64,000 bases of DNA from assembly GCF_000150955.2 (NCBI RefSeq), contig NC_011669.1:1928993-1992992 (forward strand), read 5' to 3'. The notes beneath the pieces were generated by a model. It saw only the letters and a program-made list of their open reading frames with translations, was not told where the DNA came from and made no database searches. The stretch comes from Phaeodactylum tricornutum CCAP 1055/1 (Eukaryota; Bacillariophyta; Bacillariophyceae; Surirellales; Neidiaceae). The translations under genes and the position numbers were made by a program. How positions within the stretch are numbered: the stretch's first letter is position 1; the number at the start of each line of letters is the position of its first letter. This document shows positions 1-64,000 of the stretch, one piece after another.

Positions 1-3000
1 TGATGAGAAAAAAGCTTTTTCAGAAAAACCATAGACTCTTGCATACCGGGTCTGACACTGTATTCGCCGCCACGAACACCTCGTTCTTCCTCGCTCTGAT
101 GAATTCTCGACCGCGGCTGGGACGACATCTCCAATGATTTTTGACGAATAGAGTGTGGCAAATCAGAAGCCGACGTGACTTGATCGCCTCGTCCTGAAGA
201 AAAGCGAAGAGTCAATAATTTGATACCTTGCCGGCCAGAAAGAGTCAACAAACTCACCAAAATCCTGGAAAGCAAGAGAGTCCAGGTGAAGGGGGCTCTC
301 ATTTCCCTGTAGAGCCAACAATGGATCTGTATTGCCCTCGTCTGAAGCAGTCGCTGTTGGCTTGGATAGCAAAAAACTAAGCGGCTGCTGAGGCTTCCAT
401 TCACCGAGCAGCCAGTTTCTTGCTAGATAGGCGCTTTGCTGGTTGAGAGAAATTCTATCGTAAGAAAATGTGACGTGCACCAAAGGGGAGAGCATTTCAG
501 AGGATGCTCCAAAGCCCAGATCGATGAGTACAGCTTTTCTTTGTGACTGGTGCCCTTCGAAACTACTCTTTTTATTGTTGTCGTCCGCTGCTGGCGTAAG
601 CTGTCGAGATTCGGAGAAATGCGCGTCATACAGATTCGTCAGTGCCTTCTCTTCGGCTTCGCCACTGGCGTCCAATTTAAGTACATCATTGCTATCGGAG
701 GAACCATTTGAGTCTTCTTCAAAGAAGCTCTCACCGTGAACTCGAAAGCTAGTAGACGAAATATCCGATTCGCTGTGTTCACCCCATTGTGCTTCTTTAG
801 CAGCTGTAGTCATTTCTACAAGGTCTCGAACAGTCCTAGGGAACTCTCGCTGTGGCTTCTCCTCCTTAAAGTGTTTCACCGAAAGGTGGTTGCGAGAGGT
901 TGGAGATTGGCTGTTGACCAGCTTTGGAATAGAACGAATACGAACCTCGGATTTTTGATCGTACCATGTCCACATCTGTTTCACGTCACCGTTGCGATAG
1001 AGCGACAAACCGCCTATTCCTTGTCCAAAAGTTGCACCGCACAAACGAGGACAAGGAACTCGATCGGCGTCTATATCTCTTGTCACAACCGGAGTACCGT
1101 CCTCCTGAGTTTGCGGGCCTGAGATAATATGGGAAGACTTTGCGTTCGCCGGCAACGACTTGTTTGGAACTCCTGAAACTGAGGCATTTGTCGTATGAAA
1201 CAAAAAAGGCGTTTCCATGTCAATGCCCAAAAGACCGCTTCCTGAAGTTTGAATAGATTGAACATCGTTTTTTTGAGCTGGTAGATAGTCGCTTGGTAAC
1301 CGCACCAAGCGCTCAATCGGATCGGTCCAAGCTTTCGCCGCGTCTGTTACCATCATTTCCTGCTCACCTGGAAATACTCGTATGTGTGAGTGAGAGGGGA
1401 ATAACGAACTGCGAGGATTGCCAATTCGTAATTCTTCGGTCAACTTTGACTGCGCTGGTATAGCCTCAGGTATAGACTTTACATCCCAAAAGCACACGGT
1501 GAGGAGATACCTTTTTTGTCGTATAAAATAGGCTTTCGAGAACAACAACTTACATGCGTGGTAACATATCCATTCTCAGTCAAGCTACAAAGGATCAATG
1601 TACTGTGCGCAGGTAGTGAAGCAGCGGTGCCTCCTATAGATGAAAGAGGATTGACTATGGCCAGCTCCGAGGCGCAAACATTCCCAAGTGTATCGGCATT
1701 TTCTACCGTCGACATAATACCATAGTCCGACCCTTCCCCTGCAGTAAAACTCACGATGCGTTTCATACTTTGGGTTCCTGTATCATTCGTAAGCTTCCAG
1801 AGATCAGCCTTCCACGAACGTAATCCTTCATTATTCGTAAGGCTCACCGTGAGTATACTATCTTCTGTCGGTATTGGACAAACCCGTGCGCATGCCAGGT
1901 TTGGCAGTGTACATTGTGCCGAGAGATGATAGTCCGAAATTTTCCCCAGCTCCATTGGCGTGTCTTGTCCTGATGGTGTATCCGTAAGCCATAAATTTTC
2001 CGACGCGTTGCCTTCGACTTCAGATACATCCTGGGAGTTCCCGGTTGTCTCTGACCAGACCTTTACTGTAGCGTCGCTGCCTGATGGTGCGTCGAGTCCC
2101 CATGCTACCCATCTCGCATTCTCGCTACTAAGACTTTTCCCCATATGTGCTACGCCCACTCCGGCATGACTGAATGCTGCAAAGCTGCTCAAATCGCCCA
2201 TCGACAGGCGACTACGGTCAGTTAGGCGCATATCGAAGATCCGCAGCATCCCGGCAGCATCCAAGATGGCGCATTCGTTCTGCCCTGAGCAAGCGAGCTG
2301 AACATACGGAGCCGCAGTAACTAGATTCTTCCGAGATATCCCAAATCGTAAACTGGGTTTAAAGTGTGTCGAAGCCACTGCAGACTCTCGCAAATCCCAT
2401 ATACAAGCGCTCTTCGCTGTCGAAGCAGCTAAATATGGGGCATTGTTCGTCACGGGTTGCCAGCATATACTTGTAATCGGTGGCCGAGCAGCTCCTGTGG
2501 TACCATCGTCGATCTCAAGTCGACCCCACAAAGGGCTTAAACTGTGACCGCTCACATCCCACACAAGTACACCCGAACCTCGCGCAGCCGCTAAGTAAAA
2601 TGATTGCGATGAATCTGGTTGAAACGAAAGCGAGCGAACGCCGTTGCCGAGAGTCCGATTTGTGCTATTGAATCCGGTAGCATGTTTAAGCACGAGTAGC
2701 GGTTCATGGGGCTTTGATACGCGGAATACAGCGACTCCATGTAGCCCAGCAAGCGCGCCTAGCGACGTAGTTCCGGTCAATTCTGTTGGAGTCCGTCGTA
2801 GTAATGTAGCCGAGGCAGAGGAAACGCCACGTTTCCCGGAAGAGCTTTGACTCTCGGAGTACATTACCGGAAGAGGAGGCGAGCATGCCAGAGCTTGAGG
2901 CTGGAAGGAACTGTATCGAGCGATCGAAACAAGCCTGGACCTCGGATTTCTTTCTGTCCCGGTCGATGGATCGGGATCCAGGGAAAAGCTGTCGCTACCA

Positions 3001-3107
3001 AGGTAGCCATCCGACGAGCCGCTTCTCAGTTCCGGAGACGGCGGCAGCTGCGTGTGCGAAGCTATTCCTGTAAACTCCATCTGGAAATCATACGAGGAAG
3101 AATGCAT
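1..3107 (-). CDS. WDR59-like WD40 protein (GATOR2 subunit), 3' part missing
   Basis: Exons on the minus strand are 3107..1554, 1476..258 and 193..<1; introns are 1477..1553 (phase 0, GTAAGT..AAAG) and 194..257 (phase 1, GTGAGT..TTCAG). Joining them keeps one open frame to the window edge, so the C-terminus lies outside. The first exon holds WD40-type blades (for example VRSLSFQPD, SGVLVWDVSG, SACIWDLRES). The second has the segment CPRLCGATFGQGIGGLSLY, which matches the Cys-Gly-rich stretch after the propeller of WDR59/Sea3. In animals and yeast, WDR59/Sea3 belongs to GATOR2/SEACAT, which relays amino-acid status to TORC1 at the lysosome or vacuole. The assignment rests on that segment plus the propeller; another WD40-RWD protein (WDR24 class) is the alternative. 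Confidence 0.7.
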
Positions 3108-3381
3108 ATCTTTGAAGGTTTGTTCTACTAGTCCCAGTCATCAACAGGAGCTTCAAAAAGGGTGGTACTCGCACAGACAACTGGTGAGATGGATCCCGTT
3201 CACTCAGGAATGATTATAGGATTTCTCCCCACCAGGTGGTCAACTACATTGATTACATTATTCATCTCATCGATTATAGTAAGAGACTTAGAAATATCTA
3301 CATACGCTAAACTACGCTTATACTAATTGCAAGATTGAAGGCTCGTCACACTATTCTGAAGCCTTCTCTAGCTACCTAGGC

Positions 3382-4200
3382 TCATATATCTCCAAGGCCA
3401 TCTCCAGAATCACCCATTCCACCCACACCGCTGGCCATTTCGCCTCGCTGCTGCTTCGAAAAAGCTTCTCCAATTATTTTCTTCATGTTGTCATCGCCAT
3501 CGTCATACATGTCCTTCATCATTTGCATAATGGAGTTCTGCGGGTCGTCCTTTTTACCAGGCGGGTTCTTGCCTTTCTTACTTGTCAATTGGGACCAATA
3601 ATCGTATCCACCGTAGTCACCTTGCTTCACCTTAGCAAGCTTTACAACGATCTTCTCAGCCTTAACAATAATTTTGCTCTTTTGGGGATCAATGTCTTTC
3701 TCGAGATTGTCTTTTAGCAAACGGTACGACTTTCCTTTCAAATCTTTGATCGTTAAATCAAAACTCGTGGACTTAAAATTGCAAGACACGTTCTCCCGCG
3801 GTATGCTACCAACGCCTGGAAGAGATACATAAAGTGTCACAAAAGGGGCGTCGTATCCGCCGGCGTCAAAGGAAAAGCGATCAATCATGCCGTATTTAGC
3901 ATTGCCCGTCGATGATGAAACCGTTGGGGGGTCGGCTCTCTTGACCGGTGCCTGCTCGCTAGCCATCGGCGATTCTTGAACGGATTCGACTGAATCTGTC
4001 ACATCAGCAATCTGTTTACTCGTCTCGACACGTTTCAAAGCTTCACTTTCGCGACGTAGCTTCGTCGCGAGAGATTCCAGGTGTATTTTTACCGAGGTTC
4101 GTATGACAGTCTTGGCGACACTTTCAATCTCCTCAGCGTCCAAAAGACGATGTTGAGACGGTGCAATTTCTTCTTCTTTCACTTCCTCAACTGAAACCAT
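3382..4200 (-). CDS. CACYBP: Calcyclin-binding protein / SIAH-interacting protein (CacyBP/SIP)
   Basis: Single exon, 272 aa from the ATG at 4200; a longer reading begins only with GTG at 4269. An N-terminal helical acidic region is followed by a CS (p23-like) fold at about residues 100-200 (FVTLYVSLPGVGSIPRENVS..SYRLLKDNL). The C-terminus is an SGS domain (YDYWSQLTSKKG, SIMQMMKDMYDDGDDNMKK). That order is diagnostic for CacyBP, a co-chaperone-like adaptor that links Siah/Skp1 ubiquitin ligases to substrates in animals. The C-terminal tail is glycine-rich and Met-rich. The domain call is firm; the ubiquitin role in a diatom is inferred. Confidence 0.87.
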   Translation of the reverse strand: MVSVEEVKEEEIAPSQHRLLDAEEIESVAKTVIRTSVKIHLESLATKLRRESEALKRVETSKQIADVTDSVESVQESPMASEQAPVKRADPPTVSSSTGNAKYGMIDRFSFDAGGYDAPFVTLYVSLPGVGSIPRENVSCNFKSTSFDLTIKDLKGKSYRLLKDNLEKDIDPQKSKIIVKAEKIVVKLAKVKQGDYGGYDYWSQLTSKKGKNPPGKKDDPQNSIMQMMKDMYDDGDDNMKKIIGEAFSKQQRGEMASGVGGMGDSGDGLGDI

Positions 4201-4598
4201 GATACAAATAAGGCTTGCTGTAATAGATCTTACAGTAAAAGTCGAATGCGACGATCGTAATGATTCCACTGCTTGATTCGGTCAATGCAATTTTTCTGCG
4301 TCTTTCGCACACCTTCGCATTTCCTTCCACGTGTTTGATTCTGCGGACTCCAGTCAGAGCTAAATGTATTCAATGCCAAAACAATTTTTAGTATGTTAAA
4401 TATGAGTTATAACTGCAAATAACCATTACAAGTTTCCCGGTCGCTTCATTGACAGTCAAGCACGAACGAAATATTTTACAGAAATTAGATTTTACCGTTA
4501 ACAGGAAGACTCTACCAAGGTCCAACAGCATTTCCTCGAATCATTTCATCGACCAAAGCATCATCCAGTTAGCACTTTATTTCTATTTTCCCATTACG

Positions 4599-5072
4599 AT
4601 GCTGAGAAGTCCAATGCGCACACTCGCTGTTCTTCTCCTTCTTTCCCTCCTGGTGCTGTCGTTTTCAAATTTCGTGACCGGAAAAAGCCTTGATTTGGAA
4701 ACAACTGTACGTGACGATCGATATGCAACGGACTTCCCACATTCCCCACGAGGACTCTATAAGCTCACCATTTCTTTGCGGCTTTCTTTTACAAAGAGAG
4801 AGGAAATTTTAGCTTCTCGTCAGCGACGTAAGAAACAACTGGAAAGTATGTTGATAGATGCCAGGCAGCGTTTAGCTGACCACAGGTCTGGTTCCAAGCT
4901 CCTCTCGTCAGACGAGCTTAAAAGTCTCGACAAGAAGGTTGACATATATCAACGAAAGCTTGATACCATGCAAGACGATCTCGACGATAGAGAAGTAGAG
5001 CGCATTCTGAAAAGAGAACAGATCCATAATGAGCGATTGCATGAACGCCGGCAACGGCGCTCCGAATTGTAG
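4599..5072 (+). CDS. Small secretory-pathway coiled-coil protein, unknown
   Basis: 157 aa from the ATG at 4599. The start was chosen because it places a clear signal peptide at the N-terminus (MRTLAVLLLLSLLVLSFSN, likely cleavage near FVTGKS). The frame is open upstream to 4449, but that extension would bury the signal. The mature part is very charged: from about residue 65 to the end it is Lys/Arg/Glu-rich and predicted coiled coil (KREEILASRQRRKKQLESM, DKKVDIYQRKLDTMQDDLDD). No family is recognised and there is no retention motif. It shares the upstream region with the divergent CacyBP gene. Confidence 0.6.
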   Translation: MLRSPMRTLAVLLLLSLLVLSFSNFVTGKSLDLETTVRDDRYATDFPHSPRGLYKLTISLRLSFTKREEILASRQRRKKQLESMLIDARQRLADHRSGSKLLSSDELKSLDKKVDIYQRKLDTMQDDLDDREVERILKREQIHNERLHERRQRRSEL

Positions 5073-5316
5073 TTCACGAGAGCCATAATTACTACTCTTG
5101 AATGGACCGGACTGAAAACCTGGTCAAAAATTGAAGTGGAACTAACAGTAAGGCAACAATCCAAATAGTTTGTGTAATGTAAACGAACTCAAGCTTGTAT
5201 TGTTTTCTAATACGAGGAGTACCACACCAAAAGTGTAAATCCTAAAGGGTTGGCATTCTTCTCCATACAGCATTACCCTTTATTGTTCATATCCACAAAT
5301 TAACATAGTTTTGGAT

Positions 5317-6694
5317 CTAGTTGTCTCGTTTAAAAGACATCGTACGAGGCAAACGGATCAGCCGCTCCTTATCCGATTCCATCAAACTCTGAAGCGTATC
5401 AAAAGCCGTAAAGCTGATCGAAAAAGCGATAGGCCCCTTCATCCAATTCATACTAACTCCTTTAAAAAAACCTCTCAATCCTTGTTCTGCGTACAGCGAC
5501 CGGATCGTTCCAACTAAGGACGGCAATGTTTCTGTCGCATTTTTTCCGTCAGCACCAACACTGCCTAGAGCGGTATCATGACCAACTAGCCCAATCGTTT
5601 GCATCCGTCTTCTCGTCACCTCAATTGGATATGTGATTGACTGAGCAATCAATCCTGAAAAAGCTCCACATTGCATACGTTCGATCGTTGTCAAATCGCG
5701 TTGCGTCATGTGTTGAACCTATATGAAATTCATAAGAAGTCGACGTCAGAAAATGCCAAGAGAGAAAAAGTCATAGATAAATGTTTTTGCTGAGTTTGAG
5801 ATTCAATGTACAAAGTCTTACCTCGCGCTTCGCCTGTTCGTTCAAAGCAAAGGCAATGCCCGAGTACGGTAAAATACCGATTAGAGTCGGCACGACACCG
5901 CGAAATAGCCCCAGTGGGCCACGTTGCGTGTAATTATCAGTCAGAACACTGACAAAACCTCGGTTGGCTGCATGTCGATGTCTCCGAAGTACTGCAAGCT
6001 GAGCACGCGTCAAGTCCAAGGGATACGTCAACATAACGGAAACCGTCCCAGCGACCATTCCTGATATTAAGCTTTCGAGTGGCGTCAAGCCGAATCTTCG
6101 TCGGGAGGATGGAGCGCTAGAAGATGCGCTAGATCCAGTCACATTCGCATGATTTGAACCCGGGAAACCCCTTATGTATCGGTGGTGCTCATGTTGGTGT
6201 AGAAAATGAATCTTACACCGATCAAATACCATGAACTGAATGCCACTATAGGGAAAGACACGAATCATTGTGGCAGCATTGCCCTTCCACAAGGCCGCAA
6301 AACCTTCATCCCGGATGATATTTTTCATGACTTTTGGAACGTTCCGTAGGTGAAACTTAGCACAGCTGACTTGATACAATATTTTAACGCGATCAATGGG
6401 TGCTACGACGCTTTTCGCCAGCATACCCGCGAATCCACCGGCCACAATGTTCCGCACTTCTTTCGGCAATTTCATGATGTTTTCTTTAAAGTTATCGGCT
6501 TCGTCACCTGTTTCCGAAAGCTGCAGCACCAATGATCCGCCTGAAAGTGTATCTTCGTCGTCGTCCTCCAGGTTTTCATCGCATCCTTGAACAACGGTGC
6601 AGTCCTCGAGGTCTTCCAATTCTTGGGGCATATACTGACTCGACCCTCGACGCTGTATTGCGTGAGTAACTCCTGTCGTTGAAGAGTTTCCCAT
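5317..6694 (-). CDS. Mitochondrial carrier family protein, CoA-carrier-like
   Basis: Exons 6694..5822 and 5718..5317, intron 5719..5821 (phase 0, GTAAGA..ATATAG), 424 aa. All three carrier repeats are present, each with the P-x-[DE]-x-x-[KR] signature: APIDRVKIL, YPLDLTRAQ and YPIEVTRRR. The segment LWKGNAATMIRVFPYSGIQF resembles the SLC25A42/SLC25A16 group, which moves coenzyme A or adenine nucleotides across the inner mitochondrial membrane. The first about 75 residues are acidic and precede the carrier core. A poorly conserved Ser-rich loop near residues 180-205 separates repeats 1 and 2. Family membership is certain; substrate is inferred from similarity. Confidence 0.88.
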
Positions 6695-7197
6695 GTTTGT
6701 CTAAATTGTAAACCAACAACCACTGTGTGATGTTGTAAAGCGTTATTTGAACATCAAGAGCGATGTTCAAAGTTCTGGTTTTTTTTGCATCCTTCGACAA
6801 ATCAAAACGGCACCTACACGACAGAACAAACTGTACAAGAGGGCGAAAGCGGAGGATTGCTAGAGCAAACGAGATCTGACGCGTTAGTCGTGACCCAGAA
6901 CGAATCCAAGATCTTTCTTCAGCTGTTTTTGCTTTCATTTCTAGTTGTTTGTACTCCGACATTTCCATGGTTTGCCGCTTGTCTTCCTGCAATTCCCTTC
7001 CGCGTGGAAACGACTCCTTTCAACATAGTTGAAATCTACGATGATGGATAGGGAAAACGTGATTTTGATTCTTCACAAGCCGCTGACCTAGCAATCGCGA
7101 CAACAAAAAAGATTAGCATTGTGTCGAAAGAGTTCAGTCGAGACAATTTCATCTGTCAACTTCCGCTGATTGCTCTTGTACAAGTCCCATCTTTGTC
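6695..7197. promoter_or_regulatory. Divergent promoter region, carrier / YbaB-like
   Basis: About 500 nt between two start codons pointing away from each other. It has no credible gene, no long repeat and no copy of TCACAGTCA. It should hold both transcription starts. Confidence 0.5.
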
Positions 7198-7713
7198 ATG
7201 AAGCTAGCCTTACTTTTTACGGCCGCTCTCTATGCGACGTCGGCTACCGCCTTCTCAGTCGCCCCATCTATCCAACCACGCAGCAGTGCCGCATGTACCA
7301 CCTCTACGGCACGTTCCATGTTTGGCGGTGCCGGCGAAGGAATGCCGAACGAAGACGATCCGGAGCAGCTTAAGCAGATGGAACAGGCTGCCAAATCAAT
7401 GGGAATGAATCTGGAAGAGTATAAACTCGGAATTAGCGCCCGTGCACGTTTAACCAAAGAGTTGGATGCTGCCCGTATCACCAGCGGGAACAAGGCCAAT
7501 GTGTCCATTGAAAGGGATGGAAATAATCCTCCCAAGCTGCTGGAAATCTCTATCACTGAGGACGGAAAAAAGCTGGGAAAGGAAGCTTTATCGAAAGAGC
7601 TGTGCACTGCTCTCAAGACTGCTGCAGATGATTCTAGAAAAGTGCGGGCGGAAGCACAAAAAAGCATGATGGGTTTTATCAGTGAAGAAATGAAGAAAAT
7701 TGGTAAAGCCTAA
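7198..7713 (+). CDS. Plastid YbaB/EbfC-like nucleoid protein (probable)
   Basis: 171 aa, single exon. Residues 1-19 form a signal peptide (LALLFTAALYATSATAFS) with Phe right after the predicted cleavage site, followed by a Ser/Arg/Pro-rich transit region. Together these are the bipartite presequence of diatom plastid proteins. The mature part, from about residue 60, has the layout of bacterial YbaB/EbfC. A long first helix (LTKELDAARITSGNK) leads into a strand pair (ANVSIERDGNNPPKLLEISI), and a C-terminal helix ends in RAEAQKSMMGFISEEMKKIG. YbaB proteins bind DNA and coat nucleoids. The presequence is strong; the YbaB call is from architecture and moderate similarity. Confidence 0.6.
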   Translation: MKLALLFTAALYATSATAFSVAPSIQPRSSAACTTSTARSMFGGAGEGMPNEDDPEQLKQMEQAAKSMGMNLEEYKLGISARARLTKELDAARITSGNKANVSIERDGNNPPKLLEISITEDGKKLGKEALSKELCTALKTAADDSRKVRAEAQKSMMGFISEEMKKIGKA

Positions 7714-7791
7714 GAGTCTACTCTGACGCCGTGCAGCAAACATTGTCAATGCTAGGTCTCTTTTTTACAACAAGAAAGGTGTACTTGGAAA

Positions 7792-9083
7792 TTAATTGCT
7801 GAACAAGTAACTGATCGCAATGTAACCGAGAATCATCAGGTAGAACCCCATATTAGAAGATTTTCCGCTACCATCCGACTTTAGCTGCTGCACTGCCTGT
7901 GCAACGTTCTTGTCCGAGTTCTGTAGCCTCTCTTGCAATTCCTTGAGCTTTCCAGTAGGTGTTGCTCTGGGTGCGCTGACGCCGACCAATGGGGAGGCAT
8001 CGGTACCGGCCAATCGGGGTGCATTGCCACTACCATGTGCCTGAATAGTTTGTACCCCAATCTGGACATCACGCAGTACCATGAGTACATCCTTGTTTTG
8101 CTCTTGTAATGCGAGAAGCAGTTGTCGTGTTTGTCCATCTAGATCGACGTAGAGGTAGGCACCAAGCGACCGACAACCGTTCATAAAGGCCGGGAATAGA
8201 GAGTGGAGCAACCAGATTACCTCCGCCTCCGTCAATCTGGGAAACAACCAGTCTGGAATAGGATTGGTCTGAGAGGTCATGATCGCCACTTCCACCACCA
8301 ACATTGCGAGTAGGCCGGTAAAAATCCAATTGCGAGCTTCACCACTCTTTTTGCCCAACGTCAACATAAACGCCATCATACCGTACGACACGTAATATAT
8401 AGCAGCCTCTAGCAGAAACTGCGTTTCGTCATAGCGCTTGTTGTTCTTGATTCCGTCCCTTCCGAATTTGTTGTAAACTTCACGGAACTCCATGTCCATG
8501 AGCACGTCGTACGCTTGTTTTAGGGCGTCAAACTGATGAGAGGCGTCTGGACTTTTGTTCTTGTCTGGATGAAGTAGTAGACTGAGCTTTTTGTATGCCC
8601 GCTTGATTTCTAGCGGACTAGAGGCTCGGGTTACACCTAATTGTGTGTAGTAGTTGTGCCCTCTTTGTTGCAGTTCGAGACCTATCGAATGATGAAAGTG
8701 GAGGGGTGAGCATTCGCCCTGACTTGCGTACAGACGAAAATATACGACACGTGGAAGCAAGTACCACTGCCAAAACATCTCCAGAAAAGTTGACCATGGG
8801 GATGGATCGGAACACGGCTTGGAGATCATCAAAAAGGCTTCCATCTAATTCTGACTGCGGAAACTTAAGGCCAAGAATACTTGTGAGGATAGCGGAACGT
8901 ACCAGTTTTGATTGCTGCAAGACCAGCGAGAAAAGCAATCGCATACATGATGCTCTTTCGTCGTTCGAACCGACCAGGGCGCAAAATCCATGCGGTGATC
9001 GGGTGGACGATAAAGACGTAAAAGAAGAATCCGCTTAGCCCCGACAAGTCATCACCACCGGTATCTTGCTGTTGATCGCTCAT
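7792..9083 (-). CDS. Multi-pass membrane J-domain (DnaJ-like) protein
   Basis: The J domain includes YYTQLGV, IKRAYKKLSLLLHPDKNKSP (HPD motif present) and AYDVLMDMEFREVYNKFG. Two hydrophobic segments come before it (FFFYVFIVHPITAWI; IMYAIAFLAGLAAI) and several after (MMAFMLTLG, WIFTGLLAMLVVEVAIM, plus a C-terminal anchor GFYLMILGYIAISYLFS). My preferred model is exons 9083..8903, 8850..8746 and 8681..7792. Its introns are 8851..8902 and 8682..8745, both phase 1, giving 391 aa. Without the second intron, a continuous frame from 8844 also enters the J domain, but its join to exon 1 needs a weak acceptor. The HPD points to Hsp70 stimulation at a membrane; which membrane is unknown. Confidence 0.75.
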
Positions 9084-9563
9084 GCTTGTAACTTTGGTGA
9101 GGTGGAAGACGACGGAAAAAAGTGGACAACTGCTAGCTAGGTTGGTCTCTTGTTTCGTCGCGCATAAACGTCTCTCATTCGCTCGATCGTGGGGGGCGGC
9201 GGATTGTGCCTTGTCAAGGTGTTATGGTGTCTGTAATGCGCGACGATGTTTTGGGATCGCGGTTCCATTCACGGAAAACGTACGTTGAGCAGACGTGTCG
9301 ACTCACTGGACCGACAAACACCACGTAATTTTGGCGTGCCTGCTTCTGGGTTCAGATTTTTCCTTACGGAACAGAATCAGATTGCATGATGGCTCGATGG
9401 ATCCATCACACGACAATTTACTTTTTACGTAATTCACACTGGAGCCAAAGGGCCGATCTGAATAGTTACCCAACATATCATCTTGTCATTTCTGCTGCTT
9501 GACAAGCCTAGAAATTTTTCTGCTCGCTTTGCTCCGATACTTCCGTTCATCTTTGGATACTCC
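9084..9563. promoter_or_regulatory. Divergent promoter region, J-protein / lysyl-tRNA synthetase
   Basis: About 480 nt between two head-to-head start codons. No repeat, RNA gene or recurrent 9-mer was found. Confidence 0.45.
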
Positions 9564-11587
9564 ATGGAAATACGTGTTGACTGCAAAGTGTCGATCGGCA
9601 TGGCGATGATGTGCGCGTGCAGCTTCCTTCACCGTTCGGTCCGAGCATTTTCGACGCAGCGATCATTTACACGGAAGTTGATACCCTCATTTCAGCAACA
9701 TCAATTTACATCGGCGGACACATTCCTGCACAGATCAGCGCATGGGCGATTGGTGAACCTCTTCAGTACCACAACCTCTGTGGATCCTGATGAGTTAAAC
9801 GAGGCAATCAAAGCTAAAGGCGACGAAATTCGGCAGCTTAAGGCAGAAGGAATGGATAAGAAAGCTCTTGCACCATATATCAAGGGCCTTTTGGCTCTGA
9901 AGGCTCAACTTCCCAAAGAAGAAACTCTAGCAGTCGCCAAATCGCAGAAGAATCAGGAACCCAAGAAGATAAATGGAACCAAGAAAACCCAGAATGTGTC
10001 TAAAAGAGCCGAAGAGCTGTCCGAGTCGGAGTTACGCTTGAATCGTTTAGCAAAAGTGGATACCATGCGCGAGGTTGGGGTGGATCCGTTCGAGTACACG
10101 TTTGCGACAACGCATACTTCCGCGGATCTCAACAAACTGTACGAACACAAGTTGGAGAACGGCGAAGAAGATGAAAGTGCCAACGTTTCAGTCGCTGGTC
10201 GTATCATGACAAGGCGTGTGTTTGGAAAACTGGCATTTTTCACAATGCAAGACGAAATGGGGATGATTCAGCTTCAGTTTGATAAGGGTCGTCTTGGAGA
10301 TACGTTCAAGGTAAGAAGAAGTACGAAAAAGTGTTGTGAATTGCTCCAGTTCCTCATGGCTATTGCGGATCATAGAATCTTAAAGATTGGACAGATGGCA
10401 GTGACATAATTGGCGTGAGGGGAACTATTCGTCGTACAGACAAGGGCGAACTTACAGTTTTTGCAACCGAGTGGAAAATGTTGACCAAGTCCATTCTACC
10501 TTTGCCCGATAAATATCATGGCTTACAGGATGTGACAAAAAGATACCGCTCTCGTCATCTGGATATGATCTCAAACCCCGGCGTTCGGGAGACCTTCCGC
10601 AAGAGAGCTTTGATCACGTCCAAGCTGCGACGGATGTTGGATGACAAAGGATTTCTTGAAATTGAAACACCAACCTTGCATACTCAGAGTGGAGGCGCAG
10701 AAGCAAAGCCTTTTGAGACTTATCACAACTCGATGGATATGCAATTGACTTTGAGAATAGCGACAGAGCTCCACTTGAAGCGCTTGATTGTTGGAGGCTT
10801 CGACCGCGTCTATGAGGTCGGTCGTATTTTCCGCAACGAAGGTATATCGACACGACACAATCCTGAATTCACTTCTGTAGAATTGTATCAAGCATACGCC
10901 GATTACGATGACATGATGAACTTAACTGAAGAATTAGTATGCACGATTGCGGAAGAGGTCTGCGGGAGTCTATCGATTCCTTATGGCGAGCACATGGTTA
11001 GCCTAGAGCGTCCTTGGCGTCGGGTCACTATGCATGATATTGTCAAAGAAGAAATGCCTGATTTCGACTTTTCTGCACTAGATTCCCAACTCCCTGAGTC
11101 TCTGAATACGGCCAAAGCAGCGGCTATAGCTGCTGGTGTTCCCAATGTCCAGGGACTCAATACCATTGGCTATGTCCTCAACGCTTGCTTCGAGGAGCTT
11201 TGTGAGCCAAAACTAATCCAGCCAACTTTTGTAATAGACTACCCTGTGGATGTTAGCCCCTTGGCCAAACGCCATCGCAACAAACCGGGGCTGACTGAAC
11301 GTTTTGAGCTTTTCGCTGTTGGTCGAGAACATGCAAATGCGTTTAGTGAACTGACAGACCCGATAGACCAACGTGAGCGATTTGAAGCACAGGCTGCCAA
11401 AAAGGCAGCTGGGGATGAAGAAGCATGCGATGTAGACGAGGACTTTCTTCAAGCTCTTGAACAAGGAATGCCACCTACAGGAGGACTGGGTATTGGAATA
11501 GATCGGCTTGTAATGCTGTTGACAAACTCACCATCTATTCGAGACGTTATTGCGTTCCCCTTACTCAGACCCGACTCGTCCACTTAA
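9564..11587 (+). CDS. KARS: Lysyl-tRNA synthetase, class II, probably organelle-targeted
   Basis: Exons 9564..10310 and 10376..11587, intron 10311..10375 (phase 0, GTAAGA..CATAG), 652 aa. The acceptor after CATAG was chosen because it yields [16 protein letters not shown], the expected OB-fold block; the next AG gives a stop. A presequence (an alternative ATG is at 9600: [19 protein letters not shown]) is followed by a WHEP-like helical pair ([18 protein letters not shown]). Next come the OB anticodon domain ([20 protein letters not shown]) and the catalytic core, with motif 2 ([20 protein letters not shown]) and motif 3 ([14 protein letters not shown]). It charges tRNA-Lys. The basic, Ser-rich N-terminus suggests mitochondrial or dual import, but internal initiation could also give a cytosolic form. 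Confidence 0.93.
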
Positions 11588-12235
11588 TACTCCTCTATAT
11601 AATTTAGTTATTACGTTCCTGTTACTTTACTTTTTTGCAAAAGAAAGTCACTGTCAAATCAGTATAGGCTTCTTTGAGGCTACAAATTTGGGTAGTTCTC
11701 ACAGTCCGATACTCTATGCAGCCCGCAATCTCGTATTATTACCTAAATTTCCACAGAACGGCCTTTTTTTACTTTTAGAGGCATAGACATAGGCTGGCCT
11801 ATGCCTACATTTACACCTTCATTGCAATGGCTCACGCCAGGTTTCTGCGTATCAAGACTCTCCAAGAACATGATTTCTCTCGAGTATTTTGCTGACAGTG
11901 ATGCGTTTAATGATATAGAAATGTACGCATGGTAGTCTACAAAAAATGATGAAATAGTACCTATCCCGCGTTGACAGTTTACATTCCCCGGAGAATATGA
12001 TAATATTGACGTCATTGATCAATCAGTACAATTGCCAAGAAGAAAAGGCTGAGGAGAAAGAAATGAACAAAAACGATAACTACGAGAGCGTCCACAGAAA
12101 CTTTGAAAGACTGAGCGCGACCATCCACTCATCCCGAAAATAGCACTTTTGCGAAAGACAATTCCTGACAATTACTAATATACCAGTATCAAGGTGCCCC
12201 TCGAAAAGGTTGTTACCCCAAAAGAAAGATAGAAC
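11588..12235. other. Intergenic, 3' region of LysRS and promoter of NudC
   Basis: About 650 nt, no gene. A hairpin-forming segment lies at 11779..11806 (listed separately). Confidence 0.4.
11779..11806. repeat. Nested inverted repeat, possible mRNA 3' hairpin
   Basis: AGGCATAG (11779-11786) pairs with CTATGCCT (11799-11806), and inside it CATAGGC (11788-11794) pairs with GCCTATG (11797-11803). The two stems are mutually exclusive. The segment is about 200 nt past the LysRS stop. Confidence 0.5.
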
Positions 12236-13231
12236 ATGTCAGATGATAAATACATGGACGACGAGCGATTTGACGGCCTTTACTTGAACGTGGCTCATAC
12301 GACCAAGGGGATTGAGCCGTTGTTAGACACAGTATTTTCCTTTTTGCGTCGCAAAACTGATTTCTTTTCTGGACCACCAGGAAGCAACGATGGAGGAGAA
12401 GCTGCAATTGCAAAAGTTCATGCTGTGCTTCAAAAGCATGCCAATCTGTATACGAAAAATAAAAAGAAAGCGAGCAACGCGACCAAGCCTAAGACCATGA
12501 AGGCGGAGTCAAAAGTAGGAGTATCGAAGCAAGATCCTGAGGTTATTGAAATGGGAAAAGGAGGCGACTTCGACGTCTCGGTATTGGCGACGGAGGGGAA
12601 AAAGGACTCTAGCAAAGCTGATAAAGCACTGTCATCGCCGTCGCTACAGGACGAAAAGTTGAAGCCAACAAAAGAGGTTATGACAGATCCAGACGACGAA
12701 AAACGCGGACCCCCTCCTGTCGGTAATGGAGGAAGCGTTGACGGTAAATATACTTGGACACAGCTACTAGCTGAAGTGAATTTGACAATCGCTGTTCCCG
12801 AAAATACAAGAGGACGCGATTTGAACATTTCGATTGCAAAGAAGCATCTGAAGGTTGGGCTGCGAGCACAACCCGGGCGCTGGATTATCGATGCACCACT
12901 GGTGAAGCCCGTGATAATCGATGATTCGTTCTGGACAGTAGAGGATGGAAATCGCCTAGTTATTAATTTGCAGAAGTTGAATCAAATGGAATGGTGGGAT
13001 GGTGTCTGTGAAGGGGATCCGAAAATTGATGTCCGAGCGATTCAACCAGAGTCTTCTTCTCTCGGTGATCTCGATGGAGACACTCGTAAGACAGTCGAAA
13101 AGATGATGTATGACCAGCGACAAAAGGCCATGGGCTTGCCGTCTAGCGAGGAAGAGCAGAAACTGTCCATGCTGGACAAATTTAAGCAGCAACACCCTGA
13201 GCTAGATTTCAGCAACGCAAAGATGAACTAG
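12236..13231 (+). CDS. nudC: Nuclear distribution protein NudC
   Basis: 331 aa, single exon. The N-terminal NudC_N helical region (RFDGLYLNVAHTTKGIEPLL, LDTVFSFLRRKTDFF) is followed by a Lys-rich acidic linker at about residues 70-165. The CS domain follows (YTWTQLLAEVNLTIAVPENT, RDLNISIAKKHLKVGLRAQP, DSFWTVEDGNRLVINLQKLN, WWDGV). The C-terminal motif (EKMMYDQRQKAMGLPSSEE, then LDKFKQQHPELDFSNAKMN) is the conserved NudC tail. NudC is an Hsp90-associated co-chaperone that supports dynein/LIS1 and WD40 proteins in the cytoplasm. Length and domain order match the canonical family. Confidence 0.95.
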   Translation: MSDDKYMDDERFDGLYLNVAHTTKGIEPLLDTVFSFLRRKTDFFSGPPGSNDGGEAAIAKVHAVLQKHANLYTKNKKKASNATKPKTMKAESKVGVSKQDPEVIEMGKGGDFDVSVLATEGKKDSSKADKALSSPSLQDEKLKPTKEVMTDPDDEKRGPPPVGNGGSVDGKYTWTQLLAEVNLTIAVPENTRGRDLNISIAKKHLKVGLRAQPGRWIIDAPLVKPVIIDDSFWTVEDGNRLVINLQKLNQMEWWDGVCEGDPKIDVRAIQPESSSLGDLDGDTRKTVEKMMYDQRQKAMGLPSSEEEQKLSMLDKFKQQHPELDFSNAKMN

Positions 13232-14047
13232 ATTGGATATACCAGAAGGATTGGCTTGTTAAGGAACATTCATTTAGCAAGAAGTGTATTGCAGTTGGGC
13301 TCTTTTGTAGTCTGGCAGTGTTGGTAACACGCAGCTAAAGTACTCTGATCAGTACCTATGGTATTGGCTAGCTTGGGGTGCAACGAGACAAGTGACATAC
13401 TTCTACGACACCCAAGAAAACGCATCTCTTGAATACAACAGACCCACCAGACCGATATTAGCAAATGGAAACTCCGCTTATTTCTCTGATTTTTGAATGG
13501 CAAGGCCTACCGATTCCCATTAGAAATATAATAGTATAGTTACTTTTTTGTTTTCCTTCACGCTCGAGCTACTAGCAGTAAGTGGTTTTGTGTGTCGTTA
13601 AAGGTGTGGTCGTTACGTTTCCATAATTCGACTATTTTCGGCAGCTCTCAAACTTCGCCATTTTCCTGAAGTCATCTGGATCGCTATGTCCATATTCTTC
13701 AGTCACTCCTTCTTCGTTTGTGTTTACAGGTACTCCGGGCGCCCTTGCATTGCTTATCACTGTCCTAGTAGTAACCCAGTTCCATCGCACCTTTCACTTT
13801 ATTGAGATTAGAGCTAGCTCGTTCACAGTCAACTTCATTTATGGGATACATGTCGCTCTCTAGCAGACATGTCACACCTCTAAATCAAAAACTAATTCGG
13901 TGCAAGGAGACGAATATTGTGTGGTATCGTATTCAATCTCACAGTTGACATCACCGAACTCGAACGAATAGGCCACTCCCGTCCATTGCTGATAGTAGCA
14001 GTTTTGTCTTTTTCAAATAGTTGTTTGACGAAAGCCATCATTCTACG
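13232..14047. promoter_or_regulatory. Intergenic upstream of plastid membrane protein, with one TCACAGTCA
   Basis: About 820 nt with no credible gene. It carries an exact TCACAGTCA at 13823..13831 and a near match TCACAGTTGA at about 13939, both upstream of the ATG at 14048. Confidence 0.5.
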
Positions 14048-14854
14048 ATGGGTATCAAAAGGCTCTTGCTTTTCTTGTCGGTGTCGTTTTTGACAAGACC
14101 AGGATGGTCGTTGGCGCCCGCAGTTCGAATATGCTACGCTCTATCCCGGGCCCCTTATGCACGCCAGACAACCTCTATTCATATGGCAATTGATTCTAAC
14201 AAAGAAATCGGTACAGAAATAAAAATGAATCAAGAAATTTCAGGACAATCAAGAATGTCCGCCGAAATCGTCAGCGGCGGCGCATCCCAGGAAAAAGCCC
14301 TCACAGGAACGGTCAACGAGCGGCTAATGCAAGAACTTGAAGCCGAGAAAGATAAAGAAAAGTTCGGGGCTCGATCTAAACTTGGTAAAAAGCTAGGATT
14401 AGCTGCTTTTCGGTCACAAAAGACAGACGCAGAACGCGAAGCGGCGATTGCCGAAGCTAGGAATCTGAACGGGGTTAATCCTCTTGTGACGCTTGCTGGA
14501 TCTCTTGTGGCACTGGGGATCGCGGCAGGGCTGTGGGCAGCCACGAACTCACTGGGCGCCTTCTTTACCTTGAATCCTGTAGTCAGTGAGTTCTACTTTG
14601 TCGAGAGGAGCGCTGCCGTTTTCCGGAATGTGGCGATGGGCCTTATTTCGCTTGCAAGTGGGTTTTTTGGCGTTTCGGGGCTGGGTATTTTTTTGCTGGG
14701 GATGAGGGTTGCTTATGGAGTTGTAACCGGGGAGTTGGACCCGACACCCCTAAAAAAACCAAAGTCGGAGGGACTAGAGATGCCCAACGTGTGGGCGTTG
14801 ATGACAACGACAAAACCCAATCGTCGCGTGAAGAAAAAGGATGACAATTCCTAG
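14048..14854 (+). CDS. Plastid two-helix membrane protein (DUF3082-like)
   Basis: 268 aa from the ATG at 14048; the longer reading starts with TTG. The N-terminus is a signal peptide (IKRLLLFLSVSFLTRPGWSL) followed by an Arg/Ser-rich stretch, consistent with plastid or secretory targeting, although the junction lacks the typical Phe. A charged middle region (EKDKEKFGARSKLGKKLGL) precedes two membrane spans (PLVTLAGSLVALGIAAGLWA; NVAMGLISLASGFFGVSGLG). This layout resembles DUF3082 proteins of cyanobacteria and plant plastids, whose function is unknown. The match is by pattern only. Confidence 0.6.
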   Translation: MGIKRLLLFLSVSFLTRPGWSLAPAVRICYALSRAPYARQTTSIHMAIDSNKEIGTEIKMNQEISGQSRMSAEIVSGGASQEKALTGTVNERLMQELEAEKDKEKFGARSKLGKKLGLAAFRSQKTDAEREAAIAEARNLNGVNPLVTLAGSLVALGIAAGLWAATNSLGAFFTLNPVVSEFYFVERSAAVFRNVAMGLISLASGFFGVSGLGIFLLGMRVAYGVVTGELDPTPLKKPKSEGLEMPNVWALMTTTKPNRRVKKKDDNS

Positions 14855-15368
14855 CCTTTGAATGCCTGTAGTGTAACTCAAATTACTAACGACATCTGTG
14901 CTGCAAGCTTTGCATGTGTTTGCCAAAGACTACTGAATTGACGTGACTGTGAGTTGATGCTGTGTTTACTATAGAGCGCAATAGTTCCTTTTGGGTTCTA
15001 GTTTGTTTTGTTCTCTGTCATAACACTTTCAGAACCGTGTTGTCAGATAGAATCAGGGACTTTGGGTAGTCCAGGGAATCCGTGACTTAAGCTTCAACGT
15101 CGGCGAGTCGCGTCCAGTCATGATCACGGAACATGTTTCGACGGGGTCAAAATCGATGGCGGAAAAACGACCACAGAGATGCGCCCCAGTTTTAGCAGTG
15201 TATCCACGGTTACATCACACGCTCTAGACAACTTTTCCTCACAACTGACAGTGCGTATCAAAGAACCCTGGTTAGTTTCCTATCACACGGCATTCGCCAC
15301 ATCAAATTGATTAACTGCGTAACAAATCCAATCAATTTGCTGTAGGAGAATTTCTGAATTTCTATAGA
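14855..15368. promoter_or_regulatory. Intergenic upstream of tryptophan synthase, with one TGACTGTGA
   Basis: About 510 nt, no gene. An exact TGACTGTGA is at 14944..14952. Confidence 0.5.
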
Positions 15369-17677
15369 ATGAAATTGGTGTCCATTTTCGGGTTGATCGG
15401 TTGCATTTCGTCGTCGTTCCGATCTAGTTTCGGTTTCTCGGTTGGATCTACTCTTGTCGGAGCTCGTATTTCTTCAACCCGGTCAACTGCGTTGAACGTT
15501 GCTTCTGTTGATTCCCCTACAGTTGCAGACATGGAGCGTGGTGTTGGTGGACGTATCGAGGATGCCTTTGCGGCCGCGAAGGAACAGGGCGAAGCGGCCT
15601 TTGTGACGTTTGTCACCGCCGGTTATCCGACTGCTGCTGGTATGTACACCAGCCGATTCTATTCTGCTTTATCAATTTTATGTTTCCTCAAACTCCTCTG
15701 CTTTTGACTTACTCAGATACGCCAGCGATTCTCATGGCCATGCAGGAAGGTGGGGCGGCGTTGATTGAACTTGGAATTCCGTACACAGATCCGCAGGCCG
15801 ACGGAGCTACGATCCAGCACACCAATCAAGTAGCAATCAAGGGAGGGACGTCGGAGATTCACCAGTGTCTCGACATGGTAAAGAAATCTCGCGAAATGGG
15901 ATTAACTGTGCCCGTGGTTCTCATGGGATACTACAACCCCTTCCTTCAGTACGATGTAGACAAGCTTTGCGAAGAAACCAAGGCTGCCGGAGCCGATGGT
16001 TTCATCGTTGTCGATCTTCCTCCCGAAGAGGGTATTGCCTTGAATAAGGCTTGCATTGCCAATGGGCTTTCCAATATTCCCTTGGTAGCACCTACTTCGA
16101 GTGACAAGCGTATTGCTTCCTTGACAGACATGGCTTCTACCTTTCTATACTGCGTATCAGTTACAGGAGTAACTGGCGCGCGTGAATCCCTTCCTCCGGA
16201 TCTGGAGGAGTTCATTACACGCGTACGTTCCAAGACGGAACTACCTTTAGCGGTCGGTTTCGGTATTTCAAATCCTGAAATGGTAAATGGTGTTGCCAAC
16301 ATGGCCGATGGTGTTGTGGTGGGTAGTGCGATTTTGAAGGCTATGGATTCGCTTGGAGACACTGCTACCACCGAACAGCGTGCCGATGCAATTCGTGAGG
16401 TTGTGGCTCACTTGAAAACAGGTACGAAACAGTCGGGCGATGCAAAGAACCAGTCAACTAAACTTGGTCAAATCCCAGCGGAATGGACTCTGGGCGAGAA
16501 CAACAGCCGATTCGGGAAGTTTGGCGGGCAGTACATTCCAGAAACCCTTTCGGTCGCCTTCGAAGAAATTGAAGCGTCCTACAATGAGCTGAAGGACGAC
16601 CCATCCTTCCTTGCTGAACTCGACGAATACCGACGGGACTTTGTTGGTGGTCCGACGCCTTTACACAGAGCGGACCGCCTGACGGAACTTGCCGGAGGCG
16701 CGACGATCTGGTTAAAGCGCGAAGACTTGGCACATACGGGAGCTCACAAGATCAACAATGCAATTGGGCAAGCCTTGCTTGCCAAGCGAATTGGAAAACC
16801 GCGTATCATTGCCGAAACGGGTGCTGGACAACATGGAGTCGCCACTGCAACAATTTGCGCCAAGCTCGGCCTCGATTGCACTGTCTACATGGGAGCGGTT
16901 GATTGTGAGCGTCAAAAGCTTAACGTTTTCCGCATGAACACTCTCGGTGCCAAGGTGGTACCTGTACAAGATGGGCAACGGACTTTAAAGGATGCCATCA
17001 ACGAAGCGATGCGCGATTGGGTCACCAACGTTCGCGATACGCATTACTTGATTGGTTCCGCTGTCGGGCCTCATCCATTCCCAACGATTGTACGTGACTT
17101 TCAAAGCGTAATGGGTCGCGAGATGCGTGCCCAGATGCTTGAAAGGGCCGGAAAGCTTCCAGACGCTGTTGTGGCGTGTGTCGGGGGTGGATCGAATGCC
17201 ATAGGAGCTTTCCATCCTTTCGTTAATGACGAGACTGTTGAGCTTCACGGAGTGGAAGCGGCAGGCTACGGGATCGACAAAGACGAAGAACATTGCGCGA
17301 CTCTCACCAAGGGAACACCCGGGGTACTCCAGGGAGCCATGACATACGTTATTCAGCAAAAGTCCGGTCAAACGCTCAACACACACTCAATCTCTGCGGG
17401 TCTTGACTATCCAGGTGTTGGTCCGGAGCACGCTTTCTTGAAAGATAGTGGACGAGCTGTATACGAGGCAGTCACAGATGATGAAGCACTGGAGGGCTTT
17501 AAATTGATGTGTGAATATGAAGGTATCATCCCGGCCCTTGAAACGAGCCATGCTATCTACTATGCGGTCAAGCTCGCGAAAAAGCTCGGCCCTGGCAAGG
17601 ACATTGTAATCAACATGAGTGGTCGGGGAGACAAGGACATGCCGCAGATCGCGAAGATTATGGGCGTCGAAGTTTAA
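15369..17677 (+). CDS. Bifunctional tryptophan synthase, alpha-beta fusion, plastid-targeted
   Basis: Exons 15369..15639 and 15717..17677, intron 15640..15716 (phase 1), 743 aa. A signal peptide plus Phe junction ([13 protein letters not shown]) indicates plastid import. The alpha domain (about residues 55-320) has the catalytic Glu in [15 protein letters not shown] (Glu108), plus [13 protein letters not shown] and VGFGISNP. The beta domain (about 335-743) has [13 protein letters not shown], the PLP lysine in [12 protein letters not shown] (Lys435), and [12 protein letters not shown]. Alpha cleaves indole-glycerol-phosphate to indole, which channels to beta and condenses with serine. The order alpha-then-beta is that of fungal and stramenopile fusions. 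All key residues seen are intact. Confidence 0.97.
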
Positions 17678-18676
17678 ACTTGGAATTGACATGAATATAG
17701 TTAGGTAGCAATTACAACCTACTCATTGTTCGATACGTTGTGTTAAGAATTCCTGAGCGGTCCTTTGCCCGATTGGACGTTAGCGTTCTGGCATTTGTGC
17801 AGATTGAAGACTTCATGGGTTGCTGAATGTTTCGTTTGACATGTAGCTACCAATGATCTCGCCACACGGTCGATCGCATACACGCATCCAAATCAGACAG
17901 TCTGTTTGTCCAAATTAGGAGAGAAGCCTTGCAAGTGTTGTGGAGGTACGTCTCCTCTCAAGTCTCTCTTGCTCACGGTTAATTCAATGAGTTGTACCGA
18001 TTCGGCGACTCGTAAAGCCTTTCCCGGTCGAGTTTTACTTTACATTGGTCAATCAATCGAGAACGGTGAAAGTAACGAAAAAGTGAAGAGATTTTTGGCA
18101 GTGCTGGCATAAGTGGTTTAGTGGAATTGTAAATAAAGAGGCATAGAATGCCAGGAGGAAAAGAGCTCTCTCGGACGGAGACAGTTTTACATTACTACAA
18201 CAGGCAATCTGCAGGCAAACCAGGAAAAATTGGTTTGCAATGTAAACGCAATCTAGTTTGTCGGGCAACACAGATGCTGGCAATATCGCCCGCTATTATG
18301 GGGTGGACTTGCATTGACTGTGAGCTGCACCACTATTCGTCTTGCTAAAGTGTACTGAAAATATGAATTGTGGTCCTGTGCTCCTGCCAGTTCCTCGCCA
18401 CAACAATGTGTCCTAGTCACAGTCAGTCGTTTTCATGCTAGCAACGATGAGATGGACAGACGGGCAACACTTACTGCTAGTAGTAGCAGCCGACAAAAAT
18501 GGAAAAGCGGCTGACGAACTTGCATTAAGGTTACTTTTACCAGCAGCATAAGATTGGCGCCGGCGCCAAAATGGCGGGAGTATGATTTTGCGCCGTGGTG
18601 ATACGAGGCAACCATTTTATGTAAAGGAAATGGCGAAACGCGCCAGTATTTGAATCATTTCCGTGTTATTGACGCC
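17678..18676. promoter_or_regulatory. Intergenic upstream of E2F, with two 9-mer motifs and E2F-like sites
   Basis: About 1 kb without a credible gene. It has TGACTGTGA at 18315..18323 and TCACAGTCA at 18417..18425, then a GC-rich cluster of E2F-like sites at 18553..18640. Confidence 0.55.
18553..18640. promoter_or_regulatory. Cluster of E2F-like binding sites in the E2F gene promoter
   Basis: Within 40-125 nt of the ATG are ATTGGCGCC (18553-18561), GGCGCCAAAA (18562-18571, reverse complement TTTTGGCGCC), ATGGCGGGAG (18571-18580), TTTTGCGCC (18586-18594) and GGCGAAA (18632-18638). The E2F consensus is TTTSSCGC. The first two form the palindrome GGCGCCGGCGCC. Confidence 0.6.
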
Positions 18677-19935
18677 ATGAGTAGCAATCAATTAGAGCAA
18701 CAACACCTTTCATCTTCGATTGCTTCGCCACAAGTTCAATTTAAGATTGAATCTGACTCAACGGATAAATGCATGGGCGAGGAACTTATGGACGCAGCAG
18801 TTTCAGCAGCAGTTGCGCATGCGGCCGAATCGATTTATCTCTACTTGCCCGGCAAATTAGCCGGAAGTAAATCACGTCAGGCGCATACCCTGAAAGATCC
18901 CGATGGAACTGAAAAGATATTTAATTCTGCACTCGGATTTCTGGCTCGAAAGTTTATTCATGTTTTGTTCGTAAGTGCATTTAAAATTGATTACGAATGG
19001 AGCTATCGCCTCTTTTTCTCAATGTGTTTTTTCTATTCCAAAAGGCATCTCCAACTTGCTCAGTTGATATGAATGCAGCTGCCCTTCAGTTGGAAGTCCC
19101 TAAGCGGCGGATTTACGATGTAACGAATGTACTCGAGGGTGTGGGTCTCATCGAAAAACGATCCAAAAACACAGTCGCTTGGAAAGGGAGTGAGCTTCTT
19201 CTTGGCTCGTCCTTTTCAAGTGCCGCCAAGCAGAGAATTGATGAGATTCGCGATGAGATTTCTGACCTACATTCTCAAGAAGCTTCACTTGATCAATGGA
19301 TGGTGCAGCTTCAGAAATTGCCGCTTTCTGGAGAAGGACAAATGGTGAGCACTTGCGATATCGTCAAAGCGCTACTTTATCCAGTCGGCAGCCAAAGTGG
19401 CAAAGAATTGAAAGATGAGCTTGTTGATGAGAGTGGAAAGCCGCAGCAAGCGGTACTGGCTGTCCACGCGCCTTTCGATAGCATTGCGCATCTTCCAGTC
19501 CACAATATCGGCTCCCCGCAACGGCAGCTTTACGTCGGGACGAAGCCTGGTTTTCTAAAACATGGATTCGGCGCTGGGACTACTGTTGATTTAAAACGTA
19601 AGGGTATGATTTCGCTGAAGTCACGTAAGGGCATCAAAGTTCCCCGGATCGACGATAGAGTTACTGTATATCTCATGCCGTGTTACTTTGACAATAAAGA
19701 CAAAAAAGTCAAGTCACTTGGTGCACGGCAACTTTCTGATGATCCATACACATCGGCAGCTGCAGCAGCAGGTACATTGTCGGCCGAATCGGCTCAAAAA
19801 ACTAAAACCTCCCAACCAGATGTTGTGGGAGTACCGAAACGATCTGCAAGCTGGGATGTTGCTGAAGCACTTGCCAACGAAACCGGGGTTACAGATTTTT
19901 TTGGAACAGAACCGGTCGATGAAATGGCCGTTTGA
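18677..19935 (+). CDS. E2F: E2F family transcription factor
   Basis: Exons 18677..18970 and 19045..19935, intron 18971..19044 (phase 0, GTAAGT..AAAAG), 394 aa from the first ATG. The winged-helix DNA-binding domain spans the intron: [13 protein letters not shown], then [20 protein letters not shown] and [20 protein letters not shown]. The [12 protein letters not shown] recognition helix is canonical. A leucine-zipper-like coil ([20 protein letters not shown]) and a marked-box region ([17 protein letters not shown]) follow, so this is a DP-dependent E2F rather than an atypical E2F7/8. It would control S-phase genes. A C-terminal acidic segment ([12 protein letters not shown]) may be the Rb-contact or activation region. 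Confidence 0.95.
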
Positions 19936-20056
19936 GATGGCAAATTGAGTTGAAGCTTGAAACAACCAGCAAAGGGCAACCCAAACGCGTTAGTCGACTT
20001 CGTTCAACTAATCAATGCTCTAAGTAGGTTATCAAGGACGTCGCACGCAACCCGGT

Positions 20057-20284
20057 TTATGAGGTCCGCTTTCTACCCGATGCTCGGGCTACTAGAACAA
20101 CGGCTCCCAACATACCGACACCAAGAGCGACACGCTTAAATTTTCTCAGAAAACGAGTGAAATCACTTTCATGAATCTCGCGATAGGTGTTGAGTTCATC
20201 CGCGTGGATAAGCTTACCGCTAGCAAATCCAGCCGCGAAGATGGTTAGATGAGAGAAAATCAAAGTTCGGACCGTGGCCGTCAT
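20057..20284 (-). CDS. Small two-helix membrane protein, unknown
   Basis: 75 aa, single exon with an ATG start. Hydrophobic segments at about residues 5-23 (VRTLIFSHLTIFAAGFASG) and 51-65 (VALGVGMLGAVVLVA) flank a charged loop (DFTRFLRKFKR). The C-terminus is basic (RASGRKRTS). Its layout resembles small mitochondrial inner-membrane proteins, but I recognise no family. It is kept because composition and promoter placement look genic: a shared upstream region with the KOW gene and a 9-mer motif 162 nt upstream. Confidence 0.5.
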   Translation of the reverse strand: MTATVRTLIFSHLTIFAAGFASGKLIHADELNTYREIHESDFTRFLRKFKRVALGVGMLGAVVLVARASGRKRTS

Positions 20285-20742
20285 TATAAAAAGCGGCCGA
20301 CAGAAAGCTCGTTGCCTATGTGGAACGATTGTGACGTAGATGCTATCGGCAACCTTCTACGTTGCCTTTTGTTGCTTGGCAGTGAATTGTGAATGATGCG
20401 GCTGCTTGGTCAAAACCGAGCGAATTGGTCGACACCTGCTGTGACTCACAGTCATATAACAATTACCAATACATTATTGACGATTGACTTTGCAGGCTAT
20501 TGATTAGAGAATAAATAAATAACACATCACCCAAAGTCTGATAGCAAGTCAGCGTTTTGACCGTTCGCCACCCAACATACAGACGTTTTGACCGTGACTT
20601 CCCAGAAACCGGTCTCTCTGTTATAACTTGTTAGGCTCCGCTCACGCTGCACAACAACAAAAAAAGGTCGATTTTCATTTTGGTTTTCACATCCTGAAAC
20701 CTTCGATTCTGTTCGTTCCATATCTTGTATGGTGTGAGGCAA
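20285..20742. promoter_or_regulatory. Divergent promoter with one TCACAGTCA
   Basis: About 460 nt between two head-to-head starts. Exact TCACAGTCA at 20446..20454. No other feature seen. Confidence 0.5.
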
Positions 20743-21748
20743 ATGGATAAAGATAAGAAAAAAAGCTGGATCGACGGCACAAAGAATCAGATTAGGGGTG
20801 CTGATACGCCGTTGCCAGAAGACGAAGGTTTTGATTTTCGTGTCAAGCCGAAGCAAAACTCACGAACAGAAACGTCGGCTTCGTCGACATTCAAGCATCG
20901 ATTGTTTTCCTTTCCAGGTTCAGGGTCGAAGAAGAAACTTTTGTGTGAAGCAGAAGAAATGAAACTTAGTTGCGAGAATAGCGTGTTAGCACTTCAAGAT
21001 AAGAGCCCCACTTTCGCCGCCGGAGAGGATTATATCGTTCGAGGCAGTACCGCAAGCATTATTCTAAAGCGATTAGGAAAGCTAGACGAGTCCAAACTCA
21101 AGGATTTTTTTACACCCGTATCATCTTGCGATGGTAATACGGCTGTCTTTGACAGCGAAAGCGACGAGCATGACGAACCAAAATCTGCTCTTCCCAATTA
21201 TTCTGCCGGTGAAGAGGAGACCCTTGGATTAGAAGCCACAAGGGTACATAAAGCGTTGACACCGAAGGTTTGTCTTCGACATCATGTTGTGCCACAGCGA
21301 CGTCTAGAAGTTGGAGCCACTGTTTCGGTATCCCACGGCACTAATAGAGGCTTAAAAGGTACGTTGGAAACGATTGATAGTGAACGACTTCAAAAAAAAT
21401 GCATTCGCGCGTTTCCAACATCTGCCCATTTTCTGCGAAGGACAAATTCACGCAGCGCTTAAATCAGAGGGATGGTTTTTAATAAAATCGACCGACGGTA
21501 GGGTTGCCTCTGTTCATGGCACACAACTTGAAGTGCACCGGGGACAAGAGTCCAAGCGAAAGCGCTGTCTTGCTAAACCGATACAAAGCTTAGGGAAACC
21601 ATCTGCAAGTGTCAAGGCCGTCTTCCTTGGCATGTTGTCTCGAAGCAATAAGTTATCATACGACATTGCAAAGACAGCCTTTCGGGGGCAAGGGCTCGAT
21701 CCACGAAAGAAGCGTAAGAAGCAATCTCCAGGATGCGACCAAAAATAG
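20743..21748 (+). CDS. KOW-motif-like nuclear protein (tentative)
   Basis: Exons 20743..21358 and 21441..21748, intron 21359..21440 (phase 1, GTACGT..GCGAAG), 307 aa. Splicing joins LEVGATVSVSHGTNRGLK to GQIHAALKSEGWFLIK and STDGRVASVHGTQLEV. Together these read as a KOW/SH3-like barrel (binding-surface start, Gly turn, then strands). The N-terminal half is Lys/Ser-rich and disordered; the C-terminus ends in a basic RKKRKKQ stretch that could be a nuclear signal. KOW modules occur in Spt5, GPKOW/MOS2 and ribosomal proteins, but no G-patch or NGN domain is visible here. Function unknown. Confidence 0.55.
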
Positions 21749-21814
21749 TCATCGAATTCTCGGTGTAAAGAAAAACTGTTTTAAGAGCCATGTGCAAGTC
21801 TATTGCTTCCTATA

Positions 21815-22447
21815 TTAGCGCGCCAAAATTTCTGCCAAGATCCCGCCGAACAAGAATGCATACGCCAAAAAAGCCAAAACTTGTGAAAAATACTTGGCAT
21901 CTGGTCGACCGATTTGCTCTCCTTCTACTAGTCTAGTAACCTTTCCATCGCGGACAAGCTTAGTCTTTGATCCGTCCAGTTTAGGGCAGTTGGTCCGCTC
22001 CGAAACGAGAATCAAGTGAAATCCGTAGTCAGACTCTAGTGGGCCTTCGATTTCTCCAAGTCTAACGCTGAAGCATGCTTGGTCAAGCTCTACGGAACGA
22101 CAGTATCCTTGAGGTACCAATTCTCCTATTAGGCCGCCACGGAAGTTGGTGGTTTCATCGCGACTGAATTTTTTTGCAGCCGCCTCAAAGGCGTCAATGA
22201 CATAAACGCCATCTTCATTTACGCGATTTCTAATTTTCTGCTTGAGTGCCAGCGCTAGGTCGGCGGAGGGGGGTAAAAGAATGTGACGAGCTGTAACTCT
22301 GCGGGTCAGCGCCAAGTAATCCTTTTGGATTCTGTCCAGCGGATTTTTGATCTCTGAAAATCCTTGTGCGCCATGCAAACACAGTAAAGTCAACAACAAC
22401 ATTACCGAGGTAAAACCTAGACCAAAAACTGCACGCGGTTTCGACAT
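21815..22447 (-). CDS. Parvulin-type peptidyl-prolyl isomerase, plastid-targeted, membrane-anchored
   Basis: 210 aa from the ATG at 22447; the longer form starts with TTG. A signal peptide with Phe after the cleavage site (LLLTLLCLHGAQGFSEI) implies plastid import. The rotamase core has VTARHILLPPSADLALALK, FEAAAKKFSRDETTNFRGG, LIGELVPQGYC, ELDQACFSVRLGEIEGPLES and YGFHLILVSERT. These match the PpiC/parvulin pattern, including the Gly-Gly strand and the C-terminal His. A C-terminal hydrophobic helix (VLAFLAYAFLFGGILAEILA) should anchor it in a plastid membrane. It isomerises X-Pro bonds or acts as a chaperone. Confidence 0.88.
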   Translation of the reverse strand: MSKPRAVFGLGFTSVMLLLTLLCLHGAQGFSEIKNPLDRIQKDYLALTRRVTARHILLPPSADLALALKQKIRNRVNEDGVYVIDAFEAAAKKFSRDETTNFRGGLIGELVPQGYCRSVELDQACFSVRLGEIEGPLESDYGFHLILVSERTNCPKLDGSKTKLVRDGKVTRLVEGEQIGRPDAKYFSQVLAFLAYAFLFGGILAEILAR

Positions 22448-22767
22448 GGTCCATCCATTGTTTACATTCTGATCCAAACAAAATGTTTCTTGTGTTAGCG
22501 TTGGATGAAAATGAAATAAAGCGACATATGATAATTATGGTTAGACGTGGATACGACAGAATACTCAACTATTCTGACACACTTCTCAGCTATCCGGTGC
22601 CGCCTGCTACGGAAAGATCCAGGGGTCGGAGAGGTCAAAGTTGACCAAGAGCATTTCCTTTTCAAACATCTTGGCGTGTGGAGCAGCAGCTGAGTAAACC
22701 AGAAGCGTACGGTTGTAGAGCTTCGGATGGCCTCGTAGAAAGAAGAAAGCGTCAGACGGACCGCTCG
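22448..22767. promoter_or_regulatory. Divergent promoter, parvulin / LSM11-like
   Basis: About 320 nt between the two chosen starts. A minus-strand frame from about 22788 down to 22607 looks protein-like but has no support; see the rejected list. Confidence 0.35.
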
Positions 22768-23886
22768 ATGACGGGCCATCGGTCAGCATCTGCTCCAGAA
22801 CAAGAACACACACATTCACTTTCAGTCCCAATCTCGCTCGGTAGACCTTCTTTACGCCTCAGACTTGAAGCATATTATGCATTGATTTCGCCCGACCAAA
22901 TATCTAACAACGCTTCTTGGAAAGAACGCTTTAACCAAATTTGGAGAAAATTCGGAGGATCTGTGGAAGGCGAACGGAATCTTGCTACTAAGTTGTCCAA
23001 AAAGTATGGCACCGCTATCCGATTACAAACCGTAGACTTGACACGAACAACTGCCGCGGATACGGGGACGTCGAAGTCGGCGTGGAAAAGGAAGGAAGCC
23101 TATTACGATCCAAAGCAATCGCAACAAAAGAGTGGAGTTTTGGACTTTGGCTCGCAGAGATTTGATCCCAATGCAACCCTAGCAGCGCCTTTATCACATG
23201 TTGAGCGCGATAATGTGTTTGTCGTGTCTTGTCCTTTGCTTGACCGTGTCGAACTTTGTAAAGGGCTCCTTCCTTGCTCAGATCCTCTATATCAACGATC
23301 AAAAAAGAGAGAACGATCGGGCATCTCTGTGCAAGTAAAAAATGATGAATCGACGAAGAAGGTTAAACCTCCCTCCTGTTTCGCAGAGATAGCCCAGGAT
23401 CTCCAAGAAGGTCCATTTGCACTGATGTATAACACCTTTGTCCACAAGCAGCGCGTTCGCGTTGTTCTTCGGTACGTGAACGGTATACGAGGCATAGTTA
23501 CGGGCTATTTGGTGGCGTTTGACAAGCATTTCAACCTGATCCTTCGAGATGTCGAAGAAGTCTATTCGAAGCGAGCTGAACGAGGATTTGAGCAGTCCAA
23601 TGCTGAAATGGAGTTGCGTCGTCGACGAACAAATCTTTACCGAGCAACGGATCATCTCGATTGGTGTAGTAGGCGTCGCTGTATGCGTCAAATTATGGTT
23701 CGGGGGGATAACGTCGTCATTGTTTACCGTGCAAAAGATGAGCGCTCTGCCTTGCACGAAAATTCAAGGTGCCCGCAAGAAAGTCGTTATAGAAGAAAGA
23801 GCATAAAAAGAGTGCCGACAGAAGAACGCATTGGGACACCCGGGTCATTGATATATTGTGTACAACGACAGCCTTTTCCAAGGTGA
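22768..23886 (+). CDS. LSM11-like Sm-fold protein
   Basis: 372 aa from the ATG at 22768; the frame is open upstream only to a GTG. The Sm1 half (about residues 215-270) reads GPFALMYNTFVHKQRVRVVL, then RYVNGIRGIVTGYLVAFDKH and FNLILRDVEEVYSKR. This closely follows animal LSM11 (gPLsvL.., frGvcsGfvVAFDKfwN, DVdE.Y). The Sm2 half (RQIMVRGDNVVIVYRA) comes after an insertion of about 55 residues, also as in LSM11. LSM11 replaces SmD2 in the U7 snRNP that processes histone pre-mRNA. An N-terminal block (LRLRLEAYYALISP, WKERFNQIWRKFGGS) is unlike animal LSM11. The Sm call is firm; a U7 role is inferred. Confidence 0.8.
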   Translation: MTGHRSASAPEQEHTHSLSVPISLGRPSLRLRLEAYYALISPDQISNNASWKERFNQIWRKFGGSVEGERNLATKLSKKYGTAIRLQTVDLTRTTAADTGTSKSAWKRKEAYYDPKQSQQKSGVLDFGSQRFDPNATLAAPLSHVERDNVFVVSCPLLDRVELCKGLLPCSDPLYQRSKKRERSGISVQVKNDESTKKVKPPSCFAEIAQDLQEGPFALMYNTFVHKQRVRVVLRYVNGIRGIVTGYLVAFDKHFNLILRDVEEVYSKRAERGFEQSNAEMELRRRRTNLYRATDHLDWCSRRRCMRQIMVRGDNVVIVYRAKDERSALHENSRCPQESRYRRKSIKRVPTEERIGTPGSLIYCVQRQPFPR

Positions 23887-23990
23887 CCAACACGTCAGTG
23901 CGAATGATGCGCCTCAGTAAATGGTACGGCAATAAAATCATTTAATGTAGCTTGTCCGTCTTTTGTAAATTGATCAGCGCTGCAGCAAAA

Positions 23991-25043
23991 TTACATGCTG
24001 TTCCATTCTTTCCCGTCTCCTTTCCTGAATCGCCATTTAATTTGTACTTTTTCTCGAGTAGCGTCGCTAGGATGAAAAGTCGATTCACAAACAAGCGCCT
24101 GGCCATAATCATCTATATACCGTTTACTTTCGAAATCACCTCCGCCATACTTTTGCACACCACGCATCCACGATACGTGCATACTTCCATTCTTCTCCCA
24201 CCAGGCTTCCACTTCAGCTTCTTCTCCATCGGCCGTAACTACTGGTAAGCGAATCTTTTCATCAGCGCATGATGACCTCATTGTGCGCTCCCAGACGCCA
24301 CGAACGTTTCGTCCTCGAATGGTGAGATCTCGCCCTTGTTTCTTCTGAATAATTTCTTCAGTGGTCAAAGCGACAATTGAAAGTGCAATGGAGCGGACTA
24401 GCGAGGGTTGTCCTAGCATTCTCAAGTACCTATCATAGTGTTCTTTAAACTCGTCTGTAACTTCAATGTTCCAGTGACCAGAAAAGTCGACGCTTGGGGC
24501 AGCGACTGCCGACCGTTGGCCTATCTGTATCGACGATGCCATTTCCTTAACCACCTTGGCCATCTCCATAGCAACCGCTTGAGCTTTGGGAACAACGTCC
24601 GTTTCGACAGCTTCCGATTTACGAGTGGATTCATTTTTTAGAGTTTCGACTGTTTTGTTAAAATCCTCAGAACTGCGACCAAACATTGATTTTACAACCT
24701 TTTTGGCCTTCCGAAAAGGGCGAAGTAGCTGCTTTTGAATGCCAGCACGAAGAGAGGCCATTGGTTCATCATCAGACGCACTCGTTGCCTGACGAATTAT
24801 TAATGGCATAGCAAGCGTTCTTTTTGACCTCGTGGCACTCCACGAAGGTAAGGAAGATTTCTGAGCATGTACTCGATCTGGGACTGAATCTGCGAATCGT
24901 ACCGTCCGGAAAGGAGATTCAACTGCGAGGTGATGAAGCCTTTTGATACTGGCTTTTTGAAAGCCGTGACCTTGGTGCGCGACCAAAAATATGATCAGTG
25001 AAAGTATGCTGAAGCCTCGGCGTGCATTGGGTAAAGCTGCCAT
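23991..25043 (-). CDS. Plastid-targeted lipocalin-like (calycin-fold?) protein
   Basis: 350 aa from the ATG at 25043. A signal peptide with Phe junction (FSILSLIIFLVAHQGHGFQ) and a long basic transit region lead to a linker rich in Lys and Ser. The C-terminal about 160 residues begin with VDFSGHWNIEVTDEFKEHYD and continue as a likely beta barrel (LTIRGRNVRGVWERTMRSSC, VQIKWRFRKGDGKEW). The opening FSGxW..and alternating strands recall lipocalin or fatty-acid-binding folds. A ligand cannot be named. The plastid presequence is the strongest part of the call. Confidence 0.6.
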   Translation of the reverse strand: MAALPNARRGFSILSLIIFLVAHQGHGFQKASIKRLHHLAVESPFRTVRFADSVPDRVHAQKSSLPSWSATRSKRTLAMPLIIRQATSASDDEPMASLRAGIQKQLLRPFRKAKKVVKSMFGRSSEDFNKTVETLKNESTRKSEAVETDVVPKAQAVAMEMAKVVKEMASSIQIGQRSAVAAPSVDFSGHWNIEVTDEFKEHYDRYLRMLGQPSLVRSIALSIVALTTEEIIQKKQGRDLTIRGRNVRGVWERTMRSSCADEKIRLPVVTADGEEAEVEAWWEKNGSMHVSWMRGVQKYGGGDFESKRYIDDYGQALVCESTFHPSDATREKVQIKWRFRKGDGKEWNSM

Positions 25044-25492
25044 CGTCGATTCTCTAGCTGCAAACAAAAGGTATACTAATCACAAAATATGATGTTGAAG
25101 TGAGTGTACTTGTGATTTGACGAATTTACAAATACATTCTTCAGCGTTCTTTTGCGTTGGACAAAAATTAAATCTATTGTAAATTTCCTTCAGATTCCTG
25201 AAACGCTAGGCATTAGGACAACTCCAAAAAGATGCCGATGACGCCTTTATTTGTGCTACTGTAGACTAGTTAGAGTGTTGTGTTATGATGGGCCTAGAGC
25301 ATTTGTCATTGAGACGAAGCAGCTATGGAGTATTCACCAAAGAAGTGCCTAATGTACAACCAAAGTGGATGAGCAACCGGATGGATGGCTACATCAAGTT
25401 TGACAGTGAGTCGGCAGTCGAATTACTTCCGGTTCTCTTGATCGGAAATTCATACATAGTGGCGGGCACAACCTGCTGCAGTCTCGCTAGTA
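25044..25492. other. Intergenic between two plastid-protein genes on the same strand
   Basis: About 450 nt holding the promoter of the lipocalin-like gene and the 3' flank of the next gene. Nothing else recognised. Confidence 0.4.
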
Positions 25493-26212
25493 TTAATTCT
25501 TTTCATCATTGACCGACAGTTCGACGGAGTCGGCAACGGCTTTATTCAAGTCAACGTCGGCAGATTCCTTCTCAATATAGCCGTCGGGGTTCAAGTGCAC
25601 TGGCCAGTCTGCGGTTGTGCGATTTGCTTCTTCAATAGCACGTTTCCAGCCCACTAAAACCAACTCATGTGATGCCAGAGCGCGTTTTCGTGTCGGACCA
25701 GTCAGATTTCGTAAAATAAACAACGGCACGTAGTACAGGATCAAAAAAGGCTGGACAAAGTAACGCATCCACGCTGGAAATATCGATAAAACCAACCGCA
25801 TTGACTGGCGAATCCAAGCACCTGTTGCTGCCACTGTTCCAGCATAAACGGTAGTCAAGGAAATACCTGTCGCAGTACGGAGTGTAGCTCGGATTGCGGT
25901 GAGAGAAAATCCAGTGGCTTGGCGTAGCCGAACCCTGACAGTCCAATTCTTGACCTCATTGTCCGCCGACGACGCAGTCCCTTCCGAAGACAGGAAAAGG
26001 CAGTTTCTCGATACGCATTGTCGGTGGCTTAGATAGTGCGGCGCTGGAGCTTCGTGGTGGTGCGACACGCTGCCAGCCAGCCGATGTGAAACACGAAAGG
26101 GGATTGTAAAAGCTGACGCCGTCGGAGCCGCTATATTCGTTTGCTGTAAGCAAACCATCCAAACGAAGAAGGTAGCCTTTCCCAGCCCGCCGTTATTCTC
26201 TGAAATTGGCAT
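25493..26212 (-). CDS. Plastid-targeted membrane protein, unknown
   Basis: 239 aa, single exon. The N-terminal region has the plastid junction PTASAFTIPF, a textbook ASAF motif, after a hydrophobic stretch (KATFFVWMVCLQQTNIAAP). The middle contains Thr/Ala-rich hydrophobic helices (TGISLTTVYAGTVAATGAWI; MRLVLSIFPAWMRYF; PFLILYYVPLFILRNL), probably two or three membrane spans. The C-terminus is soluble and acidic (DVDLNKAVADSVELSVNDEK). I do not recognise the family. Confidence 0.6.
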   Translation of the reverse strand: MPISENNGGLGKATFFVWMVCLQQTNIAAPTASAFTIPFRVSHRLAGSVSHHHEAPAPHYLSHRQCVSRNCLFLSSEGTASSADNEVKNWTVRVRLRQATGFSLTAIRATLRTATGISLTTVYAGTVAATGAWIRQSMRLVLSIFPAWMRYFVQPFLILYYVPLFILRNLTGPTRKRALASHELVLVGWKRAIEEANRTTADWPVHLNPDGYIEKESADVDLNKAVADSVELSVNDEKN

Positions 26213-26699
26213 GCTTTATTCGCGTGTGATGCCTACAATTCTGTTTTGTATCAGAGTCAATAACATAGATACATTACGATGGTCGAATTTTTAACGGTGA
26301 CACCTTATGAGATGCGAATTCATAGTCACAGTCAACGATCGCAGACATTTCTCGATCAAACACTGTAGCAGTATGATAGCCCCAAAAGGATAAAATTATG
26401 ACACCAGACTCCCACTCACCGTCAAAATCATCCATCTATGGTTAGGGCACGGGTTCCTTGGGCCCATGGACAAATCTGAGAGCAGACAGACGAAACATAA
26501 TTTTGATTCTCTTCATTTCCGATTTCTCCATCGCTTTTTTCGCAGTTGCTTATTGAAAATAACAGCAAATCGAGAAAGAGCACCATGAGGATGCACAGGT
26601 GCGAAACAAAATAAGAGTGACAAAAGCTTTAGTTGGTGTATGCACACTGAATGCTAGCTCACGACACGATTAAAAACTGCAGTAATCGGCTTTTTCAGT
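26213..26699. promoter_or_regulatory. Divergent promoter with one TCACAGTCA
   Basis: About 490 nt between head-to-head starts. Exact TCACAGTCA at 26326..26334, 114 nt from one start and 366 nt from the other. Confidence 0.5.
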
Positions 26700-28952
26700 A
26701 TGCCATATCCGACGGGAAATCCAACCAACAAGCACATGATATCGAGCCCATCGATGCCAGCTGATGGTACATTGCAGACTTCCTATGGCTTTTCCAATAC
26801 ACCAGATCTTTTCAAGGCTCTCGAAGATGGGGCACCATCCAATTTAAAGCGACTTGGCGATGTGTACTCATATGCCGACGGTCCCAGTCCGCCTCTTAGT
26901 CGGGATTTTCTGGTTGTCGGGTTCGCCGATACAGCGTTGTCTGTCGTTCGCAAGCTGGTCGGAGACGACGACGACGACACACCGCCATGTCTACAAAAAT
27001 GCTTGATTAGTTCAAAGCGTATGGATGGATCGTATGCAAAGAGTCTTCGACCCAAAGACATGGAGAATTCGAAAGCCTTTTCCCTCTTTATGAGGCGATT
27101 GAAGAAAGAAGGTGTCGTGGCAATAATTGCGAAGGACAAATACGAACGCTTCGGTATTTTAAAGCCGTCAGAGAGCATACATCCAGAAGGTGAACTTACA
27201 GCCGACGATTTTTTTGGCATTTGCTATGTTGGAAGGGTTGAGCCTATTAAAGATTTCCTCGCCAAAGGAATTCGCGCTGTTGTCGACGAAGCAATTGTTG
27301 ACGAATCTAGCGTCCTTTGGAAACCTACTGGCGTGATGGCTACCAACAACGGATTGTGGCAACCTCCTGGAAATAACGAAGATACCGGGGCAGATCCATT
27401 CTCTTGGAAGCCACCTGATGGTGACACCAACGGTCTATCCTCGGGAAATGATTTTGAGGCCACGTTTCAAAATACCTGGGATACTGTAGAATCCGGAGTT
27501 GGCAATGTTCTGTCTACTAAAAGGAAACGGAAAGACAACGAGGAGCACGGAGGAGCTAATAACGAGAACGATTTCCACTCAAACGCGGGTGCAGCGGCAG
27601 CAGATGAGTTTTATTCCAAACTCACGCGTTCTTTGGACACGCGCGCCGAATCCCGCCTTTTCCACATGCGCTCCTTCAACGGATGGGTCAAAGCAACACA
27701 AATTCAAGAGTTGGATCCAAGAACTAAGCCTGATCGAGGTAAGGCGGGTGGTCCAATGCGGGTGTTAGATCTCGCGTGTGGGAAAGGCGGCGACTTGGGA
27801 AAGTGGGTATTGCACGCTCGCGGAATAAGCAATTACGTGGGAAGTGATGTGGCTCGAGGATCGCTGCGTGACGCCGCTGTCCGAGCTCGTCAAATACGTC
27901 AAAAGCTAAAGCGATGTACATTTATTTGTGCAGACTTGGGGTCTGATGTTCCTGGGAGGCTCAAATCGCCGAATTCCAAATACATGCAAAAACTGTCAAT
28001 GTGGTCGCTCCAAGACGAATCAGAGCATGAAACTGGAACACCAGAGTTTAGGATGCTCCGAGGTGGGGGAATAGCTTCGAATGAGAAGTTCGATGTCATT
28101 TCTATTCAATTTGCCATCCACTACATGATGCAGACAAAACAGCGAGCTCAAAGGTTCTTTGAAACTGTCAGCCAGCTTCTTGAAATTGGAGGGAACCTGA
28201 TTGCTACGACAATTGATGCTCGGGTCGTTATAGCCCACTTGATGAATCTCGGTCTTGACCTACATTTTGACGAAAGCAGAAATAGCACAATGGATCAAGA
28301 AGCTATCATTGAAGTGGGTGGTGGGGCTTGCCGTATCCAGTTCGAACCCAAAGTAGTGAAACGAATTTTTCAATCGCAAGCAGATAGCTCAACTTGCGTG
28401 GATGATCTTTTCGGCTTAGAATATTCATTCACTTTGGTGGAAGGCTCTGATCATGCTGCGGGAGTAGGGAACGCTGTGAATTTGCCAGAATGGTTGACAC
28501 CCATACCAGCACTCAAGTGCTTGGCTGCTGAAGCTGGGCTTGAACTGGAATATGTTCAGAATTTTCATGAGTTCTTCGCTATTCGAAACGACCCAAATAC
28601 TCATACAGCTGCACATAGTGCATTGTACAATATGAAAGTTCTGAATCGAAATGGATCTTTGTCGACGGAAGAGTGGGAGATCAGTCACCTTTACTGCGCT
28701 GTAAAGTTTCGCAAGGTTAGTGAATCGACAATGAAACTGGACGACATCGTCGAAGAGGCTGAAGAGGAAGACGAAATTGCACCTTTGAGATTAAAGCAGA
28801 TCGATCCTTTGGTCAAAGCAAAGCTAATGCCTAGAGCTATGAGAGAAGCAAAGCAGAATATCGGAAACGAGGCATGGCTAAAACTTTCTGCAGAAGAAAA
28901 GAAACATGTTGTTGATGTCTCCATAGAAAAGCTGGTACTTGAATGTGGATAA
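26700..28952 (+). CDS. mRNA cap guanine-N7 methyltransferase with N-terminal extension
   Basis: 750 aa, single exon. The catalytic domain starts near residue 310: LFHMRSFNGWVKATQI, then the SAM-binding loop VLDLACGKGGDLGKWV, YVGSDVARGSL, and FDVISIQFAIHYMMQ. The domain ends with the family's later blocks (GGNLIATTIDARVVI; AAEAGLELEYVQNFHEFF). This is the RNMT/Abd1 signature; the enzyme methylates the 5' GpppN cap in the nucleus. The first about 300 residues are not part of the usual enzyme and contain a compact block (DFLVVGFADTALSVVRKLVG, LFMRRLKKEGVVAIIAKDKY) that may be its own domain. The C-terminal 60 residues are acidic then helical. No triphosphatase or guanylyltransferase motif is present. 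Confidence 0.93.
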   Translation: MPYPTGNPTNKHMISSPSMPADGTLQTSYGFSNTPDLFKALEDGAPSNLKRLGDVYSYADGPSPPLSRDFLVVGFADTALSVVRKLVGDDDDDTPPCLQKCLISSKRMDGSYAKSLRPKDMENSKAFSLFMRRLKKEGVVAIIAKDKYERFGILKPSESIHPEGELTADDFFGICYVGRVEPIKDFLAKGIRAVVDEAIVDESSVLWKPTGVMATNNGLWQPPGNNEDTGADPFSWKPPDGDTNGLSSGNDFEATFQNTWDTVESGVGNVLSTKRKRKDNEEHGGANNENDFHSNAGAAAADEFYSKLTRSLDTRAESRLFHMRSFNGWVKATQIQELDPRTKPDRGKAGGPMRVLDLACGKGGDLGKWVLHARGISNYVGSDVARGSLRDAAVRARQIRQKLKRCTFICADLGSDVPGRLKSPNSKYMQKLSMWSLQDESEHETGTPEFRMLRGGGIASNEKFDVISIQFAIHYMMQTKQRAQRFFETVSQLLEIGGNLIATTIDARVVIAHLMNLGLDLHFDESRNSTMDQEAIIEVGGGACRIQFEPKVVKRIFQSQADSSTCVDDLFGLEYSFTLVEGSDHAAGVGNAVNLPEWLTPIPALKCLAAEAGLELEYVQNFHEFFAIRNDPNTHTAAHSALYNMKVLNRNGSLSTEEWEISHLYCAVKFRKVSESTMKLDDIVEEAEEEDEIAPLRLKQIDPLVKAKLMPRAMREAKQNIGNEAWLKLSAEEKKHVVDVSIEKLVLECG

Positions 28953-28971
28953 TCAAAAATTACAACTATTT

Positions 28972-30282
28972 TTATGGCAGTAGGCCTGCGTCATCCATCA
29001 GCGACTGGAATAAGCGATCTCTCAGGTCTAGTTTCGAACCTACAGCACGAACTCCACGAAGCCGCAAAGCGTCTTGCAATTCCGTGAGTCTCAGCTTTGA
29101 TAAGCTTTCCTTGATCGAATCCACAAGAACCGGGTCGGCATCTACTTTGCCGACTCCTACCTTTACATCTTTTAGCTTGTTGACCTGATTGGATGATCCT
29201 AACCGACCGTGATTCACGCTACTGTTGAACAGGTCCGCCTCAAAGTCGCCGTCCTCGTCAAACCAGTCTCTTTGTGACATGTGCAACATCGGTAGCGTGT
29301 GAATTAAATCACTACCATTCCCAGAAGGCGACAAACGAAGGGCCATCTTCATACATTTTTTGCTTTCCTCAATCTCACCCAGAGCGTCATAGTGTAATCC
29401 GAGATAGAACCAGGAGTTAAGTTTCCACATCTTTACGTCGATTCGTGGTTCTTGCTCGAAAGCACCGCCGATAGATCGTAGTTTTGCACGAGACAGTATA
29501 GTATTCGAGTAATTTTTCTCCACAGTGGCCTCAAAAAGCTCACGAGTTATCCGAATAGCCTTACGCGACTCTGACTGTAGAAATTCTGTTTCTTGGTCTC
29601 TTTGAGGTATCTGTGTCAATCCAATGGATGAATTCTTATCACCCAATGCCTGCTTTCTCTCTTTTTTACTAAACTGACTCAGAAGCTTTATTTCACATGC
29701 ATGTCGCCATATGCGCTCTTCGCTTGCTGGATCAAAAAACCGGGATTCGTAGAGTTGAGCATTCCGAGCAAAAATATCAGCCGCGCCCTTCAAATCTCCC
29801 AGGTAGTACTTGACGATCCCAGCTTGCCAAAGGTACGCATCTGGCTTGAGCTCGAAAACCCGATCAAATGACTCCAGGGCTTCTTCTAGTTGGAACATCT
29901 TGAGCAGCTTCAGTCCTTTCTCGGTCTGCAGAAAAATTTCTCTCTCAACATTTGTTGCTTGTCGCAGCCACTCCTGCTCCGTTGCCGCTACATCGAGGGC
30001 GTAGTCTGTCTCACCCACTTTCGCAGAAGTTTTTCCTATAATCACGTCGCCTGTACGATCTTTCCGTCGTTTGTCTTCCTCCCGCCTTTCCCTATTAGCA
30101 GCGCTCAAAGGCTTCTTGTTGTCGCTGTTGGACATTGTCGCCAAGAGCATGGGCATGTATCTGTGCTTGCTCTGGGTTGAAAAGGAAAGTTTCGGAAAAG
30201 TGTTTGCGATATGAAATGCATCTACATAAGAAATGCTGAGTGTAGCAAGTAAGGGACCAAGCCTCGCGTAGAATAATCCCAT
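28972..30282 (-). CDS. Plastid-targeted TPR protein with C-terminal SAP motif
   Basis: 436 aa from the ATG at 30282; the longer form begins with TTG. A signal peptide and Phe junction (PLLATLSISYVDAFHIANT) suggest plastid import. The mid-section has tetratricopeptide-type helices (EEALESFDRVFELKPDAYLW, YYLGDLKGAADIFARNAQLY, WFYLGLHYDALGEIEESKK). The C-terminal 37 residues are a SAP motif (LTELQDALRLRGVRAVGSKL, DLRDRLFQ), a short DNA- or RNA-binding helix pair. It could be a plastid RNA or nucleoid factor. The stop codons of this gene and the cap methyltransferase are only 19 nt apart. Confidence 0.7.
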   Translation of the reverse strand: MGLFYARLGPLLATLSISYVDAFHIANTFPKLSFSTQSKHRYMPMLLATMSNSDNKKPLSAANRERREEDKRRKDRTGDVIIGKTSAKVGETDYALDVAATEQEWLRQATNVEREIFLQTEKGLKLLKMFQLEEALESFDRVFELKPDAYLWQAGIVKYYLGDLKGAADIFARNAQLYESRFFDPASEERIWRHACEIKLLSQFSKKERKQALGDKNSSIGLTQIPQRDQETEFLQSESRKAIRITRELFEATVEKNYSNTILSRAKLRSIGGAFEQEPRIDVKMWKLNSWFYLGLHYDALGEIEESKKCMKMALRLSPSGNGSDLIHTLPMLHMSQRDWFDEDGDFEADLFNSSVNHGRLGSSNQVNKLKDVKVGVGKVDADPVLVDSIKESLSKLRLTELQDALRLRGVRAVGSKLDLRDRLFQSLMDDAGLLP

Positions 30283-30728
30283 GGTGCACACCTCAGAATC
30301 GGCGTTTTCAGCAAAAATGGAAACGGTTCGCAAGAGAGAACAGATGGCATATTTTATCGATGGCAGCGGTCTGTCCGGACGACGAGAACTTGGATTGCGT
30401 ACAATTTACAAATCAGAGATCATTACAAAATATTAGCTTGATCATGGTATTCGTGAAAACTTCCATTGGACTCTAGTAATAGACCAACGGACTATTTCCC
30501 CTTTCATCATGCTTCGTTGGCACAAGCTTTGCAGCATTGTTAATCTCTGTCAATTCGGTCACCTTGCTCTCATGCTCCCTCGTTTTCCTTGTCCTTACGG
30601 ATCAAGTCCTCGCTACGAAAACCTCAAGGTATCTGAATGGCATGACGTGTGTAGATCTCGGGCGTGTCAACGCCTAGCACTACGCTCCGCTTCGCAGCGA
30701 CTCGTAATCATTTCATTATGCCTAGACG
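30283..30728. other. Intergenic, TPR-SAP promoter and hydrolase 3' flank
   Basis: About 450 nt. The small frames here have no recognisable content; nothing else seen. Confidence 0.4.
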
Positions 30729-31739
30729 TCACTTTGTCTCCAACAGTTCCACAGATACCGGCGTGAATCGATCCTCTCCGCGCAAAAGCCGAATTGTTTC
30801 CCGAAACCATTCCCAAAGCAGAGCGGCAATCAAAATGATCGGCTTTATTAGTTTGGTGTACAGCACTGCGGTCCATATTTCCCAAATTGATTGCGCCCTT
30901 AAATAACATGTGATAGACCAGAGCACGTACGGACGGACAACCGATTTGAAAAGCTCGTGAAGCCGAGCAGTCACCGCCTGCCAAACAGCAATAAGAAGAA
31001 GGTAGAGGTGACGAGTAGTACGATAGATAACCGTTTGGTAGCTTCGTTGGAATCGAAGGCCTTCCCATTTTAAGGCTTGCGCGTACGTAGGATTTAGCAA
31101 ATGGTGGTCCTGAACTGGGTCGCCAATCCGGGGTGCAAGGAAGCAGAACTCGTTGTTGCCCACAAAACCGGTTCGAAGTGCCCGGGCTGCTTCTGGAACG
31201 AGCAACAATAGAGGATCGTTGACAGAATAGTAATTAACGCAACGGTGGAAAGGTGTCCGGGGTGTCTTTAGCAAAGCGGCGGCTCCGCCAAATGCCAAGA
31301 CTTCAATTTGCCCCATTTCCACAGCCGTCAATTGCTTGGTTGCTAGATACGTTATAAGAACACCCTGTGAATGCGCAATATGAATGACTTTGCCGTTCTT
31401 GCCCACTGCAGCCACTGAATCCTTCAAGTGTTGGACGAGAGTTTTGACTTCCGCGGTTATTCGACCAAGCTTTTGTGCCCCGGCTTGTGTCAAGTCGGTG
31501 ACATATCCTATCATGTCGTCTTCATTCGCCATTCCCGTGGGATTATGGCAGTACATGACTGGCTTTCCCCCGAAAAATTTCGAAATTTCCTCCTGTCCTT
31601 CCTGCATGTGCAACTCACTGTAGCCGATGCCATTGATCCAGGTCAGCCTTGTTTTGCTAGCATCCGAGGTTTGGAGCAGACTTGCTAGTATTGCCAAAAG
31701 AAGCATCAGCAGCATACCACTTTGGAAGACCCCGGTCAT
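30729..31739 (-). CDS. Alpha/beta-hydrolase-like protein with signal peptide and membrane helices
   Basis: 336 aa from the ATG at 31739; the longer reading starts with TTG. A signal peptide or anchor (FQSGMLLMLLLAILASLLQT) precedes a hydrolase-like fold: LTWINGIGYSE as first strand, and the nucleophile elbow VIHIAHSQGVLITYLA (G-x-S-x-G variant A-H-S-Q-G with Ser at about residue 127). A possible acid segment (VNYYSVNDPLLLLVP) and a later His (DHHLLNP) complete a plausible triad. The C-terminal third has hydrophobic helices (HLYLLLIAVWQAVTARL; LIKPIILIAALLWEWF), so the protein may be membrane-bound. A lipid or ester substrate is likely but cannot be named. Confidence 0.6.
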   Translation of the reverse strand: MTGVFQSGMLLMLLLAILASLLQTSDASKTRLTWINGIGYSELHMQEGQEEISKFFGGKPVMYCHNPTGMANEDDMIGYVTDLTQAGAQKLGRITAEVKTLVQHLKDSVAAVGKNGKVIHIAHSQGVLITYLATKQLTAVEMGQIEVLAFGGAAALLKTPRTPFHRCVNYYSVNDPLLLLVPEAARALRTGFVGNNEFCFLAPRIGDPVQDHHLLNPTYAQALKWEGLRFQRSYQTVIYRTTRHLYLLLIAVWQAVTARLHELFKSVVRPYVLWSITCYLRAQSIWEIWTAVLYTKLIKPIILIAALLWEWFRETIRLLRGEDRFTPVSVELLETK

Positions 31740-32134
31740 TATGTTATCGCATTTCGTAGCGGATACAAACAACTGGTTGGCAATTGTCCTAATCTCTCAT
31801 GCTGTCAAGTCTCCTCTTGCCATTGAAAACATGAATGGGACATGAAAAATCTGACGGACTGGGATTATCTATTGAGACGGTATGTTATACTGACTGTGAA
31901 AATGGGAAAACTGGCACCTGGGACAAAAATTCCTAGTGCCATGAAGCTTTAAATGATGTTTATTTGAATTACAAACACTCAAACCGTGACAATGTAACAG
32001 GTCGCCAAGTTCGACTTGTTTGGGCTTTTGATAGGAGCCCTGGGGAAGGAAGCGAAAGCCGTTTCCTGTCGAACCCTGTCTACTTGGACAAAGGCACAGT
32101 TGCATGTCAATCTGACTTGTTGTACGCCGGCTCT
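31740..32134. promoter_or_regulatory. Divergent promoter with one TGACTGTGA
   Basis: About 400 nt between head-to-head starts. Exact TGACTGTGA at 31891..31899. Confidence 0.5.
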
Positions 32135-33340
32135 ATGGAATCCGAGGAGATAGAACTCACCTTTCGCTTGGATGCTTTTGGTCGGACGGCGGATATTCCC
32201 CGCCCCGATGAAGAGCAACCCGTCGCCACCATGGACTATTCATCCAAGACATGCATGGTAAACTTTGTCGCGCCAAATACCAACGATTGTCACTTTTTGG
32301 ACGAGCTCTTGTTAGATTGCGAAGTTGCTGACAATGGATTGATGCCCCGAACCTTTTGGGTTCCGTCGGCGACTGAAGACTTTTCTCCACGCTGCACGCT
32401 CGAGAGTATGGCGCGGGATGTGTTTACGCATCACACCTCTGGGTGTGCCTACGATCCTGGAACTTCAGGTGCCGAGTGGTGGGTACAAATAAGACCATCG
32501 CCAGAAGCGGGACGCTACTCAATGCATGACAAACCCCACAAAAGAATTGGTGATGGCGAACAAAAAGACATGTCCGAAACGGGGATCTCGTTTCACTGGG
32601 ACAAAGACGAAGATTTGCGGCTACACTGCGGCGGCACAACATACATTCATCCCCATTTATCGACAGTGACGTATTTGACATCTATTGGAGCTCCTACGCT
32701 GGCGGTGAACTGCCGGGTGAATAACTTTACCGGAGAATGGATCGTTCCCGGGAACAATGTTTCTTCTGAGCATGTCCAAATGGAAGGGTTTTTGAGTTGG
32801 CCAAAGGCCGGTAAACATCTCAGCTTTGACGGCCGGTTTCTGCATGCAGCTCCGCCAGATTTGATGGAAGACGGAGCTTTTGAAAAGCAGATTAACTACG
32901 TTACAAAAGAAGGGTTGGATGCTCTTGAAGTGAACAGAGTGCGCCGTCGGCATCGTCGAGTTACTTTTCTCGTCAACATATGGTTGAATTATCGTCCATT
33001 TGATGTGCAACCCTTCCCTGAGTCTATGATTAATAAAATGAGTGGAAGTGTTGTAGAAGTGGGATCGCTGTCCTTCAAGAAAGAGGGAGTCATCGATGCT
33101 GCAATTTTAGAAGTACCGGCGGAGAATGTTAAGGACACCGACAGGAAGCGATTTGTTTGGCCTCTAGGGGATTGTGGATCTGGGGAAACCATTCGAATGA
33201 GTATTCCTGCCGAAGGCGTGCAAAGGCAATACAACAAGGCAGGCAGTGTGCAGATAAATTGGCACGACAATGATCACGTTTGCCTTCATAAAGAAGGCTA
33301 CCAGCGAGAAGATGAAGGAAAGCGTCAGAGAACAAATTAA
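32135..33340 (+). CDS. 2-oxoglutarate/Fe(II)-oxygenase-like protein (putative)
   Basis: 401 aa from the ATG at 32135; the frame upstream is open to a TTG at 31964. A jelly-roll-type metal site is visible. GISFHWDKDEDLRLHCGG supplies an H-x-D pair, GKHLSFDGRFLHAAPPD supplies a distal His about 80 residues later, and RRHRRVTFLVNIWLNYRP supplies a basic residue where 2-oxoglutarate is bound in the family. The strand STVTYLTSIGAPTLAV fits between them. The N-terminal 100 and C-terminal 100 residues are unfamiliar. The substrate is unknown, and activity is inferred only from the residue pattern. Confidence 0.5.
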   Translation: MESEEIELTFRLDAFGRTADIPRPDEEQPVATMDYSSKTCMVNFVAPNTNDCHFLDELLLDCEVADNGLMPRTFWVPSATEDFSPRCTLESMARDVFTHHTSGCAYDPGTSGAEWWVQIRPSPEAGRYSMHDKPHKRIGDGEQKDMSETGISFHWDKDEDLRLHCGGTTYIHPHLSTVTYLTSIGAPTLAVNCRVNNFTGEWIVPGNNVSSEHVQMEGFLSWPKAGKHLSFDGRFLHAAPPDLMEDGAFEKQINYVTKEGLDALEVNRVRRRHRRVTFLVNIWLNYRPFDVQPFPESMINKMSGSVVEVGSLSFKKEGVIDAAILEVPAENVKDTDRKRFVWPLGDCGSGETIRMSIPAEGVQRQYNKAGSVQINWHDNDHVCLHKEGYQREDEGKRQRTN

Positions 33341-33508
33341 AAAATATGCATTTCAGCCTGCTTTTCCTGTCTGTCTGAATAACGAGCTGCAGCACGGCGG
33401 CTTGTATCGTTTCCTCTATTGTAATTCTTCCAAGAGCAAGTTTATATTCAGGCTCGCGTCAGCCAATGACTCTTACCTAGCCAGAATCTACAACCGGACA
33501 TCCACAGT

Positions 33509-35392
33509 TTATTCATCCTTGGTCTCCAACATACGCAAGCCTGCAAACGGATTGGGAGCCCGGACGCGCTTGATGTTATGGCGCGCCTTTCCCCAAAGAA
33601 CGTCTTTTTTTGAAGGTTCCGACTTTGCCACTTTTGCCGTGAGGCTAGGGCTCCCAACGTCAAACTTGCTGCCAGAAACCCAGCGCTTCTGGATGCTTAT
33701 TCCTGTATGGTCTTTGAGACCAAATCTTTCCGCCTGTGCTTCTGTCAGCTCGGGAAGCTCATGTAAGCCGCATTGTGCTGCAAATCCGTTGGCAATTCTG
33801 ACGAGGGCATCGGTCGACTGTCCACCGAAAGAGCGAAGGCGGCCTTGGTAGAAACCAAGAATACTTAAGTACGCCATAATGGCACTACCTTCAATGGCAG
33901 CTGCATTTCCGGCCCTAATTTCGTGTGCTATACGCATTAGGTCCCCTTCAATCTCTCTTGGAGGCTGTCCGCTCAACAGCGCTTGGATCTTCTGGTCCCG
34001 AGGCACAGCAAATCCTCGGAGATCACGGTTCAAAAAGTCGATCTCGTCACTCGTCAAAATCAAAAGACCTTGTCCTTTCTTACCAGCGCGGCCGGTTCGA
34101 CCCAAGCGATGAATGTAGGTTTCGCTATCACTAGCTGCCCCAACTTGGATCACATGTGTCACATCGGGATAGTCCACACCACGGGCACTGATATCGCTGG
34201 TGAACAAAACAGCACGGCTAGCAAATCGAAATCGATCGCTGTTGTTCGTTCGTAGTGACTGGCTCATTTTGGAATGAATACTTAAAACTGGGAGCCCGAT
34301 GCCGCGATTGAAAAGCTGGGAATAATAAGTGACTTGTGCTGTCGTTGGAAAGAAAACAAGAATTTTGTAATCCGGATCCATCATCAGGAGCTGAACTATT
34401 TGCAAAACTCCCGACACAATCCGATCTGGCGGTAAAACGACGTGTCTTTGACCCACTATTGTATTCGTATACGTAGAAGGATCGCCTTCTTGCATACAAT
34501 CCACAACTGTATGATTCGGTTTAACGCATTGGTCAATCATGCGTCGAACTTCCGGTGGAGATGTAGCTGAGAATAGCAGAGTTTGTCGATTCTGAGGCAA
34601 GTATTGAAGAATCTCTACAATGTCGTCGCAGAATCCCATACCGAGTAGCCGGTCCATTTCATCTAGGACAAGCACGTCAACATCCGAAAGGTAATTTCCA
34701 AAGGGCTTCGATTTTACTTGTGTAGAGTTCAAATGATCGATAAGACGACCCGGAGTCGCAGTCAAAATTGAAGGAATTCTACGTTCCAAATCTCGGACAT
34801 CCCGCTCCCTGGAAGCTCCACCGTACATGACTTGGCTAGAATGTGTTCTTTTATATCCATGCACCAGCATTTGGGCCTGTTCACCGATTTGACGAGCGAG
34901 TTCGCGCGTCGGGGAGATGATTAAGGCTCGGATCTGGTTCCCGGAATGTTTGTTGCGTAGTAGCCTCTCCATGGACGGGAGCAAGAATGCGAGTGTTTTC
35001 CCGGTCCCTGTTCTCGCGCGACCAATAACATCATTTCCACCTACCGAAGCATCCCATGTTTTGGCCTGGATTTCAGTCATTCGTTGCAGTCCGTTTTCTT
35101 TTAGAATGCTTTTGAGTATAGGGTCCAGATCAACCAGATCATCAAAGTTCGGCAATTCATCCGGTTGGGTCGCGGATTCACCTGGGTTGTGATCGGTGCT
35201 TCCCGGCGCATGCAGCCGTCTGCAGGATGTCACGGCTGCACTCTCCCTTGAAAGTGAATCATGAATGCTCTGATTTTTCACCCTCTTTGGAACATATGCA
35301 ACGGCGGTATTGTGCTGTCGCTTCCGACAGGATGATGGCCGAGCCAAGAAGCGTCTCAGATTCTGCAGTTGCCGTGTGCTCGCAGAGTTCAT
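33509..35392 (-). CDS. DEAD-box-family RNA helicase, probably mitochondrial, with DEMD motif II
   Basis: 627 aa, single exon. The N-terminus (MNSASTRQLQNLRRFLARPS) is basic and Ser-rich with no acids, like a mitochondrial presequence. The helicase motifs run in order: Q motif region (MTEIQAKTWDASVGG), I ARTGTGKT, Ia PTRELARQIG, Ib TPGRLIDHL, II DEMD, III SAT, IV ILVFFPTTAQ, V TSDISARGVDYP, VI YIHRLGRTGRAG. Motif II is DEMD rather than DEAD (codons 34652..34663). The C-terminal extension of about 150 residues resembles the MSS116-type tail. Likely role: ATP-dependent remodelling of organellar RNA, such as splicing or ribosome assembly. Confidence 0.92.
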   Translation of the reverse strand: MNSASTRQLQNLRRFLARPSSCRKRQHNTAVAYVPKRVKNQSIHDSLSRESAAVTSCRRLHAPGSTDHNPGESATQPDELPNFDDLVDLDPILKSILKENGLQRMTEIQAKTWDASVGGNDVIGRARTGTGKTLAFLLPSMERLLRNKHSGNQIRALIISPTRELARQIGEQAQMLVHGYKRTHSSQVMYGGASRERDVRDLERRIPSILTATPGRLIDHLNSTQVKSKPFGNYLSDVDVLVLDEMDRLLGMGFCDDIVEILQYLPQNRQTLLFSATSPPEVRRMIDQCVKPNHTVVDCMQEGDPSTYTNTIVGQRHVVLPPDRIVSGVLQIVQLLMMDPDYKILVFFPTTAQVTYYSQLFNRGIGLPVLSIHSKMSQSLRTNNSDRFRFASRAVLFTSDISARGVDYPDVTHVIQVGAASDSETYIHRLGRTGRAGKKGQGLLILTSDEIDFLNRDLRGFAVPRDQKIQALLSGQPPREIEGDLMRIAHEIRAGNAAAIEGSAIMAYLSILGFYQGRLRSFGGQSTDALVRIANGFAAQCGLHELPELTEAQAERFGLKDHTGISIQKRWVSGSKFDVGSPSLTAKVAKSEPSKKDVLWGKARHNIKRVRAPNPFAGLRMLETKDE

Positions 35393-35855
35393 CGTATATC
35401 AGTGCTCTTCAGGCAAAGGACACTAAATTACTTCGATTCTTCCGTCTTTACTAATTTCAAGGGGGGAATGAAAAAATATGATGTCTCCAGAAGACAAGGA
35501 AGAGAGACACAGAAGGCTAGCAAGGAAGGGCTCCTGTTTTCGGATTGTCTCGGAATGTGGATAGCTTGCTTTCAACTGTGTCGAATGGTTTGGTTGGGAC
35601 TGACTCTGGCTCTGAGCTTCCACTAATGTTAGAGTGAATTCATTTAAGAAGAGGAGAGGAAAAGATCATAAGTAACATTAGTTTCAAGAATATTTTTCTC
35701 AAAAAGTCTGTCTAGTGACAAGCCTCAACGTTTGCTCATATCTTTTTGTTCATTGTGAATCTGGTACTGGTATTAGTTCCCGAAACTTCGACAAAACGTA
35801 TCGTCTCACTGAAAAGACGAAATATCGTTCTGCATCGCTCAAAAATTCTACCACC
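35393..35855. promoter_or_regulatory. Divergent promoter, helicase / HD protein
   Basis: About 460 nt between head-to-head starts. No exact copy of the recurrent 9-mer; nothing else recognised. Confidence 0.4.
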
Positions 35856-36629
35856 ATGGACGCTCATGCAGAGGCGCTGCGTTCGGACCCGTATACCAGC
35901 AATGGAACTTTCTCCGCAACGAATCGACCGGGCTGCTACGAGTTGCTGAGTCGGATGTGGATTCGAGCAACAGATGGTCTTGTTGCCGACCGCTCGAAAG
36001 GGGATGAATGGTTTGGTCGTCTTTGGAAATTGCATACGGAAACAACACGCTTTTATCATACAGCGGTGCATCTGGAAGAAATGCTTCACTTTTTTCGAGT
36101 GCTCGAGGAAAGGGGTTGTATGAGCGGTGTCTCGGAAACAGAACGACAAGCAATTTTGCTCAGTATTTTCTTTCACGATGCGATCTACGAAAGCCGTTCT
36201 AGTTCCAACGAAGAAAATAGCGCCCAGCTCTTCCAAGAGTTCTGTCGGGACACCAAATCGCCGGACGCGGTGGTAAACACTCTAGTTGACGAATTCATTT
36301 TGGCCACCAAAACACACATGACATCCGACAATCATACTGTTGCTTTGGCTACTTTCCTGGATCTCGATATGGCGGTTCTGGGTAAACACCTCGAGTCTTA
36401 CATATCGTATGCATCAATGATTCGAAGAGAGTACGATTTTATTCCCCATGATACATACTGCCAAAAAAGAGCGGATGTTTTGGAGGCGTTTATGGGGAAT
36501 AGAGTATTTGGTACCAAAGTCATGTACGATGCTTTTGAGGAAAGGGCAAAGGAAAATGTTCGATACGAAGTGGACCTTTTACGAGCTGGAAGCATACCAA
36601 AAAAACTTGTTAGCGTTATGTTCATATAG
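35856..36629 (+). CDS. HD-superfamily metal-dependent hydrolase
   Basis: 257 aa from the ATG at 35856, which sits in a strong context (CCACCATGG); an upstream in-frame extension has no ATG until then. Motifs: RFYHTAVHLEEMLHFF (metal His), ILLSIFFHDAIYES (the paired HD), SSSNEENSAQLFQEF, and THMTSDNHTVALATFLDLDM, in which the LDLDM Asp is the last ligand. This is the 'predicted metal-dependent HD phosphohydrolase' group found in bacteria and many protists. The substrate is not known; a nucleotide or phosphoester is likely. The stop is 22 nt from the stop of the importin gene on the other strand. Confidence 0.8.
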   Translation: MDAHAEALRSDPYTSNGTFSATNRPGCYELLSRMWIRATDGLVADRSKGDEWFGRLWKLHTETTRFYHTAVHLEEMLHFFRVLEERGCMSGVSETERQAILLSIFFHDAIYESRSSSNEENSAQLFQEFCRDTKSPDAVVNTLVDEFILATKTHMTSDNHTVALATFLDLDMAVLGKHLESYISYASMIRREYDFIPHDTYCQKRADVLEAFMGNRVFGTKVMYDAFEERAKENVRYEVDLLRAGSIPKKLVSVMFI

Positions 36630-36651
36630 CTGTAGCGTTGAGCCTGATTTT

Positions 36652-39600
36652 TTACTGGAATCTATAGGTAAATCTTTCCACAACATCGGTCGTCGCAAGG
36701 GATTCCTCACCACTTGCTTGGTGTATCCGCCACACTTCCTCCAAGAAAGCTCCTAAATCTGCTGGGGTAAGAATTTTTTGACGGCACCGTTCCAACACCC
36801 TCAGGGTTAGAGTCTTGCACTCATCCCCGAGAGCAAAGTAAGCTTGTCGAAGTGATTCTACCACGCTGGCTTCTGTTTCCGACCATTCGCCAACGCCCAC
36901 TACAAAGTACAACAGATTCGTCGCACTTTGAATAGAGTTGTAGTCAAAGTTTCCGCAAGAGCCAACGAGAAGACTGTGAACAATCTCGCTCCTTTTACCC
37001 AATATGGATTCAGTTGCATATGATCGAACATGTTGGTCTTGCGACATACCAAGTCGCGTCTGGAACATTTCACAAACATGAGATTGCTACTCAGAAAAGA
37101 AGAGTTTGCATCGAATCATATTGCCAAATGCCAACACTTACCACCGAAAGTATGAACCCAATGGCTTCGACCCCAAGTTTGGGGTCACTGTCATTAATGG
37201 ACTCAACGGCCGAATTAAAAGCGCGATAAAAGAGCATATCGCTATTTTGATCATAAAAGAGCATATCGCTATTTTGATCATGGCCCACTCGAGATGATAG
37301 ACTCAGTAAAAAAGTAGGGCAAAACTCCATCATCTTCTTTAACAGTGACAACGCGCTGCAAAGGGCACTATTGGAAAGAGACTCCGAGGAACCTCTGGGG
37401 GGAGATTTGCTTTCGTATGCGCGTTGCCCTTCATCTTGTTCCTTAGAACGGATCCAGGCAGATCCTAGATTAAGCCGTGTACAAGTGAAAGCCCGTTGAA
37501 GCAGTTCCGCCGTTTGCTTAGCCAGATCGAAATCGGGGTCAAGCGTGCGTGTATGAGGGGCGTTCTCTAAAAATAGACCATACGTGTCAGTCAGCTCTTC
37601 AAGAAAAGCAAATATAGCCAGAGCCTGGTTTGTAGAGTCACCGGGAGCTCTTAAAATAGTAAATGCCAAGCTGAAAATTTCTCGAAGAATTGATGCATCC
37701 CTGGCTTCAGTGTAGACTGCAGGTAGTAACTCAGCAAGAAAGAACGCTAACGACGAAGCAATACTCTTTTGAACAAGAGCGATGAGATCTGATTACGTCA
37801 AAGTTGAAGCGCAAATCACGAACAAGCGCTTACCTTATCGTGAGAAAAGCTTGTTGCAATCTTGGTCACAGTGGGCCAACTTTTTTGAACCATACTGATT
37901 ACTGGCTCTTCCAGTTGTGTGCGTCGATTTGAGGATGTATTACACCCACTTTCCATAGTCGTAGCCTGAATTGACCCAGCTGTTGCAAATGTTCGGAAAA
38001 GAGAAGCCAATAATCGTATCTCATCCGCCATTTGAGATGAAATATCCTGAAGCCTATTTCCCTGTGCGAATTCTGCAGCAAGCTGATTGATGTACTCTAG
38101 AGCAGGATCTACTAATCCTACCAGGATTTCACCGCTTGAAGCACGTTTAGAAGCGCTCGCTGCTGCAAAACATATCCCGGTGCACAATGCCACTCGTTCT
38201 TTTAGAGCGATAGTGTTTCCTCGACGAATCACGCTGTATGATACGATCCATGCATGGGACAATGATGAAAGAATCGCAGGGTCTGTAAAGCGTGAAGGGG
38301 CAAGACACAAGATACGCTCAAGGGCCAACGATGCCTCGGTAAGAGGAGACTCACAAGTTTCCCTTTCCATTTCACACTTTTTCCCGTCCCTTATGTAGTT
38401 TGTTGCCGACAACGAAAACGCAGATAACAGCAAATCGGCAGCTATGCCTAAACCATCTTCGTCTTTGAACCATGACGAGTACTGTCAATAGAAAAATATT
38501 GAGCTACTGGGGGAAAACATAGCATGCAAGGCAGGCCAGGCCAGCTTACCTGGCGAACAAAGCTGCAAAGGCGAGCAAGGGTGAGCGGGTTTCCAATTAA
38601 GCTCCGCGGTTTAGAGGAGAGGGACTCCGAGCACCGCTTCATTTGCGGAGAATATTGCTTAAGCTCCTTGCCTTGTAAAGACTCCAAAGCAACTGCTTCG
38701 AGGCAAAAAATGGCTGCTTCTAAATGGAGGCAGATGTCGGGGGTAGCAGTCGGTAAGCAAAATTCCTCTATTGCAGAAGTACAAGAATTCATATATGTTG
38801 TGGAGTTCCCTCTCCAGCAAGCAAGTAAAGAATCACTCAAAGTGGTCTCCCTAAAAGCTTTGAATTCCTGATAGTTGACACCGCAAGCGTCCGTTTCAGC
38901 TAGGGAAACTGAGCCGTGTGGGCTTATATTATGAGGAGTGATTGCGCGGCGTTGAAGAATAGGAAGTAGCTCACGGTCGAGATTCGGGGTCGCTGGCACG
39001 AGTTGAGATAGAGCCTGGAGAGCAATGGCACAAATATTCACCGACGGGTGGGCCGCACCCTTAAGCAGGAGATGTACTAGACCATCGTCTACCCGTTTGT
39101 GCATTTCTTGGGATGGCAGGTTGAGCCATGTTTCACAAACAGAAGCGCCAATGCGAACCAAATTTCGGCAGACATCATGGTCCCCCAATTTCTCGCGCTC
39201 CGTGAAGCGAAAACGTTGCAATCCCACAGCGGAAACGAGTTCCTCGACAATATCACTCATCTCCCTGGTCTCAATAAGTGCGAGCTTGACGGCATCGAAT
39301 TTGGAGTGAAAAGTCGACTCATCGAGCTGTAGTATGTGTTGAAGCTGCTTCATGCGCCCAATTGAAACATCAACATCGTCGGACACGTGGACAGTGGATT
39401 CAATGAGCTCAGCTAGGGCGTCTATGGCTTCATGGGAATCAGAATACATTGCGTCGTTCAGGACTTCAACAATGTTCACCTACATACATGTATCAGAGTA
39501 AGGCCCGATTTGAGAGAGATTTGTCACGAGATCAATCATTCGTAGCTTACCTCGGCTTTCAGACAAATATGTTTGACTTGGGGTAAACTCAAATCAGTGC

Positions 39601-40447
39601 TTTCGCACCACGCCTTCATCGCGTTTAGACACGTTGCTGCTATTAAAGAGCTATCAAAGTGTGAGAGCATTTCAGTGGATGAGCTTGCTGTGTTGCCAGA
39701 GACTGCGTCCGCTAAGCGAGGCCCAATGGCAACAGAGAAAACGAGAGCTGAGAGCTGTTGCAACATATCCTTAGTACCGGCAGGAGCGGATATTCTTATA
39801 CCCTCCATAGCTAAATGGCGAACAACAGACACGAGCGCAAACGAGGGGATGCTCTTTGAAGAAGGAATGATCCATTCGGTCGAAAAGTTCCTGATTGCGG
39901 TCGGACCGCTGGAGACTGCATTGGCTGAGAGAATGGCACAAAGGGTGTCGATCACAACTCGATCGGCAAAGGCCGATGTCGCAGTTGTTCCGGATTGGCG
40001 ATAGAAGCTAAAATCGAACGCCATCGCTGCAATGCGACCCATGACAATTTCTCGCAATTCAAGATTGAAGTCCTTGAGCCATTGCACATCCTGCTCAGTT
40101 GCATAGAAATTTTCGGCATCCCGAATACAATTGGAGATCAAAACCTGATCGGCAGCAGGGGGCCGCCGAGCGACGCGCAAAGCCATGGTCGCGAGTAGTC
40201 GGGTGTGGCTAACCAGGCTGTTGGCATTGGCATGCGCAACCCCTGTAGGCACTTGCCGACTGACGTTTGCCTCGTATCGTTCCACCTCACTGATTGCCAG
40301 GTGGATGAAATTCCAACACCCGTACGTTTTCGGCTTGGACGGGTTCGATACATCAAGTACGTAGGACGTAGTGGTGGATTCCAGAAATTCCCGGGCGCCA
40401 ACATCGCCGTATAAAGCTTTGTTGAGGAAGTTCAAAGCAGGCCCCAT
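36652..40447 (-). CDS. Importin-beta family nuclear transport receptor (transportin-3/importin-13-like)
   Basis: Five exons: 40447..39551, 39479..38550, 38481..37834, 37765..37142 and 37086..36652. All four introns (68-73 nt or less) are phase 0 with GTAAGY donors; 1177 aa. The sequence is a solenoid of helical pairs. The stretch CLNAMKAWCESTDLSLPQVK followed by EAIDALAELIESTVHVSD and later RNLVRIGASVCETWLNL aligns with the middle of transportin-3/importin-13, which carry SR proteins and other cargo. The N-terminal Ran-binding HEAT repeats are poorly recognisable. The exon 3-4 acceptor (AAAAG) is the weakest. Exon 4 holds a perfect 27-nt tandem duplication. Family call good, subfamily moderate. 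Confidence 0.75.
37226..37279. repeat. In-frame 2 x 27-nt tandem duplication in importin coding exon
   Basis: Two identical 27-nt units (37226-37252 and 37253-37279) encode the nonapeptide DQNSDMLFY twice in a row. Identity at the DNA level suggests a recent duplication. Confidence 0.9.
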
Positions 40448-41150
40448 GAAAATGATTCGCTTCCTTCAGTTTTTCCAGAACTTTCCCACCCAAGCAAAAG
40501 AGAAAAAAGTCTCACGCGGTCACTCCAAGACCTTGATCCCAGGCTTTTCTCTTCCCTACAGAATAGTAGCAGCTCCAACTGCAAGCTCTGGAGACAATAG
40601 ATCCGGTCGATGCTAGTAGATCTTTGTTCCTTTGGTTTCCCGGAGCCGGTGACACGTTCGAACCTCTTACGGTGGCGGTGTGGCCACGACGAGAGAGATA
40701 CACCGCTGAAATCAAAAACGGAAGATGTCACAGATTACATCACATCGGCTCTCGCTTGTGTCAACAAATGGACAAAAAGGCATCGTCAACGTTGCGTATC
40801 GTACACGTCACTCGTGACAAAACGAGAAGCCGCGCCAAACGTGACACAGTGATAATTTCAAGGTCAGAAAACCGTGCGTCACAGCTTCCGGAATCCAAGA
40901 AACCTCCATCTTGTAGTCAGAAGGACTCTAGGGACTACGATGACGTGAACTACGAACGAAATAAAGGCTTGCATTTTAGCACATGACCAGCATTCTAGAG
41001 ATGCAAGCGCTACCGATTTGGTGCGTTGTACATTTAATAAATAAGGCAACGATGACTTCCATTCGTTTAGCTCGCCCCCAAATACAAAAATGCCTCCTTC
41101 AAAGTCAGTGTTTCCTGTCATCAGTTTGCGCGTTCATTATCGGAAACCTT
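40448..41150. promoter_or_regulatory. Intergenic, importin promoter and 3' flank of lumen-protein gene
   Basis: About 700 nt. It includes CRE-like ACGTCAC/GTGAC half sites near 40806-40848 (cgtcactcgtgac, then acgtgac). Small frames have no recognisable content. Confidence 0.4.
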
Positions 41151-42018
41151 TTAGGATGGAGGAGGCAGATTGACGATGGTTCCGAGCGAACTGTCGAATT
41201 CCTTCACGTTGAGTTCGTTCTCCTCCTGTACTCGCTTCTTGACCTGCTCTACTTCTGCGGCAGGAAAAAATGCCAAAAAGTCGTCGATACTCTTGCGGGT
41301 GGAGTCTAGCCCCTTTAGTACAAGTGCTTCCTTGCCAGACATTCCATCCATGCTTCCGACCTAAAGAATAGATGGAAATAATATTGTGGAGTTAGCTGGC
41401 CTCAGCCTCGACTACGAGTACAATCTTCCGTTGGCAATCCGGTGCTCGCCGTACCTTTAGATTTTGCACATCCGAAGAATCGAAATATTCCAAAATGGTT
41501 TGAAGATTCTGCACAACTGTTTGTCCCACTTGACCCGCCTGTACCCTACGATCATTGCCGTCGAGGTAGCTACTCGCTCCGACGAAGGCGTCGTTCAGTC
41601 GATAATTCTGGACCATGAACTTGACGGCCAACTTGACGTTGGCACGTTGGACGTCTTTGAATTTTCCGTTCTTGATGAGTCGGGCTTCTTGTTGTGTGGC
41701 TTCGCGTACTCTCACGATGCGGTACAAGAGTTCGTCGAGGGGTTGTTGCTGTTTCGCCGCCGCGATTGCGACCGATGGAGCGCCCACTGCCACCGCCACA
41801 ACGGCGCCTGCGGATTGCAGCAGCAAACGGCGTACATTGTGGGAATCGTATGGTGTCCCTACCGCCTCAAAGTGCGTACTGGTTGTTGCAAGCCTGTCAC
41901 GGGAAGCGGAAGGGACAATTCCGAACGCTGAGACGGTCGTCGTCCAGTGTTTGGAAAACGTCCAAAACAGAGCAAAAGTGGCCCAACACATTGATCCAGC
42001 ACAGACATTTCGTAACAT
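41151..42018 (-). CDS. Thylakoid lumen protein, MPH2/TL16-like, with twin-arginine signal
   Basis: Exons 42018..41455 and 41360..41151, intron 41361..41454 (phase 0), 257 aa. The N-terminus is tripartite. A signal peptide with plastid junction TTVSAFGIVPSA is followed by a transit region, then a twin-arginine-type lumen signal (NVRRLLLQSAGAVVAVAVGA, cleavage near AIAAA). The mature domain is helical (LLYRIVRVREATQQEARLIK, YRLNDAFVGASSYL, ILEYFDSSDVQNLKVGS) and ends in VKKRVQEENELNVKEFDSSL. I recall this pattern from plant lumen proteins of the MPH2 (16.5 kDa) type that support photosystem II repair. Targeting is strong; the family name is tentative. Confidence 0.65.
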
Positions 42019-42567
42019 GGCTGCGTTCGAATATTTTTAAATTTTGCGTACAGCAAAGAATCCTTCTCTTCGGTTCCAAGTATCCAGCAAGGTTCGTTGC
42101 TCTCTGTCTCTACTAACTGTCAATAGTCCCGTCCCGTCCAGCTTGAATCGTCCAGTACCGACCGAGAGTGTTTGGAGGCCAAAACGTGACGCAGTCGTGC
42201 TGACTGTGAAAGAGAGTTGATGGATCTGTCTGTCCTGCTGTCTTCGAGCTGTCTGTTTGCACCGACTGACTGACTGACTGCAAGTGCGTCACGCCTGTGT
42301 ACGGTCAACCTCTGGTCACGAAATGTGACATATGGCAGACAATTATCTTGATGTGTTTGTGACGCCAACGAAAAACGCTGGTTTTCTTTCACCCAGAGAA
42401 ACTATTGTAACTGTAAGAGCGATGTCGGCACGACGAGAGTCAGAAATTTGCGAGGCGAGGATCGTTTTCGTCTATACCCCGACGTGTAGATCAAGGCGAG
42501 TGCTCTTGTTCCAACGTAGACAATCATTGGGAAGAATTGATATTACCCAACAGTCAGTAGCCGCACC
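42019..42567. promoter_or_regulatory. Divergent promoter with one TGACTGTGA and an ACTG microsatellite
   Basis: About 550 nt between head-to-head starts. Exact TGACTGTGA at 42201..42209; a short (GACT)n run at about 42264..42280; CAACAGTCAGT lies about 10 nt before the PheS ATG. Confidence 0.5.
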
Positions 42568-44567
42568 ATGAGGCTTCCTGCAACAGCGGCCGCTTTTTTG
42601 GTGGTGGCTTGGTCCAGTCTCCCATCTTCCCTGGCGTTTGCTCCGGCCCTGCCGGATCGCCGTGTTTGGAACGGCCCCCAGGTCTTGCCAATAGCCCCCC
42701 AATCGCCGTTTCGGTCCTCGATCTCTCTATTCATGAGTGATACAGCCGAGCAGATATCGATCGATGATGTTTCGAAGGAGTTGCGCGTCGTACGTCAAGA
42801 ATTTGGAGAAAAAATGGAGCGCGTCACTTCGGTTGCCGACGCGGAAGTCATCCGTCGGGAGTATCTTGGCAAGAAAGGACCCATCAACAAAGCGATGGGA
42901 TATATGAGACTACTACCAAACGAAGACAAGCCCAAGTTGGGTGCGGTTGTCAATGAAATTAAGGAAGCCCTGGAAACAACCATGACGGAACGCATGGATG
43001 CTTTGAAGGTAGCGGAGATCGAAGCGGCGATGGAGTTGGAGCGGATCGATGTCACGCAACCGGGTTTATGGAATTCGCCAGATATCGGGAGACGCCACCC
43101 TCTTAGTATTACAATGGAAAAGGCGGTGGATATTTTCACCAAGTTGGGATACGATACTGTTACCGGCTGTGCGGATTCTCCCGAAATCGAAAACGATTAC
43201 TATTGCTTTGAAGCCCTCAACTGCCCCAAAGATCATCCCGCTCGTGATATGCAGGATACTTTCTATCTAACGGAGGATCTTGAACTCATGCTTCGAACAC
43301 ACACTTCGGCGGTACAGATTCGCCAGTTGGAAAAACGCAAACCTCCGCTCCGTATCGTGGCTCCCGGACGCGTTTATCGAAAAGACGATATTGATGCCAC
43401 CCATTCCCTTATGTTTCACCAAGTGGAGATCTTGGCATTGGAAAAGCGCGGCGAGCTCAATCTCGGACATTTGAAAGGAACGGTGGAGCATTTCCTTCAA
43501 AATATGTTCGGACCCAATATTAAAGTCCGTTTCCGTGGTAGTTACTTTCCGTTTACGGAGCCCAGTATGGAAGTCGACGTCTTTTTTCGTGGCAAATGGT
43601 TGGAAGTGTTAGGATGTGGTATGGTGGATCCAAACGTCTTGGAAATGGCCGGAATCGACCCGAACGAATACTCGGGATTCGCCGCCGGCTTTGGAGTGGA
43701 GCGCTTCGCGATGGTAATTCACGGCATTACCGATCTGCGCGAGTTTTACAAGAATGACAAACGGTTCTTACAACAGTTTCCGCACTTTGTGGACGATGGT
43801 ACGTTTGTTTGCCTTCTAAGCGGTACACTCCTTCTTTTGTATATTTCATGATCGCTGACTGTTCTATTGATTTTTTGATACAAGGGGTCGAGTCGTTTTT
43901 GAAGGGAGGAGAACGAGCCTCGCCCAAACCGGACATTCGCGGTGAAGAGCCACCAGACCCTCCAGTGGATAGTCTGGAGGAACTGGAAGAGCGACTGAAA
44001 CTCAATAGTAACGCTAATAAGAAGGAACCGGTAACAACAGAGCAAACGAAAAAAGCCACCACTCCGTCGGCCGAAATTGATGTTTCCAAACTCGATATTC
44101 GGGTTGGGGTGATCCAAAAGGCGTGGGTTCATCCCGAAGCGGATAAGCTTTTCTGTGAGGAAATTGATATTGGTGAGGACGAGCCTCGGCAAATTGCATC
44201 CGGACTCCGAGCTCACTACAACTTAGAAGATTTGGAAGGACAGCGCGTTCTCGTCCTGAGTAATCTCAAATCACGCAAGCTAGTAAATTTTCCGTCTCAC
44301 GGCATGGTCATGTGTGCCTCAAACGATGAAGGAAAGGTCATGTTTGTCGAACCGCCTGCGGACGCCAAGATCGGAGAACGGATTGTGGTCGACGGATTCG
44401 ACGGAGAACCAGCCACAGAAAATCAAGTAATCAAGAGAAAGATGCTCGACGCTATTTTCCCGGATCTCAAAACCAACGCTGCGGGAATCGCTTGCTACAA
44501 AGGCGTTCCTTTGTCAACGAGCGCGGGTCCCGTACTTCCGAGTTTGGCGAATGCCGACGTTGCCTAA
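42568..44567 (+). CDS. Plastid phenylalanyl-tRNA synthetase alpha (PheS-type) fused to a tRNA-binding OB domain
   Basis: Exons 42568..43798 and 43885..44567, intron 43799..43884 (phase 1), 637 aa. A signal peptide with junction SLAFAPAL (close to the ideal ASAFAP) targets the plastid. Residues about 60-150 are the bacterial PheS N-terminal helical arm (EVIRREYLGKKGPINKAMGY). The class II core follows: DYYCFEALNCPKDHPARDMQ, DTFYLTEDLELMLRTHTSAV, motif 2 PGRVYRKDDIDATHS, motif 3 GFAAGFGVERFAMV. An acidic linker (about 412-475) leads to a TRBP111/EMAP-II-type OB fold at about 478-637 (KLDIRVGVIQKAWVHPEADK, VLVLSNLKSRKLVNFPSHGM). It charges tRNA-Phe. The fusion is odd, because bacterial enzymes carry an OB module on PheT. 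No PheT is present in the window. Confidence 0.93.
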
Positions 44568-44696
44568 AATCCAATATTTCTGCTTACACCTGGTCTTCGA
44601 GTAGTTCCAGTGAGCATGGAAACTAGGTTTGCCTTTGTTTGTAGGATGCCAAGTATTGTTTGGTGGGTTGTAATGCATATCACCAAAGACGCGAAA

Positions 44697-45143
44697 TTAG
44701 ATAAAGACAACGGGGTCGTCTTTGTCTAGAGGTCCTTCGCTTTCCAGCTTGGAACTTAGAGAGGCATTTTCTTGTTCGTCGTGTTGGACAATGTTCTTTT
44801 TAGTCGGTGTGGGTCTTTTCGCGATCTCAGACCGTCGTTCTTGTGCTTCGGTTTCCCATAGCATCGCTAGTCCAGTAAGTGTAGGAGCGACTATAATATT
44901 TTGCTTCATTTTGGAAGTGAACGATCCCACTTGTTCGTCTAGTTTCTCCAGCAGTCCAGCAATTTCTCGATAGTCGCTGGACAGCTCGTTCGATTGGAGA
45001 TTTTCAGCCGGTGTTTGCCTGTGATTGGGACCCTCCGAAGTCTCGGGCTCTTTGGATAAATGCTCTACTGATTTTGGAGCATCATGATCCACCGCCGTCT
45101 CTTCAGTATTTGCCTTTTGCATTGTGTCTGAAATGTTCGACAT
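44697..45143 (-). CDS. Small acidic coiled-coil protein, unknown
   Basis: 148 aa, single exon, ATG start. Glu/Ser/Asn-rich with one amphipathic helix in the middle (YREIAGLLEKLDEQVGSFTS, KMKQNIIVAPTLTGLAMLWE). The rest is probably disordered; the C-terminus is DKDDPVVFI. No signal peptide and no family recognised. It is kept because the ATG and length are reasonable and its stop lies about 130 nt from the PheS stop, a typical convergent spacing here. Confidence 0.45.
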   Translation of the reverse strand: MSNISDTMQKANTEETAVDHDAPKSVEHLSKEPETSEGPNHRQTPAENLQSNELSSDYREIAGLLEKLDEQVGSFTSKMKQNIIVAPTLTGLAMLWETEAQERRSEIAKRPTPTKKNIVQHDEQENASLSSKLESEGPLDKDDPVVFI

Positions 45144-45646
45144 CCAAAATACTGATCACTACATTCCGTCTTCCAAAGGGATTGGTAGAGCTTCGTTATG
45201 GGATTTCTACCGAGTTTGTTTGGTCCAACGAGCCTAATGGAAATGTATTTTGCCATTTTCTTCGGATTTGTCGCTCTCGATTTTTTCGTCCGAATGTACA
45301 TATATACCTAACAGTAAAAGCGGTCGGTCCGTGCCTTTGTTCACGTCATTTCGTTGCGCTAGCGAGTCACGATGAATGGTGAACTATTCGCCCTCTTTGA
45401 TTGGCTGTGTTAGTCCCTTTCTTCCGGGATCTGAAATCGGACCTTCGGCTGGAACAAAATCCTTTTGTTGTCCATCGCGTGAACATTCTCTGTCAACTCG
45501 TGTTCGCTGCCATCCTACAGAAGCGCGTGTTGCTTGCCAATGTAATGGCAAGGTTTCGGACACAGAAGCGAGATTTTCGTCAGATGGGCGCGCGGGGTGA
45601 GAATGGCGAGTACTCAGTACGCGGAAGGTATTCACAGTCAGGGCCG
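45144..45646. promoter_or_regulatory. Divergent promoter, with TCACAGTCA next to the proteasome-like start
   Basis: About 500 nt. Exact TCACAGTCA at 45632..45640, only 6 nt before the chosen ATG, so it probably lies in the 5' UTR. In-frame upstream ATGs (45545, 45584) would place it inside the coding region instead. Confidence 0.45.
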
Positions 45647-46564
45647 ATGGGTTTTTCGCTGGGCCTTACGATTATCCTTGCCTGGATAGCACTGGGTTGG
45701 CCTTCGGTTGCAGCCAAGTCTGCTTCCAACATCTCTCCGATACGAAACTTTGAGCCTTCCTTGGCAGCATCATCAGCTCAAGGAACCACAATCTCTGTTT
45801 CGTATCCACGTGATGGTTCCAGACAACAAACAGGCATAGTGGTTGTCTTCCGGTCTCCGTACAAAGGGGGATCCGTGCGCAAAAAATCCGCGAAAACCGA
45901 TTGGACGTTGATCGACGGCATTCGAGTACGACCGACATCATCGGATACGGCAACCAATTCCGAGTCTTCCCATCGATGGACTCTCCTGTCCGACGCTCTC
46001 TGTTGCATGACGGGCCTCGCTTCGGACGTGGATTATCTGTCCCGCTGCATCCAAAAACAGGTCGACACGCATCGGGTTGTCTACGAAGGAACACGAGTAT
46101 TTTCGGCTCTACAATTGGTACGTGCACTGTGTGAGTTGTTACAGGAGGCCACGAAAGGGAGCAGCGGCGGCCGTCCCTACGGTGTACAAGCCTTGATTGT
46201 GGGTACGTCTCCAACGCGTGACGCGCTGCAAATGTATACGGTGGATCCGAGTGGAGGCTTTCGGCACTGGGGAACCGGAACCGCCATTGGTCGCGGTGCG
46301 GCGTTGGTTCGTAAGCACGTGTACCGACAAAACATCACAAATCAAACTCCTCCGACCTGTGCGAAAGAAGCTTTGGAAGTCGCCCTCCGAGCTTCGTTTT
46401 CCGCGAACAAGGAGCTTTTCGATGCCAACGCCGATGACCCGTACCAAGCATTGTTGGTCTGGACTGACGAGCAGGGTCGATTTCGTGTGGGATCGATTGA
46501 CGAAAGCGTAATTGACGAATTTCGTGAACGTATTTCGATAGACAACTCGGGATCGAGTGCATAA
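45647..46564 (+). CDS. Proteasome alpha-subunit-like protein with N-terminal signal peptide
   Basis: 305 aa from the ATG at 45647. This start was chosen because it opens directly on a signal peptide (MGFSLGLTIILAWIALGWPS, cleavage near VAAKS); in-frame ATGs at 45545 and 45584 exist. The body follows 20S alpha subunits: LLSDALCCMTGLASDVDYLS, QVDTHRVVYEGTRVFSALQL, GRPYGVQALIVGTSPTRDAL, then MYTVDPSGGFRHWGTGTAIG and RGAALVRKHVYRQN. The signature N-terminal helix of true alpha subunits (YDRxxxxFSPxGxLxQVEYA) is missing; the mature part starts AQGTTISVSYPRDGS. It is therefore a diverged alpha-type Ntn-fold protein predicted to enter the ER or the periplastid space. Fold call strong, location inferred. 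Confidence 0.75.
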   Translation: MGFSLGLTIILAWIALGWPSVAAKSASNISPIRNFEPSLAASSAQGTTISVSYPRDGSRQQTGIVVVFRSPYKGGSVRKKSAKTDWTLIDGIRVRPTSSDTATNSESSHRWTLLSDALCCMTGLASDVDYLSRCIQKQVDTHRVVYEGTRVFSALQLVRALCELLQEATKGSSGGRPYGVQALIVGTSPTRDALQMYTVDPSGGFRHWGTGTAIGRGAALVRKHVYRQNITNQTPPTCAKEALEVALRASFSANKELFDANADDPYQALLVWTDEQGRFRVGSIDESVIDEFRERISIDNSGSSA

Positions 46565-46723
46565 AAACGGAACCCGGTCGCGGAGACTGTTTCCTTAGTG
46601 TCGAAGCTACTTGGGGACTACAGGTTCCGAAACGCTAGCCGTTATGGCTGGTGTAGACCCCCGTCGCAATCCTTATTTTATGTGTAGAGAGCAGTGTTTA
46701 AATACATCGACAACCAATTTTCG

Positions 46724-48604
46724 TTACACCGCCATTTCCATTTTGATAGTTTTGTGCGGTTGGTACCCAACGACGGTAAAGTCTGCAAAGACGAAATCGT
46801 CAATGTTTTGCTTATCCGGGTTGATTTGTAGTTTGGGAAAGGCCCGGGGGGTGCGCTCCAACTGTGTTTGCAACGCATCCACGTGATTGAGGTAAACGTG
46901 CGCGTCGCCAATGGTGTGAACGAAATCGCCAGGCTTGCGTCCCGTCACATGGGCTATCATGTGCGTGAGTAAAGCGTACGACGCAATGTTGAACGGCACC
47001 CCGAGACCCATGTCGGCACTGCGTTGGTACATTTGACAGGACAACTCGTTCTTTTCGGTATCGACCTGTACAACGACGCCGAAATAGAGAAAATACGTGT
47101 GTCAGACCCACGGAGACGCATCACACCAACGACACACTCGCCGTACGTACGTAAAATTGACAAAACATGTGGCAGGGCGGGAGCGCCATGAGTTCGAGAT
47201 CAGCAGGATTCCAGGCCGACAAGATAATACGTCGGTCTTCGGGATTGTTCTTGATCTTGTCGATGCATTCGGCCAACTGATCCACGCCCTTTCCGGTATA
47301 ATCGTCGTGCATGGTCCCGTAGGTGGCACCGAAATGGCGCCACTGGAAGCCGTAGACGGGTCCCAAATCGCCCACTTCTCGATGCCCCAATCCCCGACTG
47401 TCGAGAAAGTCACGTGAACCGTTCCCGTCCCAAATGCGAATATCTTTGGCGGCCAAATCGTTGGCGTTGGTATTGCCCTGGGGTGTCAGAAATGGGAAAG
47501 TGAGTTTTACGTATAGGCAACCACCGAGACACCTATCGCCACGGCCCAGGGTGTGATCCTTGTTTACGTACCGCAACGAACCAGAGGAGTTCTTCAGCGA
47601 CGCCTCTCCAGAAGACACGTTTGGTAGTGAGGAGGGGGAGAGTCCCGTCCCGTAGGGAAAAGCGCATTTGTGTCCCGAACTGACTAAGGGTGCCGGTGCC
47701 GGTGCGATCTCCACGACGCACGCCGTGATCCAAAATGTGTCGACAGAGATCAAGATACTGTCGTTCTTCCGCATTACCGTCGGTGGGTGGCTGTACGGTT
47801 ACGGAAGCAACCTTGCGGGTGTATTCGAGAAAGCGGTAGGTGATCCCCGAAGGCCCGTCCGTGTGCCACGCTCCGGTCTCGGGAGCGTTACCGTTTTCCT
47901 TGTTGGTCGCGGTGGTAGAAGTCTGCCAGGGTTGCGCTTGCCATTCCGCGTCGGGCAATGGAGGGAAAAAGGCGTCAAATTTGGAGTCGGCGGGCAGGTT
48001 GGCGACTTCAGTGTAAACGACGCGATTGACGAATTTCTCTCGCAAAGCCTGCTCGTAGACTTGTCCGCCACCGATGACGAACACGTGTCCGACGGCTCGT
48101 GTGGGTTGCGCGAGCAGTGCGGCAGCATCGGCGAGCGACGTGGCTGTGAGGACACCGTCGGGCCACAGGGTACGTTCGGGGTGACGCGTCAACACGACGT
48201 TGATGCGTCCCGGCAGCGGGCGGAAACGGTCCGGAATGCTGTCCCACGTTTTGCGACCCATAATGACGGCGTTGGTGCCTCCCGTTTCCGGAGGTTGCGT
48301 CGTGACGGCCTGGAAGTGACGGAGGTCTCCCGGTAATCGCCAAGGCTGTCGAAAGGAAAAGTGAGTGAGTGAGTGATTGACTGTGATTGCAAAAAAGGAA
48401 GCCGCCCGCACACACGAGGAGACCAATGGCGTTTACGCTTCCCAAGGCCCAGTCGTTGTCTCCCTGTGGAGCCCGCAGTCGAGTCCACCGTAGCGCCTTA
48501 CGTAGCGTCCGTATGCAAATACAAATACGTACCAGGGAACCTTGATAGCCAATGCCTCGATGTGAGGCTGCCGCCGCCACGACGGCAGCCATTTCCTGGA
48601 CCAT
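46724..48604 (-). CDS. DHFR-TS: Bifunctional dihydrofolate reductase-thymidylate synthase
   Basis: Exons 48604..48533, 48345..47572, 47477..47151 and 47065..46724; introns of 187, 94 and 85 nt, all phase 0; 504 aa. DHFR part (about 1-210): [14 protein letters not shown] joined to [48 protein letters not shown] part (about 225-504): [34 protein letters not shown], the catalytic Cys in [34 protein letters not shown], and [16 protein letters not shown] methylates dUMP and oxidises methylene-THF to DHF; DHFR reduces it back. The fusion is typical of plants and most protists. Intron 1 contains TGACTGTGA (48378..48386). Confidence 0.97.
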
Positions 48605-49515
48605 TCGGCGGATCTGTATTTTGGAAATAAAGAACGGCACCGGAGTCCCGAACGGACTTGGACGATTGCAAACACACAAGTGTTTGTGTGTTTATATATG
48701 TATACTGTGTATCCCTAGAGACCGTCGACAACAGAGATATGCTGGTGGTGGTTGTTACAATCGAGCAAAGTGTACCAGAAAGGGAAACGCCAAGGTTGCC
48801 AACACCAGAACACAAACGCAACTCTCGGAAGTGACCAAGGACACGCACAATCAATACTAATAGTAATGGGGAGTAGCATTTTTGTCACCACACCACAACA
48901 AACCCTAGCGACGTCATTGCCGTGCACGCCAACCTCACAGACACACGACGCGGGCGCGCCCTCCTACCATGCCCGCCTCCTTTGGTATGTTTCTCACGAA
49001 AACCCGGAAATCCATTCCGATCGGTACCCAACAAAAACTGGCTCACAGTCAGAGTTCACAATAGGAATGTGTGCGCTTTAACCCTACCCTATTTTCTGGG
49101 TGTGACGTGTTCGCGTGTAAGGGGGTCCGAATCCAATCCCCCCTCACTCAGTCTCACAGTCAGGCTCTCGACGAATTCGACCCGACCAGACCACCGAACT
49201 CACAATGGCGTTTGGACTGTGAATACGGAGGCCGTCGTTCTGTCTCGGGTGTACCATAACTACACGTTTCGCTGCCTTTCCTGATCGTCGTTCATTAACG
49301 AGTGGGTTTTACTGCAAGACCGGACCATAGATTGATATCCAGGCACCGAACACGCAGCTTCGTACGAAAGTGGACAACTTGGACGGATCCTTCTGCGGTG
49401 CTCGCTCCGACAAACACAAACACACGTACACGTACACACATAGATACACACACAACTATATACAAGTGAATCGCCAATCGCTTGATTTTACCAGCGTAGT
49501 CCTAAGCTTGCGGGC
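48605..49515. promoter_or_regulatory. Divergent promoter, DHFR-TS / FAD oxidoreductase, two TCACAGTCA copies
   Basis: About 910 nt, no gene. Exact TCACAGTCA at 49043..49051 and 49154..49162 and a partial GACTGTGA at 49214. A TATA-like run (tttatatatgtata) lies near 48689, and a CA-rich stretch (about 49414-49460) sits before the oxidoreductase ATG. Confidence 0.55.
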
Positions 49516-51276
49516 ATGACGTTCCCAGCGGAAGCACCGTTCTGGATCCGGGCAGTCCTCGCTTGGACGGTACTCGGTTGTGTGCTCCGCGTGCCTGTAA
49601 GTCACGCATTTGTACTCCAACCACGATCCTTCAACGGTTCCCCCGCTCCCATACTCGGTTCCTTGCTTCCGGGAGCACCCCAAGCGCGTGCCACCACCGA
49701 ACAATCTCTCTTTCGACGTCTCCGGCGCCGGCGTCCCGCACCACCAACCGCTTCCGACTCCTCCGACGAACCCCAATCCGCCATTCCTCCGCGTACTCCC
49801 GCCACCATGCCCGCCACACCCATTGTCAACAAAATGGAAAGCTTTCCCAAGGAAGTTACCCGACTCCAGGACAAACCCAGTGGACCACCCACGGAATCCG
49901 CCGCCGTTTGTGTCATTGGCGGTGGCGTCAGTGGATTGACCGCGGCGCTCACTGCCGCTCGCGCCGCGGACAACAGCCAGTCCGTGGTGCTCCTCGAAGC
50001 CAGCGAGACCCTGGGCGGGCGCGTCCAGTCGGATGTCACCGAAGATGGTTTCGTACTCGATCGCGGATTCGCCGTATTTATTGAGGAATACCCCGCCGCC
50101 AAGCGCTTGTTGGATTACGACGCCCTCCAGTTGGGCAAGTTCCTTCCCGGAGCGCTCGTCAAAATTCGAACCCGCACCCGGCTCGCCAAAGTAGCCGATC
50201 CCCTCCGACAACCGGAAGATCTGTTGGCCGCCATTGCCGCACCCGTTGGATCCATTCTGGACAAAATTGCCCTCCTGCCGCTAATCTTTACGGCCCGATG
50301 GAAAAGTGTCGATGCACTCTTTGAAGAACGAGAGACGGATACCTTATACGCCCTACAGTACCGCTGGGGGCTCGGCGCCGGTATTATTGAGCGATTTTTC
50401 CGACCGTTTCTGGAAGGCATTTACCTCGCTCCACTCGATCAGCAATCGTCTCGCATGTTCATGTTCGTCTTCAAAATGTTCTCCGAAGGCGCCGCGACCC
50501 TACCCAAGGGTGGCATGGGTGCGGTGGCTCACCAGCTCGTGGACCAGGCCCAAGCCGCCGGGGCCGACGTTCGCGTCAACGTTCCCGTCACACGAATTTA
50601 TCAAAACGATAAGGGTTTCCTGGTGGAATCTCTCGACGGCAAAACCCGCATCCAATCCCAATCCGTGGTTGTGGCCACGGACGGCACGGTAGCCCAACGG
50701 ATAGTCTCCCAAATCAATGGCTTTGAATCGCTAGATTCTCTCCCGGAACAGCCCCAACGCCAGGTCGGTTGCCTTTACTACGGATTCACCGGTCCCGCTC
50801 CGGTGGAAGACCCAATTCTCATTCTGTACGGAGGGGACGACCGGGGCTCCATTGAGGCGCCCATCAACAATATTTGCTTCCCCTCCGTTGTCACCGACGG
50901 CTACGCCCCAAACGGGTCAAACTTATGCAGTGTTACCATCCTTGCCGACGCCATGGCATACTACCACGAAAAAGAAGACGAACTTGATGCCGTCGTCCGC
51001 TCCCAGCTCGCCAAATTTTTTCCCGAACAAAAAGAAAACATTCTGGCTCGATGGGATCTCAAGGGCATTTACGATATCGAAAATGCCCAGCCGGCACAGC
51101 TCGGTGGGCCCATGCCGGCCAATGTTAACGGAGGACGGGATCTTTCCACCTATCGTGGTAAGGATCTTCCCCGTGGACTTTTAGTTTGCGGGGATCACAT
51201 GGCCACGGCTACGCTCAACGGGGCTCTCGAAAGCGGAGAAAGTGCCGGTATAGCCGCGGTCAAGTCAATTGCGTAG
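49516..51276 (+). CDS. Plastid FAD-dependent oxidoreductase, amine-oxidase/phytoene-desaturase superfamily
   Basis: 586 aa, single exon. Presequence: signal peptide (AVLAWTVLGCVLRVPVSHAF) with Phe junction, then a Pro/Arg-rich transit region to about residue 125. The dinucleotide-binding fold is textbook: AVCVIGGGVSGLTAALTAAR, then VVLLEASETLGGRVQSD. Further blocks are DRGFAVFIEEYPAAKRLL, IIERFFRPFLEGIYLAPLDQ and the C-terminal FAD motif GLLVCGDHMATATLNGALES followed by GESAGIAA. This matches the superfamily of carotenoid desaturases, protoporphyrinogen oxidase and amine oxidases. The specific substrate cannot be named. GC-rich third positions mark this gene as strongly codon-biased compared with its neighbours. 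Confidence 0.85.
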   Translation: MTFPAEAPFWIRAVLAWTVLGCVLRVPVSHAFVLQPRSFNGSPAPILGSLLPGAPQARATTEQSLFRRLRRRRPAPPTASDSSDEPQSAIPPRTPATMPATPIVNKMESFPKEVTRLQDKPSGPPTESAAVCVIGGGVSGLTAALTAARAADNSQSVVLLEASETLGGRVQSDVTEDGFVLDRGFAVFIEEYPAAKRLLDYDALQLGKFLPGALVKIRTRTRLAKVADPLRQPEDLLAAIAAPVGSILDKIALLPLIFTARWKSVDALFEERETDTLYALQYRWGLGAGIIERFFRPFLEGIYLAPLDQQSSRMFMFVFKMFSEGAATLPKGGMGAVAHQLVDQAQAAGADVRVNVPVTRIYQNDKGFLVESLDGKTRIQSQSVVVATDGTVAQRIVSQINGFESLDSLPEQPQRQVGCLYYGFTGPAPVEDPILILYGGDDRGSIEAPINNICFPSVVTDGYAPNGSNLCSVTILADAMAYYHEKEDELDAVVRSQLAKFFPEQKENILARWDLKGIYDIENAQPAQLGGPMPANVNGGRDLSTYRGKDLPRGLLVCGDHMATATLNGALESGESAGIAAVKSIA

Positions 51277-51579
51277 AAACACTATTCCTCCCTGCAACCT
51301 CCCCATCGGCGCTCTGTCGCCGTCGTTTTCATGTTCAGTGGTCACTCGACTTGCCTACAATTACACGCGCACGCGTACACACACAGACACACGCCATTTA
51401 CCACAAACAGCGGTCTAAAACGAGTAGTAACTTCGTATGTTTTCGTTTCGCTTTAGCCGATTCTTATTCGTAATGATTGATACAATTTTCCAACGGGGAC
51501 TTTCGTTACCGCCCAATCGTGATTCGACCGAATACTCACTGACAATCAGGGTCCACAACGCACTGTACCCGGTACGATC
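51277..51579. other. Convergent intergenic, CA-rich
   Basis: About 300 nt between two stop codons, with a CA-rich microsatellite-like stretch near 51364-51392. No gene. Confidence 0.4.
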
Positions 51580-53020
51580 TCATGAATCCAACAACCCGTG
51601 CTGTTGGAGTATATCCTTGACGGGGACAAAGTTGGGTGCGTCCACGTCCGTCACGAGATTAACCAAATCTCTCCAGAAACCTTTCAAGTGGTTGGCAAAG
51701 TCTTCCGTGATGGTGTTTTCCCGCGGCGCCGCCGGATTGGCGTTGACTTCGAGTAAGTATAGTCGGTTATCTTCCGTCACCATCAAATCCAACCCGGCCA
51801 TGGCGAACTTGCGAATCGGCGTGGGGCCGTCGTTGTCGAGTTGGGTGCAACGCACGCGGCCTCCAAAGTCCGGCAGTAAGTGCTTGCCAAAGGTCTCGGC
51901 CACGAAGGCTTCTGTCGCAGACTTGAGGTTCCGTGACATGAGTTCCTCGACTTGATCGATCAGGACACGTTGGGTAGTGGTGGAAAGAGCGCCGTTGGTA
52001 ATGTAAGCTTTGCGGTCACGCTCGGTACCGCCGTCGGGTGGAACGGGGACGCCAGCCACCCGGACTTCGTGTCGATTGTATACAAAGACGTCGACCAAAT
52101 CCGGATGGTCTAGGTTTTCCACGGCCACGACGTAGGTTCGAATGTGAAATTTACGGCCGTCAAAAATAAGTAGGGAAGGAACCACTTCCGCCTGCAGCAC
52201 TACAAAATCGAAAAACACGACGAAAACGGTTAGCCACCAGAAAGAGAGGGAGAAAAGGTCCCCATATCCAGAACCGTCAAGCTGTAGTGTGACGAGGCAG
52301 TAGACACAGAACGAGCGCCCAAACGAACGTACCCCAACTCGGGATGCGACCCTTGGCCTCGATGAGATTGTCCAAAAAGGCCGGTTCGGCTTCGGCTCGT
52401 TGTCGATGTTCCTCAATGACGACATGGATTTCTTCCGCGTTCTTGACAAAGAAGATACCTTGACCTTGGCTTCCCATGGGTTCCTTGAGGACGGCAACCA
52501 CATTGGCATCCTTATTGGATTCCACAGCGGGCAACTGCTTCCCCACAACGTTCAGGCATTCTTCGTGCGTCACGTCCCAATTAATCAAGACCGACGGTGG
52601 CGACAATTTCAAGTGATCGCATCCCCACCGCTGCATCGTCCGAACGAGTTCATCCTTATCTTCCAGTCCGTCAAAGGCCGCCGACGTGCCGTGCACGGCG
52701 TAGACAATATCGGTGCCGTGTACAATTTCGAGCTTGAGCGTGGCGGGATGGAGGCCTCGTTCACGTCGGCTGGTCCGGCGTCGACGAGCCGACGCCGGCG
52801 TCGCGTTGGCGGGCACTGCCGCCGCCGCCAGGAGGGAGGACGGCAAGGCCGACGGCATATCCATCGATTCCATTGCAGCGTGTGCCATGTTATTCATGAC
52901 CCATTCCCACGGGTGCCGGACTACGTAACAGATCCTCTGGTCGGGACTCTGTGTCCACACGGGAACGTTCGATGCCGGCGGGGGAGGAGGAGGAGGAGGA
53001 ACTACACGTGAAAAGACCAT
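51580..53020 (-). CDS. ATP-grasp protein of the tubulin-tyrosine-ligase-like type
   Basis: Exons 53020..52333 and 52199..51580, intron 52200..52332 (133 nt, phase 1), 435 aa. The splice joins IEAKGRIPSW to VLQAEVVPSLLIFDGRKFHI, giving the W-V-x-Q..GRKFxxRxYV pattern of TTL enzymes. The ATP loop is VAVLKEPMGSQGQGIFFVKN and the metal/ATP segment is GLDLMVTEDNRLYLLEVNAN. The N-terminus has a run of eight prolines (from a GGA-repeat tract at 52981-53000) and an Ala/Arg-rich linker. TTL-like enzymes ligate amino acids to tubulin or other proteins. The architecture is clear, but the chain lacks a recognisable tubulin-binding region, so the substrate is open. Confidence 0.75.
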
Positions 53021-54040
53021 AATTGATACTGTGAAAACGTGTCGTTGCGAGTCAGGTAACGGACGACAGGCACACGCCGAATGTCTCGGCGGAGAGTTGC
53101 GGGTTGGACAAGCTCACCGCGTCGAGAGAGTACGAGAAGGTCGACCTAAGTCTTATACCAACCAATCACAGACAATGTGTCAACGTGTGTCTCTCTTGCC
53201 CATCAATCCTTGACGGGATTGTAACAGAGACTATCCCGTCTGATTTGGGATGAATTGGCGAAGGGGAGACTGCGGCTGCGGCGGCGTTGGACTTTACACC
53301 CAAGGCCGTCGTTGCGTGTGTTGGTTGGGTCGGTTTCGTTGGTTTTGGGCGTTCGGTCTCCGGATTGTTTTTTATGATAAAAAATAACGTTAGTGCGACG
53401 TGAGGAACAGGGCGCGTGGAGGAGTTTCCATGTAAGGATGTCCGCGTGAACGTAGAGATAGGCCAGGCACCGTTGGGTATTGGTAGGGTTGGATCGCTGA
53501 CCAGCCTAGTAGTGATAATTACGTGGGTAAGACATGGCAGCTGGTTCCGAGGAAGAGGTGAGAGACGGACAGACGCGATCCTTTTTCGGTTTTGTCACGA
53601 ACGATTGGAATTGTTTCGATTGGTCCGTATATATCCGTATTCGATTTTGTGTGCGCACCCGCAAGAGTCGGTCCTAACCCGACCCTTGGCTGCACGGCGA
53701 AAGGCGTCGTCACTCGCAGTTTCATTTCGTTGGGCAACGGAACGGAGTTCGCATACGCACGACAACTACTGCGGACGGGCGTCACAACTAGCAACGTCCC
53801 AGTACCACTACCTAGCTTTTTACTTTCCGGGAGTGAACCATGAGGCCAGAGACGAAAACAAAACGAAAAAAGAAGCAATTGTAGAGGTGGAATGGCAGAC
53901 GCAATAGCTGAATTTGTCTACACTGCTCCATGTCTAAAGTAAATAACAGAAAGTGGGAATGCAAATATCGAGAAAAAATACCGGACAGGACGCGAAAGCA
54001 TCCTGCTCCAAAGACACATCATCTACCACCGTCCGCTGGC
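53021..54040. other. Long intergenic region between TTL-like start and desaturase stop
   Basis: About 1 kb. A 163-residue plus-strand frame at 53416..53907 has no recognisable content and no convincing start. No tRNA, repeat or exact 9-mer seen; ATACTGTGAA lies just before the TTL start (about 53027). Confidence 0.4.
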
Positions 54041-55488
54041 TCAAGCCATCCGACCATAAATCCAGCCAAAGGATTTGAGTGGATCCTCGTCTTCGGTAAC
54101 TTTCTTCTTTTTGTTCATCGATCGGGTCGCCAATTTGCGATAGCGTTCCGGCAATCGGCACAGGTACTCCCGTTCCTTTTCGGCTGCCGGTGACAGACCT
54201 TCCAGGTGCTCCAAATCCCACCGTTTCACCAGATGGTCGATGATTTCTGCGTAATCGAGGGCTGTATACACACCCGTCTTCTGGGCAACCATGGAAAAGT
54301 TATCGTACAAATCCGGATCTTTGCCATCCGTCATCTGTTCCGCAGGCATGACAATCTGTCCACGCATCATGTCACCAAAAACGTGAATGAGTCCGTCCGG
54401 ATCACGCTTTAAGATTTCTTCGGAAAAGATTTGATAAGCCTTCTCGTGGCGACCTTCGTCGCCCGCGATCTTTGCACAAATCTTGTTCAGATTCTTTTCG
54501 CCGTACGTGCGGGCCAGCTTGCCCACGTTGCCGTGCGAGATTTTGGTCGCACGTTCCTGAAAGGACGTATACACGAATCCGCGGTAGGGGTCTTTGCGGG
54601 CTTGCGGGTTGAATCCGTTCGTAATCAAGTGCTGGATGGTGACCTCGATGTTGCGCATGTCGCAACGGCCGCCCAGATAGAGATATTTGTTGAGCAAATC
54701 GCCGTGCCGGTTTTCTTCCGAAGTCCAACCGCGGGACCAGCGTGCCCAGGGAGATTCACTAGTGCCGGTGGGGTCATCGCAACCTTCAAAGGTATTCAAG
54801 AGCGTCTGGTAGGTTGGGAGAGCTTCTTCCGTCACCATATCGCCAATCAACACGACCAAGAGTTCGTCCGGAATTTCCTTGGCCATGGCACGGACTTCCT
54901 TGATGGAGTCATGCCAATTGTCCTGCGAGAGATCGGGAAGGTAATCTTGCGGCTGCCAAGCATTTTCACCAGTTTCCAAGAGCTATAAGAGACAGATATA
55001 AAAGACCGTTAAGGGGAAAAGAGGAGGATGTGAGACGACGTAGAAACAGAATTGTTGGTTTTGTGTGGTGATTTTACTAGCGGCTGCGAGTGACACTTTT
55101 GACATCACCCAGCAACGTGAGGTTCCGCTGCGGCTCGTAGAGGACCTTTTGTCTCGAGCAAGAGAACGGGGGACTAAGGTAAGCAACAGTAACGGACACT
55201 TACAATTTCATCCACCATGGCTCCGGCAATAGGAGCAATGTCATCGATGACTTCGACGTGTTTGGGATACAAGTAGTTCGTTGCCTTGAGACGATCTTCC
55301 AACGTGTCGGCGTCGAACGAAACCCCGCAGATGTCTTCGTATTCCTTCTTGGTCACTGTTGTGGGGTCCACGGCAACCTTCAGAATGGAAGTGCTGCGAG
55401 GAGTCCTAGTCGCAGGCGACGTGGGAAAGGCAAGCACCGCACTGGAAGCCAAAACCGAACTCGTCCAGAAAAGTTTCGTAGACAACAT
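54041..55488 (-). CDS. FAB2: Plastid acyl-[acyl-carrier-protein] desaturase (stearoyl-ACP type)
   Basis: Exons 55488..55204 and 54982..54041, intron 54983..55203 (221 nt, phase 0), 408 aa. Start is the ATG at 55488; a longer form would begin with TTG. Presequence: LFWTSSVLASSAVLAFPTSP, with Phe junction. The soluble di-iron desaturase signature is intact: WTSEENRHGDLLNKYLYLGG (first E-E-x-x-H) and CAKIAGDEGRHEKAYQIFSE (second D-E-x-R-H), with WARWSRGWTSEE just before. It introduces a Delta-9 double bond into stearoyl- or palmitoyl-ACP in the plastid stroma, feeding membrane lipids and EPA precursors. Length and residues match the family. Confidence 0.96.
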
Positions 55489-55754
55489 GGTCACACTCAA
55501 TCCGAAAATCTGTTGTCAAAAATCAACAGTGAATGGAAGGCGAGAGAGACTAGAGAGTGCGGTACAATAGCACTTGATCTAGATTTGTAAAGTAGCTTTT
55601 CCAGTGCTTTGGCCGACGAGATGTGATGATGTGTCGAATGGAGTCGTTGGGGGTAAGCAAGAAGAACGACCCGAAAGAGGTGTCGTCGTCGTCGGTAGCC
55701 TTCCAAGAGAAAATATCGCGACCTACTATTGCGCGCGAAGAAACAACCCGAGCG

Positions 55755-55772
55755 CACACACACACACACACA
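55755..55772. repeat. (CA)9 microsatellite
   Basis: Nine CA units, followed at 55797..55822 by an imperfect (GAAC)n repeat. Confidence 0.9.
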
Positions 55773-56111
55773 CGTCGTGAATTGCGAACGAGCCAACGAA
55801 CGGACGAACGAACGAACGAACCAACCCGACGAACAACGATCAGAAATCCATCACCGGCGGCGTGGCCCGACTAACCCCTGTGTGACGTCGGCGACTGCTT
55901 CGACTCCTTTCCCCCTGAATTTTTTACTCAAAATGTCTGTCATCCTTCCAGTATTACCTTCCGTCACCCAGTTCGCATCGCAAGCGTCTTTTCGTTTTCA
56001 ATGTAACCTGTACACATATCGTATCCACGAACCATTTAACCCTCGTCGTGAGGAAAAAGGGTTCACAGTCAAGAGAAACATGATACGATTTCGGGAGCTA
56101 GCAACGCTGTG

Positions 56112-56129
56112 CTCTACTAGCTAGTAGAG
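56112..56129. repeat. Perfect 18-bp palindrome
   Basis: CTCTACTAG followed by its exact reverse complement CTAGTAGAG. Confidence 0.9.
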
Positions 56130-56314
56130 TAGACCTCTAGATAGAGAGTAGACGAACTAATATTGACTGATAAGCCGACCTCACCGTGATACATGGTGTG
56201 CACACATTTGCTTGGTATTTCCTGTTTTCTTTGACCGTGAATTCAAATTTTGCAGGAAAGCGAGCGTCCGCCTGTGTCGAAATCCGATGCTGACCATGTG
56301 CCCAAGTAAAATAC

Positions 56315-56339
56315 TAATGTAAATGTAAATGTAAATGTA
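56315..56339. repeat. AAATGT hexamer repeat, about 4 units
   Basis: A short tandem hexamer run in the 3' flank of the type I membrane protein gene. Confidence 0.85.
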
Positions 56340-56433
56340 GAATAACAACAGACCAAAACTGAGACTATAACGGCCAATATTGATACATGTGCTTTCATTT
56401 ATAGTACCAAGGAAATAAAAGCCTGAACGTAAA

Positions 56434-57278
56434 TTACTCGACAAGGGCTTTCTTGAGGCCTGACTTTTTATCCGCCGCATTAACCGAGTACGGAATTTCG
56501 TCATTCATCCGCGTAAACGATGTCGTCTCTTCGCCTTCGTGGGACGTTTTGGACTTCCTTCGCCCCATACAACAGCAGCACCAAAAGCACAGGAGGGACA
56601 AGGCAGCCAGTGCGGCCAAAGAAATGCCCGCCGCCGTGGCCGCCGACGGCGTTCGAAGATATCCCTTTTCTTCCGACGCTGTCACGTAGGTTTGCAAGTC
56701 CATGCTGCAGCGACCAATCATCATATTGACATTAGCCTCGGCGTATATTTCGATGTAGCCTGTACCCGTCCAGCCCGAAGCCATCCAAGATGCAGACTCG
56801 GTTCCTGATTTCGGCAAATTGTAATAAACGGAATACGAGAACGTTCCATCCCCGGGACATTCATTCGTATTGCCAGAGTCGGCGACAAGCGACTCATCGC
56901 ACAGAGGTATTTTCATCATATTGAGTATATTGAAATTCATTGTAGGAAACGCCAGCTCAGAGCTAACGTACGCCTGGTTGTTTTGAATACCCGTCTGGTC
57001 GACTCCGCTGTAGGTCACTGTTTTGGTTAAAAGTAAAGCAAGAATTGAAATGAGCAATGTACATGGGCAATTTTCAATGATAAGATGGATGGATACATAC
57101 GGATACCAGAAATGATGGCAGTTTCTCCAAAAGTACAACGTGAAGTCCCGTTGCAACTCATTTCGAGGGTAGTCGTCATCGGATACGAATTGTCGCAAGT
57201 GAAGTCTGAGATCTCCACATCCAACGCTGATACAACCACTAATGTTGACAGCGTTAGTAATACAGAATGGAGGATCAT
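56434..57278 (-). CDS. Type I membrane protein with signal peptide and Cys-rich juxtamembrane segment, unknown
   Basis: Exons 57278..57101 and 57017..56434, intron 57018..57100 (83 nt, phase 1, GTATGT..AACAG), 253 aa. Signal peptide MILHSVLLTLSTLVVVSALD. The extracellular part of about 170 residues has paired Cys (FTCDNSYPMTTTLEMSCNGT; CTFGETAIISG) and Gly/Tyr/Ser-rich strands (YSVYYNLPKSGTESASWMAS; GYIEIYAEANVNMMIGRCSM). One membrane helix (AAGISLAALAALSLLCFWCC) ends in four consecutive Cys, likely palmitoylated, followed by a basic tail (MGRRKSKTSHEGEE). No family recognised. A cell-surface or endomembrane receptor-like role is possible. Confidence 0.65.
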
Positions 57279-57772
57279 GATGTTGGACTTGGTCTTGAGG
57301 GAAAATACTAGAAAAGCAGAATGTAGAGAAGACAAGCGCAGGCAAACAAAAACAAAAAATGGCATCCTGATAAAAAGCAGATTTCGAAACACATAAACGT
57401 ACAGCGAGGATTGTTGAAACGCTTTCTTTAAATATGCGAAATATCTACGAAACAAATATGGGATATATCGACGAATCATACGTTGGATGTCGCCAAATTC
57501 TTCCCTATAATTATTAACTTTGGAGGTTGAGTTTTATCGTGACGACGACAAGCAAGGCATTGTCATTTAACGTGGCCCCATTTTCGACATGGCACTGTTT
57601 CATCCTATCAGAGTCACACTTGTACAAACCCGGACGTATCGTGGGCAACGGATACGGCGTAGTGTAATGCGTAGACATCACTTCCTGGGCGGACACACCT
57701 AATTGAGAGTGAAGATATCTCGATATCATTCTCTCTTTCTGCTCGTAAGGATGGTGAGCTCTTCATTATGCC
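57279..57772. promoter_or_regulatory. Divergent promoter, membrane protein / IPK1
   Basis: About 490 nt between head-to-head starts. AT-rich near 57350-57520; nothing else recognised. Confidence 0.4.
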
Positions 57773-59311
57773 ATGATAGCCAGCGACTGGACATATGCGG
57801 GGGAGGGGGGAAAACATGTTATTTTCGCTCATCGTTCTTCTACCGCCAACGCTTTAAATCCTGAATGGCGCGGATGTCTACTGCGCATCAAGAAAGATTA
57901 TTTGAAAATGGCTGGATGTTTCAAGGACCTTCCAAATTCGGTTGCAATTCCAGAAGACACCTGTCTGTATTTTCGAAGTTGCATCTTACCAAAACTGGCT
58001 CCTTACGTAGACGCTCCGCAATCAATTCGCTTACATTGGTCGTTTGTCGCTGTCATTCGAGAGGCTAGCCTTACGTCTGGTAAAATTCCGGAAGGGAGGT
58101 TGAAAGACTGGAGCTTGGTTTCGGCAGAGTCAATGGAAAAACCTATGTATCCAACTGCATCATTAGTTCCTGATTACCGACTTCAGCTACCTAGTAGCGT
58201 CAATTTCTCAAAGTCACGATCGATCACCGTTGAAATCAAACCCAAAGCAGGGTACAGAGCGTATTCTCCGTTGGTGCATCCAACGACTCGATTCAAGTAC
58301 AGATATACCCGATACACCTTTATCCAGTGGATAAAAACGGGTAATGTATCAGTGCCGAGTAATGATCATCCAGCTTACGATCCCGTGGATTTATTCTCGC
58401 AAGACGCTCAAACAGTGGAAAGAGCCCTCCTATCCCTTCTGAGAGAACCTCGGAATAATTTTATTGTGTGGCATGGTCGAGAATCCATGATGACGCTGAA
58501 AAATGGGGAGCCCACAATAGACGATAGAAAATTGTCGGATGCTCTGCCATTCAATGGTCTTCAGGGGGGCGAGGAACAAAACTTTCTTATTAGAATCCTG
58601 ACAAGCGTATTGCATACGGAGCCTTTTCTTCAGGATCTACTTCAGTTGCAAAACCTTGATATCTTGGATGCTGATGGTGCGGTACTTGTTTACCGCCGAC
58701 TCGTATGGCTTTGCAATGGCTCTGAAGATGAAGCTGAGATCCTCATTGATAGGCTTGATTCGCTGGTATCCCAAACGTTGGGGGAAGCACCACCTAGCTT
58801 GAATGAACACTCTCCAATACCATTTCCTTCGAAGTCAAATAAAATCGACCTGATTTGCCATGCAATACAGACTTTTCGGGAAATACTGCTCTCGCAAGAG
58901 CCAATCATTCCGAACAAGCAAATCATGGATTCGTTTCGCAAGCGCACAGTGGGTATTGTTGAGACTCTGGACAAAGAAGAATGTGTGTATTTGTTGCAAA
59001 ACTGGATGCTCTCTTTGGCCATGTGCGACATCAGTTTCTTTGTTTCCTTTTGCTTTGAAGCGAGCAAGGATATCGACGTTTTACATTCTGGTCGGTGCGC
59101 GGTGACTGTGAAATCGACGCAGAAGGATGGCCTACCTGGCCTGGTCGAGATTGCCGGTGAGGACGTCTTTTATCAAATAAGAGTCATCGATACCGATAAA
59201 AAGCCTGCTAGGAAGCTACGATATAGGCAAAGGAAAGAAGAATCTCTCGCGCTATTCGCTCTTTGGGAATGTAGAAAAGATGAACCCGAGGAAGGACGTG
59301 TCGGTAGCTAA
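57773..59311 (+). CDS. IPK1: Inositol-pentakisphosphate 2-kinase
   Basis: 512 aa, single exon. The N-lobe opens with DWTYAGEGGKHVIFAH, the Gly-rich nucleotide loop of Ins(1,3,4,5,6)P5 2-kinases, followed by CLLRIKKDY (ATP-binding Lys strand). The substrate-binding signature VEIKPKAGY is at about residue 155, then FKYRYTRYTFIQWIKTG. A C-lobe with ISFFVSFCFE and a late Asp-containing segment complete the fold, although later motifs are more divergent. The enzyme makes InsP6 (phytate), used in mRNA export and phosphate signalling. About 50 nt separate its stop from that of the PrsW-like gene. Confidence 0.85.
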   Translation: MIASDWTYAGEGGKHVIFAHRSSTANALNPEWRGCLLRIKKDYLKMAGCFKDLPNSVAIPEDTCLYFRSCILPKLAPYVDAPQSIRLHWSFVAVIREASLTSGKIPEGRLKDWSLVSAESMEKPMYPTASLVPDYRLQLPSSVNFSKSRSITVEIKPKAGYRAYSPLVHPTTRFKYRYTRYTFIQWIKTGNVSVPSNDHPAYDPVDLFSQDAQTVERALLSLLREPRNNFIVWHGRESMMTLKNGEPTIDDRKLSDALPFNGLQGGEEQNFLIRILTSVLHTEPFLQDLLQLQNLDILDADGAVLVYRRLVWLCNGSEDEAEILIDRLDSLVSQTLGEAPPSLNEHSPIPFPSKSNKIDLICHAIQTFREILLSQEPIIPNKQIMDSFRKRTVGIVETLDKEECVYLLQNWMLSLAMCDISFFVSFCFEASKDIDVLHSGRCAVTVKSTQKDGLPGLVEIAGEDVFYQIRVIDTDKKPARKLRYRQRKEESLALFALWECRKDEPEEGRVGS

Positions 59312-59363
59312 AATCCTAACAGTAAGCGTTTTAAGTGTACATTATATAATAGGAGAAAATTAT

Positions 59364-62300
59364 TCATTTCTTCTGCTTGAGAACTTCCGCTGTTGCCAAT
59401 TCTGCCGAAAAGGCCGCATGATTCCCTGCATATGTCGTCGTGCGTTTCACAGCTTGTCTATTCACCATGTAGTAATTCTTAATGCAGTATCCAAGAACTC
59501 GAGCAAGAATTATTGCCCACATCAACTTGGCGTATCCCTTCTTCAAAAGCTGCGGCAGGGTCGACGCATCGGGTACATTCAACGGTGAGAGTTGCATTTC
59601 CGACCAGGGCGTAGCCGAGTTCCATTTGAAGATAGGCTTCATTCCCCGGAGGTTCGCCATCCCATGTACGATGGTTGCTGGCAACAGCATCCTCCACACA
59701 GGAAGGTCTACCCCTAAAAGATCTCTCTTCGCCAACGCCAGAGCTGTCATCGTTCCGCACAATTCATGGATAGGAAAAATCCCTCTGCAAATGGCGTAAA
59801 AGCTTTTGTTTTCATTGGAGACTTTCGTGTACATCAAAATACGGCGCCCCGCGTCACAAAGTTTCATCCCCAAACTGGCAGCCAACATGTGCGTGACGTA
59901 TTGGTTTGCTGAAACGATGTCTCGCTCTGCAGGACCTCTGACAACCGCTTCCGCAATCCTCCGCCTCTTTTTGCTTCTCGACGATATGCGAGTGGACCAA
60001 TTGAAGTTTCTACACGTGGAGCGAACAGAATTTTGAATATCAACATCCTTAACAATGAGCAAGACTTCGATAGGTCCGACGCGTACCTTGGTAAATCGAC
60101 GAACCACTGTACAATTTTCAGCTTCATGTATTCCTCAATAAACGGCGCAGCAACGCAGCTCGTTCCGAAGTCTGCTGCCAGCAGTGTTATACGCTTTGGA
60201 CGGTACTTGCATTCTCGTAAAACCCATGGCAAAATCGGAACCGGAACCATGGGGGTCAAGGAAAAGATATTGGGTTCAAACCAGAAAAATGTAAGTAGGC
60301 GAACAACGGTCGCCATGACAACTTCGCCGGCAAAAGCCATGGTGTAACCTAAAGTAAACGAGAAAAAGAAAGTATTCACGATGCGATTGACATCATTTTC
60401 TCGCGCATCAAAAACTGACACCATACTAATTATGGGAACAACAGCCGAGAGGGAAACGCTTTGAATATTCTCATAAAAGCGAAGATTGTATTCCGTCAAC
60501 GGCAACGTCCTGGGCGACACGGCTGAGTAGCAAAGTAAGGCTGTCATCATCATCATGAAACTTATTTGTTGAATCGCATCAAAGCTTATCCGGGCACTCG
60601 CTTCTGCTAAAGACTGCGGGTGCCAACAATATTCAGTGAGAAATGCAATTCAGCGAATACAGGAAAGGTGCAATGAACCCACCTGACTAGTACCAAAGCC
60701 CAATTGCGATGTCTCCATGGGATGGGTTCCAACTGAAGTTGTCAAAACCGTAGCCGATTGTTTGGGCATTGCTAAGGCAGAAAGCTGGTGACCTGCCTTC
60801 GAAGGATTGATCGTACTTGAAGCCATCCGCGCATTCCCCGTATTGGGGACTTCTTTTAAGATTTGTGGCGGCGATTCGAAGTGAGACTGTGAATGTTGCG
60901 GTGGTGAAGAATGGGTTCCGGGGTAATTCCCATAATTTGGGTGATTCGACTGCACCCATTGAGGTCCATACAAACCTTTATACGCTCCTTGTGTTGCTGT
61001 GTAACCTTGTTGCGGTGGTGGTCCGTATCCGTAGGTAGAATACTGATATGGATATCGATGCGGTGTATACGGCACATGGTGGTTGCTGTTGTATCCGGTG
61101 TATGGCTGTTGCTGTTGTTGGTGGTGATGATGATTGTTCTGCTGTTGGATATACGGCTGCTGTTGTGATAAGTAGTCGTGTGGGAGCGTTCGCACGTATT
61201 GAGGAGGTCGGAAAACGGCAGAATGGGGATTTCCAATCGTCGACTGCATAGACGAAGATTCAGCCGGCAACTGTTGCCAAGGCAGTTCCTGAATTGTAGT
61301 CGACTTTGCGAATTCCTCGGCAACTTCTTCGGATTCACCTTCGTTGTCACTGTAATAGACCGGCAGGTTTGGAAGCGTATACCCGAGGCCGTCATCAGTG
61401 TATGCGTTTTCTTCATCTTCCGACACCGCTGGCTGAAAATGTGGGGCTTGGCGGTATCTATTTGTTTGTTGGTAGTATGAAAAGTGTTGTGGTTCGGTTG
61501 AAGTCATCCTCGGAGGGGGCGGGGGTGGAATATTCGGTTCACTCGAAAGGCGAGTATTTCTGTGCTGCAAATCCTTTTGCTCTGCTCGAGCTTTGCGCAA
61601 TAAATATTGCTGACGCTTGTATTTGGACCGGTCTTGGCTCGTCCATAGTTTCTCGGTCGGCTCAGGAACTGGACTTTTAGTAGTCAACGGGTTCAAGTCA
61701 CTTTGGCTTGCCGACACTGTACTTCGGAGGGACGCCGCTGCCGTACTTATAGCTAACGCCTCCGCCTTTACATCCACTTTGTGCTCCACCACATTTGGAA
61801 GCGATCTTGAATCTGTAAATGCGTTTTTCGATGTGCTTGTAGTCTTTTCATGTACGGAGACGGCCGTCGAAGCTTGAGCAAATTGTTGAGGTCCCGTCTC
61901 CGATTTTCTAGGTTTCGAAGTCATGTAACCTGTCTCATCGAGCATCTGTTGCAGTTTCTGGAGCGTCTGCAAAGGCTGAGATCCAGAAGTCTCGATCTGT
62001 TTCGTTCCTACACGAGAAGCAGGATATTTTTTGTCGTTTCCCGGAGCCGCGAGCTCATCGTTTTGGTTAAGGAGACTTGGTCTATTCCTACGGTTTGTAG
62101 AACAATTTTTCAGTGAACTATTGCCGTGTTCGAACGATTCCGTTGACGACTGTTCCAAATCCTTTCGCGGGTGTGGGTGGCTTCTGGGTCGATTGCTGTG
62201 GTTGTTCCTATTGGTACCGAAACGCGTGTCTGTCGTTGCAGAATTACTAAGGCCAGATAGAGAGGAGGCGCCCAATTCGACTTCTTCGAAATCGGAACTG

Positions 62301-62656
62301 CTTTCCAGCTCATTGTCGCCATCGCTATCGGAAGAGGTCCCCATATTCACGTCGTACCATGGGGACGAAGGATGAGGAGGAAAGTTCGCTGCGGTGGCAC
62401 CGGCAGTCAACGGGGGTAGAAGGGCCGGAAACGAGTCCGTGCTGGCCGCGACACCGGCCGTCGTCCCCGCCGGGCTGAAACAGAGCACGGTGAAAAGTAC
62501 CCATTCGCAAAAGACTCTATGGCGATGCATCCAGTGACTGGTTCTGGAAGAAGGAAGTATGCGCCCGTTCGGCGAGGATCTGGGCAGACGGCGTTTTCTC
62601 ATGGCGCGTCTGAGAATATTTTCCTCTGGTTTGGGGATTCTTTTTTTGTTTCTCAT
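59364..62656 (-). CDS. PrsW-like multi-pass membrane protein with a long disordered N-terminus
   Basis: Exons 62656..60683, 60613..60087 and 60009..59364. Introns are 60614..60682 (phase 0, GTGGGT..CGCAG) and 60010..60086 (phase 2, GTACGC..TGTAG); 1048 aa. The first exon (about 658 aa) has one hydrophobic segment (CEWVLFTVLCFSPAG) and is then low in complexity: Ser/Asn-rich, acidic, and Gln/His/Tyr/Pro-rich near 61050-61200. Exons 2-3 encode several membrane helices. They carry VAAPFIEEYMKLKIVQWF (the E-E..K motif of PrsW intramembrane metalloproteases), NQYVTHMLAASLGMKLCDAG, FPIHELCGTMTALALAK and LPATIVHGMANL (candidate metal His). Enzyme identity is inferred from this motif set. Confidence 0.65.
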
Positions 62657-63130
62657 CCAGCTGCCGTGTCAACTGTTAACATCGTCGTTAGTACTAGCTA
62701 GCTAGTAGAGAAACACGTGACAATGGACAAAAATCTCGCGTTCTTCTTTTTGTTTGTCCGTAGGTAACGTCATTTGTATTCGTATCGTAGGTCCGTCTGC
62801 AGATATTTCAATATATTTATATCATATGTCCGAGTTAGGCATTTAATAAAAATAGACTGTGCTGGTGAGTACATGTAACGGTACCCTGTTACACATTTCA
62901 AAACCCTAACCCTCCCATGAAATGTTCATGTCTATGTTGCCTGTGAGAATGCGGGCCCCATCTGGACCAAAAAAACCGTCTGTTGTGAAGGAATAGACTG
63001 GATTCTGGGAAGGTCGCCTCTTCGCCCAATTCCCGAAAACACCAGAAACCACGTAACGGTGAGTCTCAATACTGTTTTCCTAGAAAACGAGCCTACTGCA
63101 AGCTCACTCCGCTCGACATTGAGTAGAATA
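62657..63130. promoter_or_regulatory. Divergent promoter, PrsW-like / CSN5, with a telobox
   Basis: About 470 nt. A telomere-type AAACCCTAACCCT lies at 62901..62913, and a 14-bp palindrome ACTAGCTAGCTAGT at 62693..62706. No exact 9-mer. Confidence 0.5.
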
Positions 63131-64000
63131 ATGGCTTCAAAAGAGGGCGACGACTTTCAAAATGCGGTACAGAACGATGGTATGGCTGAAAAGAAAGACA
63201 CCACCTTGTCATCCACTCCCGCAGCCGACGCTCGCTACCGCTTTGACGCGGATCGATTGCAGACGCTCCAATCCGCCGCTCCCTGGATGAAAGATCCCAG
63301 ATATTTTCAAAAGGTCACGCTCTCTCCTTCAGCAATCATGAAAATCATGATGCATTGTCAGTCTGGTGTGCAAAAAGGCATCGCGAAAGGAGGCAATCCC
63401 ATCGAAGTCATGGGGATGTTGCTTGGACGTCCCGACCCGGACACTCCACGCACGTTAGTCATTACGGACGCGTTTCCTTTGCCAATTGAAGGATTTGAAA
63501 CTCGGGTGATTGCGGACGACGAGAACGTCGTCAACCACATGATTGCATTGGGGGAATCTTTGGAGCGAACACGCAAAGAGAAATTCATGGGCTGGTATCA
63601 TTCGCATCCGTTTGATCTTGGCGATCATTCGCACTGTTTTTTGTCCCAGACAGATCTTAGTACACAGTTGCAATGGCAGCGAGCAGAAGATCCGCACGGC
63701 AACCCGTTCGTCGCCATCGTGGTAGATCCTCTGAGATCGCACAACTTGGAAACGCCCGAACTCAAAGCGTTTCGGGCCTACCCACCAGAGTATGTTTCAC
63801 CAGCCTTGAACGAATGCCCGGATGGATCGGTAGAGTCGTCGGAACAAACACGGCTGGAGCATTGGGGCTCGTGTTGGAACCGGTACTACGAGCTATCTGT
63901 CGAGTATTACATGTCCTCGACCTCACGCAACGTTTTACAACAGCTGACGCAAGATTATTTGTGGATCCGCACACTATCTCGGAAATCAGAAAGCTCAGTC
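63131..64000 (+). CDS. CSN5: COP9 signalosome subunit 5 (CSN5/JAB1), 3' part missing
   Basis: ATG at 63131, open to the window end (290 codons seen, no intron so far). The MPN domain has KVTLSPSAIMKIMMHCQSGV and NPIEVMGMLLGR (catalytic Glu). The JAMM motif follows: FMGWYHSHPFDLGDHSHCFL, then SQTDLSTQLQWQ (His, His, Asp). The Asp-containing block is 5 residues further from the His pair than in animal and plant CSN5 (HSHPGYG then CWLSGIDVSTQ). NPFVAIVVDPLRS is conserved. CSN5 removes Nedd8 from cullins within the eight-subunit COP9 signalosome and so resets SCF-type ubiquitin ligases. CSN5, not CSN6, because all metal ligands are present. Confidence 0.93.
   Translation, partial: MASKEGDDFQNAVQNDGMAEKKDTTLSSTPAADARYRFDADRLQTLQSAAPWMKDPRYFQKVTLSPSAIMKIMMHCQSGVQKGIAKGGNPIEVMGMLLGRPDPDTPRTLVITDAFPLPIEGFETRVIADDENVVNHMIALGESLERTRKEKFMGWYHSHPFDLGDHSHCFLSQTDLSTQLQWQRAEDPHGNPFVAIVVDPLRSHNLETPELKAFRAYPPEYVSPALNECPDGSVESSEQTRLEHWGSCWNRYYELSVEYYMSSTSRNVLQQLTQDYLWIRTLSRKSESSV

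Follow-up and report, generated by a model that had tools for sequence, protein, structure and literature searches.

A nine-base word recurring upstream of functionally unrelated genes in Phaeodactylum tricornutum, a putative protein-binding promoter site

Little is known of promoter marks in diatoms. The available texts propose an initiator with a loose consensus, homeobox-like sites that nearly every promoter is said to carry, and elements that answer to particular stresses or vitamins. A stretch of Phaeodactylum tricornutum DNA, analyzed here as a single window of 64,000 nt, carries many copies of one 9-mer, TCACAGTCA/TGACTGTGA, and we asked whether these copies exceed chance, how they are placed relative to genes, and what kind of signal they might represent. 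The gene content of the window is diatom-like, with a fused TrpA-TrpB and plastid-type N-termini.

Copies of the word and its variants

Exact matching on both strands recovered 14 copies of TCACAGTCA, all of them at positions that the original prediction had listed:

13823..13831, + strand: 217 nt upstream of a DUF3082 gene (ATG 14048)
14944..14952, - strand: 417 nt upstream of the TrpA-TrpB fusion gene (ATG 15369), immediately beyond the DUF3082 gene
18315..18323, - strand: 354 nt upstream of an E2F/DP-type gene (ATG 18677)
18417..18425, + strand: 252 nt upstream of the same E2F/DP-type gene, the second of a pair in opposite orientations
20446..20454, + strand: 289 nt upstream of ATG 20743, the start of a gene that matches no Pfam family
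26326..26334, + strand: divergent promoter, 114 nt to ATG 26212 (minus strand) and 366 nt to an mRNA cap methyltransferase (ATG 26700)
31891..31899, - strand: divergent region, 152 nt to ATG 31739 (minus strand) and 38 nt to an ORF edge at 31937 (plus strand) whose true start is uncertain
42201..42209, - strand: divergent promoter, 183 nt to ATG 42018 (minus strand) and 359 nt to a PheRS-type gene (ATG 42568)
45632..45640, + strand: in an open frame, 7 nt short of ATG 45647, the presumed start of a proteasome-family gene
48378..48386, - strand: DHFR-TS intron 1, starting 41 nt before the intron's end
49043..49051, + strand: DHFR-TS/amine oxidase divergent promoter, 439 and 465 nt to the two start codons
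49154..49162, + strand: second copy in the DHFR-TS/amine oxidase promoter, 550 and 354 nt to the two start codons
56063..56071, + strand: 575 nt upstream of a minus-strand gene (ATG 55488) for a fatty-acid desaturase of acyl-ACP type
59103..59111, - strand: coding frame of an inositol-pentakisphosphate 2-kinase gene, where the word probably occurs by chance

The claimed excess over chance was borne out, as 100 dinucleotide shuffles of the window gave a mean of 0.65 copies (sd 0.81, maximum 3). Among 8- and 9-mers this is the top over-represented word of the window. No non-simple 9-mer exceeded 11 copies when the window was simulated 60 times with an order-4 Markov model, against the real count of 14, or 7 copies in 400 order-3 simulations of intergenic DNA, where TCACAGTCA has 12. 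On the shuffles and simulations, chance was rejected as the origin of the copies. A motif fit by expectation maximization with a zero-order background converged on alternating low-complexity sequence and was discarded.

The near matches reported earlier are present as well (TGACAGTCA at 4450 and TCACAGTCC at 49214), and one centre variant, TCACTGTCA, can be added to that list. It occurs four times, against 0.62 expected, with three of the four copies upstream of genes:

11648..11656, + strand: TCACTGTCA, 580 nt upstream of a NudC-type gene (ATG 12236)
11893..11901, - strand: TCACTGTCA, 335 nt upstream of the same NudC-type gene
25401..25409, - strand: TCACTGTCA, 358 nt upstream of a minus-strand gene (ATG 25043)
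37185..37193, + strand: TCACTGTCA, within the body of a minus-strand gene model (ATG 40447), where it probably occurs by chance

The centre is the most tolerant position of the word, and the core can be written TCACNGTCA, in which the centre is mostly A and next most often T. All one-mismatch variants taken together are mildly raised (29 against 15.6 expected; for example, three copies each of TCAAAGTCA and TCACAGACA). The sequences flanking the 14 exact copies are unrelated, and the word is short and sharply bounded. A pyrimidine precedes and a purine follows it in 11 of 14 cases each; because these positions were chosen out of many in the flanks, the preference may be due to chance.

Placement relative to genes

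On 36 hand-made gene models, whose start codons were predicted with the sites already in view, 12 of the 14 copies are no more than 600 bp upstream of a predicted start. Such DNA accounts for 18.6% of the window (p about 1e-7 for the concentration). In the 11.7 kb of such upstream DNA, where 0.14 copies are expected under an order-2 model, TCACAGTCA is the top 9-mer. Its density is clearly unequal between the two kinds of DNA: 12 copies fall in 16.6 kb of intergenic sequence and two in 47.4 kb of gene bodies, one of these in DHFR-TS intron 1 and the other in coding sequence. Relative to the nearest predicted start, six of the upstream copies point in the direction of the gene and six in the opposite direction. 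The description of the 9-mer as an upstream, mostly non-coding word found in both orientations therefore stands. Its assignment to DHFR-TS intron 1 also holds, as removal of the intron (48346-48532) leaves an open DHFR frame. The assignment of copy 45632 to non-coding DNA is correct if ATG 45647, at which a signal-peptide-like stretch starts, is the codon used, and fails if translation begins at an earlier ATG of the open frame.

Distance to the nearest predicted start codon is 114-439 nt for nine of the 12 upstream copies and 114-575 nt for ten of them. The E2F upstream region and the DHFR-TS/amine oxidase divergent promoter each hold two exact copies. Counting divergent promoters for both genes, 15 of the 36 gene models in this single window have an exact copy within 600 bp; the remaining 21 do not, and the word is thus not universal. 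No copy was found in the 11 convergent regions, but these total 2.5 kb, in which about 1.8 copies would be expected by length, and the absence is accordingly weak evidence.

A candidate protein-binding site and its alternatives

Because TCACAGTCA is found far above chance just upstream of genes, it is most likely a docking site for a widely used gene-control protein. From the sequence we consider it probable that the word, with its core TCACNGTCA, is the putative site of a sequence-specific and broadly used nuclear DNA-binding protein in upstream promoter DNA. Unrelated flanks, mixed orientation and a tolerant centre are more in keeping with a site of DNA-protein contact than with a repeat, an RNA signal or an initiator. 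Further support comes from Taddei et al. 2016 (PMC4915529), in which, according to the available text, MEME independently recovered TCA[CT][AT]GTCA as MOTIF 1 from the non-coding DNA of Phaeodactylum LHCX1-3. The protein would touch two half-sites, TCAC and GTCA, as a dimer or by two contacts, and once bound might activate transcription or hold promoter chromatin open, much as yeast general regulatory factors do. The LHCX genes of Phaeodactylum are probably also among the targets of the putative factor.

The sites of the yeast general regulatory factors Reb1, Abf1 and Rap1 are short and specific, and occur in many unrelated promoters in either orientation. The putative site TCACAGTCA resembles them in each of these respects, and differs in that its sequence is unrelated to theirs. 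As expected of a general regulatory factor site, it is carried by many functionally unrelated promoters of the window. Going further, one might tentatively propose a general regulatory factor peculiar to this lineage, with TCACNGTCA as its site. Such a factor would mark at least a third of diatom promoters and open up their chromatin, which would make the word a pan-promoter element in stramenopile algae. A highly specific 9-bp word near 15 of 36 gene models could serve as bait for its factor, as a mark for promoter annotation and as a part for expression vectors, and the motif of three light-harvesting genes, LHCX1-3, would become a candidate general promoter motif.

Alternatively, the word could belong to a regulon (light, nitrogen, plastid biogenesis or cell cycle) under a signal-responsive factor, the window being rich in targets by accident. 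The stress- and light-responsive LHCX1-3 bear the degenerate motif, and the same paper, in its available text, reports a related 7-mer, [TA]TGACTG, as enriched upstream of nitrogen-starvation-induced genes (p=0.035; PMC4915529). Plastid-type N-termini, scored by eye, are present in seven of 15 site-bearing and five of 21 site-less genes, but this difference is not significant (Fisher p=0.18) and we rejected plastid-gene specificity. Moreover, the genes near the word, which include those for the mRNA cap methyltransferase, E2F, DHFR-TS, the proteasome-family protein and PheRS, have no obvious common program, and the word is not confined to one evident gene class. We regard the regulon as unlikely.

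Much less likely still is that the word is a form of the diatom initiator, marking transcription starts. Kadono et al. 2015 (PMC4686930), in the text available, give an Inr-like consensus for Phaeodactylum, TCAH+1W, found 26-61 nt from the start codons of the cited genes and in 8,306 of 12,237 80-base upstream flanks. The TCACA of TCACAGTCA fits this consensus, and two copies lie less than 80 nt from an assigned start: 45632, at 7 nt, and 31891, at 38 nt from an ORF whose start is uncertain. The other ten upstream copies, however, are too far from their predicted starts, and orientation is mixed; on these two grounds the initiator was rejected. TCAHW alone is also common (268 intergenic matches on both strands) and leaves the invariant GTCA half unexplained. 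The same distances and orientations, together with the promoters that hold two copies, speak against the suggestion that the word is a strict core promoter element.

That the copies are products of chance or remnants of a dispersed repeat is scarcely credible. The window does contain local repeats of other kinds, among them CTACTAGCTAG and CAGT tetramers, but none of the 60 and 400 simulations gave an equally frequent non-simple 9-mer, and neutral repeats would not be expected to cluster upstream of start codons; a dispersed repeat was rejected as the source because the flanks are unrelated. Least probable of all is a signal acting in RNA, in the 5'-UTR or in splicing, which would suit the intron copy and, if ATG 45647 is the start, copy 45632, but relative to the nearest gene half of the upstream copies run antisense, and no Rfam family matches at the gathering threshold. 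ARAGORN (bacterial code) found no tRNA either, and a known RNA was rejected.

Comparison with published motifs and other sequences

TCACAGTCA is not new as a word, as the available text of PMC4915529 already gives a looser form for the LHCX genes. What is new, as far as the literature was searched, is its spread across functionally unrelated promoters. No binding factor for it is described in the literature searched, among the matches listed, which agrees with the original prediction. The word together with Phaeodactylum gave no literature match, for diatoms at large the matches were to papers with unrelated titles, and nothing on the word appears in the available text of PMC5067629, PMC5935921, PMC10421102, PMC10967249 or PMC4557025. 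The hexamers looked for are absent from the text of three Phytophthora motif papers, and of the sequence-string matches one was to a primer and one to vector sequence. Scans for further diatom DNA found none in viral contigs (using an FCP protein, the window's TrpA-TrpB and histone H4) or in genome contigs (using the FCP protein and histone H4), each scan being made with six short peptide patterns that can miss relatives. Two eukaryotic histone clusters inside bacterial MAG records (L001 and L002) carry neither the 9-mer nor TCACTGTCA.

The closest published relative is LHCX MOTIF 1, which by the available account has two, two and one copies in LHCX1-3 and none in LHCX4, lies in 5'-flanking or intron DNA, and was without a match to a known factor according to its authors (PMC4915529). 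Both TCACAGTCA and TCACTGTCA fit its pattern, and the placement agrees, with 12 of 14 TCACAGTCA copies upstream of predicted starts and one in an intron. MOTIF 1 was reported there for LHCX1-3 and not as a general promoter word, unlike the spread seen here, and its freedom of C or T at position 4 has little support in the window (one TCATAGTCA, at 26320 and overlapping the TCACAGTCA copy at 26326..26334, and no TCATTGTCA). The pattern TCAYWGTCA has 16 intergenic and three gene-body matches in the window.

A second short, near-palindromic Phaeodactylum promoter motif is the 14-nt METE motif GAAGCACGTGCTTC, whose scrambling abolished reporter expression, according to the available text of PMC12538271. 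It differs from TCACAGTCA in sequence and has a G-box centre, and its degenerate form is absent from the window. In the available text of PMC6779911, a motif named HNS_B is called common to all response types, and this might be TCACAGTCA.

CO2/cAMP-responsive elements (CCRE: TGACGT, ACGTCA, TGACGC) and CRE-type bZIP sites share TGAC/GTCA half-sites with TCACAGTCA, but in the latter the half-sites are one base further apart and one half is GTGA. With this extra base, and with the gapless form not strongly enriched (TCACGTCA is mildly raised, at five copies against 2.66 expected, and TGACGTCA is not, at one against 1.33), we rejected a gapless CRE-type site as the identity of the word. TGACGT itself has 14 intergenic and 17 gene-body matches, an intergenic density about 2.3 times that of gene bodies.

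Excess of a nine-base word

An exact search found the 9-mer TCACAGTCA/TGACTGTGA 14 times in the window, whereas 100 dinucleotide-preserving shuffles gave 0.65 copies on average and never more than 3; the search returned all 14 coordinates listed in the original prediction. By first-order expectation it ranks first in over-representation among the 9-mers of the window; TCACAGTC, contained in it, is the top over-represented 8-mer (18 versus 2.2 expected), and TCACAGTCAG is joint first among the 10-mers. No non-simple 9-mer exceeded 11 copies when the window was simulated 60 times with a fourth-order model, or 7 copies in 400 third-order simulations of its intergenic DNA, where 12 real copies lie. 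The claimed preference for non-coding DNA also held, with 12 copies in 16,599 intergenic bases and 2 in the 47.4 kb of gene bodies. The gene content of the window suggests a diatom origin. If the density of this one window held across a genome of 27 Mb, some 5,000 upstream copies would be present.

The next most over-represented non-simple words are of the CTACTAGCTAG/CTAGCTAGTAG type (56114-56130 and elsewhere); the copy at 56114-56130, some 45 nt away from the 9-mer at 56063, forms an inverted repeat that is nearly perfect.

Position relative to genes

The 36 gene models, which cover 74% of the window, were built by hand; we drew on N-termini, codon preference, stop-to-stop ORFs and Pfam, which gave matches for 50 of the 70 ORFs. 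The start of the ORF at 31937 is not clear. Upstream DNA, defined as up to 600 bp 5' of a predicted start, less any part inside gene bodies, makes up 18.6% of the window. With start codons predicted, models built with the 9-mer sites already known, and copy 45632 counted only if ATG 45647 is the start, this DNA holds 12 of the 14 copies (binomial p 1.1e-7; 0.14 expected when the same DNA is modelled at order 2). These 12 lie 7-575 nt from the nearest assigned start, nine of them at 114-439 nt, and are evenly split in orientation, six with the nearest gene and six against it. An exact copy lies within 600 bp of 15 of the 36 gene models, counting divergent promoters for both genes, and 17 have either an exact copy or the centre variant TCACTGTCA.

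Copies of the 9-mer by type of intergenic region
Divergent regions (n=12): 6 copies, in 5 regions
Tandem regions (n=12): 6 copies, in 5 regions
Convergent regions (n=11, 2.5 kb): 0 copies, about 1.8 expected by length

The shortage in convergent regions is only suggestive, because so few copies are expected there by length. Both remaining copies are in gene bodies, one in the coding frame of the inositol-pentakisphosphate 2-kinase gene and one in DHFR-TS intron 1 (48346-48532), after whose splicing the frame reads as DHFR. TCAC repeats directly follow the latter copy (48346-48386), near the intron 3' end. A short CAGT tetramer array (42265-42281) shares a divergent promoter with the 9-mer at 42201. 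Tryptophan synthase alpha and beta domains form one fused gene (15369-17677), with a hydrophobic plastid-type N-terminus encoded 5' of a short intron.

Sequence tolerance and flanks

The 27 possible one-mismatch variants were seen 29 times, versus 15.6 expected. Most frequent was the centre change TCACTGTCA (4 versus 0.62; three of the four upstream of genes), followed by TCAAAGTCA (3 versus 0.95) and TCACAGACA (3 versus 0.62); in the window, positions 1 and 8 had no variants. Centre G (two) and centre C (one) are all intergenic, each in a region also bearing an exact copy, which could be chance, since such regions make up 6,728 of the 16,599 intergenic bases. The flanks of the 14 copies are unrelated, except for a possible Y before (11/14) and R after (11/14), both chosen post hoc. 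YTCACNGTCAR occurs 11 times in intergenic DNA and never in gene bodies; for TCACNGTCA the counts are 18 and 3. At 26320-26334, in TCATAGTCACAGTCA, two forms of the word share three bases, giving three TCA at a period of six.

A candidate factor site and earlier reports

The word is upstream, orientation-free, sharp, near-symmetric and beside functionally unrelated genes, a pattern that marks it as the probable site of a sequence-specific DNA-binding factor in wide use. Such a factor would contact the TCAC and GTCA half-sites, and may be an upstream activator or a promoter-opening protein. A narrower regulon is possible: plastid-type genes, with N-termini judged by eye, make up 7 of the 15 genes that have a site and 5 of the 21 that lack one, but the association is not significant (p=0.18). 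The original prediction had offered a core promoter element or a general factor site, and we favor the latter. The word does not look like the proposed Phaeodactylum initiator TCAH+1W, though TCACA matches it, because in the genes cited in the available text that element sits 26-61 nt from the start codon (PMC4686930). The mixed orientations make action in RNA unlikely; a dispersed repeat, given the unrelated flanks, and chance are both very improbable.

By its consensus, motif 1, TCA[CT][AT]GTCA, found by MEME in LHCX non-coding DNA, is the same word, recovered independently in Phaeodactylum; the available portion of that paper gives two copies each for LHCX1 and LHCX2, one for LHCX3 and none for LHCX4, and its authors state there that no motif matched a known factor (Taddei et al. 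2016, PMC4915529). It also gives a related 7-mer, [TA]TGACTG, as enriched 5' of nitrogen-starvation-induced genes (p=0.035). HNS_B, which the accessible part of its source describes as shared by all response types, may be this word (PMC6779911). Among the matches listed from the open-access literature we found no report of a general promoter role for the 9-mer; figure logos escape a text search.

Outside the window, scans of other sequence collections turned up no diatom DNA. Loci L001 and L002 are eukaryotic core-histone clusters that look like contamination, since the contigs carrying them were deposited as bacterial MAGs, one of them under the label Rubrivirga.
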